Positions 1 through 64,000 of a DNA stretch of 64,000 bases are shown here, piece after piece. The stretch is from an uncultured Lachnospiraceae bacterium (lineage in GTDB: Bacteria > Bacillota > Clostridia > Lachnospirales > Lachnospiraceae), in the NCBI GenBank assembly GCA_902777355.1, contig CACYTU010000014.1:1-64000 (forward strand), written 5' to 3'. Numbering within the stretch: the first letter of the stretch is position 1; every line of letters begins with the position of its first letter. Below the pieces are notes generated by a model that saw only the letters and a program-made list of their open reading frames with translations, was not told the DNA's origin and made no database searches. The position numbers were made by a program, and so were the translations under genes.

Positions 1-136
1 TCTCCCTTTGATATTTTGGATGGCTATAAACTCATACGGGGTCACTTTGTAACTGTGGGGAGAACAGCAATCTCCTTACAAAACCATAATAGGAGTAACG
101 AAGGCATTTACACTGAAATGCGGAAAGGAAGCATTT

Positions 137-1879
137 ATGAAGGCAAATGAAATCAGAAGGAAATTCAGATTTTTGATAACCGGTATGACGCTGGCAGCTA
201 TGGTGACATCCATGGCAGCCTGCAGCTCTGCTTCGACAGGCAGTGCGGGCGGGAGTGCCCCGGCGGCAGAGACAACTGCAGAGGCTGTGGCTGAGAATAC
301 AGAAGAGACTGCGGAAGAAAATACAACAGCAGCAGCGACAGAGAAGGCGCCCGGGGAGACGGCGGCGGCCGACAGCACAGCAGAAGCGGCGGAGGCAGAT
401 ACTTCTGCAAATACTACGGAAACCGCTGCGTCTGCTTCCATCCAGGCCGGTCCCGCAAAGGAAGATATTGAGACAAGAGAGACTGTTGAAAACAGTGAGG
501 ACAGCAGCCACGCAGTTACGGCGGACGGCGAAGAGGTCTCCATGTCAAATACTGCGGTAATTAAGACCGGTGATTCCGGCCAGGGCGATGAGGCAGACTT
601 TTACGGAGACAACGCCGCTGTGTTCGCGGCAAACGGCGGAACGCTCACTCTCTCCAATATGGTCGTAGAGACCAACGGCACACATGCGAATGCTGTTTTC
701 AGCTATGGAGAAGGAACAACTGTGAATGTGTCGGATTCTTATATTGAGACCAGCGGCAACTGCTCCGGCGGAATCATGACCACGGGAGGCGGCACTATGA
801 AGGCAGAGAATCTGACCATCAATACCAGCGGCAATTCCTCCGCGGCGATCCGTTCTGACCGCGGCGGCGGTACAGTCACTGTGACCGGCGGATCCTATAC
901 AACCGGCGGAACAGGCTCTCCTGTCATTTATTCCACAGCTGATATCACTGTCAACAATGCTGAGATGGAGTCCACTGCGTCGCAGGGCGTCGTTGTGGAA
1001 GGAAAGAACTCTGTCACTCTCAATAACGTTGAGCTGACAGCGGACAACAATACCAAGAACAGCGACAAGTCCGACTACTATCAGGCGGTTATGATCTACC
1101 AGTCCATGTCCGGCGACGCGGATGAAGGGACTTCTTCCTTTACCATGAACGGAGGCAGGCTCACAAATGCCAACGGAGATATTTTCTTTGTAAATAACAC
1201 GGCGACAACCATTGACCTTTCCGGCGCGGAAATCATCAATAACGGCGGCGGCATCTTCCTCAGGGCGGAAGCTGCCGGCTGGGGAAATGAAGGCTCAAAC
1301 GGAGGTCATGTGAATATGACAGCGTCAGACCAGGAAATCAACGGAGACATGGTCGTGGACCAGGTTTCTGAGCTGAATCTCTACCTCAAAGACAATTCCG
1401 TTTTTACAGGCGCTATCAACAGCAACGGCGCAGCGGGCAGCGTCTATGTGGAAATCGAAGCGGGCTCCAGGTGGGTGCTTACAGGTGACTCCTATATCAC
1501 AAGTCTGACATGCAGCGCGGATGCCATCGATTTGAACGGCTTTACACTCCATGTAGGTGACCAGGTTTATGAGGCCGGCACGGAATCCACCGGCCAGGCG
1601 ATTGAATTTACTCTTTCCTCCGGAAACAGAAACGGCTACGGAAGCGAAAGACCGGAAGGCATGCCTGGCGAGATTGGCGGAAAGGGAGGCCCCGGAGGAA
1701 AAGGGGGGCCCGGCGGTGATGGTTCCACACCCCCCGAAAAACCGGACGGCAAAATGCCCGGCGGAGACGGCTCAAGGCCTCCTAAAAAACCAGTCGGTGA
1801 AGAAAACGGCGAAACACCTGCCCGACAGAACAGCAGCTCTTCGGACAGCGCTGCCGACAGTGAAACAACTTCCAACTGA
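137..1879 (+). CDS. Secreted lipoprotein, beta-helix-like, unknown function
   Basis: 580 residues. The N-terminus is a lipoprotein signal: basic start, hydrophobic stretch and a lipobox ending at Cys29 (SMAAC). Residues about 30-125 are a low-complexity Ala/Glu/Thr linker typical of wall-spanning lipoproteins. Residues about 130-480 are Gly/Asn/Thr-rich short beta repeats (for example GGTLTLSNMVVETNG, GGTVTVTGGSYTTGG) that look like a right-handed beta-helix, a fold used by adhesins and polysaccharide-active proteins. The C-terminus is a Gly/Pro/Lys-rich disordered tail. No catalytic motif or sortase signal was seen, so lipid anchoring is the likely attachment. The start has GGAAAGGA upstream. 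A terminator follows at 1994. Export and fold class are fairly sure; the function is unknown. Confidence 0.75.
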   Translation: MKANEIRRKFRFLITGMTLAAMVTSMAACSSASTGSAGGSAPAAETTAEAVAENTEETAEENTTAAATEKAPGETAAADSTAEAAEADTSANTTETAASASIQAGPAKEDIETRETVENSEDSSHAVTADGEEVSMSNTAVIKTGDSGQGDEADFYGDNAAVFAANGGTLTLSNMVVETNGTHANAVFSYGEGTTVNVSDSYIETSGNCSGGIMTTGGGTMKAENLTINTSGNSSAAIRSDRGGGTVTVTGGSYTTGGTGSPVIYSTADITVNNAEMESTASQGVVVEGKNSVTLNNVELTADNNTKNSDKSDYYQAVMIYQSMSGDADEGTSSFTMNGGRLTNANGDIFFVNNTATTIDLSGAEIINNGGGIFLRAEAAGWGNEGSNGGHVNMTASDQEINGDMVVDQVSELNLYLKDNSVFTGAINSNGAAGSVYVEIEAGSRWVLTGDSYITSLTCSADAIDLNGFTLHVGDQVYEAGTESTGQAIEFTLSSGNRNGYGSERPEGMPGEIGGKGGPGGKGGPGGDGSTPPEKPDGKMPGGDGSRPPKKPVGEENGETPARQNSSSSDSAADSETTSN

Positions 1880-1993
1880 GGCAAGAAGGAAAACGGGGAC
1901 GGAAGACTCTCAATTAATAAATAAGTACGCAGCCATGATCTCGCGTTCACAAACTTGTATGACTGTGGGATCATGGCAACAGACATAATTTAA

Positions 1994-2042
1994 GGGACTG
2001 GTGCCCGGCTGTTTTTACAGCCTGAAACCAGCCCCTTTTTTT
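1994..2042 (+). terminator. Intrinsic terminator after the lipoprotein gene
   Basis: A long hairpin (GGGACTGGT ... ACCAGCCCC, with an inner GGCTG/CAGCC stem) is followed directly by seven T. It lies between two convergent genes. Confidence 0.8.
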
Positions 2043-2072
2043 GCGTTTTTTAATGCCGCTTCGATTAGCGGT

Positions 2073-3284
2073 CTAAATTCCTGTGCCGTCGAAAAGCGGA
2101 ATATAAGAGGGGGACACGGTCCCGCTCTCCTGTACAAATCCGTTCTGTATGCCGAGGCCGATCGCGTAATTGATGAGAGAGTCATATTCCTCTTCGGAGA
2201 GAGTCCTGCACAGGTCGGAAAACCCGCCGGGGCCGGAACCGGAGCTGCTGCCGGAACCGGAACGGCTGGCTGAACCGGAGTGAATGTGGGAACCGGAGTG
2301 GATGTGGGAACCGGAACGGCTGCCGAAACCGGAACTGTTGCCGAAACCGGAGCTGCTGCCGGGATGGTCCGCACCTGTCAGCTTTTGGGCGAGGACCTGG
2401 GGCATGGGTGTGTACTGGTTCATGATGCTGATAAAAATATGGTCTCCGTAGGTCTCGTGCAGATGCCTCAGGACCGCCCTGGAGTCCTCTCCGCATCCGG
2501 GCAGGGCCAGGTGGCGCACCAGGACGCCCCGGATCATAAGGGGGTCATCGGCGTCATCGGGGCAGTCGATGGCGTGGCTGCCGTCGGAAAAGACCGGGTC
2601 GGGACACTGGCGCACCATTTCCGCTATGGCGGCAGAGGCGCAGGCGAAATAATCCGCTGCCCCGGTGTGAAGCGCGGAAAGACGGGAAGAGACATACTTG
2701 AGATCGGGAAGCCAGACATCCACAAGCCCCTCCAGGGCTCTGACTGTCTCAACCTTTTCATAGCTGCCGGTATTGTAGACAATGGGAATAGAAAGCCCTT
2801 CTGTCTTGGCCCGCCTCAGGGCGGGAATGATCAGAGGGACGAAGTGCTCAGGAGTCACGAGATTGATGTTGTGGGCACCCTGTGCCTCCAGCTCAAAGCA
2901 TATTTCCGTAAGCCGCTCCGGAGTGAGGGTGACCCGGCGGGTGACGGAAGAAGCACCCGGGTTCTGCCCGGGGCTCGAAATCTGCCGGTTCTGACAGTAG
3001 ATGCATCCCAGACTGCAGCCGGTGAAAAACACGGTGCCGCTTCCTTTTTTGCCCGAGATGACAGGTTCCTCTGTATAATAGAGCGCCGCTCGGGAGGCGC
3101 GGAGCACTCCGCCCTCTCCGCAGAAGCCGGTCTGTCCGTCAAGACGGTTGACATGGCAGCTGCGGGGACAGAGAGTACAGTCCGACAAAAGCTTTTCGGC
3201 GGCTTGGATGTCAAGGTCATACGTGATGTCATCATCATACGTATTGAACGAGAGGCTGCCTGAAGAAATAGTAATAGAATTCAT
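2073..3284 (-). CDS. PflX-like radical SAM protein (COG1313 type)
   Basis: About 403 residues from the ATG at 3284, chosen because AAAGG lies nine bases upstream; a GTG at 3308 in the same frame lacks a site. The N-terminal part has a cysteine cluster (CTLCPRSC, then GFCG) and then the radical SAM signature CSLGCIYC, the CxxxCxxC that binds the 4Fe-4S cluster and SAM. This order fits the uncharacterised PflX / pyruvate formate-lyase activase-like family. The substrate is unknown. Near the C-terminus, about 45 residues of Gly/Ser/His/Phe repeats interrupt the domain, coded by a short DNA repeat at 2230-2362. The family ending (a conserved helix and YIPLFDGTG) resumes after the insertion. It lies downstream of the SRP RNA on the same strand. 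Confidence 0.85.
   Translation of the reverse strand: MNSITISSGSLSFNTYDDDITYDLDIQAAEKLLSDCTLCPRSCHVNRLDGQTGFCGEGGVLRASRAALYYTEEPVISGKKGSGTVFFTGCSLGCIYCQNRQISSPGQNPGASSVTRRVTLTPERLTEICFELEAQGAHNINLVTPEHFVPLIIPALRRAKTEGLSIPIVYNTGSYEKVETVRALEGLVDVWLPDLKYVSSRLSALHTGAADYFACASAAIAEMVRQCPDPVFSDGSHAIDCPDDADDPLMIRGVLVRHLALPGCGEDSRAVLRHLHETYGDHIFISIMNQYTPMPQVLAQKLTGADHPGSSSGFGNSSGFGSRSGSHIHSGSHIHSGSASRSGSGSSSGSGPGGFSDLCRTLSEEEYDSLINYAIGLGIQNGFVQESGTVSPSYIPLFDGTGI
2230..2362. repeat. Intragenic 12-18 bp degenerate tandem repeat
   Basis: Units built on GGAACCGGA / GAAACCGGA are repeated about nine times. On the minus strand they read in frame as SGSHIHSGS, SGFG and SRSGSG inside the radical SAM protein. 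No frameshift results. Confidence 0.85.
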
Positions 3285-3570
3285 GAATTCTAACCTTTCG
3301 TTTGTCACGGGCGGAAATCCGCGGCATTCAGGAGGCGGGGGAGCCTTCTACAGTGTTTTTTATAAGCCTATCCAGGTGAGATTGTTGGCGAGAGGGATCG
3401 TCTGGCTGAAACATGGCTCTTCTGTGCCGGGAAAGGCGGCGGGTAACGAACGCATTGTAAAGGAGAAGCCACGTGGTAAAGGAGAAACCACGTGGAAACA
3501 GGGATTTTCCAAAATTATTTCCGAATATATTTTTCAGAAATAATTTTTCAAAAATAATTTATCAAAAATA

Positions 3571-3770
3571 AAACCCCTGCTTGCAGTGATGAAGTACTGA
3601 AAGCTGCCTGTCGGCCGCAAAGCCAGGCACCCTCGCGGCACATGAAAGTCCCCGCTTAGTGCTGCTATGTTCCCATCCTGACACGGTTCACGAGTTTCCA
3701 TTGCGCGAGACCCGAACCCATACGTGCCGGCAGACAGCTCTCAAAACTCCATCCCTCAACAGGGGATTTC
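3571..3770 (-). ncRNA. ffs: Signal recognition particle RNA
   Basis: Read on the minus strand, this contains the conserved apical domain of bacterial SRP RNA (GUGAACCGUGUCAGG, then GGGAACAUAGCAGCACUAAGC). Long helix-5 arms flank it (GAGAGCUGUCUGCCGG pairs with CCGACAGGCAGCUUUC). The outermost ends also pair (AAAUCCCCUGUU with AAGCAGGGG), which suggests an Alu-side extension and a length near 200 nt. The RNA binds Ffh and targets proteins to the membrane. tadA immediately upstream is the usual neighbour in Bacillota. The core is certain; the exact ends are estimated from pairing. Confidence 0.9.
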
Positions 3771-3887
3771 ATTTAAAGATGAATATATTATTAGGATGAA
3801 TATTATATGCAGCGAATCTGTTATATAGTTGGCAGATACGCTGTTTTTCAAATGCACTGAATACTATAGTCAAAAGAGGGAAGATTG

Positions 3888-4562
3888 TCAAGAGCGGGTT
3901 TCCTCCGCGGGGACAGTATTTCCGGGGCTTTCGGGTGAGATATTCCCGGATGTTGTATCCTGCATGGAGGCAGCGGCCATGCGGAGCATTTTTTTCCGCG
4001 CCTTATTGCGCCTGCGCAGGTCTTTGAAAAAACGCTGCAGGATTTCGGTGCATTCTTCGCGCATCACTCCGTAGAGGACATCTGCCTGGTGGTTGAAATC
4101 CGGATTCTGAAGAATGTTCAGCAAGGTTCCGCCGCAGCCGGATTTGGGGCTGGTGGTGCCGATCACGACTCTGTCGATCCTGGACTGGATGATAGCACCG
4201 GCACACATCTGGCAGGGTTCCAGAGTACAGTAAAGTGTACAGCCCTCAAGTCTCCAGTCGCCGATTTTTTTACAGGCCTTTTTGATGCAGGTGATCTCGG
4301 CGTGGGCCAGGGTGGTCTTGTCCGTATTGCGCCGGTTATATCCCCGGCCGATGATTTTTCCTTCGTATACGATCACGGCACCGATCGGAACTTCGCCCAG
4401 GGCAATGGCTTTTTCTGCCTGTCTGAGGGCGGCCTTCATGTATTTGAGGTCCTCCCGTGAGAAGGCGGGAGCGGCAGAGTCTGAGACAGCAGGACTGCTG
4501 TCCACACAGTTCCCGCCTGAAATGATATTCTCTGTGCCGTCTGCTTTCTGACTATGATCCAT
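3888..4562 (-). CDS. tadA: tRNA-specific adenosine deaminase TadA
   Basis: 224 residues. TadA converts A34 to inosine in the anticodon of tRNA-Arg(ACG). The zinc and catalytic motifs are clear: LAHAEI (His ligand and catalytic Glu) and PCQMCAGAI (two Cys ligands). The deaminase fold spans about residues 38-190, preceded by a roughly 35-residue acidic/Ser-rich extension and followed by a Lys/Arg-rich stretch and a disordered tail. AGGA lies four bases before the ATG. The gene is followed by the SRP RNA; the dnaX that often comes next in Firmicutes is absent. Confidence 0.95.
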   Translation of the reverse strand: MDHSQKADGTENIISGGNCVDSSPAVSDSAAPAFSREDLKYMKAALRQAEKAIALGEVPIGAVIVYEGKIIGRGYNRRNTDKTTLAHAEITCIKKACKKIGDWRLEGCTLYCTLEPCQMCAGAIIQSRIDRVVIGTTSPKSGCGGTLLNILQNPDFNHQADVLYGVMREECTEILQRFFKDLRRRNKARKKMLRMAAASMQDTTSGNISPESPGNTVPAEETRS

Positions 4563-4613
4563 ATGTTCCTGCCTGTTTTGTGTCCGCAGCCGCGGGATAA
4601 CCGGTAGACGCAG

Positions 4614-4918
4614 AAAGAGTGAAAAACACCGTCGATACGATATTTTTCACTCCGGATGTTTTTGCCGCGAGGCGGCGCAAACATCCTGTGATCCTTCACC
4701 GTTTTCGCCTGCGCGAAAACGCCTCATACACATGCGGAGCAAGTGTTGCCGCTCTTACGAGCGGCATGGTCGGAAAGAGTGAAAAAAAACGCTCGATAGC
4801 GTTTTTTTCACTCCGGATGTTTGTGCCGCGGGACGGCGCAACATCCTGTGATCCCATCGGAGAAAACGCCTTCGCGTATTTCTCCTCGGGTGCCGCTCTT
4901 ACGAGCGGCATGGTCGGA
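4614..4918. repeat. Two tandem copies of a ~150 bp multi-hairpin module
   Basis: Copy 1 is about 4614-4773 and copy 2 about 4774-4918. Each carries the same series of palindromes: a GTGAAAAA...TTTTTCAC hairpin, GGATGTTT...AACATCC, a stem on the GAAAACGC theme, and GCCGCTCTTACGAGCGGC, ending in ATGGTCGG. Loops and middle stems differ while stems stay paired, as in structured RNA or a palindromic mobile repeat. This fills the gap between tadA and the lectin gene. A partial relative of the first hairpin lies at 44592-44633. Confidence 0.8.
4782..4808. terminator. Bidirectional A/T-flanked hairpin
   Basis: An ACGCTCGATAGCGT stem is flanked by eight A and seven T, so it can terminate transcription from either side. 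It lies 3' of the lectin gene on the minus strand, inside the second repeat module. Confidence 0.6.
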
Positions 4919-4933
4919 AAAAGGGGATGCCGT

Positions 4934-6049
4934 TTATTGGGTATCCCATTCGATCAGGAATGTGACGGTTCCGTGTTCATCCGGACCGAAGTCGCCGTCA
5001 TTCCACTTGTATCTTTTGTCTTTGTAGTAGAAAAGAGCGTAATCCTCATTTCCGTTCTGGTTGTCGGGCTGTCCGTTCAACCAGTTCTGATAGTTGTAAC
5101 CGGCTCCGGTTACCCAGTACCAGTCATCTTCCGAATCATCGTCCGTGAGACCGAAGTAGGCGCTCTCCAGCCCCAGATCGTCAAAGACGTATTCGTAGAG
5201 AGCACTATTCAGGTCCGCGCTGGTAATGACGGCAAGATGGCCTCCCTGTTCCTCACAGTAGTTCTCCGCTTCCCAGAAGGAAGAAATAGTGGAATAGCTC
5301 ATCATGCAGGCATAATAACTGTGTCCGTTGTAAACGAATGCATCCGCGGGGATGTTGTAAGAATTTGTCTGCCCGGCGGCGGGATCATTGTAATAAAAGT
5401 AGACGGCATTTGTGCCGGCATCTTCTGAGAGGGTGATAGTCTGCTCGCTGGTCTCGGCAACATAACCGGTGATGGCGGGGGCATAGACGGTGACCGTTGA
5501 TCCTGCAGTCCCCTGGTTTGTCATTGTGCTGAGCTGTTTGCCGTCCTGGTCAATGCAATAAGTGGTATAGGACACCGGAACATTCACAGGCTGTGGAGAA
5601 GGGGTTTGCTCCTGAGAAGGGGCCGGACTCGGAGAAGGAGTCGTACTCGGAGCAGAGCCGGAGTTCGAGGCGGCGAGACGGAAAGCCTCCTGCACTTCCA
5701 GAGTCTGATCTTTTTTTACCTTATAGGAGGCGGAGGACTCATAGGTCTGGTAGCCATTGGCCTCAAACAGGAGGGTGTAGTCATTGGGAGGAAGTTCCAG
5801 GCTGAAGAAGCCGTCGTCGCCGGTTGTGTCGCTGTTTTCGTGACTGGTGTAACGCACTCCGTCCTTATCGACGGCTGTGACAGTCACTCCTTTGAGCATG
5901 TGGCTGTCCGAGGCGTCTACCACGTTACCGGTGAGAGTTCCCCGTTCATCTGCCGGATTTGAATCCTGCATCATGATGAAGGCGGCACCTGCCATGAGTA
6001 CCAGAATGAGCGTTAAAACGATCAGAATCGGGTGTTTTTGAGGCTGCAT
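4934..6049 (-). CDS. Membrane-anchored C-type lectin-domain protein
   Basis: About 371 residues from the ATG at 6049, preferred because AAAGGA is eight bases upstream; an ATG at 6091 in the same frame lacks a site. One N-terminal transmembrane helix (about residues 8-27) is followed by a carboxypeptidase-regulatory-like beta-sandwich (GTLTGNVVD ... GVTVTAVD), a Ser/Pro/Thr linker, a MucBP-like stretch (YTTYCIDQDGKQL ... AVYFYY) and a C-terminal C-type lectin fold. The lectin fold has the typical signature: AENYCEEQGGHLAVI, WYWVTG, YQNWLNGQPDN and WND. The protein probably displays a glycan- or protein-binding domain outside the cell. It lies downstream of ABC permease and ATPase genes on the same strand. 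The ligand is unknown. Confidence 0.8.
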   Translation of the reverse strand: MQPQKHPILIVLTLILVLMAGAAFIMMQDSNPADERGTLTGNVVDASDSHMLKGVTVTAVDKDGVRYTSHENSDTTGDDGFFSLELPPNDYTLLFEANGYQTYESSASYKVKKDQTLEVQEAFRLAASNSGSAPSTTPSPSPAPSQEQTPSPQPVNVPVSYTTYCIDQDGKQLSTMTNQGTAGSTVTVYAPAITGYVAETSEQTITLSEDAGTNAVYFYYNDPAAGQTNSYNIPADAFVYNGHSYYACMMSYSTISSFWEAENYCEEQGGHLAVITSADLNSALYEYVFDDLGLESAYFGLTDDDSEDDWYWVTGAGYNYQNWLNGQPDNQNGNEDYALFYYKDKRYKWNDGDFGPDEHGTVTFLIEWDTQ

Positions 6050-6131
6050 AACTGTATTCCTTTCTGCTTTTTTTGCCGCTTTCCCGGTCATACGACAGTC
6101 AGCCTGCGGTCAGCGTATGACCGGGAACAGA

Positions 6132-6914
6132 TCAGCTTTCTTTGTGGTTCACTTTGAAATAAAGCAGTATGCCCGAGAGAAAGGTGCAGATGACAGTCAG
6201 GAGAAGCAGCAGGCTCCAGCAGTACAGGACATACCTGGCTTCAAACCGGAATATATCCAGTTTGGCTCCGTCGGGCAGCATACTGTTGAGATCGGCGGTG
6301 GACCCCAGTGCATAAAATCCCCATCGAGCGGTGGTAAAGTTCGCGGCTTTTTCCATGACGCCTTCGAGATCAAACAGGCATCCGCTCAGAAGAAGCTGGG
6401 CAATCAGGATGACCGGGACAATGGTCATAATGGAATTGATGTTGCTGATCAGCATTCCGACCAGGAGTCCCAGCATATCCGCACTCATCGTGATGAGAAA
6501 AAATGTCAGGAAGAAGTCAATGCTTCTGTTACCTAATACTATACACTCACTGTCAAAATGAAAAAAGAGGCTGAATACAACGGCGGCCACCATGGCCTCT
6601 ACGACACACAGAAAGAACTGGATGGTGAAATTCGCGGCCACATAGGTGTGAACATGCAGAAACTTGCTGAGGTCGTCCGGCAGGTATTCCCGCTCGGAAT
6701 AAAAAAGCGCTATGGAGTTGAAGAGCCCGGACCAAATGCAGCACATCAATACGGAAAACAGGCAGGCCTTTGTCGCGCCGAAAGTACTGAAGACATCCTT
6801 TTTTACGGCGAGACAGGTGATAAACATGATACCTGCGGTCATGGCGGTGTTCTGAGCCAGATTTAATGCTTTGGTCGAAATCCATCTGCGGATATAATCA
6901 AAAAAGTCAAACAT
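6132..6914 (-). CDS. ABC transporter permease, ABCG/ABC-2-like
   Basis: 260 residues with about six hydrophobic segments and a small soluble stretch before the last helix, as in ABC-2/ABCG-type permease halves. The segment ILIAQLLLSGCLFDLEGV matches the conserved membrane region of that family. GGGGGA lies ahead of the ATG. The ATPase gene sits about 150 bp upstream on the same strand and is the obvious partner. The cargo cannot be read from the sequence; neighbours (a lectin protein and a muramidase) suggest a cell-envelope role, which is inference. Confidence 0.75.
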   Translation of the reverse strand: MFDFFDYIRRWISTKALNLAQNTAMTAGIMFITCLAVKKDVFSTFGATKACLFSVLMCCIWSGLFNSIALFYSEREYLPDDLSKFLHVHTYVAANFTIQFFLCVVEAMVAAVVFSLFFHFDSECIVLGNRSIDFFLTFFLITMSADMLGLLVGMLISNINSIMTIVPVILIAQLLLSGCLFDLEGVMEKAANFTTARWGFYALGSTADLNSMLPDGAKLDIFRFEARYVLYCWSLLLLLTVICTFLSGILLYFKVNHKES

Positions 6915-6944
6915 TTGAAATAATCCCCCTGTGATATCCTTGAT

Positions 6945-7040
6945 CAGTGTTCGTCCTGAACCAGCTGATATCCCGGATCAGTGGCTGTCCTGAAAGCGGC
7001 TGATATCCCGGGTCAGTGGCTGTCCTGAAAGCGGCAGTCC
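6945..7040. repeat. Short direct repeats between permease and ATPase genes
   Basis: Two and a half copies of a roughly 43 bp unit (GCTGATATCCCGG, then GTCAGTGGCTGTCCTGAAAGC) fill the intercistronic gap. No gene is seen in it. Confidence 0.75.
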
Positions 7041-7061
7041 TGTTTCAGCTGATCTGCTGAT

Positions 7062-7835
7062 TCATCGTCTGCTTCTCAGGCTGTCAAATTTACCGATGAA
7101 ATAATCCGCCTGTCCCATTCCTCCTTCATCGGAGGCGTTGATCTTGGTGAGGATATCGACATAATTGTTGACTTCGAAAAAGCCTCTTATATAGGCGGGG
7201 CTTCCGGCATAAGCGATTCCGCCTGTCTTATCAGAACCCTTTGCCAGGACGACTACACGGTCGTAGAGCTCGATATTGACAATATTGTGGGAAATGATAA
7301 TGGTCGTTTTGCCGGTCCGGTGGGTGATGTCACAGAGCTTTGTGACCAGGTCCCGTGATACCCCGCAGTCAAGGCCTGTATCGATTTCATCGGCGATAAT
7401 GATGTTTTTTCCGCGGATCAGTTCCTTGGCGATGGAGACTCTCTGCCGCTGGCCGCCGGACAGGTTGTGGATCTCGCTGTTCTGCACGCTCTGAAGTCCC
7501 ATGGTCTGAACATGGTGCTGCACAGCGTTGTTGAGTTCGTGGCTTCCGCGGTACAGACGGGAGAAGAGCGCTGACCAGTAGATCGCCGCGCGCGCGGTCT
7601 CGTTCTGGTTGAGTGCCGGGTGCTGGGGAATATAGGCTATGTCCTCGCGATTATAGTCGGTGATTTTTCCGTCGAAGGAAGACATACCGATCATGCATTT
7701 GATGAGGGTGCTCTTGCCGGCGCCCGATGTGCCGATGATCAGAGTGGTGCAGCCTGCCGGGAAAGCAACGTGTATGTTCCTCAGGGCGTCGTACGACCGG
7801 TTGGGATATCTCTTTTTATTAATGTCTACCTGCAT
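7062..7835 (-). CDS. ABC transporter ATP-binding protein, ABCG-like
   Basis: 257 residues from the ATG at 7835, chosen because GAGG is five bases upstream. The Walker A is GTSGAGKST, the signature LSGGQRQRVSIAKEL, the Walker B IIIADEID, with a switch His in ISHN. After the nucleotide domain the sequence GIAYAGSPAYIRGFF resembles the linker of ABCG-type half transporters. It powers the permease encoded just downstream. The pair is a two-gene version of what eukaryotes and some actinobacteria carry as one polypeptide. The substrate is unknown. Confidence 0.88.
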   Translation of the reverse strand: MQVDINKKRYPNRSYDALRNIHVAFPAGCTTLIIGTSGAGKSTLIKCMIGMSSFDGKITDYNREDIAYIPQHPALNQNETARAAIYWSALFSRLYRGSHELNNAVQHHVQTMGLQSVQNSEIHNLSGGQRQRVSIAKELIRGKNIIIADEIDTGLDCGVSRDLVTKLCDITHRTGKTTIIISHNIVNIELYDRVVVLAKGSDKTGGIAYAGSPAYIRGFFEVNNYVDILTKINASDEGGMGQADYFIGKFDSLRSRR

Positions 7836-7927
7836 TGTAACCTCTTTCCGCCTTGTCAAAGCGCTGTTTAATGTTCACAGAAATACAGTCCTCATCATCC
7901 GGGCCGGATGATGTACCTATCTTACAT

Positions 7928-9514
7928 CTAATCTGACTGCTCTTTTTTGACAAACCAGAAATTCAGGTCTGTTTCGGCCTCGGGGATGCCGTCCACCCAG
8001 CCCGTGTTGGTATACTGCCAATAGGTGAAGCGGTAGGGGGATTCGGGAACACTGTTGTAATCGGCGTACCAGATCTCGGCGTTTTCCAGACGCGACATAT
8101 TGAGAATATCGGTCTCGGTGGAACAGTTGGCGTAGATGCCGGGGGTGTAGCCGGCGTCTTTGATCGTCTCGCAGAAGGCGACGGCATTATTGGTGAACTG
8201 GTCATTGCTGATATAGTTGATGCGGGCATCGTATTCAATCTGGATCTCGGGGTCAAAAACTATGGGAAGGGTGATCTTCACCTTGCTTTCCTCTATGACA
8301 TCGAGGCAGAGTTCTGCCTCTTCGATGGCTTCTTCGATGGTGACGGCCTGTGAAAAGACATATACTCCGACATCAAGACCGGCCTTTTTGGCGCGGGTGA
8401 GGTTTTTGATGGCGCGGGTGTCCCTCTCAAGACTGCCGGTGTGGAATGTGCGGTGCCCCGCGCGGACAAAGACAAAGTCATAGCCGGCTTTTTTTACCTT
8501 TTCCCAGTCAATCTGTCCCTGAAACTCAGAGACATCGATTCCCCTGCGGACAGTGTAATCGTCATCGCCCTTGTAATGGAGCCTGCCGTCATCGTCATAT
8601 TTGAGGTACTTCCAGTTGTAGTCGTGGAGCCCTGTGTTCAGAGGAAAAGTACGCAGATGGTTTTCTTCCCAGGCCCGGACATATTTCTTTTGTGTTTTTG
8701 TCAGGGAATCTTCTTTATCCTTATCATCTTTATCTTTATCCTCCTCTTTGTCCTTTTCCTTATCCTTTTCCTCCTCTTTGTCCTTTTCTTTCTTGTCCTT
8801 TTCTTTTTCAGGTTCTTTCTCCGATTCCTTCTGCTTTTCGGAGGCAGTCTTTTCGGAGGCGTCTTTCAGCTCTTTGGATTTAGCGGTGTCCCCGCCGTCT
8901 TTTTCAGCCGTTTTGTTCTTGTCAGCATTTGCGGCTTCTTGGTCCTTGCCGGCTTTTGCTGCGTTCTCCGCAGTGCTGTCTTTGGAAGATTCCGCGGATT
9001 TGTCTTTGGAAAGGGCTTTGGCGGGATCGGCGGAGGCAGCTGTGGAAGCGTCCCCGGAGGGAACAGCCGGGACGGCGGCGTAGGAAGAAGATCCGGCAGC
9101 AGGGCCTGTTCCGCCCTTGTCCGCTTCGGCGGGATTCGGGGAAGTGGTCCGGGCAGGGCCGGAAGCGCTGTTTTGGGACGGATCCTGGTCAGTCCCGTCT
9201 GAAAAAGTATAGGCGACGGGAGCCTCGGAATCAGGTGACAGAATCCGGGTGACGGACTCCAGTCCCAGCCAGGAGGATGGGTCTGAGGCAGAACTGCCGG
9301 CCTGCCGGGGATCGTCTGCCGCGCGGCGCAGTCCGGACACTACAAAAAACCCGCAGGCTGTAAGCAGGCAGGCTGTGATCAGAAGGGAGATTGCTGCCGC
9401 CAGCAGGGACTGCCTCCCGTTTCGGGAGTTACTGCTTTTTGCGGCACTGTTGTCAGTATTTTGATTGCCGGAAGACGGCGTTTTGGTTCTGTGTTTGAAA
9501 AACTGCATAGGCAT
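7928..9514 (-). CDS. GH25 muramidase (lysozyme), membrane-anchored
   Basis: 528 residues. The N-terminus is cytoplasmic and basic, followed by one transmembrane helix (about residues 37-60). A long low-complexity spacer (about 65-285) includes a run of roughly 60 Lys/Glu/Asp residues. The C-terminal 205 residues are a glycosyl hydrolase family 25 domain: GIDVSEFQG carries the first catalytic-site Asp, IVFDPEIQ carries the Asp/Glu pair, and YWQYT is near the end. GH25 enzymes cut the MurNAc-GlcNAc bond of peptidoglycan. The spacer could let a membrane-held enzyme reach the wall. It is the first gene of the minus-strand envelope cluster. The start is the ATG at 9514 with a weak site. Confidence 0.9.
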   Translation of the reverse strand: MPMQFFKHRTKTPSSGNQNTDNSAAKSSNSRNGRQSLLAAAISLLITACLLTACGFFVVSGLRRAADDPRQAGSSASDPSSWLGLESVTRILSPDSEAPVAYTFSDGTDQDPSQNSASGPARTTSPNPAEADKGGTGPAAGSSSYAAVPAVPSGDASTAASADPAKALSKDKSAESSKDSTAENAAKAGKDQEAANADKNKTAEKDGGDTAKSKELKDASEKTASEKQKESEKEPEKEKDKKEKDKEEEKDKEKDKEEDKDKDDKDKEDSLTKTQKKYVRAWEENHLRTFPLNTGLHDYNWKYLKYDDDGRLHYKGDDDYTVRRGIDVSEFQGQIDWEKVKKAGYDFVFVRAGHRTFHTGSLERDTRAIKNLTRAKKAGLDVGVYVFSQAVTIEEAIEEAELCLDVIEESKVKITLPIVFDPEIQIEYDARINYISNDQFTNNAVAFCETIKDAGYTPGIYANCSTETDILNMSRLENAEIWYADYNSVPESPYRFTYWQYTNTGWVDGIPEAETDLNFWFVKKEQSD

Positions 9515-9701
9515 TTTTACCGGAAAGTGGGCAGAAACGAAGACTGCCGCTGGATATGTTACTATCTGTTCTGTGTAAGATTAAATGCATAGGAACTTTT
9601 ATTATACCCATATTGGGGGGATAGGGCAAATGAATATTGACGAAGGAGGATCAGCAGGCAGATCAGCTGATAAGTAACATGAGAATTGACTGAGGCGGAC
9701 C

Positions 9702-9866
9702 GGGAGTTCAAGGGGTGAGTCCGGCGGAGTCCTGCCGCGGGAGTTCTGTGGGAGTTCAAGGCAGGGAGTTCAAGGGGTGAGTCCGGCGGAGTTCGGCCGC
9801 GGGAGTTCTGTGGGAGTTCAAGGGGTGAGTCCGGCGGAGTCCTGCCGCGGGAGTTCTGTCGGGGGT
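9702..9866. repeat. Three copies of a ~48 bp tandem repeat
   Basis: Units begin GGGAGTTCAAGGGGTGAG and continue GTCCGGCGGAG, then CCGCGGGAGTTCTGT; a partial unit lies between copies 1 and 2. It is in the 616-bp divergent gap (9515-10130) between the muramidase and the AAA ATPase. No gene is supported there; open frames across the array are by-products of the repetition. Confidence 0.85.
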
Positions 9867-10009
9867 TCCGCCTCGTGAAATAGTGACCAATTGTAACCCG
9901 CCGGCGGATTTTTTCATCAAACGAAGGCTTTTGCATGATATACTATAGGCAGTTGTTTTTTTAGATTCATAAGGAAATGGCAGGAAAAAATTTTGATCCG
10001 GAAACGGGC

Positions 10010-10092
10010 TTTATTCTTCATCGCGCAATACACGTGACTTCAGTCGTGGGATACGCATGCGCGCAAGACTCGCGAGCGAGTCTTGAATTGTC
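10010..10092. mobile_element. Possible IS200/IS605-type end remnant
   Basis: CACGTGACTTCAGTCGTGGG forms the short foot hairpin style seen at ends of IS200/IS605 elements. A second perfect palindrome (CAAGACTCGCGAGCGAGTCTTG) follows. A related sequence (TTATTCTT.ATCGCG.AA ... GTCTTGAA) lies at 62739-62788 and a half-copy (GAGCGAGTCTTGAATT) at about 14733. There is no transposase nearby. The assignment is tentative. Confidence 0.35.
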
Positions 10093-10130
10093 AATAAACA
10101 GGTTTGATTGAAACCGGAGAGGGCAGCGAA

Positions 10131-11840
10131 ATGGATTCAAGGAAAAAGAGGGAACTGGAAAAAGAAAAAGCGCGTCTGGAGGCTCTTCAGAATACAGAAA
10201 AGAAATTCCTGAAGGGAACGTTCGGTGATTTTTTCGGAAAAAAAGAGTCGGGTTCCGGCGGGACGAAGGCGGAGAACCCGGAGATGTCCTTCGGCAGCGG
10301 GAATAAGAGCACTAAGGCTGAGGCCGGTGGAAGCAGCCCGGCAAAAGAGAAGACCGGAACCGCTGACCTTTCTTTCGGAGACGGATTCGACGAGCTGGAG
10401 GCAAAGGGAAGGGAGATCACTTCGCAACTGAACGCCAGGACAGACGCCCTTCAGAGGGCCAACGACGCCCTGAAAGAGGTACAGGCCCTTCTGGACAATC
10501 CGCTCTATGACGGAATGCCTTCTGTGACCGGCAGAGGCACATCAGGGAAGGGCGCTTCTCCCGATACAGGCAAAAAACCGGTGGAAATAGACCCCGGACT
10601 GATGGCGGGCAGTGACGGAGACCTGTTTTCGGGACTGGCCGGCGGCGGAAACGGAAGCGGCGGCGCAGGGGGAACTTCAGGCAGCTCCTTCGATGATCCC
10701 ATGTCAGCAGCCGGGGACGGTTTTGCGCAGGGTATCTCCGGACAGCAGGCTGCTCAGCAGGCGCAGCCGGGGGAAAAAGAGAAGGAGAAAGAGCCCGAAA
10801 AGGATCCCATGGAGGAACTGGACAAGCTGATCGGCCTGACCAAGATCAAACATGACGTGAAAGAACTGATGGATTTTGTGAAGATCCAGAAGATGCGTAA
10901 GGACGGAGGCCTGAAGTCAGTACCGGTATCACTCCATCTGGTATTTACGGGCAATCCCGGGACCGGCAAAACGACAGTAGCAAGGATCCTGGCCCAGCTT
11001 TACAAGAAGATCGGCGTCCTGTCAAAGGGACAGCTGGTGGAAGTGGACCGGTCGGGTCTGGTCGCCGGCTATGTGGGGCAGACCGCTCTGAAGACTGCCA
11101 AAAAGATCGAAGAGGCGAAGGGCGGCGTACTGTTTATCGATGAGGCCTATGCACTGGCCCGCAAGGATGACACTTTCGGACAGGAATCGATCGATACGAT
11201 CCTCAAAGCCATGGAGGACAACCGGGATGACTTTGTCGTGATCGTTGCGGGCTATACAAAACCCATGGAGAACTTTATCAACAGCAACCCCGGTCTGAAA
11301 TCCCGCTTCAACAAATATATCGAATTCCCGGATTACACCATCGATGAACTGATGGGGATTTTCGATATGAACTGCAAAAAGTATGATTATGAGGCCGAGG
11401 AGGACGTGAAGGCGCAGATCCGGGCCATGATCGTGCAGAGAAAGCTGGCGACGAGAGAGAATTTTGCCAACGCGCGCGAAGTCCGCAATTTATTTGAGGA
11501 AATCATCACCAATCAGGCCAGGCGTGTCGCCGCCATGGACAATCCCGGGCGGGACGACATGAAGAAGATCATGATCGAGGATCTGACAGAAACAGCCCGG
11601 TCGGATGCCGAAAAAACAATAAAGAAGGCGGCAGAAATGACCGGAAAGGCGGCTGACAGGGACGGCGGAAAACCGGACGGCGCGCAGGCAGAGGAAACGC
11701 CTGCCGGGGAACAGGCAGGAGATAATCCCGGGGAGAAAGCCGGAGAAACTGCTAAACCTTCAGAAGCTGCTGAAAAGGAGCCTGAGAAGCCGGTTGATGT
11801 GGAAGAAACAGGGACAGAGAATACAGCAGCAAGGGAATGA
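10131..11840 (+). CDS. CbxX/SpoVK-type AAA+ ATPase
   Basis: 569 residues from the ATG at 10131 with GGAGAGG eight bases upstream; a TTG at 10104 in the same frame is less likely. Residues about 1-220 are coiled or disordered: charged at the start, then Gly/Ser-rich. One AAA+ module follows: Walker A GNPGTGKTT, Walker B GVLFIDEAYAL, and an arginine-finger region (NPGLKSRF). The family includes CbxX/CfqX (RuBisCO activase type), SpoVK and the ATPase domain of EccA. These remodel protein partners; the partner here is not evident. The C-terminal 75 residues are an acidic Glu/Ala/Gly tail. No neighbour suggests a specific role. Confidence 0.88.
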   Translation: MDSRKKRELEKEKARLEALQNTEKKFLKGTFGDFFGKKESGSGGTKAENPEMSFGSGNKSTKAEAGGSSPAKEKTGTADLSFGDGFDELEAKGREITSQLNARTDALQRANDALKEVQALLDNPLYDGMPSVTGRGTSGKGASPDTGKKPVEIDPGLMAGSDGDLFSGLAGGGNGSGGAGGTSGSSFDDPMSAAGDGFAQGISGQQAAQQAQPGEKEKEKEPEKDPMEELDKLIGLTKIKHDVKELMDFVKIQKMRKDGGLKSVPVSLHLVFTGNPGTGKTTVARILAQLYKKIGVLSKGQLVEVDRSGLVAGYVGQTALKTAKKIEEAKGGVLFIDEAYALARKDDTFGQESIDTILKAMEDNRDDFVVIVAGYTKPMENFINSNPGLKSRFNKYIEFPDYTIDELMGIFDMNCKKYDYEAEEDVKAQIRAMIVQRKLATRENFANAREVRNLFEEIITNQARRVAAMDNPGRDDMKKIMIEDLTETARSDAEKTIKKAAEMTGKAADRDGGKPDGAQAEETPAGEQAGDNPGEKAGETAKPSEAAEKEPEKPVDVEETGTENTAARE

Positions 11841-11934
11841 AATGATAGTTGATTTTCAGACCGGCACGAAATTCGAGTGTTTCGGGCAGTTTTAGCGGGA
11901 TAGCCTGAAAAATGTATGGAGGGACTGTAAAGAT

Positions 11935-12927
11935 ATGAAAATCGCGATCTTGGGTACAGGTTTTATTATCAGGGAAGCGCTGACGGCAATGTCGGAGGTC
12001 CCGGAGATTGAACTGGCAGCGATCCTGGCCAGGCCCCACAGCGTGGACAAGGGGCGCGCATTTGCGGAGGAATTCGGAATCGGTAAGGTGTATACGGATT
12101 ATGACCGGCTGCTGGCGGATCCGGAGATCGATACGGTCTATGTCGGTCTCATCAATCTGGTACACTATGAATATGGAAAGAAAGCCCTTCTGGCGGACAA
12201 AAACGTGATTATGGAGAAGCCCTTCACGACTCTGACTGCCCATGCGCAGGAACTGGCTGATATCGCCAGGAGCCGGGGCAGATTTATCTTTGAGGCAGTG
12301 ACCAACCGCAACTGCAGGATCATCGAGAAAATGAGAGAGACCCTGCCTCAGATTGGCAGAATCCGCATGATACAGGCAAACTACAGCCAGTATTCCAGCC
12401 GCTATGACCGGTATCTGACGGGAGACGTGGCCCCTGCATTTGACCTGGCTGCCTGCGGCGGAGCGCTCTATGACCTCAACGTCTACAATTTCAACATGGC
12501 GATCGCCCTGGTCGGGGAGCCCGAAGAGGTGAAGTATTATCCCAACATCGGCTTCAACGGCGTCGACACCTCTGGCATCGCCATCCTGCAGTACAGGGAT
12601 TTCGTCGGTGTGCTGGCGGGCGCCAAGGATTCGGACAGCCCCTGCCACTTCACGATCCAGGGGGAGAAGGGCTGGATCCAGGTGCCGGGAAAGCCCAATG
12701 AGGTCGAGAGACTGCGGATCTGCGTCAACAAGAAGATCGAGGATTTTACCCCTCCCGCGGATAAAAACCGCATGGTTCAGGAGTTCCGCAATTTTTCCAA
12801 AGCAGTCGCCGAAAATGACCGCTCCTTTATGGAACGGGAGATTGAGATCACGCTGGCAGTCATGCGCACGATCGAGCGCGCCAGGCTGGGTGCCGGAATC
12901 CCTTATCCGACAGATGTGCAGGCATGA
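11935..12927 (+). CDS. Gfo/Idh/MocA family oxidoreductase
   Basis: 330 residues. The N-terminal Rossmann fold starts at once (KIAILGTGFI, a GxGxxI type nucleotide loop), followed by the family EKPFTT motif (about residues 97-102), whose Lys takes part in catalysis. The second half is the alpha/beta substrate domain with GGALYDLNVY. These enzymes are NAD(P)-dependent sugar, inositol or amino-sugar dehydrogenases; the substrate cannot be assigned. GGAGGG lies upstream of the ATG. The stop overlaps the start of the next gene (ATGA), so the two are probably translationally coupled. Confidence 0.9.
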   Translation: MKIAILGTGFIIREALTAMSEVPEIELAAILARPHSVDKGRAFAEEFGIGKVYTDYDRLLADPEIDTVYVGLINLVHYEYGKKALLADKNVIMEKPFTTLTAHAQELADIARSRGRFIFEAVTNRNCRIIEKMRETLPQIGRIRMIQANYSQYSSRYDRYLTGDVAPAFDLAACGGALYDLNVYNFNMAIALVGEPEEVKYYPNIGFNGVDTSGIAILQYRDFVGVLAGAKDSDSPCHFTIQGEKGWIQVPGKPNEVERLRICVNKKIEDFTPPADKNRMVQEFRNFSKAVAENDRSFMEREIEITLAVMRTIERARLGAGIPYPTDVQA

Positions 12928-14000
12928 CCAGGACATCATATGCCGGACAGACAGACCTGAAAATACAGACTGATCGTTCCCCGGGGGACAGAGAGGAATC
13001 AATTTTGGATACACGAATCATGGAGAGGGCAAAGCCCTGCCTCAAACAATTGAAACAAGGGGGAAAAATACTGGGGAAGACCGCGAAAATGCTTCTGGAG
13101 ACCACCGTGCAGGATGTGATGACGAAAGCTGCCGGCGCGGGAGCGGAGCAGAATCAGGAGAATGTCGCAGGGAAAAAGAATTATGCTCTGATCACCGGAG
13201 CCAGCTCCGGAATCGGACTGGAATTTGCCCGGCGCCTTTCGCTGGAGGGCTATCCGCTGATCCTGATCGCCCGCAGGCGGGACAGGCTTGAGATGCTGCG
13301 CAGAGAGCTGGGCACTGAGTGCCTGCTGCTGCCCGCGGATCTGTCCAGACACGAGGATCTGATCCGCCTGTGCGAAGACCTGGTGGGGCGGAAGATTGAT
13401 ATTTTTATCAATAACGCGGGATTCGGAGTCGCAGGACCCTTCATGGGGACGGACCTTCTGCGGGAAGTGAACATGATCGATGTGAATGTGACCGCTCAGC
13501 ATGTCCTGTTTAAGTATATTCTGCACCGCATGGACGCGGAGGGAGGCGGATCCATTCTCAACGTGGCGTCCTCGGCGGGCCTGTTCCCGGCAGGTCCCTT
13601 CATGGCGGGATACTACGCCACCAAAGCCTATATGACCAGCCTGACCCGCGGTGTCGTCGAAGAACTGAGACAGGCGGGATCCCCGGTCTATGTGGGATGC
13701 CTGTGCCCCGGCCCCGTGAACACAGAGTTCAACGACGTGGCCAGCGTCTCCTTCGCGCTGCCGGGAATTTCCGCGGAGGAGTGCGTCGACTATGCCCTGA
13801 AGATGATGGCAAAAAAACAGGTGGTGATCATTCCGGGCAGAGAACTTCAGGCGGCTGTTTTCGGACAGAGATTTCTTCCGACCGCGCTGACGGTCCGCAT
13901 AACTGCCGCCCAGCAGAGAAAAAAGCTGGCTGCGGATGACTCCGCGAAAGGCCGCAGGGCGGGCGCGGTGGATTCCTTCACGGAATCGGCCGGGACATGA
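12924..14000 (+). CDS. Short-chain dehydrogenase/reductase
   Basis: Up to 358 residues. Classical SDR motifs: TGASSGIG cofactor loop, NNAGFG, a catalytic Ser in NVASSAG, and YYATKAY carrying the YxxxK pair. The SDR fold starts at about residue 87, so the first 85 residues are an extension. The start is ambiguous: the ATG at 12924 overlaps the previous stop but has a poor site, while the TTG near 13004 and the ATG at 13020 lie after AGAGAGGAA. The substrate is unknown; coupling to the Gfo/Idh gene suggests the same pathway (inference). The C-terminus is a basic disordered tail. Confidence 0.85.
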   Translation: MTRTSYAGQTDLKIQTDRSPGDREESILDTRIMERAKPCLKQLKQGGKILGKTAKMLLETTVQDVMTKAAGAGAEQNQENVAGKKNYALITGASSGIGLEFARRLSLEGYPLILIARRRDRLEMLRRELGTECLLLPADLSRHEDLIRLCEDLVGRKIDIFINNAGFGVAGPFMGTDLLREVNMIDVNVTAQHVLFKYILHRMDAEGGGSILNVASSAGLFPAGPFMAGYYATKAYMTSLTRGVVEELRQAGSPVYVGCLCPGPVNTEFNDVASVSFALPGISAEECVDYALKMMAKKQVVIIPGRELQAAVFGQRFLPTALTVRITAAQQRKKLAADDSAKGRRAGAVDSFTESAGT

Positions 14001-14032
14001 AAGAAACAGTGGACGCAGGGTTACAAGTCACA

Positions 14033-14160
14033 CCCGCACCAAACACTTAGCTGTTTGGTGCGGGGGCGGTCATTTTGACTGGACTCAAGGGCGTTTTCCA
14101 TTGGCCGAAGGCCAATTTGGAATGGAAAACGCCCCGTTTACTGGTCACGGTGTGACCAGT
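14033..14160. repeat. Three consecutive perfect hairpins before the atp operon
   Basis: CCCGCACCAAACA/TGTTTGGTGCGGG at 14033-14064, GGCGTTTTCCA/TGGAAAACGCC with an inner TTGGCC/GGCCAA at 14090-14133, and ACTGGTCAC/GTGACCAGT at 14140-14160. They sit in the 381-bp gap between the SDR gene and atpZ. Only A/T-rich DNA with a TATAAT at 14225 follows; the promoter of the operon may be there. Confidence 0.75.
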
Positions 14161-14381
14161 AACGATGCAGGGCTTTTTTCGGAATATCGTTTTGGCTTGC
14201 CGACATTTAAAGGAAAGTGTATTATATAATTGGCTGTTTGTTTTTTTGGGGGCATAATCGAAATAATGTACAACCCTGTCTTTGGACAGTAAATACGCTT
14301 TTTTTATCTGGTTTTCAGCCGCCGGGACTTTAGTCGGAAGTACCTGCGGGAGGATGACGGGATATTCGGGAGGTCTGCACG

Positions 14382-14645
14382 ATGAAATGGAATGAAATAT
14401 TTGCGCAGCTGACCATGCTGGCGCAGCTTGGCCTTTCTCTTGCCACCCCCCTCCTGATCTGTCTGGCTGTGTGCTATCTGCTCTGTACCCGCCTGGGTTT
14501 TGGCCTCTGGGTCTATATCCCGGGGATGATCATGGGACTGGGAGCATCCTTTATGACTGCCTATAAGGTATATTTATCGGTCACCGGCCGGCAGAAAAAA
14601 AGAGAGCGGGGAGAAAAAGAGGTATCTTTTAACAAGCATATTTGA
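14382..14645 (+). CDS. atpZ: AtpZ/AtpI-like ATP synthase accessory membrane protein
   Basis: 87 residues with two transmembrane helices (about 12-36 and 42-65) and a basic, charged C-terminus. Hydrophobic pattern, size and position as first gene of the atp operon match the AtpZ family of small proteins, which act in ATP synthase assembly or Mg2+ uptake. GGGAGG is placed well upstream of the ATG. Assignment rests mainly on context and topology. Confidence 0.75.
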   Translation: MKWNEIFAQLTMLAQLGLSLATPLLICLAVCYLLCTRLGFGLWVYIPGMIMGLGASFMTAYKVYLSVTGRQKKRERGEKEVSFNKHI

Positions 14646-14754
14646 CGACTCCCGCCGCCGCAGGGGACCGGAGAGCGTGCCCGGAATAATAATCGGGATA
14701 ATTAATCGGGATAATATAGAAAGACAGCTTTAGAGCGAGTCTTGAATTTGTATA

Positions 14755-14815
14755 GTTCATTTTAAATATTTTCAGAAAGCAATAATTTAAATATTTTCAG
14801 AAAGCTATAATTAGA
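14755..14815. repeat. 25 bp direct repeat between atpZ and atpI
   Basis: Two adjacent copies of TTTAAATATTTTCAGAAAGC followed by (A/T)ATAATT. It follows a shorter duplication (AATCGGGATAAT at about 14690-14715). No gene is seen in this gap. Confidence 0.8.
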
Positions 14816-14836
14816 AAGATAAAATAAGAAGAACTC

Positions 14837-15406
14837 ATGAAATTACAAAGTGCAGTGAAAAAAGAAACGGTTGCAGTGGCAGCAGGGACCGGAATCGGCT
14901 GTGCTGTCCTGATCGTTCTGTTTCTGATCATGTATCTGATTTTTCCGGAATCATCCGTGAAATTTGACTACCGGGTCGTCCTCGGCGCCCTGTGCGGCGG
15001 AGCGGTGGCTGTCGCCAACTTCTTTCTGATGGCGCTCACTGTTCAGAGCGTGGTCAATGTGACAAACCGGGACGACGCCCTGAGGATGATGCGCGTCAGC
15101 TATAGAAACCGCATGCTGATGCGGGGAATCTGGATCATAGTCGCTATAGTCGCGCCCTGCTTCAACTATGCGGCGGGCATTATTCCTCTTTTCATTCCCA
15201 GTCTGGTGATCAAGATCAGAGGGATCAGACTCGGCGTCACGGGTAAGCCCGCAGCCGGCGGGACTGAGTCCGCCGGGGGGACTGGAAACGCTGGTCAGAC
15301 TGAAACAGCCGACCAGGCTGAAACGTCTTCACAGGCTGGCGCCGACCAGACTGAAGCAGACGGGGGAGAGAAGGCGGAACAGCCGGAGGAAACCGTCCGG
15401 CCATAA
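14837..15406 (+). CDS. atpI: ATP synthase subunit I (assembly factor)
   Basis: 189 residues with four hydrophobic segments (about 15-38, 47-68, 94-110 and 113-130), then a roughly 55-residue Gly/Ala/Thr/Glu tail. The four-helix pattern and place directly before atpB match AtpI, which helps assemble the c ring. The tail is low complexity (GGTESAGG, TETADQAET, TSSQAGADQTEA) and unusual for the family; its DNA is degenerate repeats. Confidence 0.8.
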   Translation: MKLQSAVKKETVAVAAGTGIGCAVLIVLFLIMYLIFPESSVKFDYRVVLGALCGGAVAVANFFLMALTVQSVVNVTNRDDALRMMRVSYRNRMLMRGIWIIVAIVAPCFNYAAGIIPLFIPSLVIKIRGIRLGVTGKPAAGGTESAGGTGNAGQTETADQAETSSQAGADQTEADGGEKAEQPEETVRP

Positions 15407-15683
15407 ACATCATAAACGCCAACACCATAAGCACTATTTTCGAAGCTTTCCGCTCAACTGCAGTGAAAAGGCAGGGTCTTTCAGAGAAAATGTGGGGGAT
15501 TTTCTCCGGGACAGGGCTTTGGCTGGAGAAGCAGCGGTTTGCCGCAGCACGGACAAAAGCAGAGTATTTTTTCTGTGTCTGAGCTGTCATACAAGCGCGA
15601 TTGATTTTGCGTTTAACAAAAAATCACAAGATGCAGCAGGAGGTAAATTAAAGAAAGGAGAAAGAAGGAGGTGAGATATCTGA

Positions 15684-16448
15684 ATGGAATTTGACATTTC
15701 CGGTGCGAAAATATTCGCCAGAATTCCGACGGGACTCCCTGTTCTGGGAGATATCCTGATTTCGGAGACAGTTGTGGTGAGCTGGATCGTCATGCTCATC
15801 ATCACGGGACTGTGCATTTTCCTGACGCGCAATTTAAAGGTGGAGAATATCTCAAAACGCCAGGCGGTCGCGGAAATGATCGTGGAAGCGGCTAACAACC
15901 TGGTGCGGAGCAATACGGGCGGCACGAAATTTGACGGGCTGATTCCGTTTGTATCTACGATATTTGCCATGAGTATTGTCTCAAACCTGATCAGCCTGAT
16001 TCCAATCTTCCGGAGTCCGACTGCGGATCTGTCGACGGAAGCAGCCTGGGCGATCGTGGTATTTTTCATGATCACGGCGAACAAGATCAAGGCAGGCGGT
16101 GTACTGGGATACATGAAGGGATTCACAGAACCGATTCCCGTCATGACACCGTTCAACATCCTGTCCGAGCTCGCGACACCTGTCAGTATGGCCTGCCGTC
16201 ATTTCGGCAACATCCTGTCCGGTATCGTTATCAACGGCCTGATCTATGCTGCTCTGGGCATCGCGTCCGCGGCCCTTCTGGGACTTTTCCCGGGAGCTGT
16301 CGGTGATTTCCTGAGCAATATCCCGATCTTCGCTGTAGGTCTTCCGGCAGTCCTGTCGTTCTATTTCGACTGGTTCACCGGCGCGATGCAGGCATTTATC
16401 TTTACAATGCTGACGATCATGTATATCGCCAATGCCGCGGAGGGCTGA
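15684..16448 (+). CDS. atpB: F1Fo ATP synthase subunit a
   Basis: 254 residues, polytopic membrane protein. It forms the ion half-channels of Fo beside the c ring. The stator arginine is visible in MACRHFGNILSG (about residue 172), and the C-terminal helices around FIFTMLTIMYIANAAEG are typical. GGAGGTGAG lies upstream with a longish spacing. Ion specificity should be judged with subunit c. Confidence 0.95.
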   Translation: MEFDISGAKIFARIPTGLPVLGDILISETVVVSWIVMLIITGLCIFLTRNLKVENISKRQAVAEMIVEAANNLVRSNTGGTKFDGLIPFVSTIFAMSIVSNLISLIPIFRSPTADLSTEAAWAIVVFFMITANKIKAGGVLGYMKGFTEPIPVMTPFNILSELATPVSMACRHFGNILSGIVINGLIYAALGIASAALLGLFPGAVGDFLSNIPIFAVGLPAVLSFYFDWFTGAMQAFIFTMLTIMYIANAAEG

Positions 16449-16543
16449 GAAAAAGCGCATCAGAAAACGGCGCAGATTTTTAAACCATCAAAATCACCTG
16501 ATATCCTTTGGCCTTTTGATTTGACTGAGGCAGGAGGAAAACG

Positions 16544-16609
16544 GTGAGCACCCTGGGGGGAGGTGCGGATTCCGCTTATAATCGGAGTCGCAGTTACTAT
16601 TACAATTAA
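16544..16609 (+). CDS. Possible 21-residue peptide between atpB and atpE
   Basis: A GTG start has a near-perfect AGGAGG six bases upstream and reads 21 codons (start STLGGGADSA, then Tyr/Ser-rich end) to a TAA. The gap between atpB and atpE is 254 bp, long for an atp operon. It could be a leader peptide that sets translation of the abundant c subunit, a decaying gene or chance. There is no homology evidence. Confidence 0.25.
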   Translation: MSTLGGGADSAYNRSRSYYYN

Positions 16610-16681
16610 AAATACTATTTAGGACTTTTGTGTTTGTAGGAAGTTTACTGTTTAAGATTTTTACGATTGAAGGAAATATGA

Positions 16682-16984
<303 letters not shown>

Positions 16985-17034
16985 TCAACTGCCAGCTGCA
17001 TTAAATATACAGCCAGCAGTCATGGAGGAAAGAT

Positions 17035-17538
17035 ATGAATACACAGCCACTGGTAACACTTGTGCCGTGGACCATGATCGCCCAGTTCCTTAACCTGATG
17101 ATCCAGCTGTTTCTGATCAAGAAATTCCTTTTCAAACCGATCAACGAGATCCTTGAGAAGAGACGCCAGGCCGCGGACAAGGAAATCCGCGAAGCGCGCC
17201 AGGCCAAAGAAGAGGCGGACGATCTGAAGACACAGTATGAGTCCGGCATCGCGAAAGCGCGCGAAGAGGCTGCCAGAATCGTGCAGAGCGCACAGAAAGA
17301 GGCGCAGAGCCGCGCCGATGAACTGGTGCAGGAAGCCCAGACAAAGGCGGCCGGCATCAAGGCGCAGGCAGAGGCCGATATCGCGCAGGAGCGCAAAAAA
17401 GCGATCAATGAGGTCAAGAATGAGATCGGCGGAATTGCCATGGATATAGCGGGCAAGGTCGTTGAGAAAGAGATCAACGAGGCCGATCACAAAAAGCTCA
17501 TTGAAGATTTTATTAAGAATGTAGGAGAGGCATCATGA
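17035..17538 (+). CDS. atpF: F1Fo ATP synthase subunit b
   Basis: 167 residues: one N-terminal membrane helix (about 10-30), then a long charged coiled coil rich in Lys/Glu/Ala (residues 35-140). It forms the peripheral stalk that holds F1 against rotation. GGAGG precedes the ATG. It overlaps the start of atpH by four bases. Confidence 0.95.
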   Translation: MNTQPLVTLVPWTMIAQFLNLMIQLFLIKKFLFKPINEILEKRRQAADKEIREARQAKEEADDLKTQYESGIAKAREEAARIVQSAQKEAQSRADELVQEAQTKAAGIKAQAEADIAQERKKAINEVKNEIGGIAMDIAGKVVEKEINEADHKKLIEDFIKNVGEAS

Positions 17539-18074
17539 CAACAGCATGGGGTCTTTACGGGCAAAGCCTGTACGACCTGGCAGTTGAGGAGAAGGCCGAT
17601 GATCAGATCATGAAGGAGCTGGAGGCGGTCCGCGGTATTTTCGCGGAAAACCCCGATTATATCACGCTTCTGTGTGAACCCTCGATCCCCGGCAAGACCC
17701 GCGTTCAGCTGCTGGATGAGGCTTTTGGCGGACAGATCCATCCTTATCTGCTGAATTTCCTCAAGATCCTGGTGGAAAAGGGGATGCTGCGCGGCTTTTC
17801 GACCTGCTGCAGCACCTACCGTTCATCCTACTACAAGGATCACGGAATCTCTGAGGCGACTGTGATCAGCGCCGTCCCGCTCACGGAAGAGCAGGTCAGT
17901 GCCCTGCAGGCGAAACTGGAGAAGATCAGCGGAAAGAAAGTCCTGCTCACCCGAAAGGTGGACAGCAAGGTCCTGGGCGGCCTCTCTGTCGAGATCGACG
18001 GAAAGCTGTTCGACGGCACCGTCGAGGGCAGGCTGGATGAGCTCCGCAGGAAAGTTACGGAAACCGTTCTTTAA
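17535..18074 (+). CDS. atpH: F1Fo ATP synthase subunit delta
   Basis: 179 residues, typical OSCP/delta: helical N-terminal domain (WGLYGQSLYDLAVEE ...), then a C-terminal part ending KVLGGLSVEIDGKLFDGTVEGRL in the family pattern. It links the b stalk to F1. ATGA overlap with atpF suggests coupling. It is followed by a large palindromic element before atpA. Confidence 0.95.
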   Translation: MTTAWGLYGQSLYDLAVEEKADDQIMKELEAVRGIFAENPDYITLLCEPSIPGKTRVQLLDEAFGGQIHPYLLNFLKILVEKGMLRGFSTCCSTYRSSYYKDHGISEATVISAVPLTEEQVSALQAKLEKISGKKVLLTRKVDSKVLGGLSVEIDGKLFDGTVEGRLDELRRKVTETVL

Positions 18075-18178
18075 GGCGCCTGAAAAATATGCCTGCGCGG
18101 ACTTCATGGATGGTCCGCAGCCGGAAAACACATCCGGATGGGCGTCCGGCGTTTTTGAAAAAGACAAAACAGAGTAAG

Positions 18179-18333
18179 GACCTGTCACGAATGAATCTAT
18201 GCATTTTGCTTGCCTGATTTTCCGATTTCTGCGTCAGAAATCCTCGCCGTAGCCCGCTACGGCTGCGTTTTCTTCCTTAAACTCGAAAAATCATTCTGCG
18301 CAAACTACATAGTTGATTTCATGACAGTTCCTA
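18179..18333. repeat. ~155 bp imperfect palindrome inside the atp operon
   Basis: The outer arms pair (AGGACCTGTCACGAA with TTTCATGACAGTTCCT, allowing mismatches). Inner arms on CTGATTTTCCGATTTCTGCG and CGAAAAATCATTCTGCG pair over about 70 bp, and the centre is a perfect GCCGTAGC/GCTACGGC hairpin at 18246-18263. There is no T tract, so it is not a simple terminator. It lies within the transcript between atpH and atpA and could be a palindromic mobile repeat or an mRNA processing/stability structure. Confidence 0.8.
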
Positions 18334-18361
18334 AGATCTATACATATATAGAGGAATAGCA

Positions 18362-19888
18362 ATGGAATTAAAACCAGAGAAGATTTCCCAGGTGATCCGC
18401 AGTCAGATCAAGTATTATGAGAATGCGATCATCCAGAACGAGACCGGCACTGTCCTCACGGTCGGTGACGGTATCGCCAGGGTCAGCGGGCTGGTGAACT
18501 GCATGGCGGGCGAGCTGCTGGAATTTTCGGACGGCACGTTCGGCATGGCGCAGAACCTCGAGGAAAACAGCGTCTCGGCAGTCCTCTTCGGCGAGGACAC
18601 GGGAATCAGTGAGGGACAGACCGTCAAGCGCACGGGCCGTGTCGTCTCAGTTCCCGTAGGCGAGGGCATGATCGGCCGTGTCGTCAACGCGATCGGCCAG
18701 CCGATCGACGGCGCAGGCCCCATCGAGACGACAGAGTTCCGCGCAGTTGAGTCACCCGCACCCGGCATCATTGACCGCCAGCCGGTCAAGGAACCCCTGC
18801 AGACCGGTATCAAGGCCATCGACTCCATGATCCCGATCGGCAGAGGCCAGCGTGAGCTGATTATCGGCGACCGCCAGACAGGCAAGACGACGATCGCCAT
18901 CGACACCATCATCAACCAGAAGGGCAAGGACGTCATCTGCATTTACGTCGCGATCGGCCAGAAGAGATCCACCGTGGCCGGCCTGGTCTCCGACCTGCGC
19001 GCGGCAGATGCCATGAGCTACACCATCGTCGTCGCGGCGACGGCCTCCGAGCCTTCCCCTCTGCAGTTCATCGCTCCCTATTCGGGCTGCGCCATGGGCG
19101 AATATTTCATGAACAAGGGCAAACACGTCCTCATTATCTATGATGACCTGTCCAAGCACGCGGTCGCCTACCGCGCAATCTCCCTGCTGATCAGAAGACC
19201 TCCGGGACGTGAAGCTTATCCCGGCGACGTCTTCTACCTGCACTCGAGACTGCTTGAGCGCGCGGCCAAGCTCTCCGACCAGCTCGGAGGCGGTTCGCTG
19301 ACAGCCCTTCCCATCATCGAGACACAGGCAGGTGACGTCTCGGCCTATATCCCGACCAACGTCATTTCCATTACAGATGGCCAGATCTTCCTTGAGACCG
19401 AGCTTTTCCACTCTGGTATCATGCCTGCCATCAACCCCGGTATCTCCGTATCCCGAGTCGGCGGCAACGCGCAGATCAAGGCTATGAAGAAAGTTGCCGG
19501 TACCCTGAAGCTGGTCTACTCCCAGTACAGAGAGCTGCAGAGTTTCGCTCAGTTCGGTTCCGACCTGGACGAGGACACCAAGTCCCGTCTGGCACAGGGC
19601 GAACGTATCGTGGAAGTCCTCAAGCAGGGCAAGAACGTTCCCTGGCAGGTTGAGAACCAGGTCGCCATCCTGTACGCGACCATCAACGGCATCCTCAAGG
19701 ATGTCGAAGTCAGTGACATCGCGGACTACCAGGATCAGCTGAACAAGCGTCTGACCCAGGATCCCGACGGCATCGCTGTCATGAAGGCGATCCGCGAGAC
19801 CGGCGCCCTGAGTGAAGAAAATGAAGCTATACTGAAATCCGTGCTGGAAGGCTTTACAAAGAACTTCATCGATTCGAAGAAGGCGTAG
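18362..19888 (+). CDS. atpA: F1Fo ATP synthase subunit alpha
   Basis: 508 residues, full length. The non-catalytic nucleotide-binding subunit of F1: Walker [10 protein letters not shown] at about residue 170 and the signature [17 protein letters not shown] near 360. AGAGGA precedes the ATG. The last codons (TCGAAGAAGGCGTAG) are copied once immediately after the stop, giving an 18-bp direct repeat (19871-19906). Confidence 0.98.
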
Positions 19889-19906
19889 ACTCGAAGAAGG
19901 CGTAAG
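19871..19906. repeat. 18 bp duplication spanning the atpA stop
   Basis: GATTCGAAGAAGGCGTAG is followed directly by ACTCGAAGAAGGCGTAAG. The first copy is coding sequence with the stop; the second is outside the gene. Confidence 0.9.
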
Positions 19907-19976
19907 GCCCCTGCATAGGGGAGAAAGGCGGTAACCGCAAAAAGGAACCGCCCATTCCCGATCATGGAGGAAAACT

Positions 19977-20840
19977 ATGGCAGCTGCTAATATGAAGGCA
20001 GTCAAGCTGCGGATCAAGAGTGTGCAGAACACGATGCAGATCACCAAGGCCATGCAGCTGGTTGCGGCGTCCAAGCTCAGAAAAGCCAAGGACAAAGCCA
20101 TGGCCAGCAAACCTTATCTGCGGACGATGAAGGGCACGCTCACAAAGATCGCCAATGAAAACACGGACTTTCAGTCGATTTTTACCAAACCCGGAGCCAG
20201 TGAGAAACGTCTCTTCGTCGTCATCGCGGGTGACAGAGGACTGGCGGGCGGCTACAATGCCAACCTGTTCAAATTTGTGGAAAATGCGGTGGAGGGGCAC
20301 GATTACGCGGTCCTTCCCATCGGTAAAAAGGCGGTGGAATATTTCCGTCACAGAGGCGTGGAAATATTCACGGACGCCTATGAGGAAGTCGCGAAGGTCA
20401 CTATCTCGGACTGCTTCCGCATTGCCAAGTCAGTGTGTGAGGCTTATGAGAAGGGGCAGTTCGGCCACGTGTCCATGTGCTACACCAACTTTATTTCCAT
20501 GATGTCCCAGGTGCCCAAGGCAAGCGCCCTGCTTCCCCTCTCCGATTTCGAAAATCCGGATCTGGACGATATGCCTGAGACGAAGAACATGATTTTGTAT
20601 GAGCCCAACGGCGAAGAGGTCTTCAACACGATCGTTCCCGATTATCTGGCGGGCATCCTGTATACCAGTATCAATGTCTCGGTCGCCAGTGAGCTGGCGG
20701 CACGCCGCACGGCCATGGAGGCCGCGACGGACAACGCGGGTGAGATGATCGAAAAGCTCAGTCTCTTCTACAACCGCGCGAGACAGGCAAGTATCACGCA
20801 GGAGATCACGGAGATTGTGGCCGGCGCAGAGGGATCGTAA
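19977..20840 (+). CDS. atpG: F1Fo ATP synthase subunit gamma
   Basis: 287 residues. The N-terminal helix (KLRIKSVQNTMQITKAMQLVAASKLRKA) and C-terminal helix (MEAATDNAGEMIEKLSLFYNRARQASITQEI) form the coiled-coil rotor shaft within alpha3beta3. GGAGG precedes the ATG. Normal length. Confidence 0.97.
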   Translation: MAAANMKAVKLRIKSVQNTMQITKAMQLVAASKLRKAKDKAMASKPYLRTMKGTLTKIANENTDFQSIFTKPGASEKRLFVVIAGDRGLAGGYNANLFKFVENAVEGHDYAVLPIGKKAVEYFRHRGVEIFTDAYEEVAKVTISDCFRIAKSVCEAYEKGQFGHVSMCYTNFISMMSQVPKASALLPLSDFENPDLDDMPETKNMILYEPNGEEVFNTIVPDYLAGILYTSINVSVASELAARRTAMEAATDNAGEMIEKLSLFYNRARQASITQEITEIVAGAEGS

Positions 20841-20919
20841 AAACCGCAGCTTTGACTTTAGCGAAAAGAAAAAAACGCGAGCCGGCGGGATGCCGGAATC
20901 GATAAACCCTTCCGCATTT

Positions 20920-22373
<1,454 letters not shown>

Positions 22374-22391
22374 GCAAGGAGGAGACTTCCC

Positions 22392-22799
22392 ATGGCAAAT
22401 ACCTTCCATCTGAAGATAGTCACGGTGGACGGTCTCGCTTTCGAAGGGGACGTGCAGAAAGTGACCTTTCGTTCCACGCACGGCGATCTCGCGATCATGG
22501 CGCGGCATATCAACTACTGCACACCGATCGGCATGGGCACCGCCCGCGTCCTTCTGGAGGACGGGACGGAGCGAACCGCGGCCTGTATCGGCGGCATGTG
22601 TTCCATGATGGAAAATGAATGCCACCTGCTTCCCACTACCTGGGAGTGGAGTGAGGAAATTGACGTCGAGCGTGCTGAGGCCGCCAAAGAACGTGCCGAA
22701 GCAGTTCTCCGCGACACAAGGATCTCCGAGGAGACGAGGATCCGCACAGAGGCAAGACTCTACCGTGCGCTCGTCCGCCTCGGCAGCGCAAAACATTAA
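22392..22799 (+). CDS. atpC: F1Fo ATP synthase subunit epsilon
   Basis: 135 residues: N-terminal beta-sandwich (FHLKIVTVDGLAFEGDVQ ... GDLAIMARH) and a two-helix C-terminal domain (RAEAAKERAEAVLR, then TEARLYRALVRLG). It couples rotor to Fo and can inhibit hydrolysis. AAGGAGGAG lies before the ATG. Last gene of the operon; a terminator follows. Confidence 0.96.
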   Translation: MANTFHLKIVTVDGLAFEGDVQKVTFRSTHGDLAIMARHINYCTPIGMGTARVLLEDGTERTAACIGGMCSMMENECHLLPTTWEWSEEIDVERAEAAKERAEAVLRDTRISEETRIRTEARLYRALVRLGSAKH

Positions 22800-22832
22800 A
22801 AAAAGTAAGATCATCAGATACATTAATATCGA

Positions 22833-22867
22833 AGAGCCGGGAGAGTTTTTCTCCTGGCTCTTTTTTT
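22833..22867 (+). terminator. Terminator of the atp operon
   Basis: AGAGCCGGGAGAG / CTCCTGGCTCT stem with a short T-rich loop, followed by seven T. Confidence 0.9.
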
Positions 22868-22868
22868 A

Positions 22869-22984
22869 TCGCAGGGCTGCCGTAAGGTTATCTTTCGCCT
22901 GATGGCGAACGGCAGCCTGGGGGAGGGCAGAGGGCGGCATATGAACTGCATAGCAGTTCATATTGACGCCTCTGCCCCTTTTTT
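22869..22984. repeat. Dispersed palindromic elements A and B
   Basis: Element A (TCGCAGGGCTGCCG ... CGCCTGATGGCGAACGGCAGC, 22869-22919) follows the atp terminator T tract directly; a copy sits in the same place after the tRNA-Gln terminator (54136-54184). Element B (22921-22984) is a long hairpin: GGGCAGAGGGCGGC, ATATGAACTGCATAGCAGTTCATAT, GACGCCTCTGCCC, then T6. A second copy of B is at 31676-31731. The rest of the 321-bp gap to the next gene holds a possible TATAAT near 23051 and little else. Confidence 0.85.
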
Positions 22985-23120
22985 GAACATAAAACGGGGC
23001 AGAATCAGGGTCGGAAAACACTTGGATGATTCCGGAAATTGAAATGTTATAATCGCAGACTAAGGGGAGGACTATGCCCGACCGTAACTGAAATAGTCAC
23101 TATTTTACAAGGAGGAAGAC

Positions 23121-26100
23121 ATGAAACGTCAACAATTGACAGCGATTTTGTTATCGGCTGTCCTGTCTGTTTCTATCTGTCTGCCGCCAGCCGGCATCAC
23201 TGCCTGGGCGGCTGAGGGTATGACAGAGGAGCAAACGACAGAGCAAGTACAGGAAAACGCAGACAACGTTTTACCCGGGGAAAAAGACTCCGGGGAGGAA
23301 GCAGACTCCGTTGAGGAAGTGACCGCCGGCGAAGAAGGAAACGGCGGAGAAGAAATCATATCCGAGGATGCTGCCGCCACAGAAGAAGGCGCCGCAGAGG
23401 AGGAAACCATATCCGAGGATGCCGCCGCCGCAGAAGAAGGCGCCGCAGAGGAGGAAACCATATCCGAGGACCCTGTCTTCGCAGAAGAGGGCGTCGCAGA
23501 GGAGGAAACCATATCCGAGGACGCTGTCTCCAGTGATGAAGGTGACGAAGGAGAAGACACTCATAACGATAATCTCACGGCCTGGGCTGTCGGCCATGAA
23601 AATGAAAAAGGCAATACATGGCAGAATCTGAGCGACTGGGAAGGCTCTGAGAATCTGGAGATTGGTGACTCCTATCGGATTCAGATCGAAGCTGAGACCG
23701 TTGACGGAACTGAACCCACCTTCCAATGGTATCAGAATCACAAGCTGATTGAGGGAGCCACGTCTCCCACTTTTGATGCCGTTATCTACCAGTCGTCATG
23801 GAACTATTTCACCTGCAAGGTGCATGATGATTATGGAAATATGGTGGAGATTTTCTGCCAGATTTACGGAAACGGTAGTGAGGATCAAAACTATGATGAC
23901 AACCTGAAGGCCTGGATCGTCGGTCATGAAGACATGAAAGACGAAGGACAGCAGGCGATCTACGAGTGGGGAGAAGAAACTCCTTACATCGGAGACACCT
24001 TCACTTTGCAGGCAGAAATAGAGATGAAGGACGGAAGTACTCCTTTTGTCCAGTGGTATAAAGATTCTTTGGAAGCCGAAAACATTATTGAGGGCGCGAA
24101 TTCCCTGACTTACGAAGCAGTGCTGTCTTCGGACTCGAACGCCTATGTCTGCTGTATCCAGGATGATTATGGAAATCAGGTGACGATTGAGTGCTATATT
24201 AGTGCACAGATAATGGAAGGCAACCTCAAAGCCTGGGTTGTCGGGCATGAAGATGAAAGAGACAATACATGGCAGAACCTGTCTGACTGGGAAGGTGCCG
24301 ATGGTCTTCGGATCGGAGACAGTTTCACCATTCAGGTTGAAACGGAGACACAGGACGGCAGCCAGCCTTCCTTCCAGTGGTACCGGAATGATGAACTGAT
24401 CGAGGGGGCTGTTTCATCCTCCTTCGAGGCTGTCATGTACCAGCAAGAGTGGAATCAGTTCCTCTGCAAGATCTGGGACACCCGGGGCAATGTGGTGGAG
24501 ATCCTCTGTCAGATCCACGTGGCAGAGGGCACCCAGCTGACTGCGACTCCGATTGGAATCGATAATCCCGGCACTGCGACATTTTCGGATGAAGCCCGCT
24601 GGGTTGCTTTCTCTTTTACTCCTGAAACGGATGGCCACTATACTTTTTACACAGAATCAGATTACAACACACACGCCTATCTCAAGACTGTAGATGGCGA
24701 GGAACTTGGCTATTATGACGATGGAGGGGATGGCGAAAATTTCAAGTTTTCTAATTATCTGTACGCAGGCACAGAGTATGTGCTGGAAGTGGCGGAAATG
24801 AACAGCGAGGACTGCAGCTGTACCGTCTACGTTGAGGAAGGTGAATTCACAGGCGGCGGAGGTGATCCCCAGATCGGCGGAAATCTCGCGGCCTGGCCTG
24901 TAGGCCATGAAGATCAAAAAGGCAATTCTTATCAGAATCTGTGCGACTGGGAAGGTTCTGAGGGTCTGGAGATCGGTGACTCCTATCGGATTCAGATCAT
25001 GGCTGAGACTCTGGACGGAACTGAACCCACCTTCCAGTGGTACCAGAACCGTAAGTTGATCCAGGGAGCCACATCAGCCACTTTTGATGCTGTTATCTAC
25101 CAGTCGTCATGGAACTATTTCACCTGCAAGGTGCGTGATGATTATGGAAATATGGTGGAGATTTTCTGCCAGATTTATGGAAACGGCAGTGAGGATCAAA
25201 ACCACGATGACAACCTGAAGGCATGGATCGTCGGTCATGAAGAGATGAAAGACGAAAGCCAGCAGACAATCGACAACTGGGGGTGGGAAGAAACCCCTTA
25301 CGTCGGAGACACAGTCACACTGCAGGCACAAGCAGAGACGAAGGACGGAAGTACTCCTCTTGTCCAGTGGTATAAAGGTTATGAGAGTGAAGAAAACCTT
25401 ATTGAGGGCGCAAATTCCCTGACTTACGAAGCATTCCTGGATAAGGACTGGAATGTCTATACCTGCTGCATCCAGGATGATTATGGTAATCAGGTGACGC
25501 TGGAGTGCTGCATCAGTGCACAGGTATTGGAAGGCAATCTCAAAGCCTGGGCGGCAGGACATGAAGGGGAAAAAGACTATCCATGGCAGGATATCTACGA
25601 CTGGGAAGATGCCGATGCGCTTCACGTCGGGAGTACTTACAACATTCAGATCCTGACAGAGACGCAGGATGGCAGCGAACCGACATTCCAGTGGTATCAG
25701 GAAGAGGAATTGATCGAAGGAGCGACTTCGTCAGACTTTGAAGCTGTCATGTACCAGGAAGGTCAAAACTGGTTCAGATGTATAGTCACTGACAAATATA
25801 CCAATCAGGTGGAAATCAACTGCTATTTCAACGCTTCTGTCGATTATCGTCAGCTGGCGGTCCCGATCACTGTCGGTACCCCCGGCACAGCTGAGTTCTC
25901 GGAGGAGGCCAGGTGGGTGCCATTCACCTTCACACCGGAGAACAACGGCAAATATGTGTTTTACACAGAATCCGACTACAATACACAGGCATACCTGTAC
26001 GACGGAAATGATCAGGAGATCGGCTGGTATTACGAAGGCGGAGAGGGAAATAATTTCAGGTTCACAGCCAGATTGAATGCCGGGGAGGAGTATCTTCTGA

Positions 26101-29100
26101 ACGTCGCTGAAATGAACAGTGAGGACTGCAGCTGCACTGTGCATGTCGAAGAATATGTCCCCAACATTGTTGGCGGCATGGAACTGTATGGAGACGCATC
26201 CGTAATGGAAGACGGATCCGTCCAGCTGACCCCTGCTGAAGATGGAAAGACAGGAAGTGCATGGCTGGCGGATTCTTATGATACGGAAAACGGGCTGAAA
26301 GTCGATTTCTCCTGGTATACCGAAGGCGACTACTTCGGAGATGGAATGACAATGATGTTTTCCGAGGATACAGGAATTGGATCGGGCGGCGATAACCTCG
26401 GTTTTGTCAGCGGAGCGACAGGAGTCGAATTTGATGGCCGGCAGGATGGAGATCTTGAAGATGGATATTTCTTCAGACATATCGCCATTCTCCAGGGAGA
26501 TGCCTATAATCACACTTCGCGCAGACGGTTTGATCAGGTGGGTGACTCTCAATGGCATGAAACCTCTGTTCTCTATAAGCCGGGATATATGGTCGTCTAT
26601 GTAGACGGAGAAGAAATAGTCCACGCAGTCGACATCAACCTTCCCGATAAGGTATACATCGGCGCATCTGCCGCGAATAGTTTCTGGAATAATCGGCAGA
26701 TGATCAAAAATCTGAGTGTATCTGCAGGCAGCAGCGATTTTCCTGACACGGATGGATGGGAAAACGTAGTTCCTCCTTCCTATAACATCACCTTCAACGC
26801 AGAAGGAGGATATTTTGAAGAGTGGGATGACGAACAGGGGGACAATGTTCAGCTTGCGTCAAAGACGATCACTGTAGACGAAGGGCGCCATTACTATATG
26901 GGATCTTATAAGCCGTCCGTGGCTCCCGAAGGAAAGGTGTTCAGCACCTGGACGACAGAAGGCGATGAGTTTGTGGATCCCGATGGGATGTACGTGGCAG
27001 AAGGCGATATTGAGTATTTCGCAGTCTGGGAAGACGGGGTCACCATTACCTACAATGCAGGGGAAGATGGCTATTATCCTGTAAACCCGCATTGGGATGA
27101 TGATGGAAATGAGATCTATGATCATGTACAGACCAGGACGGAAACGGTACAAAAAAATAGTAATTCCTACTTTAGTGAGTATATAGAAGTTCCCAGCACA
27201 GATACTGATAAAGTCTTCATGGGATGGAGCCTGACTGAAGGTGGAAATCTGATTTACGATGAATACCCGGAAGGATATACCTTAACCGAAGATCTGACTG
27301 TATATGCGGTCTGGGCGGAACCCTGTAGGATTACGTTTGATGCAGGCCAGTACGGCTTTTTTGAAGAGTGGGTATGGAACGAAGAGACGGAAGTGGAAGA
27401 AACCCAACCCGTTGCTACCCGAACATTAACCGTTGGAAAAGGCACAAGATACTGCATGGCTGAAGCAACATCTCCGAATCCGAATGATGATTCCAAAAAG
27501 TTTATCGGATGGAGCCTGACGAGCGACGGGGAACCCCTTTTCGATGACTACTACACGATCACGGAAGATACCTCTTTCTTCGCGGTCTGGGCAGACCCCT
27601 GCACGATTACGTTTGATGCAGGCCAGTACGGACATTTTGAATTGTTTGAATTTAACGAAGAGACGGGAGAGGAAGATATCTTCACGTCCGCTACCCAAAC
27701 ATTAACCTTTGGAAAAGGCGGAAGATTCTCCTGGAATGACGCTCCCGCTCCTGTTCAGGTTGATGATTCCAAAATGCTTATCGGATGGAGCCTGACGAGC
27801 GACGGGGAACCGCTTTCCGATGACTACTACACGATCACGGAAGACACCACCTTCTATGTAGTCTGGGCAGACCCCTGTGTAATCACCTGGGATGCCAATG
27901 GCGGCTACTTTACGGACTGGATAGAGGAAGAAGGCAATTATACTGAGACGCAAATTCCTTCCCGCACAGATAGAATCGGGAAGGGAGTCAAGGTTGTTTT
28001 TGAGAATGTGGGGACACCTTATCCGCCTGATGAGGAGAGTGAATTCCTCGGATGGGCTCTCAGCCCGAAGGGAAAACCGCTTTCAGATCAGTCCAACAAG
28101 ATCACGGAAGATATCACTTTCTATGCAATCTGGAGTAATGGCACTTCCCCCGCTGTGATAGAAATCACAGATGAAAATGTGACGGTCGCGTCCGATGCTC
28201 TCGTGTATAACGGAGAAGAGCAGAAACCTGCTGTCACTGTGACCGTGGACGGAAGCACCCTGACGGAAGGCACAGATTATAGGGTAGAATACAGCAACAA
28301 TATCAATCCCGGAAATGACACCGCGGCTGTGAAAATCATCGGTGAGGGCGATTACACGGGAGAGGTCACAAAGACATTCTCCATCGGCAAGGCCAACCAG
28401 ACCATCACGGCTTCCAACCTGTCCCTGACCTTCCCCAACGGTGGAAAGATCACTGCCTCAGGAAACAAGGGCGCACTCTCCTACACAAGCTCCAACACGT
28501 CGATCGCGGCAGTGGATGCCTCCGGCAATGTCACAGCAAAGGGAGCAGGCAAGGCGACGATCACGATCAAAGCAGCTGAGACAGACTATTATAAAGAGGG
28601 AACGAAGCAGATTACAGTTACCATCGCCAAGGCCAACCAGACCATCACGGCTTCCAACCTGTCCCTGACCTTCCCCAACAAAGGAAAGATCACTGCCTCA
28701 GGCAACAAAGGAACTCTCAGCTACACCAGCTCCAACACGGCAATCGCGGTGGTGGATGCCTCCGGCAATGTAACTGCCAAGGGAGCAGGAAGCGCGAAGA
28801 TTACTATCAAGGCGGCTGCGACATCCAACTACAATGAAGCATCGAAGCAGATCACGGTTACCGTTGCCAAGGCAAACCAGACCATTACGGCCTCCAACCT
28901 GTCCCTGACCTTCCCCAATAAAGGAAAGATCACTGTTTCAGGCAGCAAGGGAACCCTCAGCTACACCAGCTCCAAGACAAGTGTCGCTACGGTGGATGCC
29001 TCCGGCAATGTCACGTCAAAGGGTGCCGGATCCGCGACGATCACGATCAAGGCGGCCGCGACATCCAACTATAATGCGGCGTCGAAGCAGATCACAGTAA

Positions 29101-29900
29101 CGGTTGCCAAGGGAGCCCAGAGCATTACCACGAAGGCGAAAGCTTCTTCTGTGGCAGTGGGCAAAACAGTGGCAGTGACCACTACCGGTGCTAAGGGAAC
29201 AGTGACCTACAAGACATCCGACACAGGCATAGCCACAGTGAACGCCTCCACCGGCGTAGTAACCGCGAAGAAGGTCGGCACAGTCAAGATCACTGCGACG
29301 GCAGCGGCGACAGCCAACTACAATGCGGCATCCAAGACAGTTACCATCAAGGTCGTTCCCGCGGCAACTACATCGCTGAAGGCCGAGAATATGGCCAAGG
29401 GCATCAAGGTGACCTGGGCTAAGGTGACAGGCGCGAACGGCTATGATATTTACCGCAACAACAGTAAAGTCAAGACCATCACCAGCGGTACAACAGTGAC
29501 ATGGACAGATACGGCAGCCAATACCAATAACACGAAATATGTGTATAAAGTGGTCGCAAAAGCTTCCACCGGCGCCAGCACGCTCTCCAAATCCCTGACG
29601 ACCTACAAGGTGACGGCTCCTACGAACAAGTCCGCAGTGAATGTTGCGACGAGAAAGGCAGTGCTGACCTGGACCAGGAACGCAAGTGCAAACGGCTACC
29701 AGGTTCAGTACAGTCTGGCAAGCAACTTCAGCAGTGCCAAGGCAGTTACGATCACTAATAACTCCACTCTGACGACCACAGTGTCATCCCTTACAAATGG
29801 AAAGACATACTATACCCGGATCCGGGCATACAAGACAGTCGGAAGTACTAAGTACTATTCGAACTGGAGCGCGGCGAGGACTGTGAAGATCAGCAAATGA
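23121..29900 (+). CDS. Giant secreted multidomain protein with L-type lectin domain
   Basis: 2259 residues with a signal peptide (about 1-31) and an AAGGAGG site. Next come acidic 18-residue repeats (EEGAAEEETISEDAA, about 75-145), then two blocks of three related modules starting with AW.VGHE (near residues 152, 262, 367 and 587, 698, 805). Each block ends in a PPC-like beta domain (FSDEARWVAFSFTP; FSEEARWVPFTFTP). Residues about 1013-1207 are a legume/L-type lectin fold (DGMTMMF, TGVEFDG). Then follow InlB-type B repeats (about 1225-1670), an MBG-like domain, three to four BIG2-like Ig repeats with KANQTITASNLSLTFPN, and two Fn3-like domains. There is no LPXTG, S-layer or choline-binding motif, so anchoring is unexplained. 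Probably adhesive; the ligand is unknown. Confidence 0.85.
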   Translation: MKRQQLTAILLSAVLSVSICLPPAGITAWAAEGMTEEQTTEQVQENADNVLPGEKDSGEEADSVEEVTAGEEGNGGEEIISEDAAATEEGAAEEETISEDAAAAEEGAAEEETISEDPVFAEEGVAEEETISEDAVSSDEGDEGEDTHNDNLTAWAVGHENEKGNTWQNLSDWEGSENLEIGDSYRIQIEAETVDGTEPTFQWYQNHKLIEGATSPTFDAVIYQSSWNYFTCKVHDDYGNMVEIFCQIYGNGSEDQNYDDNLKAWIVGHEDMKDEGQQAIYEWGEETPYIGDTFTLQAEIEMKDGSTPFVQWYKDSLEAENIIEGANSLTYEAVLSSDSNAYVCCIQDDYGNQVTIECYISAQIMEGNLKAWVVGHEDERDNTWQNLSDWEGADGLRIGDSFTIQVETETQDGSQPSFQWYRNDELIEGAVSSSFEAVMYQQEWNQFLCKIWDTRGNVVEILCQIHVAEGTQLTATPIGIDNPGTATFSDEARWVAFSFTPETDGHYTFYTESDYNTHAYLKTVDGEELGYYDDGGDGENFKFSNYLYAGTEYVLEVAEMNSEDCSCTVYVEEGEFTGGGGDPQIGGNLAAWPVGHEDQKGNSYQNLCDWEGSEGLEIGDSYRIQIMAETLDGTEPTFQWYQNRKLIQGATSATFDAVIYQSSWNYFTCKVRDDYGNMVEIFCQIYGNGSEDQNHDDNLKAWIVGHEEMKDESQQTIDNWGWEETPYVGDTVTLQAQAETKDGSTPLVQWYKGYESEENLIEGANSLTYEAFLDKDWNVYTCCIQDDYGNQVTLECCISAQVLEGNLKAWAAGHEGEKDYPWQDIYDWEDADALHVGSTYNIQILTETQDGSEPTFQWYQEEELIEGATSSDFEAVMYQEGQNWFRCIVTDKYTNQVEINCYFNASVDYRQLAVPITVGTPGTAEFSEEARWVPFTFTPENNGKYVFYTESDYNTQAYLYDGNDQEIGWYYEGGEGNNFRFTARLNAGEEYLLNVAEMNSEDCSCTVHVEEYVPNIVGGMELYGDASVMEDGSVQLTPAEDGKTGSAWLADSYDTENGLKVDFSWYTEGDYFGDGMTMMFSEDTGIGSGGDNLGFVSGATGVEFDGRQDGDLEDGYFFRHIAILQGDAYNHTSRRRFDQVGDSQWHETSVLYKPGYMVVYVDGEEIVHAVDINLPDKVYIGASAANSFWNNRQMIKNLSVSAGSSDFPDTDGWENVVPPSYNITFNAEGGYFEEWDDEQGDNVQLASKTITVDEGRHYYMGSYKPSVAPEGKVFSTWTTEGDEFVDPDGMYVAEGDIEYFAVWEDGVTITYNAGEDGYYPVNPHWDDDGNEIYDHVQTRTETVQKNSNSYFSEYIEVPSTDTDKVFMGWSLTEGGNLIYDEYPEGYTLTEDLTVYAVWAEPCRITFDAGQYGFFEEWVWNEETEVEETQPVATRTLTVGKGTRYCMAEATSPNPNDDSKKFIGWSLTSDGEPLFDDYYTITEDTSFFAVWADPCTITFDAGQYGHFELFEFNEETGEEDIFTSATQTLTFGKGGRFSWNDAPAPVQVDDSKMLIGWSLTSDGEPLSDDYYTITEDTTFYVVWADPCVITWDANGGYFTDWIEEEGNYTETQIPSRTDRIGKGVKVVFENVGTPYPPDEESEFLGWALSPKGKPLSDQSNKITEDITFYAIWSNGTSPAVIEITDENVTVASDALVYNGEEQKPAVTVTVDGSTLTEGTDYRVEYSNNINPGNDTAAVKIIGEGDYTGEVTKTFSIGKANQTITASNLSLTFPNGGKITASGNKGALSYTSSNTSIAAVDASGNVTAKGAGKATITIKAAETDYYKEGTKQITVTIAKANQTITASNLSLTFPNKGKITASGNKGTLSYTSSNTAIAVVDASGNVTAKGAGSAKITIKAAATSNYNEASKQITVTVAKANQTITASNLSLTFPNKGKITVSGSKGTLSYTSSKTSVATVDASGNVTSKGAGSATITIKAAATSNYNAASKQITVTVAKGAQSITTKAKASSVAVGKTVAVTTTGAKGTVTYKTSDTGIATVNASTGVVTAKKVGTVKITATAAATANYNAASKTVTIKVVPAATTSLKAENMAKGIKVTWAKVTGANGYDIYRNNSKVKTITSGTTVTWTDTAANTNNTKYVYKVVAKASTGASTLSKSLTTYKVTAPTNKSAVNVATRKAVLTWTRNASANGYQVQYSLASNFSSAKAVTITNNSTLTTTVSSLTNGKTYYTRIRAYKTVGSTKYYSNWSAARTVKISK

Positions 29901-29985
29901 TGTGGTCAGTTAACTGCATGCGGACATAGTCAGCACTACATGCAGACATATAGTCAGCACTTCATGTAAACATAGTCAGCAAATA
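29885..29985. repeat. ~23 bp array starting at the stop of the giant gene
   Basis: GATCAGCAAATGATG (gene end, stop included) is followed by degenerate units ACATAGTCAGCACTACATG, ACATATAGTCAGCACTTCATG and ACATAGTCAGCAAATACGC. No reading frame is evident. Confidence 0.7.
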
Positions 29986-30043
29986 CGCTGAAACGGGTCA
30001 GGCGAAGTACAATTTCACCACTCGTTAACGGCGGACAGACAGT

Positions 30044-30100
30044 GCCCGCGCAGGAACTGCCCCATGTATAACGGAGCAGCCTGCGCGGGCTTTGCTGTTT
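30044..30100 (+). terminator. Terminator after the giant gene, with duplicated half-arm
   Basis: GCCCGCGCAGG pairs with CCTGCGCGGGC at 30080-30090, then TTTGCTGTTT. The second arm plus tail is repeated (GAGCAGCCTGCGTGGGCTTT) at 30102-30130, just before the hrcA promoter. Confidence 0.7.
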
Positions 30101-30129
30101 AGAGCAGCCTGCGTGGGCTTTGCTGTTTA

Positions 30130-30158
30130 TTGACATTCACCGGGCAGAGTGTTATTCT
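30130..30158 (+). promoter_or_regulatory. Sigma-A promoter of hrcA
   Basis: TTGACA at 30130-30135 and TATTCT at 30153-30158 with a 17-bp spacer, directly upstream of a CIRCE operator. Confidence 0.85.
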
Positions 30159-30172
30159 CTCAATAGTATTTA

Positions 30173-30199
30173 TTAGCACTTGACGTGGTAGAGTGCTAA
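30173..30199 (+). promoter_or_regulatory. CIRCE operator upstream of hrcA
   Basis: TTAGCACTT, nine bases, GAGTGCTAA: one mismatch from the consensus TTAGCACTC-N9-GAGTGCTAA. HrcA binds it and represses; this gives autoregulation. Confidence 0.95.
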
Positions 30200-30245
30200 T
30201 GGAATAACCCTGTTGGCTGAAGGAGAGCTTTTCGGGAGGCGTGAT

Positions 30246-31427
30246 ATGGAATTACCGGATCGGAAAATGAGAATATTGAAGGCTATCGTCCGGAATTATC
30301 TGGAGACGGGCGAGCCGGTCGGAAGCAGGACTATCTCCAAGCTCACGGACCTCAAACTCTCCAGCGCCACCATCCGCAACGAGATGGCAGATCTGGAGGA
30401 AATGGGCCTGATCACACAGCCGCACACATCCGCGGGACGCATTCCGACAGATGCCGGCTACCGTCTCTATGTCGATGACATGCTCAGCAGTGAGCGCAGG
30501 GAACTGCAGGATGAGCGCAAAGAGCTTCTGGATATGAGGGAGCTTCTGGTCCAAAGACAGGACAGGCTGGAGATCATGCTGCAGAAGGTGGCCAAGACTC
30601 TGGCGGTCAGCACTAATTACGCTTCCATGATTTCCTCCCCGACGACGCGCAGCAGCAAGATCAAGTTCATCCAGCTCTCCCAGGTGGATCCCCATAACGT
30701 GCTCGCAGTCATAGTTATAGAAGGAAATCTGATCCGCAACAAGGTCATCCCTGTGGACGAGGAGCTCTCCGCCGAAAACATGCTCAAGCTCAACATGCTC
30801 CTGAACACCAATCTCTGCGGGCTGGCTGTGGAGGAGATCACTCTGGGACTGATCGAGGGCATCAAACGCAATGCCGGCATCCACACAGCTATCATCAATG
30901 ATGTCATAGACGCGGCTGCGGAAATCGTCCGCAGTGAAGAGGAACTCAAGATCTATACCAGCGGCGCCAATAATATCTTCAAGTATCCCGAACTTGCCGA
31001 TCATCAGCGGGCCAGCGAGATCATCAGCGATTTCGAGGAAAAACAGGCCCTGGGAAGTATCGTACAGGAGACCCTGGCTGCAGATGGACAAAAAGGAATA
31101 CAGGTCTACATCGGCGACGAGATGCCAGTGGCCCGCATGCGGGACTGCAGCGTGGTCACCGCCACCTACGAACTGGGCGAAGGCATGAAGGGCACGATCG
31201 GCATCATCGGTCCCAAGCGCATGGACTACGACAAGGTCGTCAGTGTCCTGCAGACCATCATGAACCAGCTGGATGCCCTCTATAAACCGGGCAGCGGACT
31301 GCCTGACAAAAGCGGTTCCCCTGGAGATGGGCAGGAACCGGCGGCTGCTGCGAAACCCGACCAGCCCTTTACGATACCGGAGATCCGCATCCCGCAGATC
31401 AAGCGCATTGAGATCAAGGAAATGTAA
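30246..31427 (+). CDS. hrcA: Heat-inducible transcription repressor HrcA
   Basis: 393 residues from the ATG at 30246 (GGGAGG six bases upstream); a TTG at 30213 in the same frame is not needed. The N-terminal winged helix contains SSATIRNEMADLEEMGLI and PHTSAGRIPTDAGYR, the family hallmarks; a dimerisation and GroE-responsive domain follows. The repressor binds CIRCE, and two CIRCE sites are present nearby. The C-terminal 55 residues are a Pro/Gly/Ala linker. The gene is followed by its own terminator, so grpE has a separate promoter. Confidence 0.97.
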   Translation: MELPDRKMRILKAIVRNYLETGEPVGSRTISKLTDLKLSSATIRNEMADLEEMGLITQPHTSAGRIPTDAGYRLYVDDMLSSERRELQDERKELLDMRELLVQRQDRLEIMLQKVAKTLAVSTNYASMISSPTTRSSKIKFIQLSQVDPHNVLAVIVIEGNLIRNKVIPVDEELSAENMLKLNMLLNTNLCGLAVEEITLGLIEGIKRNAGIHTAIINDVIDAAAEIVRSEEELKIYTSGANNIFKYPELADHQRASEIISDFEEKQALGSIVQETLAADGQKGIQVYIGDEMPVARMRDCSVVTATYELGEGMKGTIGIIGPKRMDYDKVVSVLQTIMNQLDALYKPGSGLPDKSGSPGDGQEPAAAAKPDQPFTIPEIRIPQIKRIEIKEM

Positions 31428-31515
31428 GGGAACAGTGAAAAAGAAACAGTAAAGAATAAGGAAAAGTAAAAATAAAGAACAGTAAAAATAAGGAAACGGG
31501 AAACGGGGAAACAGG

Positions 31516-31560
31516 AAAAGCACAGAGGAAGGCGGGATACTCCTCTGTGCTTTTCTTTTT
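31516..31560 (+). terminator. Terminator of hrcA
   Basis: AAAGCACAGAGGA / TCCTCTGTGCTTTT stem with a GC-rich loop, then TTTTCTTTTT. Confidence 0.9.
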
Positions 31561-31562
31561 TA

Positions 31563-31731
31563 TGACACGGCCCGTGTAATGTATTTTCCGCCTTGCTGTG
31601 GACACGGGGCTTTCGGGATATTGACATGCCTGTGCACAATGTATTTTCCGCCTTGGGCGGACGCGGGCCGGTCGGGAGGGTAGAGGGCAGCATATGAACT
31701 GCATAGCAGTTCATATTGACGCCTCTACCCT
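31563..31731. repeat. Element C twice, followed by element B
   Basis: Two direct copies of a roughly 50-bp unit (AATGTATTTTCCGCCTTG, then GGACRCGGG and TCGGGA) at 31563-31617 and 31625-31677, followed at 31676-31731 by the element B hairpin around ATGAACTGCATAGCAGTTCAT. An inverted C+B composite is at 44476-44575. These fill most of the 457-bp gap between hrcA and grpE. Confidence 0.8.
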
Positions 31732-31782
31732 GTTTTCACAGATTCTTTATAAATCATTTCACGAATTCTTTATAAATCCTTG

Positions 31783-31811
31783 TTGACATCCGTCCTTTAG
31801 GGTGCTATTCT
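31783..31811 (+). promoter_or_regulatory. Sigma-A promoter of grpE
   Basis: TTGACA at 31783-31788 and TATTCT at 31806-31811 with a 17-bp spacer, the same -35/-10 pair as at hrcA, followed by CIRCE. Confidence 0.88.
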
Positions 31812-31826
31812 CTCAAATGAAAGGTG

Positions 31827-31853
31827 TTAGCACTCGAAACGAGTGAGTGCTAA
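31827..31853 (+). promoter_or_regulatory. Perfect CIRCE operator upstream of grpE
   Basis: TTAGCACTC, nine bases, GAGTGCTAA: exact consensus match. It should be bound more tightly than the hrcA copy, which has one mismatch. Confidence 0.97.
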
Positions 31854-31884
31854 CAAAGAATAAACGGAAAGGAAGCCGTATATC

Positions 31885-32604
31885 ATGGAAGAAAAGACAT
31901 TGGAAGAAATGCTGCAGGAGGAGACCCCTGTGACGGAAGAGGCTTCCGGAGAAAAGGATGCCGGTCAGGCACCGGATCCGGAGACAGCCAAAGAAACCGC
32001 TGCAGAGGCAGGTCAGCCCCAGGCAGATCAGGAAAATACAGATGACACGCAGGATCAGCCTGCTGACGAATCCGATGAGGAGGAGACGGGAGACGAGGCC
32101 GGCGATGAAGGAAACGACGAGAAGAAAGGCTTTTTCAGCAGACGGAAAAAAGGCGATAAAGAGAAGGCAGCTCTGAAGGAAAAAATCGAAGGTCTTGAGG
32201 ACCGGGTGAAGCGCCAGATGGCTGAGTTCGACAATTTCCGCAAGCGCACCGAAAAAGAAAAGCAGCAGATGTTTTCAATGGGTGAGCGCAGCGTCATCGA
32301 GAAGATGCTTCCCATCGTCGACAACTTCGAGCGCGGGCTGGCTGCAATCCCGGCAGAAGAGAAGGAAGGCCCGGTGGCCAGCGGCATGGAGATGGTTTAC
32401 CGCCAGCTGCTGAAGCAGCTCGAGGACCTTGGAGTCACACCGATCGAGGCGGTCGGCAAGGAATTTGACCCGGCTTTCCACAACGCGGTCATGCAGGTGG
32501 AGAGCGACGAGTACGAATCCGGAACAGTGGCCCAGGAATTCCAGAAGGGTTATAAGTACCACGACACAGTCATCCGCTACAGTATGGTGGGCGTCGTGCA
32601 GTAG
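31885..32604 (+). CDS. grpE: GrpE nucleotide exchange factor
   Basis: 239 residues. Acidic, disordered N-terminus (about 1-85), then the coiled coil and beta domain: EFDNFRKRTEKEKQ, PIVDNFERGL and the closing HNAVMQVESDE. It releases ADP from DnaK. It is transcribed from the CIRCE-controlled promoter upstream, with dnaK 310 bp downstream. Confidence 0.96.
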   Translation: MEEKTLEEMLQEETPVTEEASGEKDAGQAPDPETAKETAAEAGQPQADQENTDDTQDQPADESDEEETGDEAGDEGNDEKKGFFSRRKKGDKEKAALKEKIEGLEDRVKRQMAEFDNFRKRTEKEKQQMFSMGERSVIEKMLPIVDNFERGLAAIPAEEKEGPVASGMEMVYRQLLKQLEDLGVTPIEAVGKEFDPAFHNAVMQVESDEYESGTVAQEFQKGYKYHDTVIRYSMVGVVQ

Positions 32605-34830
<2,226 letters not shown>

Positions 34831-34892
34831 ATATAGAGATTTAGAATCCTCAACAGGCTGTAAAGAACTATCTGAAACATGGTTTTCATACG

Positions 34893-35089
34893 TTACTGTC
34901 CACATCCCGACAGGGGTTACAGTTCAGGCCCACCTGATTCTTGGAGCGCCTTTTGTGCATTGCTGTAGAGGCGGGCCTTGAAAAACGCCGGTACTTGCTT
35001 TTTGCAAGCCCTCGCCGAAACTGTGATGCACAAAAGGCGTATTGTTTTCAGCATGGCCTGAACTGTAACCGACAGGGAGTGGACAGTAA
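34893..35089. repeat. ~197 bp inverted-repeat element between dnaK and dnaJ
   Basis: The outer arms pair almost completely: TTACTGTCCAC ... GGTTACAGTTCAGGCC (34893-34930) with GGCCTGAACTGTAACC ... GTGGACAGTAA (35055-35089). A second pair, GCGCCTTTTGTGCAT (34946-34960) and ATGCACAAAAGGCGT (35026-35040), lies inside. The centre has a TTGCTTTTTGCAA hairpin. No coding capacity. It looks like a MITE or other palindromic mobile repeat. Confidence 0.85.
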
Positions 35090-35310
35090 TGTTTGATTCC
35101 GATTCGCTTTACATTTTCGAAACAGTGTGGTATAAAAGCAGATACTGTGCTTGAAGCATGGAAACATGGCGGCAGCACATCAGATTCATAAAAAATGAAA
35201 CAGCTGTCCGGGGCAGTGCTCACAGACCGGCCGGGATAGCTGCCGGAAAAGGCGTTTTGCCCAGGCCGCCTCTGCGGTCTGGGCTAAATGCGTGAATGAG
35301 CCGCAGCCGT

Positions 35311-35380
35311 ACGGGTGTCCGCTTGAGCGGTGCGGGTGTCCGTTTGAGCGGTGCGGGTGTCCGTTTGAGCGGTGCGGAAA
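35311..35380. repeat. 21 bp tandem repeat, three copies, before dnaJ
   Basis: CGGGTGTCCGCTTGAGCGGTG, then twice with T for C at one site. A frame through it joins dnaJ, but the dnaJ domain starts downstream at 35437. The rest of this 5' region shows no gene. Confidence 0.85.
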
Positions 35381-35436
35381 AAGACGGAATTAATGTGCGT
35401 CGGACGCATTGTTTCAAAATAAGATTGGATGTTTTT

Positions 35437-36618
35437 ATGGCAGAGCAGAAGAGAGACTATTACGAAGTGCTGGGCGTCAGCAAGACGGCGACAGACGAAG
35501 AAATCAAAAAAGCATATCGCAAACTGGCGAAAAAATATCATCCGGATATGAACCCGGGCGACAAGGAAGCCGAGAAGAAATTCAAGGAGGCATCGGAGGC
35601 CTACGCGGTTCTCAGCGATAAAGAAAAGCGCTCCCAGTATGATCAGTTCGGCCACGCGGCGTTTGACGGCACCGGCGGATTCGGGGCAGGCGGCTTTGAC
35701 TTTACAGGTGCTGATTTCTCGGATATTTTCGGAGATCTGTTCGGCGGTATGTTCGGCGGTTCACGCTCAAGAGGGCCTTCCAACGGTCCCATGAAGGGCT
35801 CCAATATCCGCACCAGCGTGAGGATCTCCTTCCTGGAGGCTGTTTTCGGCACTGAGAAAGAGCTGACCCTGAATCTCAAGGATCCCTGCCCCACCTGTAA
35901 CGGGACCGGCGCCAAGCCGGGAACATCTCCCCAGATGTGTCCCAAGTGCGGAGGAAAAGGCCAGGTCGTCTTTACCCAGCAGTCCTTCTTCGGGACGGTC
36001 CGCAATGTCCAGACCTGTCCGGACTGCGGCGGAACCGGCAAGATCATCAAAGACAAGTGCGCCGACTGCGGCGGAACCGGCTATATCACCAACCGCAAGA
36101 CCATTAATGTCACCATTCCTGCGGGCATTGACAATGGCCAGAGCGTCAGGATCCGTGAGAAGGGCGAGCCCGGTATTAACGGCGGCCCCCGCGGAGACCT
36201 TCTGGTGGAAGTCATTGTCTCTCCCCATGAGATTTTCGAGAGAGACGGCTTCGATATCTTTTCAATCGTCAAAATTTCCTATCCCATCGCGGTACTCGGC
36301 GGCAGTGTCATGATCGACACCGTGGATGGAAGGATCGTTTACGATATCAAGGCCGGAACCCAGACCGGCACACAGGTCCGCTTCAGGAACAAGGGCGTAC
36401 CTACACTGCGCAACAAGGAGATCCGCGGCAATCACTATGTCACATTTGTGGTGGATATTCCCACCAGGATCAGCAAGGAAGCCAAAGAACTCCTGCGCCA
36501 GTATGACCAGCTCACGGGAGATTCCCTCACAGCGGTGGAGCGCGCGGGAAACAATAAGCCCCAGCCTGAACAGGAAGAACATAAGGAAAAGAAAAAGAAG
36601 CGTTTCTGGGAGAAATAA
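35437..36618 (+). CDS. dnaJ: Chaperone DnaJ (Hsp40)
   Basis: 393 residues from the ATG at 35437, where the J domain ([10 protein letters not shown]) begins; the frame stays open upstream through repeats, but that is not typical of the family and the ribosome site here is weak. J domain with HPD (YHPDMNPGD), Gly/Phe region, four zinc-binding CxxCxGxG units ([32 protein letters not shown]), then the C-terminal beta domain. It delivers substrates to DnaK. Unlike grpE it has no CIRCE directly upstream, and 640 bp with an inverted repeat separate it from dnaK. Confidence 0.96.
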
Positions 36619-36628
36619 GGAATCTGCG

Positions 36629-36665
36629 TTTGTCAGGGGCAGAAAATGCTCCTGACAAATTTTTG
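36629..36665 (+). terminator. Terminator of dnaJ
   Basis: TTTGTCAGGGGCA / TGCTCCTGACAAA stem and five T. Confidence 0.85.
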
Positions 36666-36739
36666 CGTCATAAGGCTGAACGCGCATGCCGGGCAAGCCT
36701 GGAAAACTGTTCAAATAAAGAAGGGATAAATTATATCTG

Positions 36740-37744
36740 ATGAAATGGATGAGATTCAGGGTCCGGACCAGGACCGACGCGGAAGATATACTGATCAGCT
36801 TTATGGAGGACATCGGCCTGTACGGTGCCCAGATCGAGGACAATGTTCCTCTGACGACAGCGGAAAAAGAGCAGATGTTCGTCGACATTCTTCCGGAGGG
36901 ACCGGCGGATGACGGGACTGCCGTGCTCAGCTTTTTTCTGGAGGAGAATGAGGAAGGGAAGCTTGTGGTGGATGACTGCCTGCTCACACCGGAGCAAGTC
37001 CGCTCACAGATGCTGGCAAAGATTGAAGAAATCCGGGCCTTTTCCGACGTGGGAGAGGGTACCGTCACTATAGATGAGACCGAGGATATCGACTGGATCA
37101 ACAACTGGAAACAGTATTTCCACCAGTTCTGGATCGATGACGTCCTGGTGATCCCCTCATGGGAGAAGCCGGAGCCGGTCATGGAAAACGGGAGGGAAAA
37201 GGTTCCTGCACTGATCTTCCACATTGATCCGGGCACGGCCTTTGGCACGGGAATGCATGAGACGACACAGCTCTGCATCCGTGAACTTCGCAAATATATC
37301 ACGCCGGATACTGTCCTGCTCGACGTGGGCACAGGCAGCGGTATTCTGGCCCTTCTGGCCCTGAAGCTGGGAATCAAAAGGGCAGTGGGAACAGACCTTG
37401 ATCCCTGCGCCATTCCGGCGATCGAAGACAACATCCAGGCTAATGACGTGGATCCGGCCCTCTTCCAAGTGATTCTGGGCAACCTGATCGACGATCCCGG
37501 AGTGCAGGAACAGGTCGGAGAGGAATGCTATGATGTGGTTCTGGCCAACATCCTGCCGGATGTCCTGATTCCTCTGACACCTCAGGCTGTGCGCTGTATG
37601 AAACCCGGCGCGGTCTACATCACATCCGGAATCCTTCTCGAGCGCGCCGAAAGCGTAAAAGAAGCCATGCGCGCCGCCGGCCTCCAGGTCACAGGCATGA
37701 CTGAACAGGGTGAGTGGTGCTGTGTGGTCGGCAGGAAAAACTGA
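36740..37744 (+). CDS. prmA: Ribosomal protein L11 methyltransferase PrmA
   Basis: 334 residues. The SAM-binding motif I is LLDVGTGSGILALLALKLG; motif VVLANILPDVLIPL is the NxxxxxxL substrate loop typical of PrmA; FHIDPGTAFGTGMHETT is also diagnostic. It trimethylates L11. It follows dnaJ, a common neighbour in Bacillota. The last codons resemble the first unit of the 31-bp array downstream. Confidence 0.95.
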   Translation: MKWMRFRVRTRTDAEDILISFMEDIGLYGAQIEDNVPLTTAEKEQMFVDILPEGPADDGTAVLSFFLEENEEGKLVVDDCLLTPEQVRSQMLAKIEEIRAFSDVGEGTVTIDETEDIDWINNWKQYFHQFWIDDVLVIPSWEKPEPVMENGREKVPALIFHIDPGTAFGTGMHETTQLCIRELRKYITPDTVLLDVGTGSGILALLALKLGIKRAVGTDLDPCAIPAIEDNIQANDVDPALFQVILGNLIDDPGVQEQVGEECYDVVLANILPDVLIPLTPQAVRCMKPGAVYITSGILLERAESVKEAMRAAGLQVTGMTEQGEWCCVVGRKN

Positions 37745-37890
37745 CCTGACCGGCTGAAGAAAGCAGGCAAATATGTCCTGCCGTCCGGAGAAAGCAGGTA
37801 AATATATCCTGCCGTCCGGAGAAAGCAGGAAAATATGTCCTGCCGTCCGGAGAAAGCAGGTAAATATATCCTGCCGGCTGGAAAAGCAGG
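37731..37890. repeat. 31 bp tandem array after prmA, four full copies
   Basis: Units of the form AGAAAGCAGGTAAATAT, then (G/A)TCCTGCCGTCCGG. A divergent copy zero (GCAGGAAAAACTGACCTGACCGG) contains the prmA stop. The array runs to within about 40 bp of rsmE. Each unit has a GCAGG/CCTGC stem. Confidence 0.88.
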
Positions 37891-37929
37891 CAGAAGGCGG
37901 AAGATTGCTGAAGATTGCGGGAGAATGCT

Positions 37930-38682
37930 ATGGTACAGATTTTTGCGGATGTTTCCTCCATGCAGGACGGCCTGCTCGCGATCGGAGGAAGTGACTACAA
38001 CCATATAAAAAACGTCCTCCGCATGCACCCCGGCGAAAAGCTTAGTGTGAGAGGCGGCGACAGCAGCGGGGAGGAATACCTTTTTGAGATCGTTTCATTC
38101 ACGGACGCGCAGGTAAACTGCCGTCTTTTGTCAGTGAAACAGGCGGAATCGGAGCTCCCGGTCAATGTCCTTCTCTTTCAGGGACTTCCCAAATCCGACA
38201 AAATGGACTTCATCATCCAAAAGACAGTGGAAATGGGCGTCTCGGAGATCATACCCGTGGAAATGCACCGCAGCATCGTGAAGCTGACCGGCGACAAGCG
38301 CCGCAAGCGGGTGGCCCGCTGGCAGGCGATCGCGGAAGCGGCGGCCAAACAGAGCAAAAGAGCAGTGATCCCCCGGGTACAGGAGATCCTTTCCATGAAG
38401 GAGGCGCTGGCCTATGCGGCAGAGCATTCGGACCTGATCCTGGTCCCCTATGAGCGCATGTCGGATGAGCCTGAAAGCGGTACCAGGGCCCTGATCGACG
38501 CATTGCAGCCCGGGCAGACGGCTGCTGTCTTCGTGGGACCGGAAGGAGGATTTGAGGAAACCGAGGTTGAGGCGGCAGTGCGCGAAGGCGCGAAGACCAT
38601 CTCCCTGGGAAAAAGAATCCTGCGCACCGAGACTGCCGCGCTGGCCTTCCTGGCTTTTTTGACCTACCGCTTTGAGCTGTAA
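37930..38682 (+). CDS. rsmE: 16S rRNA m3U1498 methyltransferase RsmE
   Basis: 250 residues from the ATG at 37930 (GGGAG six bases upstream); a TTG at 37915 is possible. N-terminal PUA-like part, then the SPOUT fold with the deep-knot signature VGPEGGFEETEVEAA and SLGKRILRTETAALAFL. It methylates U1498 of 16S rRNA. The prmA-rsmE order is common in Bacillota. Confidence 0.95.
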   Translation: MVQIFADVSSMQDGLLAIGGSDYNHIKNVLRMHPGEKLSVRGGDSSGEEYLFEIVSFTDAQVNCRLLSVKQAESELPVNVLLFQGLPKSDKMDFIIQKTVEMGVSEIIPVEMHRSIVKLTGDKRRKRVARWQAIAEAAAKQSKRAVIPRVQEILSMKEALAYAAEHSDLILVPYERMSDEPESGTRALIDALQPGQTAAVFVGPEGGFEETEVEAAVREGAKTISLGKRILRTETAALAFLAFLTYRFEL

Positions 38683-38780
38683 AAACAGCAGGAACAGTCA
38701 GGATTTGAAATCCCCAAAGACAGTCAAGGCTGACAAAATAAATACTGAGAACTGCCACAAGTGAAATAACAGAGATTTAT

Positions 38781-39947
38781 ATGAACGAAAAAAGAGACAT
38801 CTATCTTGATAATTCCGCGACGACACGGTGCTTTCTCGAAGTCGCCGCGCTGATGAACGAAATATTTCTGGAGGATTACGGGAATCCTTCCAGCATGCAT
38901 CACAGAGGTGTGACAGCCGAAAGGCGTGTCGCGGAGGCCAAAAAGACTTTGGCGGGAATCCTCAAGGTCAGGGACAAGAACCTGTATTTTACTTCCTGCG
39001 GGACTGAGTCCGATAACCTTGCGATCATCGGCGGTGCCCTGGCGGCACAGCGCCGGGGAAAGCATCTGATCACCACGGTGATTGAGCACCCTGCGGTCCT
39101 GGAGGCCATGAAGCACCTGGAGGCCATGGGATTTGAAATCACCCGCCTGGGAGTTGACAGCGACGGGCTGGTATCACCGGAGGCGGTGGCAGCCGCGGTG
39201 CGCCCGGACACGATCCTGGTTTCGGTCATGCATACCAACAATGAGATCGGGGCGGTACAGCCCATAGCCGAAATCGGCGCCGCCATCAAAGCGGCCAACC
39301 CGGCGACGCTCTTTCATGTGGATGCCGTCCAGGGATTTGGAAAGGCTCTCATACTGCCCAAGAGGATGTACATAGACCTGTTGGCAGCCAGCGGGCACAA
39401 AATCCACGGACCCAAAGGGATGGGTTTTTTGTATGTGGCAGACGGCGTTCGTCTGGAGCCAATCTTATTTGGCGGCGGACAGCAGGACGGCCTTCGTTCC
39501 GGAACCCTGAATGTCCCCGGAATCGCCGGTATGGCACTGGCCGCAAAGATGCTCTGCAGCAATCTGGACGCGGACCGCGAAAATCTTTTTGCCATGAAAA
39601 ACCGCCTCATTGAACGGCTGGGAGAGATTCCTGACGTCTGCTTTAACGGCAGGACTGATGAGACAGCTGCTCCCCACATTCTGAGCGTCCGTGTCAGGGG
39701 TGTCCGGGCAGAAGTCCTGCTCCATGCCCTCGAGGACAAGGGGATTTATGTGTCTGCCGGCAGTGCCTGCGCGTCCAACAGACCCCACCTCTCAGCAACG
39801 CTCTCGGCAATCGGGACTCCATCCTCAGAGATGGACAATTCCATCCGGATCAGTCTCTCCGTTATGAACACGATGGAGGAAATGGACGCCGCCGCGGACG
39901 CCGTCGCCGAAATAGTTCCGTTTTTAAGAAAATTTGTCAGAAGATAA
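38781..39947 (+). CDS. Cysteine desulfurase, NifS/IscS type
   Basis: 388 residues, fold-type I PLP enzyme. The PLP lysine is in ASGHKIHGPKGMGFLYV (about residue 204). Ligands are visible in HVDAVQGFG, and the catalytic Cys in SAGSACASNRP (about residue 330). It makes persulfide sulfur from L-cysteine. Position 100 bp before thiI suggests that it supplies sulfur to ThiI for 4-thiouridine and thiamin, as NifZ does in Bacillus subtilis (inference). Normal length. Confidence 0.93.
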   Translation: MNEKRDIYLDNSATTRCFLEVAALMNEIFLEDYGNPSSMHHRGVTAERRVAEAKKTLAGILKVRDKNLYFTSCGTESDNLAIIGGALAAQRRGKHLITTVIEHPAVLEAMKHLEAMGFEITRLGVDSDGLVSPEAVAAAVRPDTILVSVMHTNNEIGAVQPIAEIGAAIKAANPATLFHVDAVQGFGKALILPKRMYIDLLAASGHKIHGPKGMGFLYVADGVRLEPILFGGGQQDGLRSGTLNVPGIAGMALAAKMLCSNLDADRENLFAMKNRLIERLGEIPDVCFNGRTDETAAPHILSVRVRGVRAEVLLHALEDKGIYVSAGSACASNRPHLSATLSAIGTPSSEMDNSIRISLSVMNTMEEMDAAADAVAEIVPFLRKFVRR

Positions 39948-40043
39948 CCTGAACAGGCAAAGACAATCCTGGCAGACAAGGACATTCTGCACGGACAAAG
40001 ATAAGCTGCGCAGAGCGCTTCAACTTGGAGGTAATAGATAGTA

Positions 40044-41246
40044 ATGAATAGATACGACGCTTTTTTGATCAAATATGCCGAGATCGGTATCAAGGGAAAA
40101 AACCGCCACGTGTTTGAAGAGGCGCTTGTCCGTCAGATCCGGATCGCCCTGCGTCCCTGTGAAGGACATTTTAATGTGATCCGCACTTACGGCAGAGTTT
40201 TCGTGGAAGCAAAGAGCGAATTTGATTTCGAAGAGGTCACGGAGGCTCTCTCCCATGTCTTCGGAATCTGGGGGATCTGCCCGGTTGCCGTCCACGACCT
40301 CATGCCCCTTGAAGAGCTGTCAAAAACAGCCGCGGCCTTCATGAGGGAGGAATATCCTCAGGGCAGCCACACCTTCAAGGTGCGCACCCGCCGCATGAAC
40401 AAGGAATATCCCCAGGACTCCCTGGAAATCAACGCGGAACTGGGCCACGCAGTGCTCGAAGCCTGCCCCAACCTGTCCGTGGATGTCCACACGCCCGAGG
40501 TAACTCTCTGCGTGGAGATCCGCGAAAAACTTTATATCTACTCACAGGTCATTCCGGGTCCCGGCGGTCTTCCTGTCGGTGTCGGCGGCAAGTGTATGCT
40601 GCTCCTCTCCGGCGGAATTGATTCTCCTGTCGCGGGCTATATGGTTGCCAAGCGCGGCGTCCGGATCGACGCTGTGTATTTCAATGCCCCGCCCTATACC
40701 AGCGAGCGCGCCCTTCAGAAGGTCATCGACCTGGCCAGGGAAATCTCTGTATACACAGGACCGATCCGCCTGCACAATATCAATTTTACAGAGATCCAGC
40801 TCTATATTTATGAACAGTGTCCGCACGATGAACTCACCATTATCATGCGCCGCTATATGATGCGCATCGCGGAGCGCCTGGCCATGGAGAACGAATGCCT
40901 GGGACTGATCACGGGAGAGAGCATCGGGCAGGTCGCCTCGCAGACGCTTGCCGCGCTTGCTGTTACCAACGAAGTATGCACACTTCCCGTCTTCCGGCCC
41001 CTGATCGGCTTTGACAAGGAAGAAATCGTCCGCGTGTCCAAAAAGATCGGCACTTACGAGACATCCATCCTTCCTTACGAGGACTGCTGCACCATTTTTG
41101 TCGCAAAGCACCCCGTGACAAAGCCCAGGGCTGAAGTGATCAGAAAGCACGAGCACAATCTCGATGAGAAGATTGAAGAGATGGTGGAGCGCGCGATCGC
41201 AAACGATGACATCATCAATATCAGCAACTACCGCCCTCAGCAGTAA
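40044..41246 (+). CDS. thiI: tRNA sulfurtransferase ThiI
   Basis: 400 residues. An N-terminal ferredoxin-like and THUMP domain (about 1-165) binds tRNA; the PP-loop LLLSGGIDSPVAG (about residue 190) adenylates U8 before sulfur transfer. There is no C-terminal rhodanese domain, as is usual in Bacillota, so sulfur must come from a desulfurase such as the gene upstream. AGGTAATAG lies before the ATG; the ribosome site is moderate. Confidence 0.95.
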   Translation: MNRYDAFLIKYAEIGIKGKNRHVFEEALVRQIRIALRPCEGHFNVIRTYGRVFVEAKSEFDFEEVTEALSHVFGIWGICPVAVHDLMPLEELSKTAAAFMREEYPQGSHTFKVRTRRMNKEYPQDSLEINAELGHAVLEACPNLSVDVHTPEVTLCVEIREKLYIYSQVIPGPGGLPVGVGGKCMLLLSGGIDSPVAGYMVAKRGVRIDAVYFNAPPYTSERALQKVIDLAREISVYTGPIRLHNINFTEIQLYIYEQCPHDELTIIMRRYMMRIAERLAMENECLGLITGESIGQVASQTLAALAVTNEVCTLPVFRPLIGFDKEEIVRVSKKIGTYETSILPYEDCCTIFVAKHPVTKPRAEVIRKHEHNLDEKIEEMVERAIANDDIINISNYRPQQ

Positions 41247-41281
41247 AAAACGCGCGTGCCGGCTGCTGACCGGTACGCGCG
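41245..41281 (-). terminator. Terminator between convergent thiI and HPr-like gene
   Basis: CGCGCGTGCCGG/CCGGTACGCGCG stem. On the minus strand it is followed by six T, so it best serves the HPr-like gene. Confidence 0.7.
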
Positions 41282-41420
41282 GAGTATTTGATAATTAAAA
41301 AAAACTGATGTTTCGAACCCACACAGGCAGAAATGACAGAAACCATACAGGCTTATGACTTCCGCGGAAGCGAAAGAAAATATCCGATATTCTTCCGACA
41401 GAATAGAACCGCCGCGGATA

Positions 41421-41654
41421 TTATTTGATGATGTAGGGCTCGAGGACTTCGAGGATCTTGTCCATATTGTCTGTGGCGTGGATGTTCAGGCTGATGGGTC
41501 TGGAGAGATCCAGAGAGAAAATTCCCATGATGGACTTGGCATCAATGACGTAGCGCCCGGAGACGAGATCAAAATCCTCATCAAATTTTGTGAGGTCGTT
41601 GACAAAAGATTTGACCTTGTCGATGGAGTTGAGGGAGATCGAAACAGTTTTCAT
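41421..41654 (-). CDS. HPr-like protein without His15 (Crh-like)
   Basis: 77 residues from the ATG at 41654 (AAAGGA eight bases upstream). Fold and length match HPr. The region of the PTS active site, normally SGIHARP, reads NSIDKVK, so the phosphorylatable His15 is missing. The regulatory site is kept as AKSIMGIFSLDL, equivalent to KS46IMGVMSL, the Ser phosphorylated by HPr kinase. Lack of His15 with Ser46 kept is the pattern of Crh of Bacillus, a regulatory partner of CcpA that does not carry phosphate for sugar uptake. The gene is alone. The regulatory role is inferred. Confidence 0.85.
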   Translation of the reverse strand: MKTVSISLNSIDKVKSFVNDLTKFDEDFDLVSGRYVIDAKSIMGIFSLDLSRPISLNIHATDNMDKILEVLEPYIIK

Positions 41655-41809
41655 AATCAATATCCTTTCCTATGTGAAAATGGTGCGGAACTTGTTTCCG
41701 TCAGTATCTCTTAGTTTCCGTTAAAAAGCGGGCAGCAGATGCTCACGCCTTGTCACTGGATTGATGTATCCAATCACCATTAATATAAAATCCGTTCAAA
41801 TAAAAGTCA

Positions 41810-43291
41810 ATGAAAAAGGTAGCATTTCACAATCTGGGCTGTAAAGTAAACAGCTATGAACTGGATGTTATGCGTCAGATCCTCAGTGCTGACGGATACG
41901 AGGAAGTTTCCTTCCAGGACAGGGCGGACATCTATGTTGTCAATACCTGTACCGTGACCAATATCGCGGACAGAAAAAGCCGGCAGATGCTTCACCGCGC
42001 CAAAAAACAGAATCCCGACGCCATCGTCATTGCTGTCGGCTGCTATGTGGAGACCGACCCCGGGCGCGTCGAGAAGGATGACGCGGTGGATCTGGTCATC
42101 GGCAACAACAAAAAGAGTGAGGTCGGCAGAATCCTGTCCTCCTACCTGGCTTCCAGGGAGGAGAAAGCAGCGGACAGATCCGTCCCTGAGCAAGCTGAGC
42201 ATGAGCCGCGGCAGGATGTTTTTTCCGGAAATGCCCTGCAGAAACGATCCGGCAAGCCCGTTATAAGGGAAGACCTCACATGTTCTCCCGCTTTTGAGGA
42301 TATGAGACTGACCAGTCCCGGCCACACCAGGGCCTATATCAAGATTCAGGACGGCTGCAACCAGTTTTGCAGCTACTGCATCATTCCTTTTGCCCGGGGC
42401 CGTATACGCAGCAGGGCAAAGAGCGAGATCCTGCAGGAAGTGGCAGGCCTTGTGGAAAAAGGGATCCGGGAGGTCGTTCTGACCGGAATTCATGTGAGTT
42501 CCTATGGTCTGGACATCGGTGCGGATGGACCCGTCCGTTTTGATCCTGTCAGGGCAGGGGAGGCGCTCCTGGATCTTTTCGGGGAGCTCAATGCCCTGCA
42601 GGGCCTGGAGAGGATAAGGCTCAGCTCTCTTGAGCCCAGGATCATGACAGAGAGATTTATCCGTGGAATATCGGGCATGAAAAAAATATGCCCGCATTTT
42701 CACCTGTCTCTTCAGAGCGGATGCGACGAGACCCTGCGCCGCATGAACCGCCATTATACGACTGCCCAATATGCGGAGAGCGTAAGGCTTCTGAGGCAAT
42801 ACTATGACAGGCCTGCCATCACGACAGATGTGATCGTGGGATTTCCCGGAGAGACGGAAGAGGAATTTGAGACCACCTGCGCTTTTCTTGAGCAGATCGG
42901 TTTCTATGAAATCCATGTCTTCCGCTATTCCAGAAGAAACGGCACCGCGGCAGCGAAGATGAAGAACCAGATTCCCGAACCTGTCAAGGCAGTCAGGAGC
43001 GACCGCCTGCTTTCCATGACACAGGCCCAGGCAAGCGCTTACCGCGCACAGTTCACAGGCGAAGAGGAAACCCTGCTGCTGGAAGAGATCTGCCAGTACA
43101 AGGGAAAACAGTACTGGGTCGGAAATACCATGCGCTACGTAACCGGCGCAGTGCCGATCGAACCTTCAGAAAAGTCATCAGAATTATCCTGGAACATGGA
43201 ACTTGCTCCGGGAATGCTGCTGAACGGGGCTGTTTCAGGGAAGACCATTCCTTTTTCCAGGGGAGACGCCATACTCTTTTTGAAAAAATGA
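41810..43291 (+). CDS. mtaB: tRNA t6A37 methylthiotransferase MtaB
   Basis: 493 residues. The N-terminal MTTase domain has its three cluster cysteines (NLGCKVNSYE, VVNTCTVTNIADRKSR, AVGCYVE). The radical SAM motif CNQFCSYC and an RGRIRSR loop follow, then a C-terminal TRAM-like domain. It turns t6A37 into ms2t6A37 in tRNA. Residues about 118-160 form a poorly conserved insertion rich in charged residues between the two domains. The ribosome site is weak (AAGTCA). Confidence 0.93.
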   Translation: MKKVAFHNLGCKVNSYELDVMRQILSADGYEEVSFQDRADIYVVNTCTVTNIADRKSRQMLHRAKKQNPDAIVIAVGCYVETDPGRVEKDDAVDLVIGNNKKSEVGRILSSYLASREEKAADRSVPEQAEHEPRQDVFSGNALQKRSGKPVIREDLTCSPAFEDMRLTSPGHTRAYIKIQDGCNQFCSYCIIPFARGRIRSRAKSEILQEVAGLVEKGIREVVLTGIHVSSYGLDIGADGPVRFDPVRAGEALLDLFGELNALQGLERIRLSSLEPRIMTERFIRGISGMKKICPHFHLSLQSGCDETLRRMNRHYTTAQYAESVRLLRQYYDRPAITTDVIVGFPGETEEEFETTCAFLEQIGFYEIHVFRYSRRNGTAAAKMKNQIPEPVKAVRSDRLLSMTQAQASAYRAQFTGEEETLLLEEICQYKGKQYWVGNTMRYVTGAVPIEPSEKSSELSWNMELAPGMLLNGAVSGKTIPFSRGDAILFLKK

Positions 43292-43329
43292 GAGGCCGGA
43301 TTCTGAAGACGCCCACCCTGTCCCCGTTA

Positions 43330-43615
43330 CCGGACACGCTCTGAAGGAGTTGACGGGCAGCCTGACCGGCGCCTTCGTTCCGGATCTGCACCCGGCGCAT
43401 TCGTCCGGCATCTGAACCCGGCCCTGTACCCGGCGTCTGCACCCGGTCCCTCCGTCCGGCGTCTGAACCCGGCGCCTGAACCTGGCGCCTGTACCCGGCT
43501 CGCACAATGGCTGAACCCGGCGCCTGAACCCGGCTCGCACAATGGCTGAACCCGGCGCCTGAACCCGGCCCCGTACCCGGTGCAGCCGGCATTTGCGCCC
43601 GGCGTGTGCCCGGAA
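43330..43615. repeat. Degenerate GC-rich repeat tract after mtaB
   Basis: Variants of CCCGGCGCCTGAACCCGG repeat over about 280 bp, including two exact copies of CTCGCACAATGGCTGAACCC. This accounts for most of the 433-bp gap to ireB. Open frames here exist only because of the repetition. Confidence 0.85.
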
Positions 43616-43724
43616 TGGACAAAACAGTCGTTGAATCAGAAGAACAAATAGGTTAAGATAAAAAATAGGCTTAAATCATTCGCGGCGGAATGGCCGCCGG
43701 AGTGTGATTTGCAGTGAGGCGTAT

Positions 43725-44012
43725 ATGGAAGATAAAAGGAAAACAGGAACGGACCTGGGGAGCACACAGTTTTTCCGGGTTCAGCCCGAACCCGCAAATG
43801 GCGTGCAGAAGATACTTGCTGTCGTCTATGAGGCACTTTCCGAAAAGGGATATGACCCGGTCAGCCAGATCGTGGGCTATATTATGTCAGGGGACCCCAC
43901 CTATGTGACCAACTATAAGGGTGCCCGCAGCCTGATCATGAAAGTGGAACGTGACGAACTGGTCGAGGAGATCATGCGCAGCTACATTCGGGCAAACCAC
44001 TGGTCGGACTGA
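43725..44012 (+). CDS. ireB: IreB family regulatory protein (UPF0297)
   Basis: 95 residues from the ATG at 43725 (GAGG upstream). TQFFRVQPE near the start and [21 protein letters not shown] are the family signature. In Enterococcus faecalis IreB is phosphorylated by the Ser/Thr kinase IreK and affects cephalosporin resistance. It begins the conserved ireB-ruvX-DUF1292 block. Confidence 0.93.
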
Positions 44013-44039
44013 CAGGTCAGGACAGCCGGCGAAAATATT

Positions 44040-44474
44040 ATGAGAATAATGGGTTTGGACTTTGGCGCAAAGACATGCGGAGTCGCGATCAGCGACTCAT
44101 TGATGATTACTGCACAGCCAAAGGAAATTATCCGCAGGGACAGGGAGAACAAGCTGCGAAAGACATTTGCCAGGATCGAGGAACTGATCCGGGAATATGA
44201 TGTCGGACTGATTGTTCTGGGACTGCCTTTAAATATGGATGATACACAGGGAGAGCGGGCGCGCAGAACGCTGGAATTCCAGGACAGTCTGCACAGGAGA
44301 ACCGGTCTCCCGGTTGTCATGTCCGACGAACGCCTGACTACGGTCGAGGCAGAGGAAATCATGCAGAAGCAGGGCATTCCTCGTGAGAAGTATCATGAAT
44401 ATGTGGACATGATCGCCGCGAATATTATCCTCAGCGAATACCTGGAGAAGACGCGGGAGCAGAAGGAAGAATAG
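44040..44474 (+). CDS. ruvX: RuvX (YqgF) Holliday-junction resolvase-like nuclease
   Basis: 144 residues, RNase H-like fold: MGLDFGAKTCGVAISD (first acidic residue), IVLGLPLNMD and SDERLTTVEAE. The family takes part in 16S rRNA 5'-end processing and is related to RuvC resolvases. It lies 27 bp after ireB. Confidence 0.94.
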   Translation: MRIMGLDFGAKTCGVAISDSLMITAQPKEIIRRDRENKLRKTFARIEELIREYDVGLIVLGLPLNMDDTQGERARRTLEFQDSLHRRTGLPVVMSDERLTTVEAEEIMQKQGIPREKYHEYVDMIAANIILSEYLEKTREQKEE

Positions 44475-44475
44475 T

Positions 44476-44640
44476 TCAGAGGCGGTTCTGCCGCCCTTTC
44501 CTCCCGACCCGCCGGTGTCCGCCGCAAGGCGGAAAAATCCATTACACGGGCCGTGACACAGGAGAAAAAATGCATTACGGGCAATGACATAAGAGTAAAA
44601 TAATGTCGATGCATTTTTTCATTCCGGATGTCTGAGCCTG
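44476..44640. repeat. Inverted C+B composite and partial multi-hairpin element
   Basis: The complement of CAGAGGCGGTTCTGCCGCC...TCCCGACCCGCCGG and of CATTACACGGGCCGTG matches the B and C elements at 31.6 kb. It is followed by a GTAAAATAATGTCGATGCATTTTTTCATTCCGGATG copy of the hairpin seen at 4.6-4.8 kb, split here for length: first half GTAAAATAATGTCGATG, second half CATTTTTTCATTCCGGATG. Confidence 0.7.
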
Positions 44641-44684
44641 ATTCCCGCTCCGGTTCCGGCGCGCAGCTTTCAATGGAGACGATC

Positions 44685-44951
44685 ATGGAAAAAGTACAGT
44701 TTATGCCTGAGGGCGGGAAGCGCCCCGTGGATTTCTTTGTCCTGGAAGAAGCAAAACTTGGAGGGAAGCAGTATCTTCTGGTCACGGACAGTGAGGACGG
44801 AGACGGAGAAGCGCTGATCCTTCGACTGGATTCCGGGGATACGGATCCTGACAGCACATATGTGATCGTGGAGGATGAAAAAGAACTTTCCGCGGTCCTC
44901 CTTTTAATGCGCGACAGTCTGGAGGAGCTCGGCATTGATATCGAGGAATAA
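44685..44951 (+). CDS. DUF1292 family protein (YrzB-like)
   Basis: 88 residues from the ATG at 44685, chosen for the GGAGA site; an in-frame ATG at 44628 would add 19 residues. Acidic small protein with the DUF1292 pattern FFVLEEAKLGGKQYLLVTD and ALILRL. It follows ireB and ruvX as yrzB follows yrzL-yrrK in Bacillus. Function unknown. Confidence 0.88.
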   Translation: MEKVQFMPEGGKRPVDFFVLEEAKLGGKQYLLVTDSEDGDGEALILRLDSGDTDPDSTYVIVEDEKELSAVLLLMRDSLEELGIDIEE

Positions 44952-45004
44952 TCGTTTCCCTGACAGATTATCCGATGCGGATAAAAATGACATTCCGTGA
45001 CAAT

Positions 45005-45157
45005 CCGGCTTTGATCCCGGAAACCGCGTTGAAGAAGCAAACGAAAGAAGAACAGTAAAAAGAGAAGGTTTCCGGCCCTGGTCCCGGAAGCCGCGTTGAA
45101 GAAGCAAACGAAAGAAGAACAGTAAAAAGAGAAGATTTCCTGCCCTGAGTCAGGAAA
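45005..45157. repeat. 67 bp tandem repeat, 2.3 copies, before RNase J
   Basis: The unit runs TCCCGGAARCCGCGTTGAAG, AAGCAAACGAAAGAAGAACA, GTAAAAAGAGAAG, then TTTCC-GCCCTG. The period is 67 bp (TCCCGG at 45015, 45082, and GTCAGG at 45149). Confidence 0.88.
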
Positions 45158-45203
45158 CCATTTTATAGAAGACAAGAAGAAATAGAAGGACAAGAAGAAA
45201 GAT

Positions 45204-47282
45204 TTGGCAAAGAAGATAATCATTAAGAAGGGATTGAAAAAAGATCCCGCCCGAAGAGAATTAAAACGTCAGGGATTTAAGAAAAAAGACCTGAAGAAGG
45301 AACTGAAAAAGAAGGAAATCAAAAAGAAGGAAATCAAAAATAAAGAACTCAAAAATAAAGACCTCAGGAGCGGCGCGAACGAGAAGGGCCGGAAAAGAGG
45401 TCCGGCCGTAAAAGAAGCGGCTAAGGAAGAACTGAAAATCAGAGGGACCGGAAGCAGGGGATCTGCCCCTGGCAGAAATACAGGTACTGTTTCCGGAAAA
45501 AACGGCGCTCTTGAAAAGGAAAAGGCGCAGACGCAGAAGGCCGGAGGTATATTCCGGAAAAAACTGTCCGGAAATGAGAAGACCGGAAGAGGAGTGATAT
45601 TGAAGAGAACAAAAGAAGAGATCAGGGAAAAAGCGCCCTCTGTGAAGATTATTCCCCTCGGCGGACTTGAGCAGATTGGAATGAATATCACTGCTTTTGA
45701 ATACGGGGACAGCATCGTAGTCGTGGACTGCGGTCTGGCTTTTCCTGAGGATGATATGTTCGGAATCGATCTGGTGATTCCGGACGTGTCATATCTGGAG
45801 GAGAATATTGACAAGGTGAAGGCCTTTGTGATCACGCATGGACACGAGGATCACATCGGCGCGCTCCCCTATGTAATGAAAAAAATTAATGTTCCCATCT
45901 ACGGCACAAGGCTGACCATGGGCATTATCGAAAACAAGTTCCGCGAACACAATCTGCTTGGCATCACCGAGCGCCATGTGGTGTCATTCGGAGATGTGGT
46001 GACCCTGGGGGATTTCCAGGTTGAATTCATCAAGACCAACCACAGTATCGTGGATGCGGCTGCCCTGGCGATCACGTCCCCGGCAGGCGTCATCGTGCAC
46101 ACAGGCGACTTTAAAGTAGACTATACCCCTGTCTACGGAGATGCCATCGACCTGCAGCGGTTTGCGGAGCTGGGAAGACAGGGCGTTCTGGCCCTCATGT
46201 GCGACTCCACCAATTCGTTGCGGCCCGGCCACACCCCTTCCGAGAAGGCGGTCGGCAGGAGCATCGATCAGATTTTCCGCGATCATACTGATACCAGGCT
46301 CATTGTGGCGACCTTCGCCTCTAATGTGGACCGGGTTCAGCAGATCATCAACCACGCCTATAAATACGGACGCAAAGTAGTTGTCGAAGGCCGCAGTATG
46401 GTCAATATCATTGATACGGCGACAAAACTTGATGTCCTCAATATTCCCGAGAACACCCTGATCGATATCGACCAGCTCAAAAACTATCCCGGGGATAAAA
46501 CGGTCATAATCACGACCGGCAGCCAGGGCGAGAGCATGGCGGCCCTGAGCCGCATGGCTGACGGCATGCACCGCAAGGTCACGATCGGCCCCAATGACAC
46601 GGTCATTTTCTCTTCCAGCCCCATCCCGGGCAACGAGAAGGCGGTCACAAGCGTCATCAACAAGCTGGTGCTGAAAGGGGCAGATGTCATCTCCCAGGAC
46701 GTCCACACGTCCGGCCACCCCTGCCAGGAAGATGTCAAGCTGATCTATCACCTGGTGCAGCCCAAGTACGCGATCCCCGTGCACGGCGAATTCCGCCACC
46801 TCAAGGCACAGGCAAAGCTGGTGCGTGAACTTGGCTACAAAAAAGAAGATATCTTCCTGCTGGGCTCCGGAGACGTGCTCGAGATCAGCGAGGACGGAGC
46901 GGCGGTCCGCGAGAAGGTTCAGGTCGGCAACATTCTTGTCGACGGCCTCGGAGTGGGAGATGTCGGAAATGTGGTCCTGAGGGACCGCCAGCACCTGGCG
47001 GAGGACGGTATCGTGATCATCGCCTTCGCTCTCGAATCCGGCAGCTGCAGGCTGCTTTCCGGACCGGAGATCACTTCGCGCGGCTTCGTCTACATCAAAG
47101 AGGCCGATGACCTGATGACGGGAGCCGCGGCTGTCGCGGAAGACGCCATCCTTCAGTGCCAGGAGTCGGGATCCACTGACTGGAACCGCTACAAGAACGC
47201 GGTCAAGGATGGCCTCAATGACTATTTCTGGAAAAAAACACAGCGCAGACCTGTGATTCTGCCCATGATCCTGGAGGTGTAA
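45204..47282 (+). CDS. rnj: Ribonuclease J with possible Lys-rich N-terminal extension
   Basis: 692 residues from a TTG at 45204, or 560 from a TTG at 45600 that has GAGGAG five bases upstream. The shorter form matches the usual RNase J length and begins LKRTKEEIREKAPSVKIIPLGG. The metallo-beta-lactamase motif is THGHEDHIG (HxHxDH), followed by the beta-CASP part and the C-terminal domain ending RPVILPMILEV. The enzyme is both a 5'-3' exo- and an endoribonuclease. The 132-residue extension is made of KKxLKK repeats and a basic disordered linker and stays open, which argues that it is translated. Confidence 0.93.
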   Translation: MAKKIIIKKGLKKDPARRELKRQGFKKKDLKKELKKKEIKKKEIKNKELKNKDLRSGANEKGRKRGPAVKEAAKEELKIRGTGSRGSAPGRNTGTVSGKNGALEKEKAQTQKAGGIFRKKLSGNEKTGRGVILKRTKEEIREKAPSVKIIPLGGLEQIGMNITAFEYGDSIVVVDCGLAFPEDDMFGIDLVIPDVSYLEENIDKVKAFVITHGHEDHIGALPYVMKKINVPIYGTRLTMGIIENKFREHNLLGITERHVVSFGDVVTLGDFQVEFIKTNHSIVDAAALAITSPAGVIVHTGDFKVDYTPVYGDAIDLQRFAELGRQGVLALMCDSTNSLRPGHTPSEKAVGRSIDQIFRDHTDTRLIVATFASNVDRVQQIINHAYKYGRKVVVEGRSMVNIIDTATKLDVLNIPENTLIDIDQLKNYPGDKTVIITTGSQGESMAALSRMADGMHRKVTIGPNDTVIFSSSPIPGNEKAVTSVINKLVLKGADVISQDVHTSGHPCQEDVKLIYHLVQPKYAIPVHGEFRHLKAQAKLVRELGYKKEDIFLLGSGDVLEISEDGAAVREKVQVGNILVDGLGVGDVGNVVLRDRQHLAEDGIVIIAFALESGSCRLLSGPEITSRGFVYIKEADDLMTGAAAVAEDAILQCQESGSTDWNRYKNAVKDGLNDYFWKKTQRRPVILPMILEV

Positions 47283-47437
47283 CTGAAGCTGCGAAAAAGC
47301 GGCAGCATATGCCCTGCCCGGACTGCAGTGGGTAAGCGGCTGTACCCTGTCAGGGCGCGGTGCAATGTGGCCCCTGTTCATAAACACAAATATCGAGTGT
47401 GGAAAGCCGCATGGCAGGAAACGCATGGAGCTAAGAA

Positions 47438-47929
47438 ATGAAAAAAAGATCTGATTTCATAGGGATTATAGAAGCCGCCATGGGCATCATGATCTATGTC
47501 ATTCCGATTGTGTGCGGATTTTTTATCATTACCTGGGCGGGCAAAGCCTATCACGAAGGGTATAAGATTTTTGTGGAAGAGAGTCTCGACGCCCCCGGCT
47601 TTGCCCACAGCGAGATGGTGACCATCTCCGCTCAGGATGCAGGTTCCGCGCTTGCAGTCGGCAGAATCCTGGAGAAGCAGGATCTGATCAGCAGCGGAAT
47701 TACTTTCGCGATCAAAGCCAGGCTTTCGGGATATGACGACAAAATCCTGCCCGGTACATTCATTCTCTCTTCGGATATGACTATGCAGCAGATGCTTGAG
47801 AAGCTGTCGAAGACGCCGGGCACTGAGACGATGGATCAGGCGGAAGGCGATGAGACCGGGACAGGGGACATGGACACCGGCGGGGCCGGTCAGGAAAAGG
47901 AGAACAAAGATGTCTGGGGACAGTACTGA
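47438..47929 (+). CDS. Truncated MltG/YceG-like membrane protein
   Basis: 163 residues: one transmembrane helix (about 13-35), then a small domain like the LysM-like N-terminal part of MltG (GRILEKQDLISSGITFAIKARLSGYDDKILPGTF, with spacing as in YceG; only the first 20 residues quoted are GRILEKQDLISSGITF), and an acidic tail. The lytic transglycosylase domain with its catalytic Glu is missing. In Bacillus, yrrL (mltG) precedes yrrM and yrrN/yrrO, so the position fits. It may be a regulatory or scaffold form. It overlaps the next gene by 20 bp. Confidence 0.75.
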   Translation: MKKRSDFIGIIEAAMGIMIYVIPIVCGFFIITWAGKAYHEGYKIFVEESLDAPGFAHSEMVTISAQDAGSALAVGRILEKQDLISSGITFAIKARLSGYDDKILPGTFILSSDMTMQQMLEKLSKTPGTETMDQAEGDETGTGDMDTGGAGQEKENKDVWGQY

Positions 47930-48701
47930 GCAGCTTGCTTCCGTGCCGGAGGGGCAGCTTCAGGAGACGACGGTCGATCCTCAGCGGATGGAAGTCTTTA
48001 TAGAAGCGATGATGCCCCCGGGACCGGAGCATCTGCGCCGCCTCGAGGAGGAGGCGGTCGAGGGCAAAGTCCCGATCATCAGACCCCGGACCCGGGATCT
48101 GATCCGTTTTTTTATAAAAATGAAAAAGCCGACGCGCATTCTCGAAGTGGGGACAGCGGTGGGCTTTTCAGCTTTGTTTATGCAATATTACGCACCTGAG
48201 GGGTGCAGGATCGTAACCATTGAGAAAGACCCTGCCCGGGCCGCTCTGGCAAGAGAGAATATCGCTAAATACGGGAGCAGCGGGAGTTCCGCCGCGGCTC
48301 GGCGTGCAGAGCCCGTGGAAAGCGGCCGGCCCCCGATTGAAGTCCTGGAAGGGGATGCCGCGCAGATCCTGAAGGAAATAAGGGAGGACGCCTCCTATGA
48401 CCTGATCTTCATGGACGCGGCAAAGGGTCAGTATATACGCTTTCTTCCGGATGTCCTGCGCCTTTTGAGGGACGGAGGCATCCTGATCACAGATAATATT
48501 CTGCAGGAGGGAGACGTCCTTTCCTCCCGCTTTGCGGTCACCCGGAGAAACCGGACCATTCACAGCCGGATGCGGGAATATGTCCGCGCGCTGGCGGAGG
48601 AACCTTCCCTGGAGACACTGCTTTTGCCTGCCGGAGACGGAACGGCGGTCTGTGTGAAGACCAGTGGGAGCGCGCAGACTGCGGGCAGTATGCTGCATTA
48701 A
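47910..48701 (+). CDS. trmR: tRNA 5-hydroxyuridine methyltransferase TrmR
   Basis: 263 residues from the ATG at 47910 (AAGGAG seven bases upstream), overlapping the MltG-like gene. O-methyltransferase family 3: SAM motif ILEVGTAVGFSALFM, DLIFMDAAKGQY, DNILQEGDV. Next to a U32 peptidase-family gene of the TrhP type it matches the yrrM-yrrO pair of Bacillus, which makes 5-methoxyuridine at tRNA position 34. The substrate is thus inferred from context. The stop is inside the first unit of a 39-bp array. Confidence 0.85.
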   Translation: MSGDSTEQLASVPEGQLQETTVDPQRMEVFIEAMMPPGPEHLRRLEEEAVEGKVPIIRPRTRDLIRFFIKMKKPTRILEVGTAVGFSALFMQYYAPEGCRIVTIEKDPARAALARENIAKYGSSGSSAAARRAEPVESGRPPIEVLEGDAAQILKEIREDASYDLIFMDAAKGQYIRFLPDVLRLLRDGGILITDNILQEGDVLSSRFAVTRRNRTIHSRMREYVRALAEEPSLETLLLPAGDGTAVCVKTSGSAQTAGSMLH

Positions 48702-48894
48702 TTGTTTTTTGGCCGCGTCAGGCAGCCACGGCATTGAATATTGTTTTTTGGCCGCGTCAGGCAGCCACGGCATTGAATATTGTTTTTTGGCCGCGTCAGG
48801 CAGCCATGGCATTGAATATTGTTTTTTGGCCGCGTCAGGCAGCCATGGCATTGAATATTGTTTTTTGGCTGCGTCAGGCAGCCACAGCATTGAG
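48695..48894. repeat. 39 bp tandem array, five copies, filling the trmR-trhP gap
   Basis: The unit is TTGTTTTTTGGCCGCGTCAG plus GCAGCCACGGCATTGAATA. The 3' end of trmR (GCATTAATTGTTTTTTGG, stop TAA) is a copy-zero variant. The last copy runs into the start of trhP. Copies differ at one to three bases. Because 39 is a multiple of three, frames stay open on both strands; these are not genes. Confidence 0.93.
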
Positions 48895-48896
48895 TT

Positions 48897-50204
48897 ATGA
48901 AAAAAAGATGGAATACAAACCGTGAAAAACCGGAGCTCCTGATTCCGGCGAAAGATCTGGAAGTGCTGCGGACGGCCGTCAATTTCGGAGCGGATGCAGT
49001 CTATATTGGAGGAGAGGCTTTCAGCCTGCGCGCCAAAGCCAGGAATTTCAGCCCTGAAGATATGAGGGAGGGAATCGCCTACGCCCACGCCAGGGGCGTT
49101 CAGGTCCACGTGGCTGCCAATATCTATGCCCACAATTACGACCTGGAGCAGGCGGCTTCTTATTTTCAATTTCTTGAGGAGATCGGGCCGGATGCAGTCC
49201 TGGTGGCTGACCCGGGCATGTTTGCCCTGGCCAGAGAGCACTGCCCCGGAATACCTGTCCATATCTCCACACAGGCAAATAATACCAACTATGAGACCTT
49301 CCGCTTCTGGCACCGCATGGGTGCGGCCCGCGTGGTCTGCGCAAGGGAGCTTTCCCTCAGGGAGATCGCTCAGATCCGTGAGAAAACACCGGCCAGTCTG
49401 GAGATCGAGGCATTTATACACGGGGCTATGTGCATCTCATACTCGGGAAGGTGCCTTTTATCCGCCTGGTTTACAGGAAGGGACGCCAATCGCGGCGCCT
49501 GCACCCACCCCTGCAGATGGAAGTATGCCGTGGCGGAAGAGACCAGGCCCGGCGAGTATTTTCCGATTGAAGAGAATGAGAGAGGCACCTATATCTTCAA
49601 TTCCAGGGACCTCTGTATGATCGGACACCTGCCGGAGCTTGCCGGGGCAGGGGTAGACAGCCTCAAGATCGAGGGACGCATGAAGACTGCCCTCTATGTG
49701 GCGTCGATCACAAGGGCCTACAGGCGCGCCATAGACGATTATCTCGAGAGCGAGGAGAAGTATGAGGCCGGGATGGACTGGTACATGCGCGAGATCAAAA
49801 AGTGCACATACCGGGATTTTACAACGGGCTTCTATTTCGGAAAGCCGGATACGCTTTCCATGGTCTACACGGATAATACCTATGCAAGCGACGCCGTATT
49901 TCTGGGGATCATAGAAGATGTTCAGCCGGCCTGCGGCGGCATGACCGGATCTCCGGCGGCAGATGAACCGGCCGGAAAAGACAGCGGGCACTGTATCGCC
50001 GTGATCCATCAGAAAAATAAATTTGCCGTCGGGGACTTGATAGAGATCATGCAGCCGGACGGCACAGACAAACAGGCAAAAGTGGTCGGTATGTGGAATG
50101 CGGAGAACATTCCCGTGCATGACGCCCCTCATCCGGGAGAGCTGATCAGGCTGGAACTGGATGTGCAGGCAAAGCCGGGAGATATCATCCGGACCGCGAA
50201 ATAA
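48897..50204 (+). CDS. trhP: U32 family tRNA hydroxylase TrhP
   Basis: 435 residues. Peptidase U32 family with ELLIPAKDLEVLRTAVNFGADAVYIGG (residues 13-39; first 20 given by ELLIPAKDLEVLRTAV) and four conserved cysteines C-x6-C and C-x3-C in GAMCISYSGRC and GACTHPC, which bind a 4Fe-4S cluster. TrhP makes 5-hydroxyuridine at U34 using prephenate; TrmR then methylates it. B. subtilis has two such genes (yrrN, yrrO); only one is here, so it may act alone. A 13-bp array copying its last codons follows. Confidence 0.88.
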   Translation: MKKRWNTNREKPELLIPAKDLEVLRTAVNFGADAVYIGGEAFSLRAKARNFSPEDMREGIAYAHARGVQVHVAANIYAHNYDLEQAASYFQFLEEIGPDAVLVADPGMFALAREHCPGIPVHISTQANNTNYETFRFWHRMGAARVVCARELSLREIAQIREKTPASLEIEAFIHGAMCISYSGRCLLSAWFTGRDANRGACTHPCRWKYAVAEETRPGEYFPIEENERGTYIFNSRDLCMIGHLPELAGAGVDSLKIEGRMKTALYVASITRAYRRAIDDYLESEEKYEAGMDWYMREIKKCTYRDFTTGFYFGKPDTLSMVYTDNTYASDAVFLGIIEDVQPACGGMTGSPAADEPAGKDSGHCIAVIHQKNKFAVGDLIEIMQPDGTDKQAKVVGMWNAENIPVHDAPHPGELIRLELDVQAKPGDIIRTAK

Positions 50205-50341
50205 GACCGCGAAGATAAGAGCGCAAAATAAGACCGCGAAATAAGACTGCGAAAGAAAACCGCGAAATAAGATCGCGAAAGAAAACCGCGAAATAAGATC
50301 GCGAAAGAAAACCGCGAAAGAAAACCGCGAAAGAAGAGAGC
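50191..50341. repeat. 13 bp array starting at the trhP stop
   Basis: Units alternate between ACCGCGAAATAAG and ACCGCGAAAGAAA, with variants, about eleven copies. The first unit is the last codons of trhP and its TAA. The next 300 bp to trkA hold a hairpin-like GGGTGCATTTGAGCGCTGCACCC (50470s) and no gene. Confidence 0.92.
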
Positions 50342-50649
50342 GGAAATCCCGCGTCTGAAGCCACGGGTATTGCGCGATAAAGAAATGAAAAATAAAAAGA
50401 GTCGGAGAGCAGGAAAGAGGTAAGACCGGATCCGCAGCCACGTACAGGATCAGGGACCGGGGTGCATTTGAGCGCTGCACCCGTCCTGCGGACGGCATAG
50501 ACCTGACAAAACAGGCGGCAGACTGCGTACAGGAGCCTCAAAGGGCGTAGATCCTGCCAGAATGCCGTAATGCCGCACGGGACTCCCGGCGGTAGGGAGA
50601 AACAAGAGGGGAACGTTTTTGTCTGACAGCGCTCGGATTGAGAGGAAGC

Positions 50650-52038
50650 ATGAAGATTATAGTGGTTGGCTGCGGCAAGGTGGGATCTGCCCTTTGCAGA
50701 CAGCTCTGTGAAGAAGGACATGATGTCAGTGTTGTCGATGTAAACCAGCAGGTGGTCAATGAAGTTTCCAGCAGCTGCGATGTGATCGGCATTGTGGGAA
50801 ACGGCGGAAGCCACTCAGTGCAGAAAGATGTCGGCGTCGAGGAAGCGGACCTGATGATCGCCGCATCGGATTCGGATGAACTGAATCTGCTCTCCTGTCT
50901 GATCGCTAAGAAGGCAGGTGACTGCAGCACGATTGCCCGTGTCCGGAATCCGATCTATAACAGTGAGATCGGCTTTATCAGAGAGGAACTCGGGCTTTCC
51001 CTGACAGTCAACCCCGAATACGCGGCGGCTATGGAGGCATCCAGACTGCTGAAATTCCCCTCGGCCATCAAAATAGAACCTTTCGCCCGCGGCCACATTG
51101 AGCTGCTGAAATTCCCGGTCCTGGAGAATTCATCTCTGGCAGGAAGATCACTGGCGGAGATCTCAAAGAGTACAAAAGGGGACGTCCTTGTCTGCGCGGT
51201 GGAACGCGGTCCCAACCACGACGTCACGATTCCCGACGGCGCCTTCAGGCTGAAAGCGGGCGACACGATCTGTGTCGTGGCCAGCGCCAAGAGTGCCCGC
51301 TCTTTCGTCGAGAAGGTCGGCCTCAAGAGCAGGAGCGTTGCCAACTGCATGATCGTCGGCGGCAGTACCATCGGATTCTATCTGGCAAAGATTCTTCTGG
51401 AGAGCAATATCCGGGTGACGATCATCGAGAAGGATCCGGAAAAATGCAAGAAGCTCAGCGAGGAGCTTCCTGCGGCAACGATCATCTGCGGAGATGCCGC
51501 AAACCAGAATATCCTTCTGGAAGAAGGCATTGAGACCTGCGAGTCCTTTGTGAGCCTGACAGGCATGGACGAGGAAAATATCTTCCTCTCCCTGTACGCG
51601 CGCAGGGTGTCCGCCAACGACATCAAGCTGATCACAAAGGTAAACAGGATCAACTATGACAACATTATCAGCGAGATGAATCTCGGCAGCATACTGAATC
51701 CCCAGCAGATCGTGGCGGAATATATCGTCCGCTACGTCCGGGCTATGGAAAATTCCATGGGAAGCAACGTCGAGACTCTGTACAATATTATCGAGGGGAA
51801 GGCCGAGGCGCTTGAATTCCTGATCCAGGAGGGATCGCCCGTGATCGGAATACCTCTCGCGAATCTTCCTCTCAGAAAAGGAGTTCTTATTGCCTGCATC
51901 TACAGGAAACACCAGGTCATTGTCCCCAACGGTCAGACCACGATCGAGGTCGATGACAGAGTGATCGTTGTGACAACACAGATCGGATTCCAGAATGCCC
52001 GCGATATTCTCAAGGAGACCGGACCAAAGCGCGACTAA
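50650..52038 (+). CDS. trkA: Trk potassium transporter regulatory subunit TrkA
   Basis: 462 residues from the ATG at 50650 (AGAGG four bases upstream). Two RCK halves: a first NAD-binding motif VVGCGKVGSALC, then a TrkA-C domain, a second Rossmann half (MIVGGSTIGFYLAKIL) and a second TrkA-C domain. It forms the cytoplasmic gating ring for TrkH. trkH follows 140 bp downstream, after a GTGAAAACAT repeat. Confidence 0.96.
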   Translation: MKIIVVGCGKVGSALCRQLCEEGHDVSVVDVNQQVVNEVSSSCDVIGIVGNGGSHSVQKDVGVEEADLMIAASDSDELNLLSCLIAKKAGDCSTIARVRNPIYNSEIGFIREELGLSLTVNPEYAAAMEASRLLKFPSAIKIEPFARGHIELLKFPVLENSSLAGRSLAEISKSTKGDVLVCAVERGPNHDVTIPDGAFRLKAGDTICVVASAKSARSFVEKVGLKSRSVANCMIVGGSTIGFYLAKILLESNIRVTIIEKDPEKCKKLSEELPAATIICGDAANQNILLEEGIETCESFVSLTGMDEENIFLSLYARRVSANDIKLITKVNRINYDNIISEMNLGSILNPQQIVAEYIVRYVRAMENSMGSNVETLYNIIEGKAEALEFLIQEGSPVIGIPLANLPLRKGVLIACIYRKHQVIVPNGQTTIEVDDRVIVVTTQIGFQNARDILKETGPKRD

Positions 52039-52180
52039 GACATGGCAGGCAGGAAACGGCGTGAAAACATGTGAAAGCATGTGAAGACATGCCTGTGAGA
52101 GAACCGGGGCACTCATCACATGACACAGAAGACGCCGGCCTGCGGATGACCGTCTTTTCCTGATAAGAGGTGCAAGATTT

Positions 52181-53638
52181 ATGAATTATTCCATTATACG
52201 GAGAACGACCGGACTGGTGATGAAGTTCGAGGCCATATTCCTCCTGCTCCCCGCTCTGACCGGATTGATCTACCGGGAAAAAGAGGGGCTGATCTATCTT
52301 GGACTGGCAGCCGCCTATTTCCTGATCGGCTATCTGATCAATTTCAAAGTGGAAACGAGAGCGTCATTTTATACAAAGGAAGGCTTTATCAGTGTCGGAC
52401 TGGTCTGGATCGTGATCAGTCTCTGCGGGGCCCTTCCCTTCGTGCTCTGCGGGGATATCCCCAGCTACCCGGACGCGCTCTTTGAGACCATATCCGGCTT
52501 TACGACCACCGGATCCAGTATCCTTTCGGACGTGGAAGCCCTCAGCCATGCAAGCCTGTTCTGGAGGAGCTTTACTCACTGGGTCGGAGGCATGGGCGTC
52601 ATTGTCTTCGTGCTGGCTATAATGCCTATGCGCAAAGGCGGGACAGGAAACCAGATCCACATGATGAGGGCGGAGAGCCCGGGCCCCGTCGTGGGAAAGC
52701 TGGTGCCCAAGATCCGGGATACTGCCAAGATCCTCTACATCATCTATTTCGGCATGACTGTGGCCGAGATTATCCTGCTCCTTGTGGCGGGCATGCCGCT
52801 CTTTGACACGCTCTGCCTCAGCTTCGGCACGGCAGGTACCGGAGGCTTCGGCGTCCTCGGGGACAGCATAGCAAGCTATCCACTCCTGCAGCAGGGGATC
52901 ATCACCGTGTTCATGATCCTCTTCGGAGTAAACTTCAACGCCTACTTTTTCCTTTTCCTGGGAAAAGACAAAAAGGACGCCTTCAGACTCACTGAGGTAC
53001 GCTGGTACTTCCTGATCATCGCCTTCAGCATCGTCACCATCACCATCAACATCCACAAGATGTTTGACAACCTGTTTCTGGCTTTCCACCACGCGGCCTT
53101 CCAGGTCGGCTCGATCATCACGACGACCGGCTATGCCACTGCGGACTTTAACCTCTGGCCCCAGTATTCCCGCTGCCTGCTCGTGCTGATCATGTTTATC
53201 GGTGCCTGCGCGGGTTCCACCGGCGGCGGAATCAAGGTCTCCCGTATTATCATCCTGGTCAAGGCGGGGATTCAGGAGATCCACCACTATATCCATCCCA
53301 GGGCAGTCACCTCCGTTCACATGGACGGCAAACCGGTTGAGAACGAGACGGTTCGCTCCGTCATTATGTATCTGGGGATCTATATCGTCATCTTCTGCGC
53401 ATCAGTCCTTCTGGTCACCGCGTTTGACGGAGATGAGAGTCTGGAGACGATCTTTACCGCAGTGGCGGCGACCATCAACAATATCGGTCCCGGCCTCTCC
53501 GCGGTAGGCGCCACCGCCAACTTCGGACATCTGTCCCTGCCGTCAAAGTTTGTCCTGATGTTCGACATGCTTGCCGGAAGACTGGAGCTCTATCCCATGC
53601 TCCTGCTCATCTACCACCTGTTTGGCAGACGCAAATAA
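52181..53638 (+). CDS. trkH: Trk potassium uptake channel TrkH
   Basis: 485 residues. Four pore loops each with the selectivity-filter glycine are visible: SGFTTTGSSIL, GTAGTGGFGV, TTTGYATADF and NNIGPGLSAVG. With TrkA it imports K+ using the proton motive force. GAGGT lies upstream of the ATG. Followed by a strong terminator. Confidence 0.97.
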   Translation: MNYSIIRRTTGLVMKFEAIFLLLPALTGLIYREKEGLIYLGLAAAYFLIGYLINFKVETRASFYTKEGFISVGLVWIVISLCGALPFVLCGDIPSYPDALFETISGFTTTGSSILSDVEALSHASLFWRSFTHWVGGMGVIVFVLAIMPMRKGGTGNQIHMMRAESPGPVVGKLVPKIRDTAKILYIIYFGMTVAEIILLLVAGMPLFDTLCLSFGTAGTGGFGVLGDSIASYPLLQQGIITVFMILFGVNFNAYFFLFLGKDKKDAFRLTEVRWYFLIIAFSIVTITINIHKMFDNLFLAFHHAAFQVGSIITTTGYATADFNLWPQYSRCLLVLIMFIGACAGSTGGGIKVSRIIILVKAGIQEIHHYIHPRAVTSVHMDGKPVENETVRSVIMYLGIYIVIFCASVLLVTAFDGDESLETIFTAVAATINNIGPGLSAVGATANFGHLSLPSKFVLMFDMLAGRLELYPMLLLIYHLFGRRK

Positions 53639-53652
53639 AAAATGTACCGGGA

Positions 53653-53721
53653 GCCGTCGGATTGCTGCCGGGCGGGCGCAAAAACAGCGCCCCGGCAGCA
53701 ACCCGACGGCTTCTTCTTTTT
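53653..53721 (+). terminator. Terminator of trkH
   Basis: GCCGTCGGATTGCTGCCGGG pairs with CCCGGCAGCAACCCGACGGC; T-rich tail TTCTTCTTTTT. Confidence 0.92.
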
Positions 53722-53938
53722 GAAAAATGCTTTTTGAAGCATTTTGGAAAAATTTTACTGTACAGACCCGCCTGAAACCCGAGGTGTTTTTCGAAGCAAT
53801 GCGAAGCTTTTACAATGCGAAGCAGTGTTTTTTTCGCGAAAACCCGAGTTGTATGGCGCGAACACACTCACAGAGTGTGTTGCGCACAGCAAAGCGTATT
53901 GAAAAATAGAAAAAATTGCGGGAAAAGAAAAAAAGTGC

Positions 53939-53967
53939 TTGCTTTTTCCAAAATGATACAGTATAAT
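53939..53967 (+). promoter_or_regulatory. Promoter of tRNA-Gln
   Basis: TTGCTT and TATAAT with a 17-bp spacer, about 40 bp before the tRNA. The stretch before it (53722-53938) is A/T-rich, with a small AACACACTC/GAGTGTGTT hairpin and repeated GAAGC motifs, and no gene. Confidence 0.65.
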
Positions 53968-54007
53968 TTGGATTCGTAGCCGAGAGTTGTACGGTTACAG
54001 TAAGCAT

Positions 54008-54080
54008 TGGGCTATAGCCAAACGGTAAGGCAGCGGACTCTGACTCCGTCATTTTGCAGGTTCGAATCCTGCTAGCCCAG
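54008..54080 (+). tRNA. tRNA-Gln (CTG anticodon)
   Basis: Cloverleaf: acceptor TGGGCTA/TAGCCCA with discriminator G80; D arm GCC...GGC; anticodon stem GCGGA/TCCGT with loop CTCTGAC giving anticodon CTG; T arm GCAGG/CCTGC with TTCGAAT. CCA is not encoded. Confidence 0.93.
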
Positions 54081-54093
54081 CTCTTTACAGGAG

Positions 54094-54135
54094 GGTTTAT
54101 CGTTCTCTGAATGAGAAGCGATAAACCTTTTTTTT
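54094..54135 (+). terminator. Terminator of tRNA-Gln
   Basis: GGTTTATCG/CGATAAACC stem with an inner TTCTC/GAGAA, then eight T. Confidence 0.9.
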
Positions 54136-54190
54136 ATCGCAGGGCTGCCGCAAGGTGTCTGTCGCCTGACGGCGAACCGCAGCATGCACA
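54136..54190. repeat. Second copy of palindromic element A
   Basis: ATCGCAGGGCTGCCGCAAGG, then CGCCTGACGGCGAACCGCAGC, following the T tract directly as at 22869. The stretch 54190-54662 is A/T-rich (TATATAATATATG near 54410) and may hold the promoter of the next gene; no gene is seen there. Confidence 0.8.
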
Positions 54191-54662
54191 TGATGAGACA
54201 GTAAAAAAGAAAACGATTTCAAAAGCTGTTGGACAACAGATGTGACAAATACCTGGCTTGTGGGCGGAATTTCAAATATCGAAAATCCGCATAAATATAG
54301 GCTTTTTAGATGTTTGTTTTATGAAAGTCGCAACAGGTGGGCAAATATGTTACAAAAATATTACGATATGTGGCCAAATTTTACAGGTAGACATGTCGTT
54401 TGTTGGAGTATATAATATATGCGCACCAGATTTTTTTGTATTATTATGACACGATATGCATGACTGGATCGAAGATAGCTTTCCCGGAGACATGGACAGA
54501 AATTTATTCTCGATCAGGGATGCTTTTGTGTAATGCAAAAAAAGATTGAGGGGCGGTGTGTTGAAACATGGCAGTGGCTGTATGATTTGAGCTTCTATGA
54601 TAGTCATAGAAAAGACAGAAACTCCGGGCCGGAATGGCCGCGGATAGAACGGAGGGGGAAGT

Positions 54663-56729
54663 TTGGAAACGGTATCGTCAACTCTGAAAAAAATTGTCGG
54701 GTCATTTGCCCTTGGGCTTGCAGCTGTATTTGTCGCTGCGGGAACATCATTTATTCCGGTTTCCGCTGCGGAGACTGCGGGCGCGTCTTCTGTTTCTGCT
54801 GCAGAGAGCGCCGGAAAAGCTGAAAAGACAAAAGAAGCTGAGAAAGACACCGGCAAGGGCAAGAAAGAAGAGAAGGAGGAACTCGTCACTTTCGACGAGG
54901 GAATCGAGGCTTTTTTCAATGATTCAGGTGATCTGTCAGATCGTGCCATTCTTATGTCAGCTCAGAAGACGCAATCGGATGTGAGTGCGCTGGATGCTGA
55001 ACTCGGTAAAGAAGAGAGCAGCGAGATCCTTTCGGTCATGGATGCCTATGAGGCGGCGAAAGTCGATTATATCATGGCCAGGATCAACAAGGAGCTGACT
55101 TCCGAGAAGGACAAAAGCGAGAAGGAGACTAAAGCCATTCAGGCGGCGGGTCTGGAAATGTCCTCTAAGGACGGGGTCTGCCATGAGTGGGATAAGCAGA
55201 GCGATTACACCCTGCTGATGATCACCGAGGACTCCGCCATCCGGGAGATGATTCCCAGATATCAGATTACTTCCTGTAAGATAGAGGACGGAGTCATGAA
55301 GCTCGCCGTAGACGAGTGGATGACTCAGGGCTATGGTCAGACGGACGGAACAGGTCCGGAGAATGCTTCCTCCTATATCTATAATTTTTCCCTTTCTCTG
55401 AAACGGGATCAGGATGGCCTCTGGACACCCTTCGAAGTCAACGACACGGAAGTGAACTTCAACTGGCTCAATCACAGGGCAGTCGATCCGGAGATGGAAT
55501 CGACAGAGGCCCCCGACAACCTGTATCCTGTCAAATCGGATGCGGATGCCGGAGTGACCGCCTATGCACAGATCGTTACGGATGTACCCGGAGACAGCGG
55601 GAAACAGGACGGAGCCGCGCCGGAGAAAGCAGCTGTGGCATTTGAGATCAACGAGAAGGCGGCTGTTGTTCCGTTCAGTAAGGCGCGGGAGACAGAAGCC
55701 GCCCTTTATGCCGATGCGGAAGTAGAGAAAACCGCTTCCGATCTCAGGACCGCCTATTATGACGGCTATGATGCCGATGACGCGATAAAATATTCAAACA
55801 AATACTGGAAACACTATAACCACCGTTATTATGACTACAGCCATGTGGGCGGTGACTGCTGCAACTTCGTCTCGCAGTGCCTGTCCTCCGGAGGTATGCC
55901 CCATACCAGCGACTGGTACCCGGGTTCCATAGCATGGATCAATGTGCCGGCTACCAGGAAGCACTTCAGCCAGTACGGCATGAAGATCACCGCGGACAAT
56001 TCCAGTGTCAGACGCGGAAATCCCGTCTATTACGACTGGCAGGGAGATGGTGTATACGATCACACTGCATTGTGTGTCGGAACCAATTCCTCCGGTATGC
56101 CGATCGTAAATGCCCATACAACCAATGTCTACCATGCGCCCTGGAGACTGGGGAGCGGAGGAAGCCGCCAAACTATTCTTCTGAACAGGAAATCCTCGTC
56201 TTCATACGACAAGAATACCTGGAAGATCATCGACGGAAAAGTCTACTATCTGGACGGAAAAGGGAAAAAAGTCAAAAAGAAATTTATGACGATTGACGGC
56301 AGCCGCTATTATTTCAAAAAGTCCGGCGAGAGAGCCTCGGGCTTTTTCAAAGTTGACGGCAGCTGGTACTATGCTTCTGTCAGCACCGGCAAGCTCGCAC
56401 GCGGATGGACGTGGATCGGCGGAAAGCTCTACTATTTTTCCAGGTCGACATATAAGAGGTACACGATCGGAAGGCACCTGATCGGCGGACACAGGTATTT
56501 CTTCAGCTCCAAGGGAGTCCGGCTGACCGGATTCTTCAGGTATCGCGGCAAGGTCTACTATGCCGGCCAGGAGACAGGCTGGCTTGTTTCCGGGTGGAAA
56601 AAGATGAACGGCAAGTGGCGCTATTTTGACAGAAAAACAAATGTCATGGCGACAGGCTGGAAGACCATTAACGGGCACAGGTGCTATTTCAACTCAAAGG
56701 GAATTCTTAAAAAGGGAAAACATGGCTGA
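54663..56729 (+). CDS. Secreted amidase-domain protein with wall-binding repeats
   Basis: 688 residues from a TTG at 54663 with GGAGGGGG upstream. Signal peptide (about 1-35), a charged helical N-terminal part, then a putative amidase (Amidase_6 type) domain near residues 370-515: YDADDAIKYSNKYW, GGDCCNFVSQCL with the likely nucleophile Cys, DHTALCVG with His, and VNAHTTN. The C-terminal 160 residues are Tyr/Gly/Trp-rich repeats like choline/glucan-binding modules (SRYYFKKSGERASGFFKVDG, KLYYFSRSTY). It probably acts on or binds the cell wall. The last codons are the first unit of a 62-bp array. Confidence 0.85.
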   Translation: METVSSTLKKIVGSFALGLAAVFVAAGTSFIPVSAAETAGASSVSAAESAGKAEKTKEAEKDTGKGKKEEKEELVTFDEGIEAFFNDSGDLSDRAILMSAQKTQSDVSALDAELGKEESSEILSVMDAYEAAKVDYIMARINKELTSEKDKSEKETKAIQAAGLEMSSKDGVCHEWDKQSDYTLLMITEDSAIREMIPRYQITSCKIEDGVMKLAVDEWMTQGYGQTDGTGPENASSYIYNFSLSLKRDQDGLWTPFEVNDTEVNFNWLNHRAVDPEMESTEAPDNLYPVKSDADAGVTAYAQIVTDVPGDSGKQDGAAPEKAAVAFEINEKAAVVPFSKARETEAALYADAEVEKTASDLRTAYYDGYDADDAIKYSNKYWKHYNHRYYDYSHVGGDCCNFVSQCLSSGGMPHTSDWYPGSIAWINVPATRKHFSQYGMKITADNSSVRRGNPVYYDWQGDGVYDHTALCVGTNSSGMPIVNAHTTNVYHAPWRLGSGGSRQTILLNRKSSSSYDKNTWKIIDGKVYYLDGKGKKVKKKFMTIDGSRYYFKKSGERASGFFKVDGSWYYASVSTGKLARGWTWIGGKLYYFSRSTYKRYTIGRHLIGGHRYFFSSKGVRLTGFFRYRGKVYYAGQETGWLVSGWKKMNGKWRYFDRKTNVMATGWKTINGHRCYFNSKGILKKGKHG

Positions 56730-56905
56730 TTGGACCGATTGGTTCTCAAAGCAAATATGGCCGGCTGATTCCCAAAGGAAAACATGGCTGATTGGACCGA
56801 TTGGTTCTCAAAGCAAATATGGCCGGCTGATTCCCAAAGGAAAACATGGCTGATTGGACCGGTTGGTCCTCAAAGCAAATATGGCCGGCTGATTCCCAAA
56901 GCAAA
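56717..56905. repeat. 62 bp array starting at the amidase stop, three copies
   Basis: Copies start at 56717, 56779 and 56841, each beginning AAAACATGGCTGATTGGACC and ending GGCCGGCTGATTCCCAAAG. Copy one holds the last codons and stop of the amidase gene. After it, 56906-57113 is ordinary A/G-rich spacer with no gene. Confidence 0.93.
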
Positions 56906-57113
56906 TGCGGCTGATCGATTTTCGACGGGCAGCGGATCGATACAGCTGTGCTCCGGAATCCGGAGGAATCCGGAGAATCGGCAGTATGCCGGAGACGGAT
57001 ACAGCAGAAAATTGATAGATGTGTGCCGCGATCCATGCGGCTGCCTTCTATAACCTGAAGGACGGGGACTCTTGAACGGAAAACTATGAAGGCCTGAAAC
57101 AGCGGAGGCGCGG

Positions 57114-57869
57114 ATGTACGTATTTGAAAGCCGTGTCCGTTACAGCGAAATCGGAGCTGACGGCAGGTTGACAACGGAAAAACTGATCGATTACTTTCAG
57201 GACTGCTCGACTTTTCAGTCGGAAGACCTGGGCGCAGGTGTGAAATACCTGCGTGACAAAAATCTCGCCTGGATCATTGTTTACTGGCGTGCTGAGATTC
57301 TGAGAATGCCCGGTCTTGGTGAAAAAATCAGGGTGGGGACACTCCCCTATGAAATGAAGGGGGGGATGGGACTTCGTAATTTCCTGATGGAGACACCTGA
57401 TGGAGAGAGGCTTGCGAATGCCAATTCCGTCTGGACCCTGATCGATACGAAGACATCCAGGCCGGTTCGTATCCCGCCGGAAATACGGGACAAGTATCTG
57501 CTCGAAGAGCGGATCGACATGCACTATGATTCCAGGAAGATACGGATTCCGAAAGAGCCGGGTACTATGATGCCGGAGATGACCATTAAGGAATATCATC
57601 TGGACACAAACAGACATGTCAATAACGGTCAGTATGTCAGACTGGCTGCAGGACTTCTCCCTGAGGGAGCAGTTCCGGAGACTTTCCGGATCGAATACCG
57701 GCGGCAGGCAGTGCTGGGAGATGTGATCGTTCCGGTGCTTTACGAACTGCCCATGGAGGATTGTGCACAAGCCTTCTCCCGGGGGCGGACACGCCGTAAA
57801 GCCTGTATTTCGCTCAATGCTGTTGAAGACGGACTGCCTTACGCGGTTCTGGAAATCATCTATAAATGA
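57114..57869 (+). CDS. Acyl-ACP thioesterase (FatA/B-like)
   Basis: 251 residues, two hot-dog domains. The first has FESRVRYSEIGADGRLT and DYFQDCSTFQSEDLG; the second has DTNRHVNNGQYV, the Asn/His active-site motif. It releases fatty acids from acyl carrier protein. No fatty-acid genes are near. GGAGG precedes the ATG. Confidence 0.9.
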   Translation: MYVFESRVRYSEIGADGRLTTEKLIDYFQDCSTFQSEDLGAGVKYLRDKNLAWIIVYWRAEILRMPGLGEKIRVGTLPYEMKGGMGLRNFLMETPDGERLANANSVWTLIDTKTSRPVRIPPEIRDKYLLEERIDMHYDSRKIRIPKEPGTMMPEMTIKEYHLDTNRHVNNGQYVRLAAGLLPEGAVPETFRIEYRRQAVLGDVIVPVLYELPMEDCAQAFSRGRTRRKACISLNAVEDGLPYAVLEIIYK

Positions 57870-58038
57870 TTCTGCAAAAAGAACAGGATAGTGATTCTCC
57901 AGATGAGAAGATCATCTGGATACCCTGTAGTTTATTAATTGCAGTTCAAGGCCTTCTTTCTTAAAGTACCATGTGGGAAAGAGGACGACTTTTATTAGTC
58001 ATCATGATTTTCCGATGATAATTCAGGAAAGGGCAATT

Positions 58039-58872
58039 ATGCTGAAAATTGGAGAAAAACAAGTACTAAAAATAGATAAGCAGGTTCCGTTTGGAGTATA
58101 TCTCACCGGAGATGTTCCGAATGAGCGTGTGCTTCTGCCTCGCTCCCAGGTACCTGAAGGCGCGGCGATCGGAGATGAGCTGGAAGTCTTTCTCTACAAA
58201 GATTCCGAGGACAGACTGATCGCCACCCGCAAGGAACCCAAGCTCACCCTTCACCAGGTGGGCTACCTGACCGTGATCCAGGTCAGCCGTATAGGCGCAT
58301 TCCTGGACTGGGGGCTGGACAAGGACCTCCTGCTTCCTTATCATGAACAGCCCAAGGAAAGAGTCAAAGAGGGACAGACCGTTCTGGTGGCAGTCTATAT
58401 CGATAAGAGCGAGCGGCTCTGCGCTACCATGAATGTTTACCCCTGGCTGCGCACTGACAGCCCTTATCACACCGGTGATCAGGTGACGGGCATCGTCTAT
58501 GAGACCAGCCGTAATTTCGGCGCCTTTGTCGCGGTGGACAGTATCTATTCCGCTCTGATCCCCAGGCGGGAGCTGGTGAGGGAGCTGAAGGCGGGCGATG
58601 TGGTTCAGGCCAGAGTCACGGGCATTAAACCCGACGGCAAGATCGACCTGAGCATCCGGGAGAAGGGATTCCTACAGATCGAGGAAGACGCCCGGACCAT
58701 CCTGCAGATGCTGAAAGACCGGGACGGAGTGATCCCGTTTACAGACAAGGCTTCCCCCGAACTGATCCGGGAGGAAGTGCACATGAGTAAAAATGAATTC
58801 AAGCGCGCGGTCGGTCATCTGCTGAAGGAAAACAAAATTTCCATCGAAGAAGACCGGATCATACTATTGTGA
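58039..58872 (+). CDS. cvfB: S1-domain RNA-binding protein CvfB
   Basis: 277 residues from the ATG at 58039 (AGGAAAGG six bases upstream), the usual CvfB length; an upstream ATG at 57973 is not needed. Three S1-like parts: around VPFGVYL, SRIGAFLDWGLDKDLLLPYHEQ, and NFGAFVAVDSIYSALIPRREL, then a winged-helix C-terminus (MSKNEFKRAVGHLLKENKI). CvfB binds RNA and affects virulence factors in Staphylococcus; the target here is unknown. Confidence 0.9.
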   Translation: MLKIGEKQVLKIDKQVPFGVYLTGDVPNERVLLPRSQVPEGAAIGDELEVFLYKDSEDRLIATRKEPKLTLHQVGYLTVIQVSRIGAFLDWGLDKDLLLPYHEQPKERVKEGQTVLVAVYIDKSERLCATMNVYPWLRTDSPYHTGDQVTGIVYETSRNFGAFVAVDSIYSALIPRRELVRELKAGDVVQARVTGIKPDGKIDLSIREKGFLQIEEDARTILQMLKDRDGVIPFTDKASPELIREEVHMSKNEFKRAVGHLLKENKISIEEDRIILL

Positions 58873-58924
58873 TCAATGACTGGGAGGACACCGGTTTTGC
58901 GGGGTCCTCCTTTTACGTTCAGCC

Positions 58925-59160
58925 GGCCTGCATGATTTACCCTGCATGATTTACATAGACGCGGCCGGCCTTATCTGCACAGTATACCTCGCGCGATTCG
59001 CGCTGAGGCGGCATGTGTGATTTACGCTAGAAGCGGCCGGCTTATCTGCGTGACACGCCCGGCGCGGTTCATGCTGAGGCGGCATGTATGATTTACGTAG
59101 ACACGGCCGGTTTATCTGCGTGACACGCCCGGCGCGATTCGCGCTGAGGCGGCTGCCGCA
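58925..59160. repeat. ~71 bp tandem array after cvfB, three copies
   Basis: Units of GCGGCCGGCTTATCTGCGTG, ACACGCCCGGCGCGATTCGC, GCTGAGGCGGCATG, TGATTTACGTAGA; copies start near 58961, 59033 and 59104. The A/T-rich stretch after it may hold the promoter of the next gene. Confidence 0.88.
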
Positions 59161-59371
59161 GGGTGTTTTCCCTCCCACTGCGGATACAGGCAGCTTTTCC
59201 CTGCGCCCGAGCCATCTGATAATCCCTGAAACGAGATTAATGTATTTGTGTATTTTTTACAAAAAAAGTTAAAAAATTTGTGGATAATTATCGCAAATTA
59301 CATTAAAATATTAGGCGGGGTATATCGTTTTGTTTCATGCGGACGGGAGTCCGCAGGAAAGAGTGGGCAAG

Positions 59372-60460
59372 ATGGTTTCTAATCAGGTTTTACAGAATAC
59401 AATAGAAGGAATTAAAGATATAACACGTCTGGAAATCTGTATCATGGATGCGGAAGGAAGAGAAGTTGTGTCTACCGCTCCCGTATTTTCAGATGCAGTT
59501 CATGCAATACCGGATTTTGTAGTATCACCCGCGGATTCACAGTCTGCAGGACCTTTTCAGTTCTTTAAAGTACTGGAGGAGCAGCAGCTGGAGTATGTCC
59601 TGGTCATCAAGGGGGAAAGCGACAATACTCTGCTCGTGGGACGGATGGCAGTGTTTCAGCTGCGCGGTCTGATGGCGGCCTTCAAGGAGCGCTATGACAA
59701 AGACAGTTTCATGAAGAATCTGCTTCTGGACAACCTCCTTCTCGTCGATATTTACAGCCGTGCGAAAAAGCTCCGTATAGTGCCGGATGTGTGGCGAGTG
59801 GTCATCATCATCGAAAACGGCTCGGAACGCGACAGGAATGTCCTGGAGCTGATGCAGGAGTATGTCGGAGTCAGTTCCTCTGATTTTGTCACGGCTGTGG
59901 ATGAGAGCAATGTCGTCATCGTCAAAGAGCTTTCCGACAACAGCAGGGAAAAGGAGATCGAGAAGACGGCGCATGGGATCGAGGACCATCTTCACAAGAT
60001 GGGGATCACTGAGATCAGGGTCGCCTACGGCACTGTCGTCGAGGAGATCAAAGAGGTCAGCCGCTCCTTTAAAGAGGCCAAGATGGCTCTGGATGTCAGC
60101 AAGATTTTCTTTGAAGAAAGGACTGTCATCGCCTATAATGAGCTGGGAATCGGGCGCCTGATCTATCAGCTTCCGATCCCGCTCTGCAAGATGTTTATCC
60201 GTGAGATCTTCAAGGGGAAAAACCCGGACGACTTCGATCAGGAGACGCTGACCACCATCAACAAGTTCTTCGAAAACAGCCTGAATGTGTCGGAGACTTC
60301 ACGTCAGCTCTTCATCCACAGGAATACGCTGGTCTACAGGCTGGATAAACTCCAGAAGAGCACAGGCCTGGATCTGCGTGTCTTTGAGGATGCCATCACA
60401 TTCAAGATCGCGCTCATGGTCGTCAAATACATGAAGTACATGGAGCAGTATGATTTCTGA
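59372..60460 (+). CDS. CdaR/PucR-type transcriptional regulator
   Basis: 362 residues from the ATG at 59372; an in-frame TTG at 59330 would add 14. The N-terminal sugar-diacid-recognition-like domain contains LEICIMDAEGREV, the middle is a GGDEF-related domain, and the C-terminus is the PucR helix-turn-helix (VSETSRQLFIHRNTLVYRLDKL). Such proteins activate metabolic genes on sensing a small organic acid or purine product. No target gene is evident beside it. Confidence 0.88.
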   Translation: MVSNQVLQNTIEGIKDITRLEICIMDAEGREVVSTAPVFSDAVHAIPDFVVSPADSQSAGPFQFFKVLEEQQLEYVLVIKGESDNTLLVGRMAVFQLRGLMAAFKERYDKDSFMKNLLLDNLLLVDIYSRAKKLRIVPDVWRVVIIIENGSERDRNVLELMQEYVGVSSSDFVTAVDESNVVIVKELSDNSREKEIEKTAHGIEDHLHKMGITEIRVAYGTVVEEIKEVSRSFKEAKMALDVSKIFFEERTVIAYNELGIGRLIYQLPIPLCKMFIREIFKGKNPDDFDQETLTTINKFFENSLNVSETSRQLFIHRNTLVYRLDKLQKSTGLDLRVFEDAITFKIALMVVKYMKYMEQYDF

Positions 60461-60474
60461 CCGCCCTTCTTTTT

Positions 60475-60582
60475 GGACGGCGCGCCGGGGGCGCGTCATC
60501 GTCATGACTCGGGACGGCAGAATAATCTGACAGCCTGTTTTCGGGGACGGCGGGCCGGGGGCACGTCATCGTCAGGACGCGG
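60475..60582. repeat. ~38 bp direct repeat after the regulator
   Basis: GGACGGCGCGCCGGGGGCGC, then GTCATCGTCATGACTCGG at 60475-60512, is repeated with small changes at 60544-60582. Confidence 0.8.
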
Positions 60583-60620
60583 CATGTCAGATCATTTAAC
60601 AGGAGGTTTTAGCTACAGAT

Positions 60621-62063
60621 ATGGACGAAGGAAATATGTATTCAGCAGGTCAGGATCCACAGGCACAGCAGTTTGGCCAGGTGCCGCAGGGACAGCAGCC
60701 CCAGCAGTTTGGCCAAGTGCCGCAGGGACAGGAGCCTCAGCAGTTTGGCCAGGCGCCGCAGGGACAGCAGCCTCAGCAGTTTGGACAGGCTCCGGGCGGT
60801 ATCCCGCAGCCGCAGTCCGGCGGATACCCTGAATACAGGCAGATCCTTGAAGGAAAGAGGAAGAAAGGCGGATGGGCCGGAAAAGCGGGATTCTTTATTC
60901 TGGGACTGGCAGCGGGAATCGCGCTGCTCTTTATCGCCTCGCGTCTGTTCCCCATGCATATTGCTGCCACGCAGGGGGGAGATTCTTCAGAAGAAGGATC
61001 CGTGGTGAACAGGAACTCCATGAACAAGCTGGATGTTCTCGAGCAGTATATCAGGGAGTACTACTATGAGCCGGAGGACATAAAGGAAGAGACTCTGGAA
61101 AACGGCATGTACAAGGGGCTCATGAGTTCACTGGGAGACCCCTATACCGAGTACTATACCAAAGACGAGTACAAGTCACTCACTGAGGACACAACGGGAA
61201 TTTATAAAGGAATCGGTGCTTATATCGGCCTGCAGGAGGGGACAGGAGCCCCCATGTTCACCAGTATCATGCCCGGAACGCCGGCGGAGGAAGCCGGACT
61301 GAAGGCCGGAGATATCATCTGCGAAGTCAACGGAACCGATACCCTGTCTATGAGCACGTCAGATGTGGCTGCCCTGGTCAAGGGCGAGGAAGGAACCACG
61401 GTAGACATCAAGGTCTCCCGGGACGGCCAGTATATCACTGTGACGGCCACCCGCAGGACTATCAATGTCCCCACAGTTGATTCCAAAATGCTGGACGGCA
61501 AGATCGGTTATCTGGCGATTACCCAGTTTGACGATGTGACTCCCGCCCAGTTTGACGAAAATCTGGCGGAACTTAAAAAACAGGGCATGACATCTCTGAT
61601 CATCGACCTCAGGAACAACCCCGGAGGGACCGTCTCCGCTGTCACCCAGATCGCTTCCGAGCTTCTTCCCGAGGGACTCATCTTCTACATGGAGGACAAA
61701 AACGGCAGGCGCGAAGAGTATAAGTGCCCCGGCGCGGACTTCAACCTGCCTCTGGCAGTTCTCGTGAATGAGTACTCGGCAAGCGCTTCCGAGATCCTCT
61801 CGGGCGCCATCCAGGATGCCGGAATCGGCAAGCTTGTCGGAGTGACAACCTACGGCAAGGGCATCGTCCAGAACCTCTATCCCCTGGATGACGGCACTGC
61901 GCTCAAGATCACCGTGGCGGATTATTACACCCGCGCGGGACGCAATATTCACAAAGTGGGTATTGAGCCTGATGTTGTCGTAGAATATGATTCAGAGGCA
62001 TTTGAGAAGGACGGCACGGACAATCAGCTCGAAAAGGCAAAAGAGATCGTGACCGGAAAGTAA
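60621..62063 (+). CDS. S41 C-terminal processing protease
   Basis: 480 residues. A cytoplasmic N-terminus of about 65 residues is almost all repeats (QQFGQVPQGQ type), then one transmembrane helix (about 90-110). A PDZ domain (IMPGTPAEEAGLKAGDIICEVNG) and the tail protease follow: NEYSASASEIL carries the catalytic Ser and GVTTYGKGIVQ the Lys of the Ser-Lys dyad. It is a CtpA/CtpB relative that cuts exported proteins. The start is uncertain: AGGAGG is 14 bases before the ATG. Its last codons begin a 47-bp array. Confidence 0.9.
   Translation: MDEGNMYSAGQDPQAQQFGQVPQGQQPQQFGQVPQGQEPQQFGQAPQGQQPQQFGQAPGGIPQPQSGGYPEYRQILEGKRKKGGWAGKAGFFILGLAAGIALLFIASRLFPMHIAATQGGDSSEEGSVVNRNSMNKLDVLEQYIREYYYEPEDIKEETLENGMYKGLMSSLGDPYTEYYTKDEYKSLTEDTTGIYKGIGAYIGLQEGTGAPMFTSIMPGTPAEEAGLKAGDIICEVNGTDTLSMSTSDVAALVKGEEGTTVDIKVSRDGQYITVTATRRTINVPTVDSKMLDGKIGYLAITQFDDVTPAQFDENLAELKKQGMTSLIIDLRNNPGGTVSAVTQIASELLPEGLIFYMEDKNGRREEYKCPGADFNLPLAVLVNEYSASASEILSGAIQDAGIGKLVGVTTYGKGIVQNLYPLDDGTALKITVADYYTRAGRNIHKVGIEPDVVVEYDSEAFEKDGTDNQLEKAKEIVTGK
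60650..60800. repeat. 33-36 bp repeat coding the protease N-terminal tail
   Basis: CAGCAGTTTGGCCAGGTGCC and GCAGGGACAG units, four copies, in frame. Confidence 0.9.
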
Positions 62064-62205
62064 AAAACGGTCACGCCCGCATGGCAGAAGAAAATGTGAC
62101 CGGAAAATAAAACAGATCATGGCCGGAAGGATGGGGAAACCGCAGCCGGAAAGTAATAATTGGTTTGGCCGGAAGACCAGGGAAACCGAGACCGGAAAGC
62201 AAAGT
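62049..62205. repeat. ~47 bp array starting at the S41 stop, 3.4 copies
   Basis: Copies start at 62049 (GTGACCGGAAAGTAA), 62096 (GTGACCGGAAAATAA), 62142 (GCAGCCGGAAAGTAA) and 62189 (AGACCGGAAAGCAA). Copy one is the 3' end of the protease gene with its stop; copies two and three keep a TAA. Confidence 0.9.
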
Positions 62206-62228
62206 ACTTTTTCCCAGGCAGGATTTTT

Positions 62229-62405
62229 ATGCAGAACGAATGTGACAGCTGCGCTTTTTGCGCATACGATGAGGAATATGGCGACTACATCTGTGAGATC
62301 GACATGGATGAGGACGAATATGCCCGCTTTCTGACAGATACGCACTATACCTGCCCCTACTACCGGAACGGGGATGAGTACGCGGTGGTGCGCCACCAGA
62401 TGTAA
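62229..62405 (+). CDS. Small Cys-rich protein (DUF6472-like)
   Basis: 58 residues from the ATG at 62229 (AGGCAGGA upstream). Four to five cysteines: NECDSCAFC at the start, then YICEIDMDEDEYAR and YTCPYY. Short size, acidic composition and spacing CxxCxxC ... C ... C suggest a metal-binding module. The family is known only as a domain of unknown function; the assignment is from the pattern. Real gene likely. Confidence 0.65.
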   Translation: MQNECDSCAFCAYDEEYGDYICEIDMDEDEYARFLTDTHYTCPYYRNGDEYAVVRHQM

Positions 62406-62512
62406 AACGGGATACATTCCGGGACAGGATTCAGAAGCGATTATCCTGCGGGTACGGGATGTCTCGCCAGGCTCTGGCGGATAAAGCCGTCCACCGGACG
62501 CGGATCTCGCTT

Positions 62513-62690
62513 CGAAGCCGCCATGGGACAGCCGGAAATGATTTTTTCTGAAGCCGCCATGGGACAGCCGGGAATGATTTTTCCTGAAGCCGCCATGGAT
62601 CAGCCGGGAATAATTTTTCCTGAAACCGCCATGGATCAGCCGGGAATAATTTTTCCTGAAACCGCCATGGATCAGCCGGGAATAGTGTTA
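62513..62690. repeat. 36 bp tandem array, five copies
   Basis: Unit GAAGCCGCCATGGGACAGCC, GGGAATGATTTTTCCT (36 bp). Copies drift from GGGACAG to GGATCAG and GAAGCC to GAAACC along the array. It lies in the 479-bp gap before the SPFH gene. As 36 is a multiple of three, one frame codes a 12-residue repeat (MDQPGIIFPETA), but there is no ribosome site, so I do not call it a gene. Confidence 0.92.
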
Positions 62691-62738
62691 TGTAATTTTC
62701 ATTGAAAAGTCATGAAACAGCCATGAAACAGGCAAAAT

Positions 62739-62788
62739 ACAGTTTTATTCTTGATCGCGTAAGACCCATGGGTGTGTCTTGAAATCGA
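62739..62788. repeat. Copy of the element seen near 10.0 kb
   Basis: TTTTATTCTTGATCGCGTAA, then a GACCCATGGGTGTGTC palindrome and TTGAA. Similar in order to 10010-10092. Confidence 0.5.
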
Positions 62789-62884
62789 ATAATCATAAAC
62801 GTTGTCATTAAAACAGTTATGAAAAGTGAGCTGAACAGATAACAGCTTGGCGGAATCAAAAAGTGTCTTTCAGGGAGGTTTAAG

Positions 62885-64000
62885 ATGGGACTTATTTTAG
62901 CAGCAGGAGCATCACTCAGCAGCATACTTGGAGATCAGTGGAAAGATTATTTTTACTGCTCTGAAATGCCGACAAGCGTCCTCGTCCGCAAGGGCGAGCA
63001 TCACAACGGCAAATCGGGCCTGCTGAACAAGGGCGGCAGCGATAATATCATCACAAACGGATCCACGATCGTGGTCAATGAAGGCCAGTGTATGATCATC
63101 GTGGACCAGGGCGCGATCGTGGATATCTGCGCGGAACCCGGGGCTTACACCTATGACACATCCTCGGAGCCCAGCGTGTTTGCCGGCGGCCTTGGGAAGG
63201 GTATCATGGAGAGCTTCAAGAAGTTCGCCGCCCGTGTCGCCTACGGCGGAGTGACCGCTCACGATCAGCGCGTCTATTATTTCAATACCAAGAACATTAT
63301 CGGCAATAAGTACGGCACCGCCAGCCCGGTTCCCTTCCGTGTCGTGGACAGAAATATCGGCCTTGATCTCGATATTTCCATCCGCTGCTTTGGCGAGTAT
63401 GTCTACAAGATGACAGACCCGATCCTGTTCTACAAAAATGTCTGCGGCAATGTCGACAGGGACTATACCCGCGACAAGATTGAGAACCAGCTCCGCTCCG
63501 AGCTCCTCACAGCCCTTCAGCCCGCCTTCGCCAGAATTTCCGAACAGGGAATCCGCTACAGCTCCCTGCCCGGACATACTAAAGAGCTCTCCGAGGCTCT
63601 CAACACTGAACTGTCCTCAACCTGGGGACAGGTCTACGGCATCGAGATCGTCACCTGCGGCGTGAGCAGCGTCAAGGCTTCCGAAGAGGACGAGAACAGG
63701 ATCAAGGAACTGCAGCTCAGCCTTGCGGCGGGCAGCAACGCGGCGATCGCGGCCGGCATGACCGTTCAGGCAAACGCCCAGGCCATGAAAGACGCTGCCA
63801 AGAATGCCAACGGAGCCATGATGGGCTTCGCAGGCCTTGGGATGGCACAGCAGGCCGGCGGCGTAAACGTCGGACAGATGCTGCAGCAGGCACAGGCTCA
63901 GCAGGCGGCTCCTCAGATGCAGGCGCCCGGCGCGGCAAAGAGCGGATGGACCTGCCCCACCTGCGGCCAGACCGGCAATACCGGCAAGTTCTGCCCCGGC
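62885..64000 (+). CDS. SPFH-domain protein with C-terminal zinc ribbon (partial)
   Basis: 372 codons to the window edge with no stop, so the 3' end is missing. Start ATG at 62885 after GGGAGG. The N-terminus (about 1-30) is Ala/Gly/Ser-rich; an SPFH/band-7-like region follows, with the virion-core-like pattern YCSEMPTSVLVRKGEH and NIGLDLDISIRCFGEYVYKMTDP. A Gln/Ala-rich linker leads to the start of a zinc ribbon, CPTCGQTGNTGKFCPG. The family is poorly characterised and usually cytoplasmic or membrane-associated. Function unknown. Confidence 0.85.
   Translation, partial: MGLILAAGASLSSILGDQWKDYFYCSEMPTSVLVRKGEHHNGKSGLLNKGGSDNIITNGSTIVVNEGQCMIIVDQGAIVDICAEPGAYTYDTSSEPSVFAGGLGKGIMESFKKFAARVAYGGVTAHDQRVYYFNTKNIIGNKYGTASPVPFRVVDRNIGLDLDISIRCFGEYVYKMTDPILFYKNVCGNVDRDYTRDKIENQLRSELLTALQPAFARISEQGIRYSSLPGHTKELSEALNTELSSTWGQVYGIEIVTCGVSSVKASEEDENRIKELQLSLAAGSNAAIAAGMTVQANAQAMKDAAKNANGAMMGFAGLGMAQQAGGVNVGQMLQQAQAQQAAPQMQAPGAAKSGWTCPTCGQTGNTGKFCPG

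Follow-up and report, generated by a model that had tools for sequence, protein, structure and literature searches.

Stop-including tandem arrays in a Lachnospiraceae genome: probable products of tolerated local duplication

Introduction

In a 64,000-nucleotide stretch from the genome of an uncultured Lachnospiraceae bacterium (the window), several genes are followed by short tandem arrays whose first unit seems to be the end of the gene itself, stop codon included. Does some process act on gene ends and copy them, or are these arrays only one part of a wider class of repeats? The original prediction listed eight such genes and saw in them a repeated process at gene ends; among the explanations it offered were slippage that is tolerated past the stop, selection for back-up stops and 3' mRNA structure.

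Gene ends in the window

Each named gene end was aligned to the next 250 bp, with 2000 Markov-shuffled downstream sequences each as null; gene families were assigned by Pfam, and arrays were located by Tandem Repeats Finder (TRF). Five of the eight proposed copies are significant, those of atpA, dnaK, trhP, the amidase and the S41 protease, while those of the lectin gene, prmA and trmR are weak or absent; all the features described here lie on the + strand.

At atpA (18362-19888, ATP synthase alpha/beta family), the gene end is followed downstream, at a lag of 17, by a single copy of its final 14-15 bases, the two together occupying 19871..19905; 14/14 bases are identical, stop included, and 0/2000 shuffles equal this match, the locus holding two copies only and no TRF array at score 30. 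In the U32-peptidase-family gene (PF01136) predicted to be trhP, the final 13 bases form the first unit of a 13-bp array of 11.2 copies (50192..50337); the copy matches at 13/13, stop included, again with 0/2000 shuffles equal. The amidase gene (PF12671) contributes its last 15 bases to the first unit of a 62-bp array of 3.1 copies at 56715..56905, and 17/18 bases match, stop included, a score that none of the 2000 shuffles equalled. The end of the S41 protease gene (PF03572; stop ending at 62063) recurs in degenerate copies over 62036..62205, the right border being that of the original prediction, with a lag of 47; the best copy, at 62083-62110, matches at 23/28, stop included (P=0.001), and no TRF array is found there at score 30. 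In dnaK (Hsp70; stop ending at 34797) a 15/16-bp array, merged from two TRF rows, lies at 34783..34838; the TRF array at -14..+32 crosses the stop, and the copy matches at 12/13 (P=0.002), its best alignment stopping short of the stop codon.

The remaining three loci are different. The 22-bp TRF array at 29913..29981 begins 13 bp past the stop of a giant gene (ending at 29900), the predicted lectin; the gene-end match is 9/9 bp (P=0.024) and does not reach the stop, so that, on its sequence, the array does not clearly derive from the gene end. Immediately past prmA (PrmA by Pfam; stop ending at 37744) a 31-bp array, two rows merged, covers 37745..37892, with a weak gene-end copy of 9/9 (P=0.058) which does not reach the stop. 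By eye, an inverted repeat can be seen within the prmA unit. The 39-bp array at 48701..48893 (4.9 copies, 97% matches) follows an O-methyltransferase-family gene (PF01596), the predicted trmR, and starts on the final base of its stop codon; the alignment against 2000 shuffles revealed no copy of this gene end in the next 250 bp (P=0.996). Conversely, hrcA (HrcA by Pfam; stop ending at 31427), absent from the original list, is directly followed by a 16-bp A-rich array (31430..31496, three TRF rows merged), with an 11/12 match that includes the stop (P=0.0155).

Abundance and character of the arrays

The window contains 51 TRF rows, and tandem arrays make up 20% of its intergenic bases. The same metagenome-assembled genome (G000; 150 contigs, 84% complete, 5% contamination) was sampled over 800 kb outside the window, scored separately from it, and here arrays form about 14% of intergenic DNA; four genus-mates have shares of 11-17%, three others of 1-4%. 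This density is the notable feature of the genome. The 433 arrays of the 800-kb sample, in-gene ones counted, have a median period of 19 bp (10th-90th percentile, 11-60 bp), and they consist of head-to-tail units, as expected of minisatellites (roughly 10-100 bp). The period is divisible by three in 133 of the 150 arrays lying wholly in genes and in 79 of the 240 intergenic ones; the corresponding values in the genus-mate G028 are 62/66 and 26/61. Array sequence is almost never common to orthologous spacers.

Across 23 genus genomes, array density showed no correlation with genome size or median spacer length (Spearman 0.18 and -0.11), in a comparison that is noisy, with most samples of 20 kb or less, and from which 14 of 37 genomes with at most 1,500 bp of spacer were dropped. 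Loss of the repair genes for MutS, SbcD, MutL or RecJ was rejected as the source of the high density, since G000 scores above the curated cut-off for all four. MutS (TIGR01070) was matched in 41/41 genus genomes, 35 of them above the cut-off, and SbcD (TIGR00619) in 39/41, 38 above it; MutL and RecJ were matched above the cut-off in all six of the genomes chosen.

Stops, starts and spacer points

The strict overlap rule considered arrays with a TRF score of at least 40, at least 75% matches and at least 3 bp of gene inside the array. Of the 26 intergenic arrays in the window, 3 extend over a stop and none over a start; in the 800 kb outside it 39 of 255 overlap a stop and 4 a start, where uniform placement expects 22.6 and 22.4, a deficit at starts with P 2.8e-7. 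A tolerance null, which allows duplication across stops and forbids it within 40 bp of a start, expects 36.0 stop overlaps (P 0.28); the 40-bp guard is our own choice, and the same null forbids the 4 start overlaps actually seen. When copied points are counted instead of overlaps, 39/266 gene stops and 5/298 starts are copied in the 800 kb (Fisher P 4.7e-9). Thus the asymmetry between stops and starts is real and beyond chance.

The comparison with points of the same spacers has a different outcome. Positions 30, 60 and 90 bp past the 266 stops are copied 38, 51 and 40 times (stop versus +60, P 0.2), and no asymmetry between stop and spacer is seen in this sample; therefore the stop is no hot spot, and the claim of a process acting repeatedly at gene ends is not borne out. 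Indeed, the copy rate is flat from the stop to +100 bp, being 0.071 in stop-containing windows and 0.078 in spacer (ratio 0.91, 95% bootstrap 0.61-1.31; with looser matching 0.87, 0.64-1.13), while from about 0.02 at starts it rises only gradually, reaching 0.064 by 100 bp. In six genus-mates pooled, 8/142 stops, 16, 9 and 12 of 142 at the three spacer points and 1/194 starts are copied. Contigs below 5 kb (seven of G028, three of G014) and G009 as a whole are left aside in the overlap, edge, profile and copied-point counts, as are the other genus-mates' single stretches, which entered only the density correlation.

Tolerated local tandem duplication

The stop-including arrays are in all likelihood accounted for by local tandem duplication that is tolerated, a possibility already present in the original prediction as slippage past the stop; the flat copying across stop and spacer, the rarity of copied starts and the stop overlaps close to those of the tolerance null all fit it. 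The genome would make short tandem duplications at many places, and the survivors would be those that do no damage. A duplication across a stop would leave the first copy, and hence the protein, intact, with the extra copy lying past the stop, and would survive like a duplication in the spacer; over a start codon, ribosome-binding site or promoter it would disturb expression and be mostly removed, and within a gene it would survive mainly with a length that is a multiple of three. With such a filter, arrays at gene ends would be the marginal class to be expected among intergenic minisatellites. How the arrays are distributed is observed directly; replication slippage or unequal recombination may be the cause, and purifying selection the probable filter.

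What looks like a pattern with a purpose would then be a clear instance of selection through tolerance: one kind of mutation would be kept across the stop, lost across the start and confined to in-frame lengths inside the gene. A further proposal, to which we give somewhat less than even weight, is that short tandem duplications arise at an elevated rate in part of this genus, and that much intergenic DNA, along with some protein linkers, is constantly remade within each species out of nearby sequence, including the ends of genes. Should the rate prove elevated, this high-density lineage would be well suited to measuring the birth of bacterial intergenic DNA.

Alternative explanations

A process targeted at gene ends, for instance through transcription termination or replication-transcription conflict, could also copy their 3' ends, and the large excess of copied stops over starts is in its favor. 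Independent stop-spanning repeats were moreover found in 3 of the 42 orthologues shown from elsewhere: trhP of G028 (L061, period 25, -10..+76), dnaK of G021 (L110, period 10) and prmA at L134 (period 8). Array edges, as distinct from coverage, are also mildly clustered: 46 lie no more than 15 bp from a stop, where 35.3 would be expected (P 0.021), or 39.0 with a 60-bp start guard (P 0.09), and the six pooled genus-mates have 31 where 21.5 would be expected (P 0.010). We suspect that arrays are truncated at the gene border, where the coding copy is unable to drift with the spacer copies; in that case edges should be scarce 15-60 bp into the gene. Since this deficit holds in genus-mates (3 versus 9.6 expected) and not clearly in G000 (17 versus 18.1), truncation does not fully explain the clustering. 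However, the lack of excess over deeper points of the same spacers and the flat copy profile largely refute gene-end targeting, which we regard as improbable.

Arrays acting as terminators or as 3' mRNA structure, an idea for which the inverted repeat of the prmA unit speaks, are very unlikely: set beside 114 ordinary intergenic segments (up to 60 bp), 114 units (25-90 bp) show no greater degree of structure, the median z of units and segments against mononucleotide shuffles being -0.64 and -0.23, with 0.12 and 0.17 of them below -2 (Mann-Whitney P 0.91).

Slightly less likely still is selection for a back-up stop in every repeat copy. Later copies do keep a stop triplet in 82/102 cases (42 arrays, this genome and the window) and, with genus-mates added, in 92/114 (58 arrays). 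However, the periods of the 58 arrays are spread over residues 0, 1 and 2 modulo three (21/20/17), so that in 37/58 the first extra stop lies outside the gene's frame, whereas a fail-safe stop should lie within it. The triplet is identical in 87/114 later copies (0.76), within the range of its neighbors (0.54-0.79); compared with the remaining triplets as a whole, its identity differs by -0.03 to +0.20 (bootstrap), a lean toward better retention that counts against pure tolerance. Ho and Hurst 2019 (PMC6764699) report no compelling evidence for selection of additional stops in eubacteria.

An artefact of assembly or binning, for which the fragmentation, incompleteness and contamination of G000 could speak, is highly improbable, given that the copies have diverged from one another, that in-gene arrays keep frame (133/150) and that the phenomenon recurs in further assemblies from the genus. 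Scarcely credible, and on sequence comparison refuted in the sample, is a single mobile or dispersed MIRU-like element: comparison of 287 arrays gave it no support, only 15 resembling any other and the largest cluster having 3 members, as the original prediction had held, and the repeat matches the local gene end at 5/8 loci.

Comparison with known systems

The view that the pattern had not been described before is contradicted by a paper on Yersinia pestis VNTRs (PMC3689786), which already reports repeats that overlap stops. There, 10 of 88 VNTRs overlap stops and 6 overlap starts, and those at stops, it is suggested, might have a smaller effect on the gene than the ones at starts. Units are of 1-60 bp, 84% of them of 7-21 bp; 48/88 are intergenic and 24 lie in genes, all of the latter with unit lengths divisible by three. 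The arrays described here share with these the short units, the in-gene periods divisible by three and the excess of stop over start overlaps; stops outweigh starts more strongly in the present genome (39 to 4 of 255), and arrays reach about 14% of sampled intergenic bases. By analogy with the low diversity reported for the stop-overlapping VNTRs of Y. pestis, tolerance at stops may be incomplete.

Two other systems are less similar. MIRU is described (PMC12548453) as a dispersed family, seemingly mobile, whose insertions occur at start codons; like it, the present repeats occur at gene junctions, whereas they are nearly all unrelated to each other and avoid starts. The TAACTGA direct repeats of Beggiatoaceae (PMC4679880) are likewise intergenic and overlap the stop codon of the upstream gene in 13 ORFs, as some of the arrays do here; they are, however, a single invariant heptamer, treated chiefly as an element upstream of ORFs, while in this genome the repeated sequence differs from locus to locus.

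Gene ends in the window

The stop-overlapping arrays of G000, the Lachnospiraceae assembly under study (3.87 Mb in 150 contigs, 84% complete), are very probably the borderline cases of ordinary tandem duplication between genes; the density of such duplication in G000 is unusual. Genes were called by a finder written for the analysis, combining codon statistics, a ribosome-binding motif and dynamic programming; its calls are its own predictions rather than curated genes, and they are less reliable at starts than at stops. The window holds 47 such genes (81% coding) and 51 rows of Tandem Repeats Finder (TRF), and an 800-kb sample of G000 outside it, contigs C1-C9, picked by number and not by content, yielded 543 gene calls, with 255 arrays in intergenic DNA.

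The original prediction saw the gene end, stop included, as the first unit of a downstream array in eight genes of the window. When each end was aligned to the next 250 bp, against 2000 shuffles, significant copies including the stop were found for atpA, trhP, the amidase and the S41 protease, and dnaK has a significant gene-end copy together with a TRF array across its stop; the pattern therefore stands for five of the eight, with atpA showing just one duplication, not an array. It is weak or absent for the giant lectin gene (P 0.024) and prmA (P 0.058), whose short matches do not reach the stop, and for trmR, which has no gene-end copy in that interval (P 0.996) and whose array merely starts on the last base of the stop. 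Under a stricter TRF rule (score at least 40, at least 75% matches, at least 3 bp of gene inside the array), the window has 26 intergenic arrays, of which 3 reach across a stop and none across a start; 5.3 stop overlaps are expected under a tolerance null, in which stops may be spanned and the 40 bp ahead of each start are forbidden.

Other repeats were also noted in the window. A giant gene at 23121-29900, of 2259 codons in its longest reading, contains internal repeats of 51, 276 and 240 bp, each divisible by three, and the S41 protease gene carries near its start a 36-bp in-frame array (60666-60789) rich in glutamine codons. A hairpin-like stretch recurs almost unchanged in two spacers (about 22936-22975 and 31689-31728) and may be a rare dispersed element. 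Its 18-base core was found at two places in the window and at one in the 800-kb sample, but in none of the called genes of that sample and in none of the samples of eight other genomes.

Placement relative to stops, starts and spacers

Copying into the spacer was scored in 16-base windows (at most 2 mismatches, lag 8-90) at gene ends facing spacers of at least 200 bp. The original prediction asked whether array starts fall at stops more often than at starts or at random intergenic points. In the 800-kb sample stops are copied far more often than starts, 39/266 vs 5/298 (Fisher P 4.7e-9), but not more often than other intergenic points: at distances of 30, 60 and 90 bp beyond these stops, 38, 51 and 40 of 266 points are copied. 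Across 244 stop flanks the position profile stays level between the stop and +100, with a copy rate of 0.071 in stop-containing windows vs 0.078 in spacer (ratio 0.91, bootstrap 0.61-1.31; 0.87, 0.64-1.13, with looser matching), and drops inward into the gene over about one repeat-unit length. At starts a rate of about 0.02 rises gradually, reaching 0.064 by 100 bp; in shuffled spacers the rate is 0.000-0.002. Four genus-mates, with just 93 flanks, give stop/spacer ratios of 0.84 (0.14-2.20) or 0.60 (0.16-1.25).

Uniform placement of the 255 arrays expects 22.6 stop and 22.4 start overlaps, and 39 and 4 are seen; the tolerance null expects 36.0 at stops (P 0.28). Numbers are small in the six genus-mates, where stop overlaps seen and expected are 9 and 11.6 in G028, 4 and 4.0 in G016, 2 and 2.4 in G012, 1 and 0.8 in G008, 0 and 0.3 in G003, and 0 and 1.4 in G031; start overlaps are one each in G028 and G016 and none in the other four. 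The single array of G014, a low-array control, and the nine of G057, from another family, overlap neither.

A process targeted at gene ends, making the copies there, is very unlikely given that spacer points are copied as often as stops; what speaks for it is that array edges cluster mildly in the 15 bp around stops, 46 vs 35.3 expected in G000 (P 0.021, or 0.09 if the guard is widened to 60 bp) and 31 vs 21.5 expected in six genus-mates (P 0.010). This clustering runs contrary to the tolerance null. Because coverage is not raised at stops, we lean to truncation of arrays where the gene begins, since drift is barred to the copy that is coding. Truncation predicts that edges should be scarce further inside the gene, which is found in the genus-mates (3 vs 9.6 expected) and hardly in G000 (17 vs 18.1); thus the clustering is not fully explained, and confidence in simple tolerance of harmless duplications becomes slightly lower, and in targeting slightly higher.

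Reading frame, unit sequence and turnover

Periods divisible by three prevail in arrays lying wholly in genes (133/150 in G000, 62/66 in G028) vs 79/240 and 26/61 of the intergenic ones. The 58 stop-spanning arrays, whose extra copies come after the reading frame has ended, have no period preference modulo three (21, 20, 17); tolerance predicts both results. Among later copies matching at 60% or more, 87 of 114 keep the stop triplet unchanged (0.76). This value falls within the 0.54-0.79 of neighbouring triplets, and the difference from other triplets is -0.03 to +0.20 (bootstrap over arrays).

That the arrays are not one dispersed repeat was borne out, only 15 of 287 intergenic arrays (sample plus window) resembling another, in clusters of three at most. 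Selection for 3' mRNA structure found no support: in a comparison of 114 units (25-90 bp) with as many plain intergenic segments (at most 60 bp), the units did not fold better.

Orthologous gene ends in seven genus-mates gave 153 reciprocal best pairs, 59 with a G000 array, although one array may count in several genus-mates; the G000 unit was found in none of the 44 orthologous spacers of at least 15 bp in array-bearing pairs. As a control, 40-bp plain spacer segments match the orthologous spacer in 42/480 cases and array segments in 1/91; therefore, spacers in general are poorly conserved and arrays even less. Among 42 orthologues of seven window genes (the best 11 of 20 for dnaK, the best 11 of 39 for prmA, and every one for the other five), three have their own unrelated stop-spanning repeat: trhP of G028 (period 25), dnaK of G021 (locus L110, period 10) and prmA of locus L134 (period 8). 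At L132, the closest PrmA relative (91%), the repeats in the prmA spacer are of 12 bp, unlike the 31-bp ones of the window.

Array density and repair genes

Array density is patchy within the genus. The intergenic array fraction is 0.140 in the G000 sample, 0.108 in G028, 0.130 in G016, 0.123 in G012 and 0.167 in G031; it is 0.038 in G003, 0.028 in G008 and 0.011 in G014, so that species of one genus differ more than tenfold (G014 to G031), and 0.039 in G057 of the other family. Pooled over 58 mostly Lachnospiraceae loci (of the 64 in L148-L211, those of at least 10 kb and three genes), a set not wholly outside the genus, as at least L151 is probably a contig of G016, it is 0.032 (per-locus median 0.010, 90th percentile 0.112, maximum 0.235). 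Across a noisy sampling of genus genomes, density showed no correlation with how large the genome is.

G000 has all four of MutS, MutL, SbcD and RecJ. In the first three, stretches of 79, 122 and 119 residues, respectively, find no match to the family model although both sides of them do, and the SbcD stretch covers 56 model positions; the loci examined were G000 C12:27900-33400 (L252) and C46:32300-33400 (L253), and G028 C26:56100-61400 (L254). The G000 MutL stretch and its surroundings contain in-frame repeats of 12, 24 and 36 bp, and the G028 MutS stretch holds 12- and 18-bp repeats; none were found at TRF score 40 in the G000 MutS and SbcD stretches, and the G014 MutS region is free of them.

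Comparison with known repeats

A limited literature search listed no account of such arrays in Lachnospiraceae among its matches, which is weak evidence of absence. The repeats of Beggiatoaceae (PMC4679880) and the MIRUs (PMC12548453) are different in kind from the arrays described here, and Ho and Hurst report eubacteria to be without compelling evidence of selection for additional stops (PMC6764699). A study of Yersinia pestis describes 88 VNTRs: 48 lie between genes, 24 lie within genes and have unit lengths divisible by three, and 16 overlap gene ends, 10 at stops and six at starts, one of the latter being a CRISPR; there the authors suggest that stop-overlapping VNTRs might affect the gene less, and suspect constraint from their low diversity (PMC3689786).
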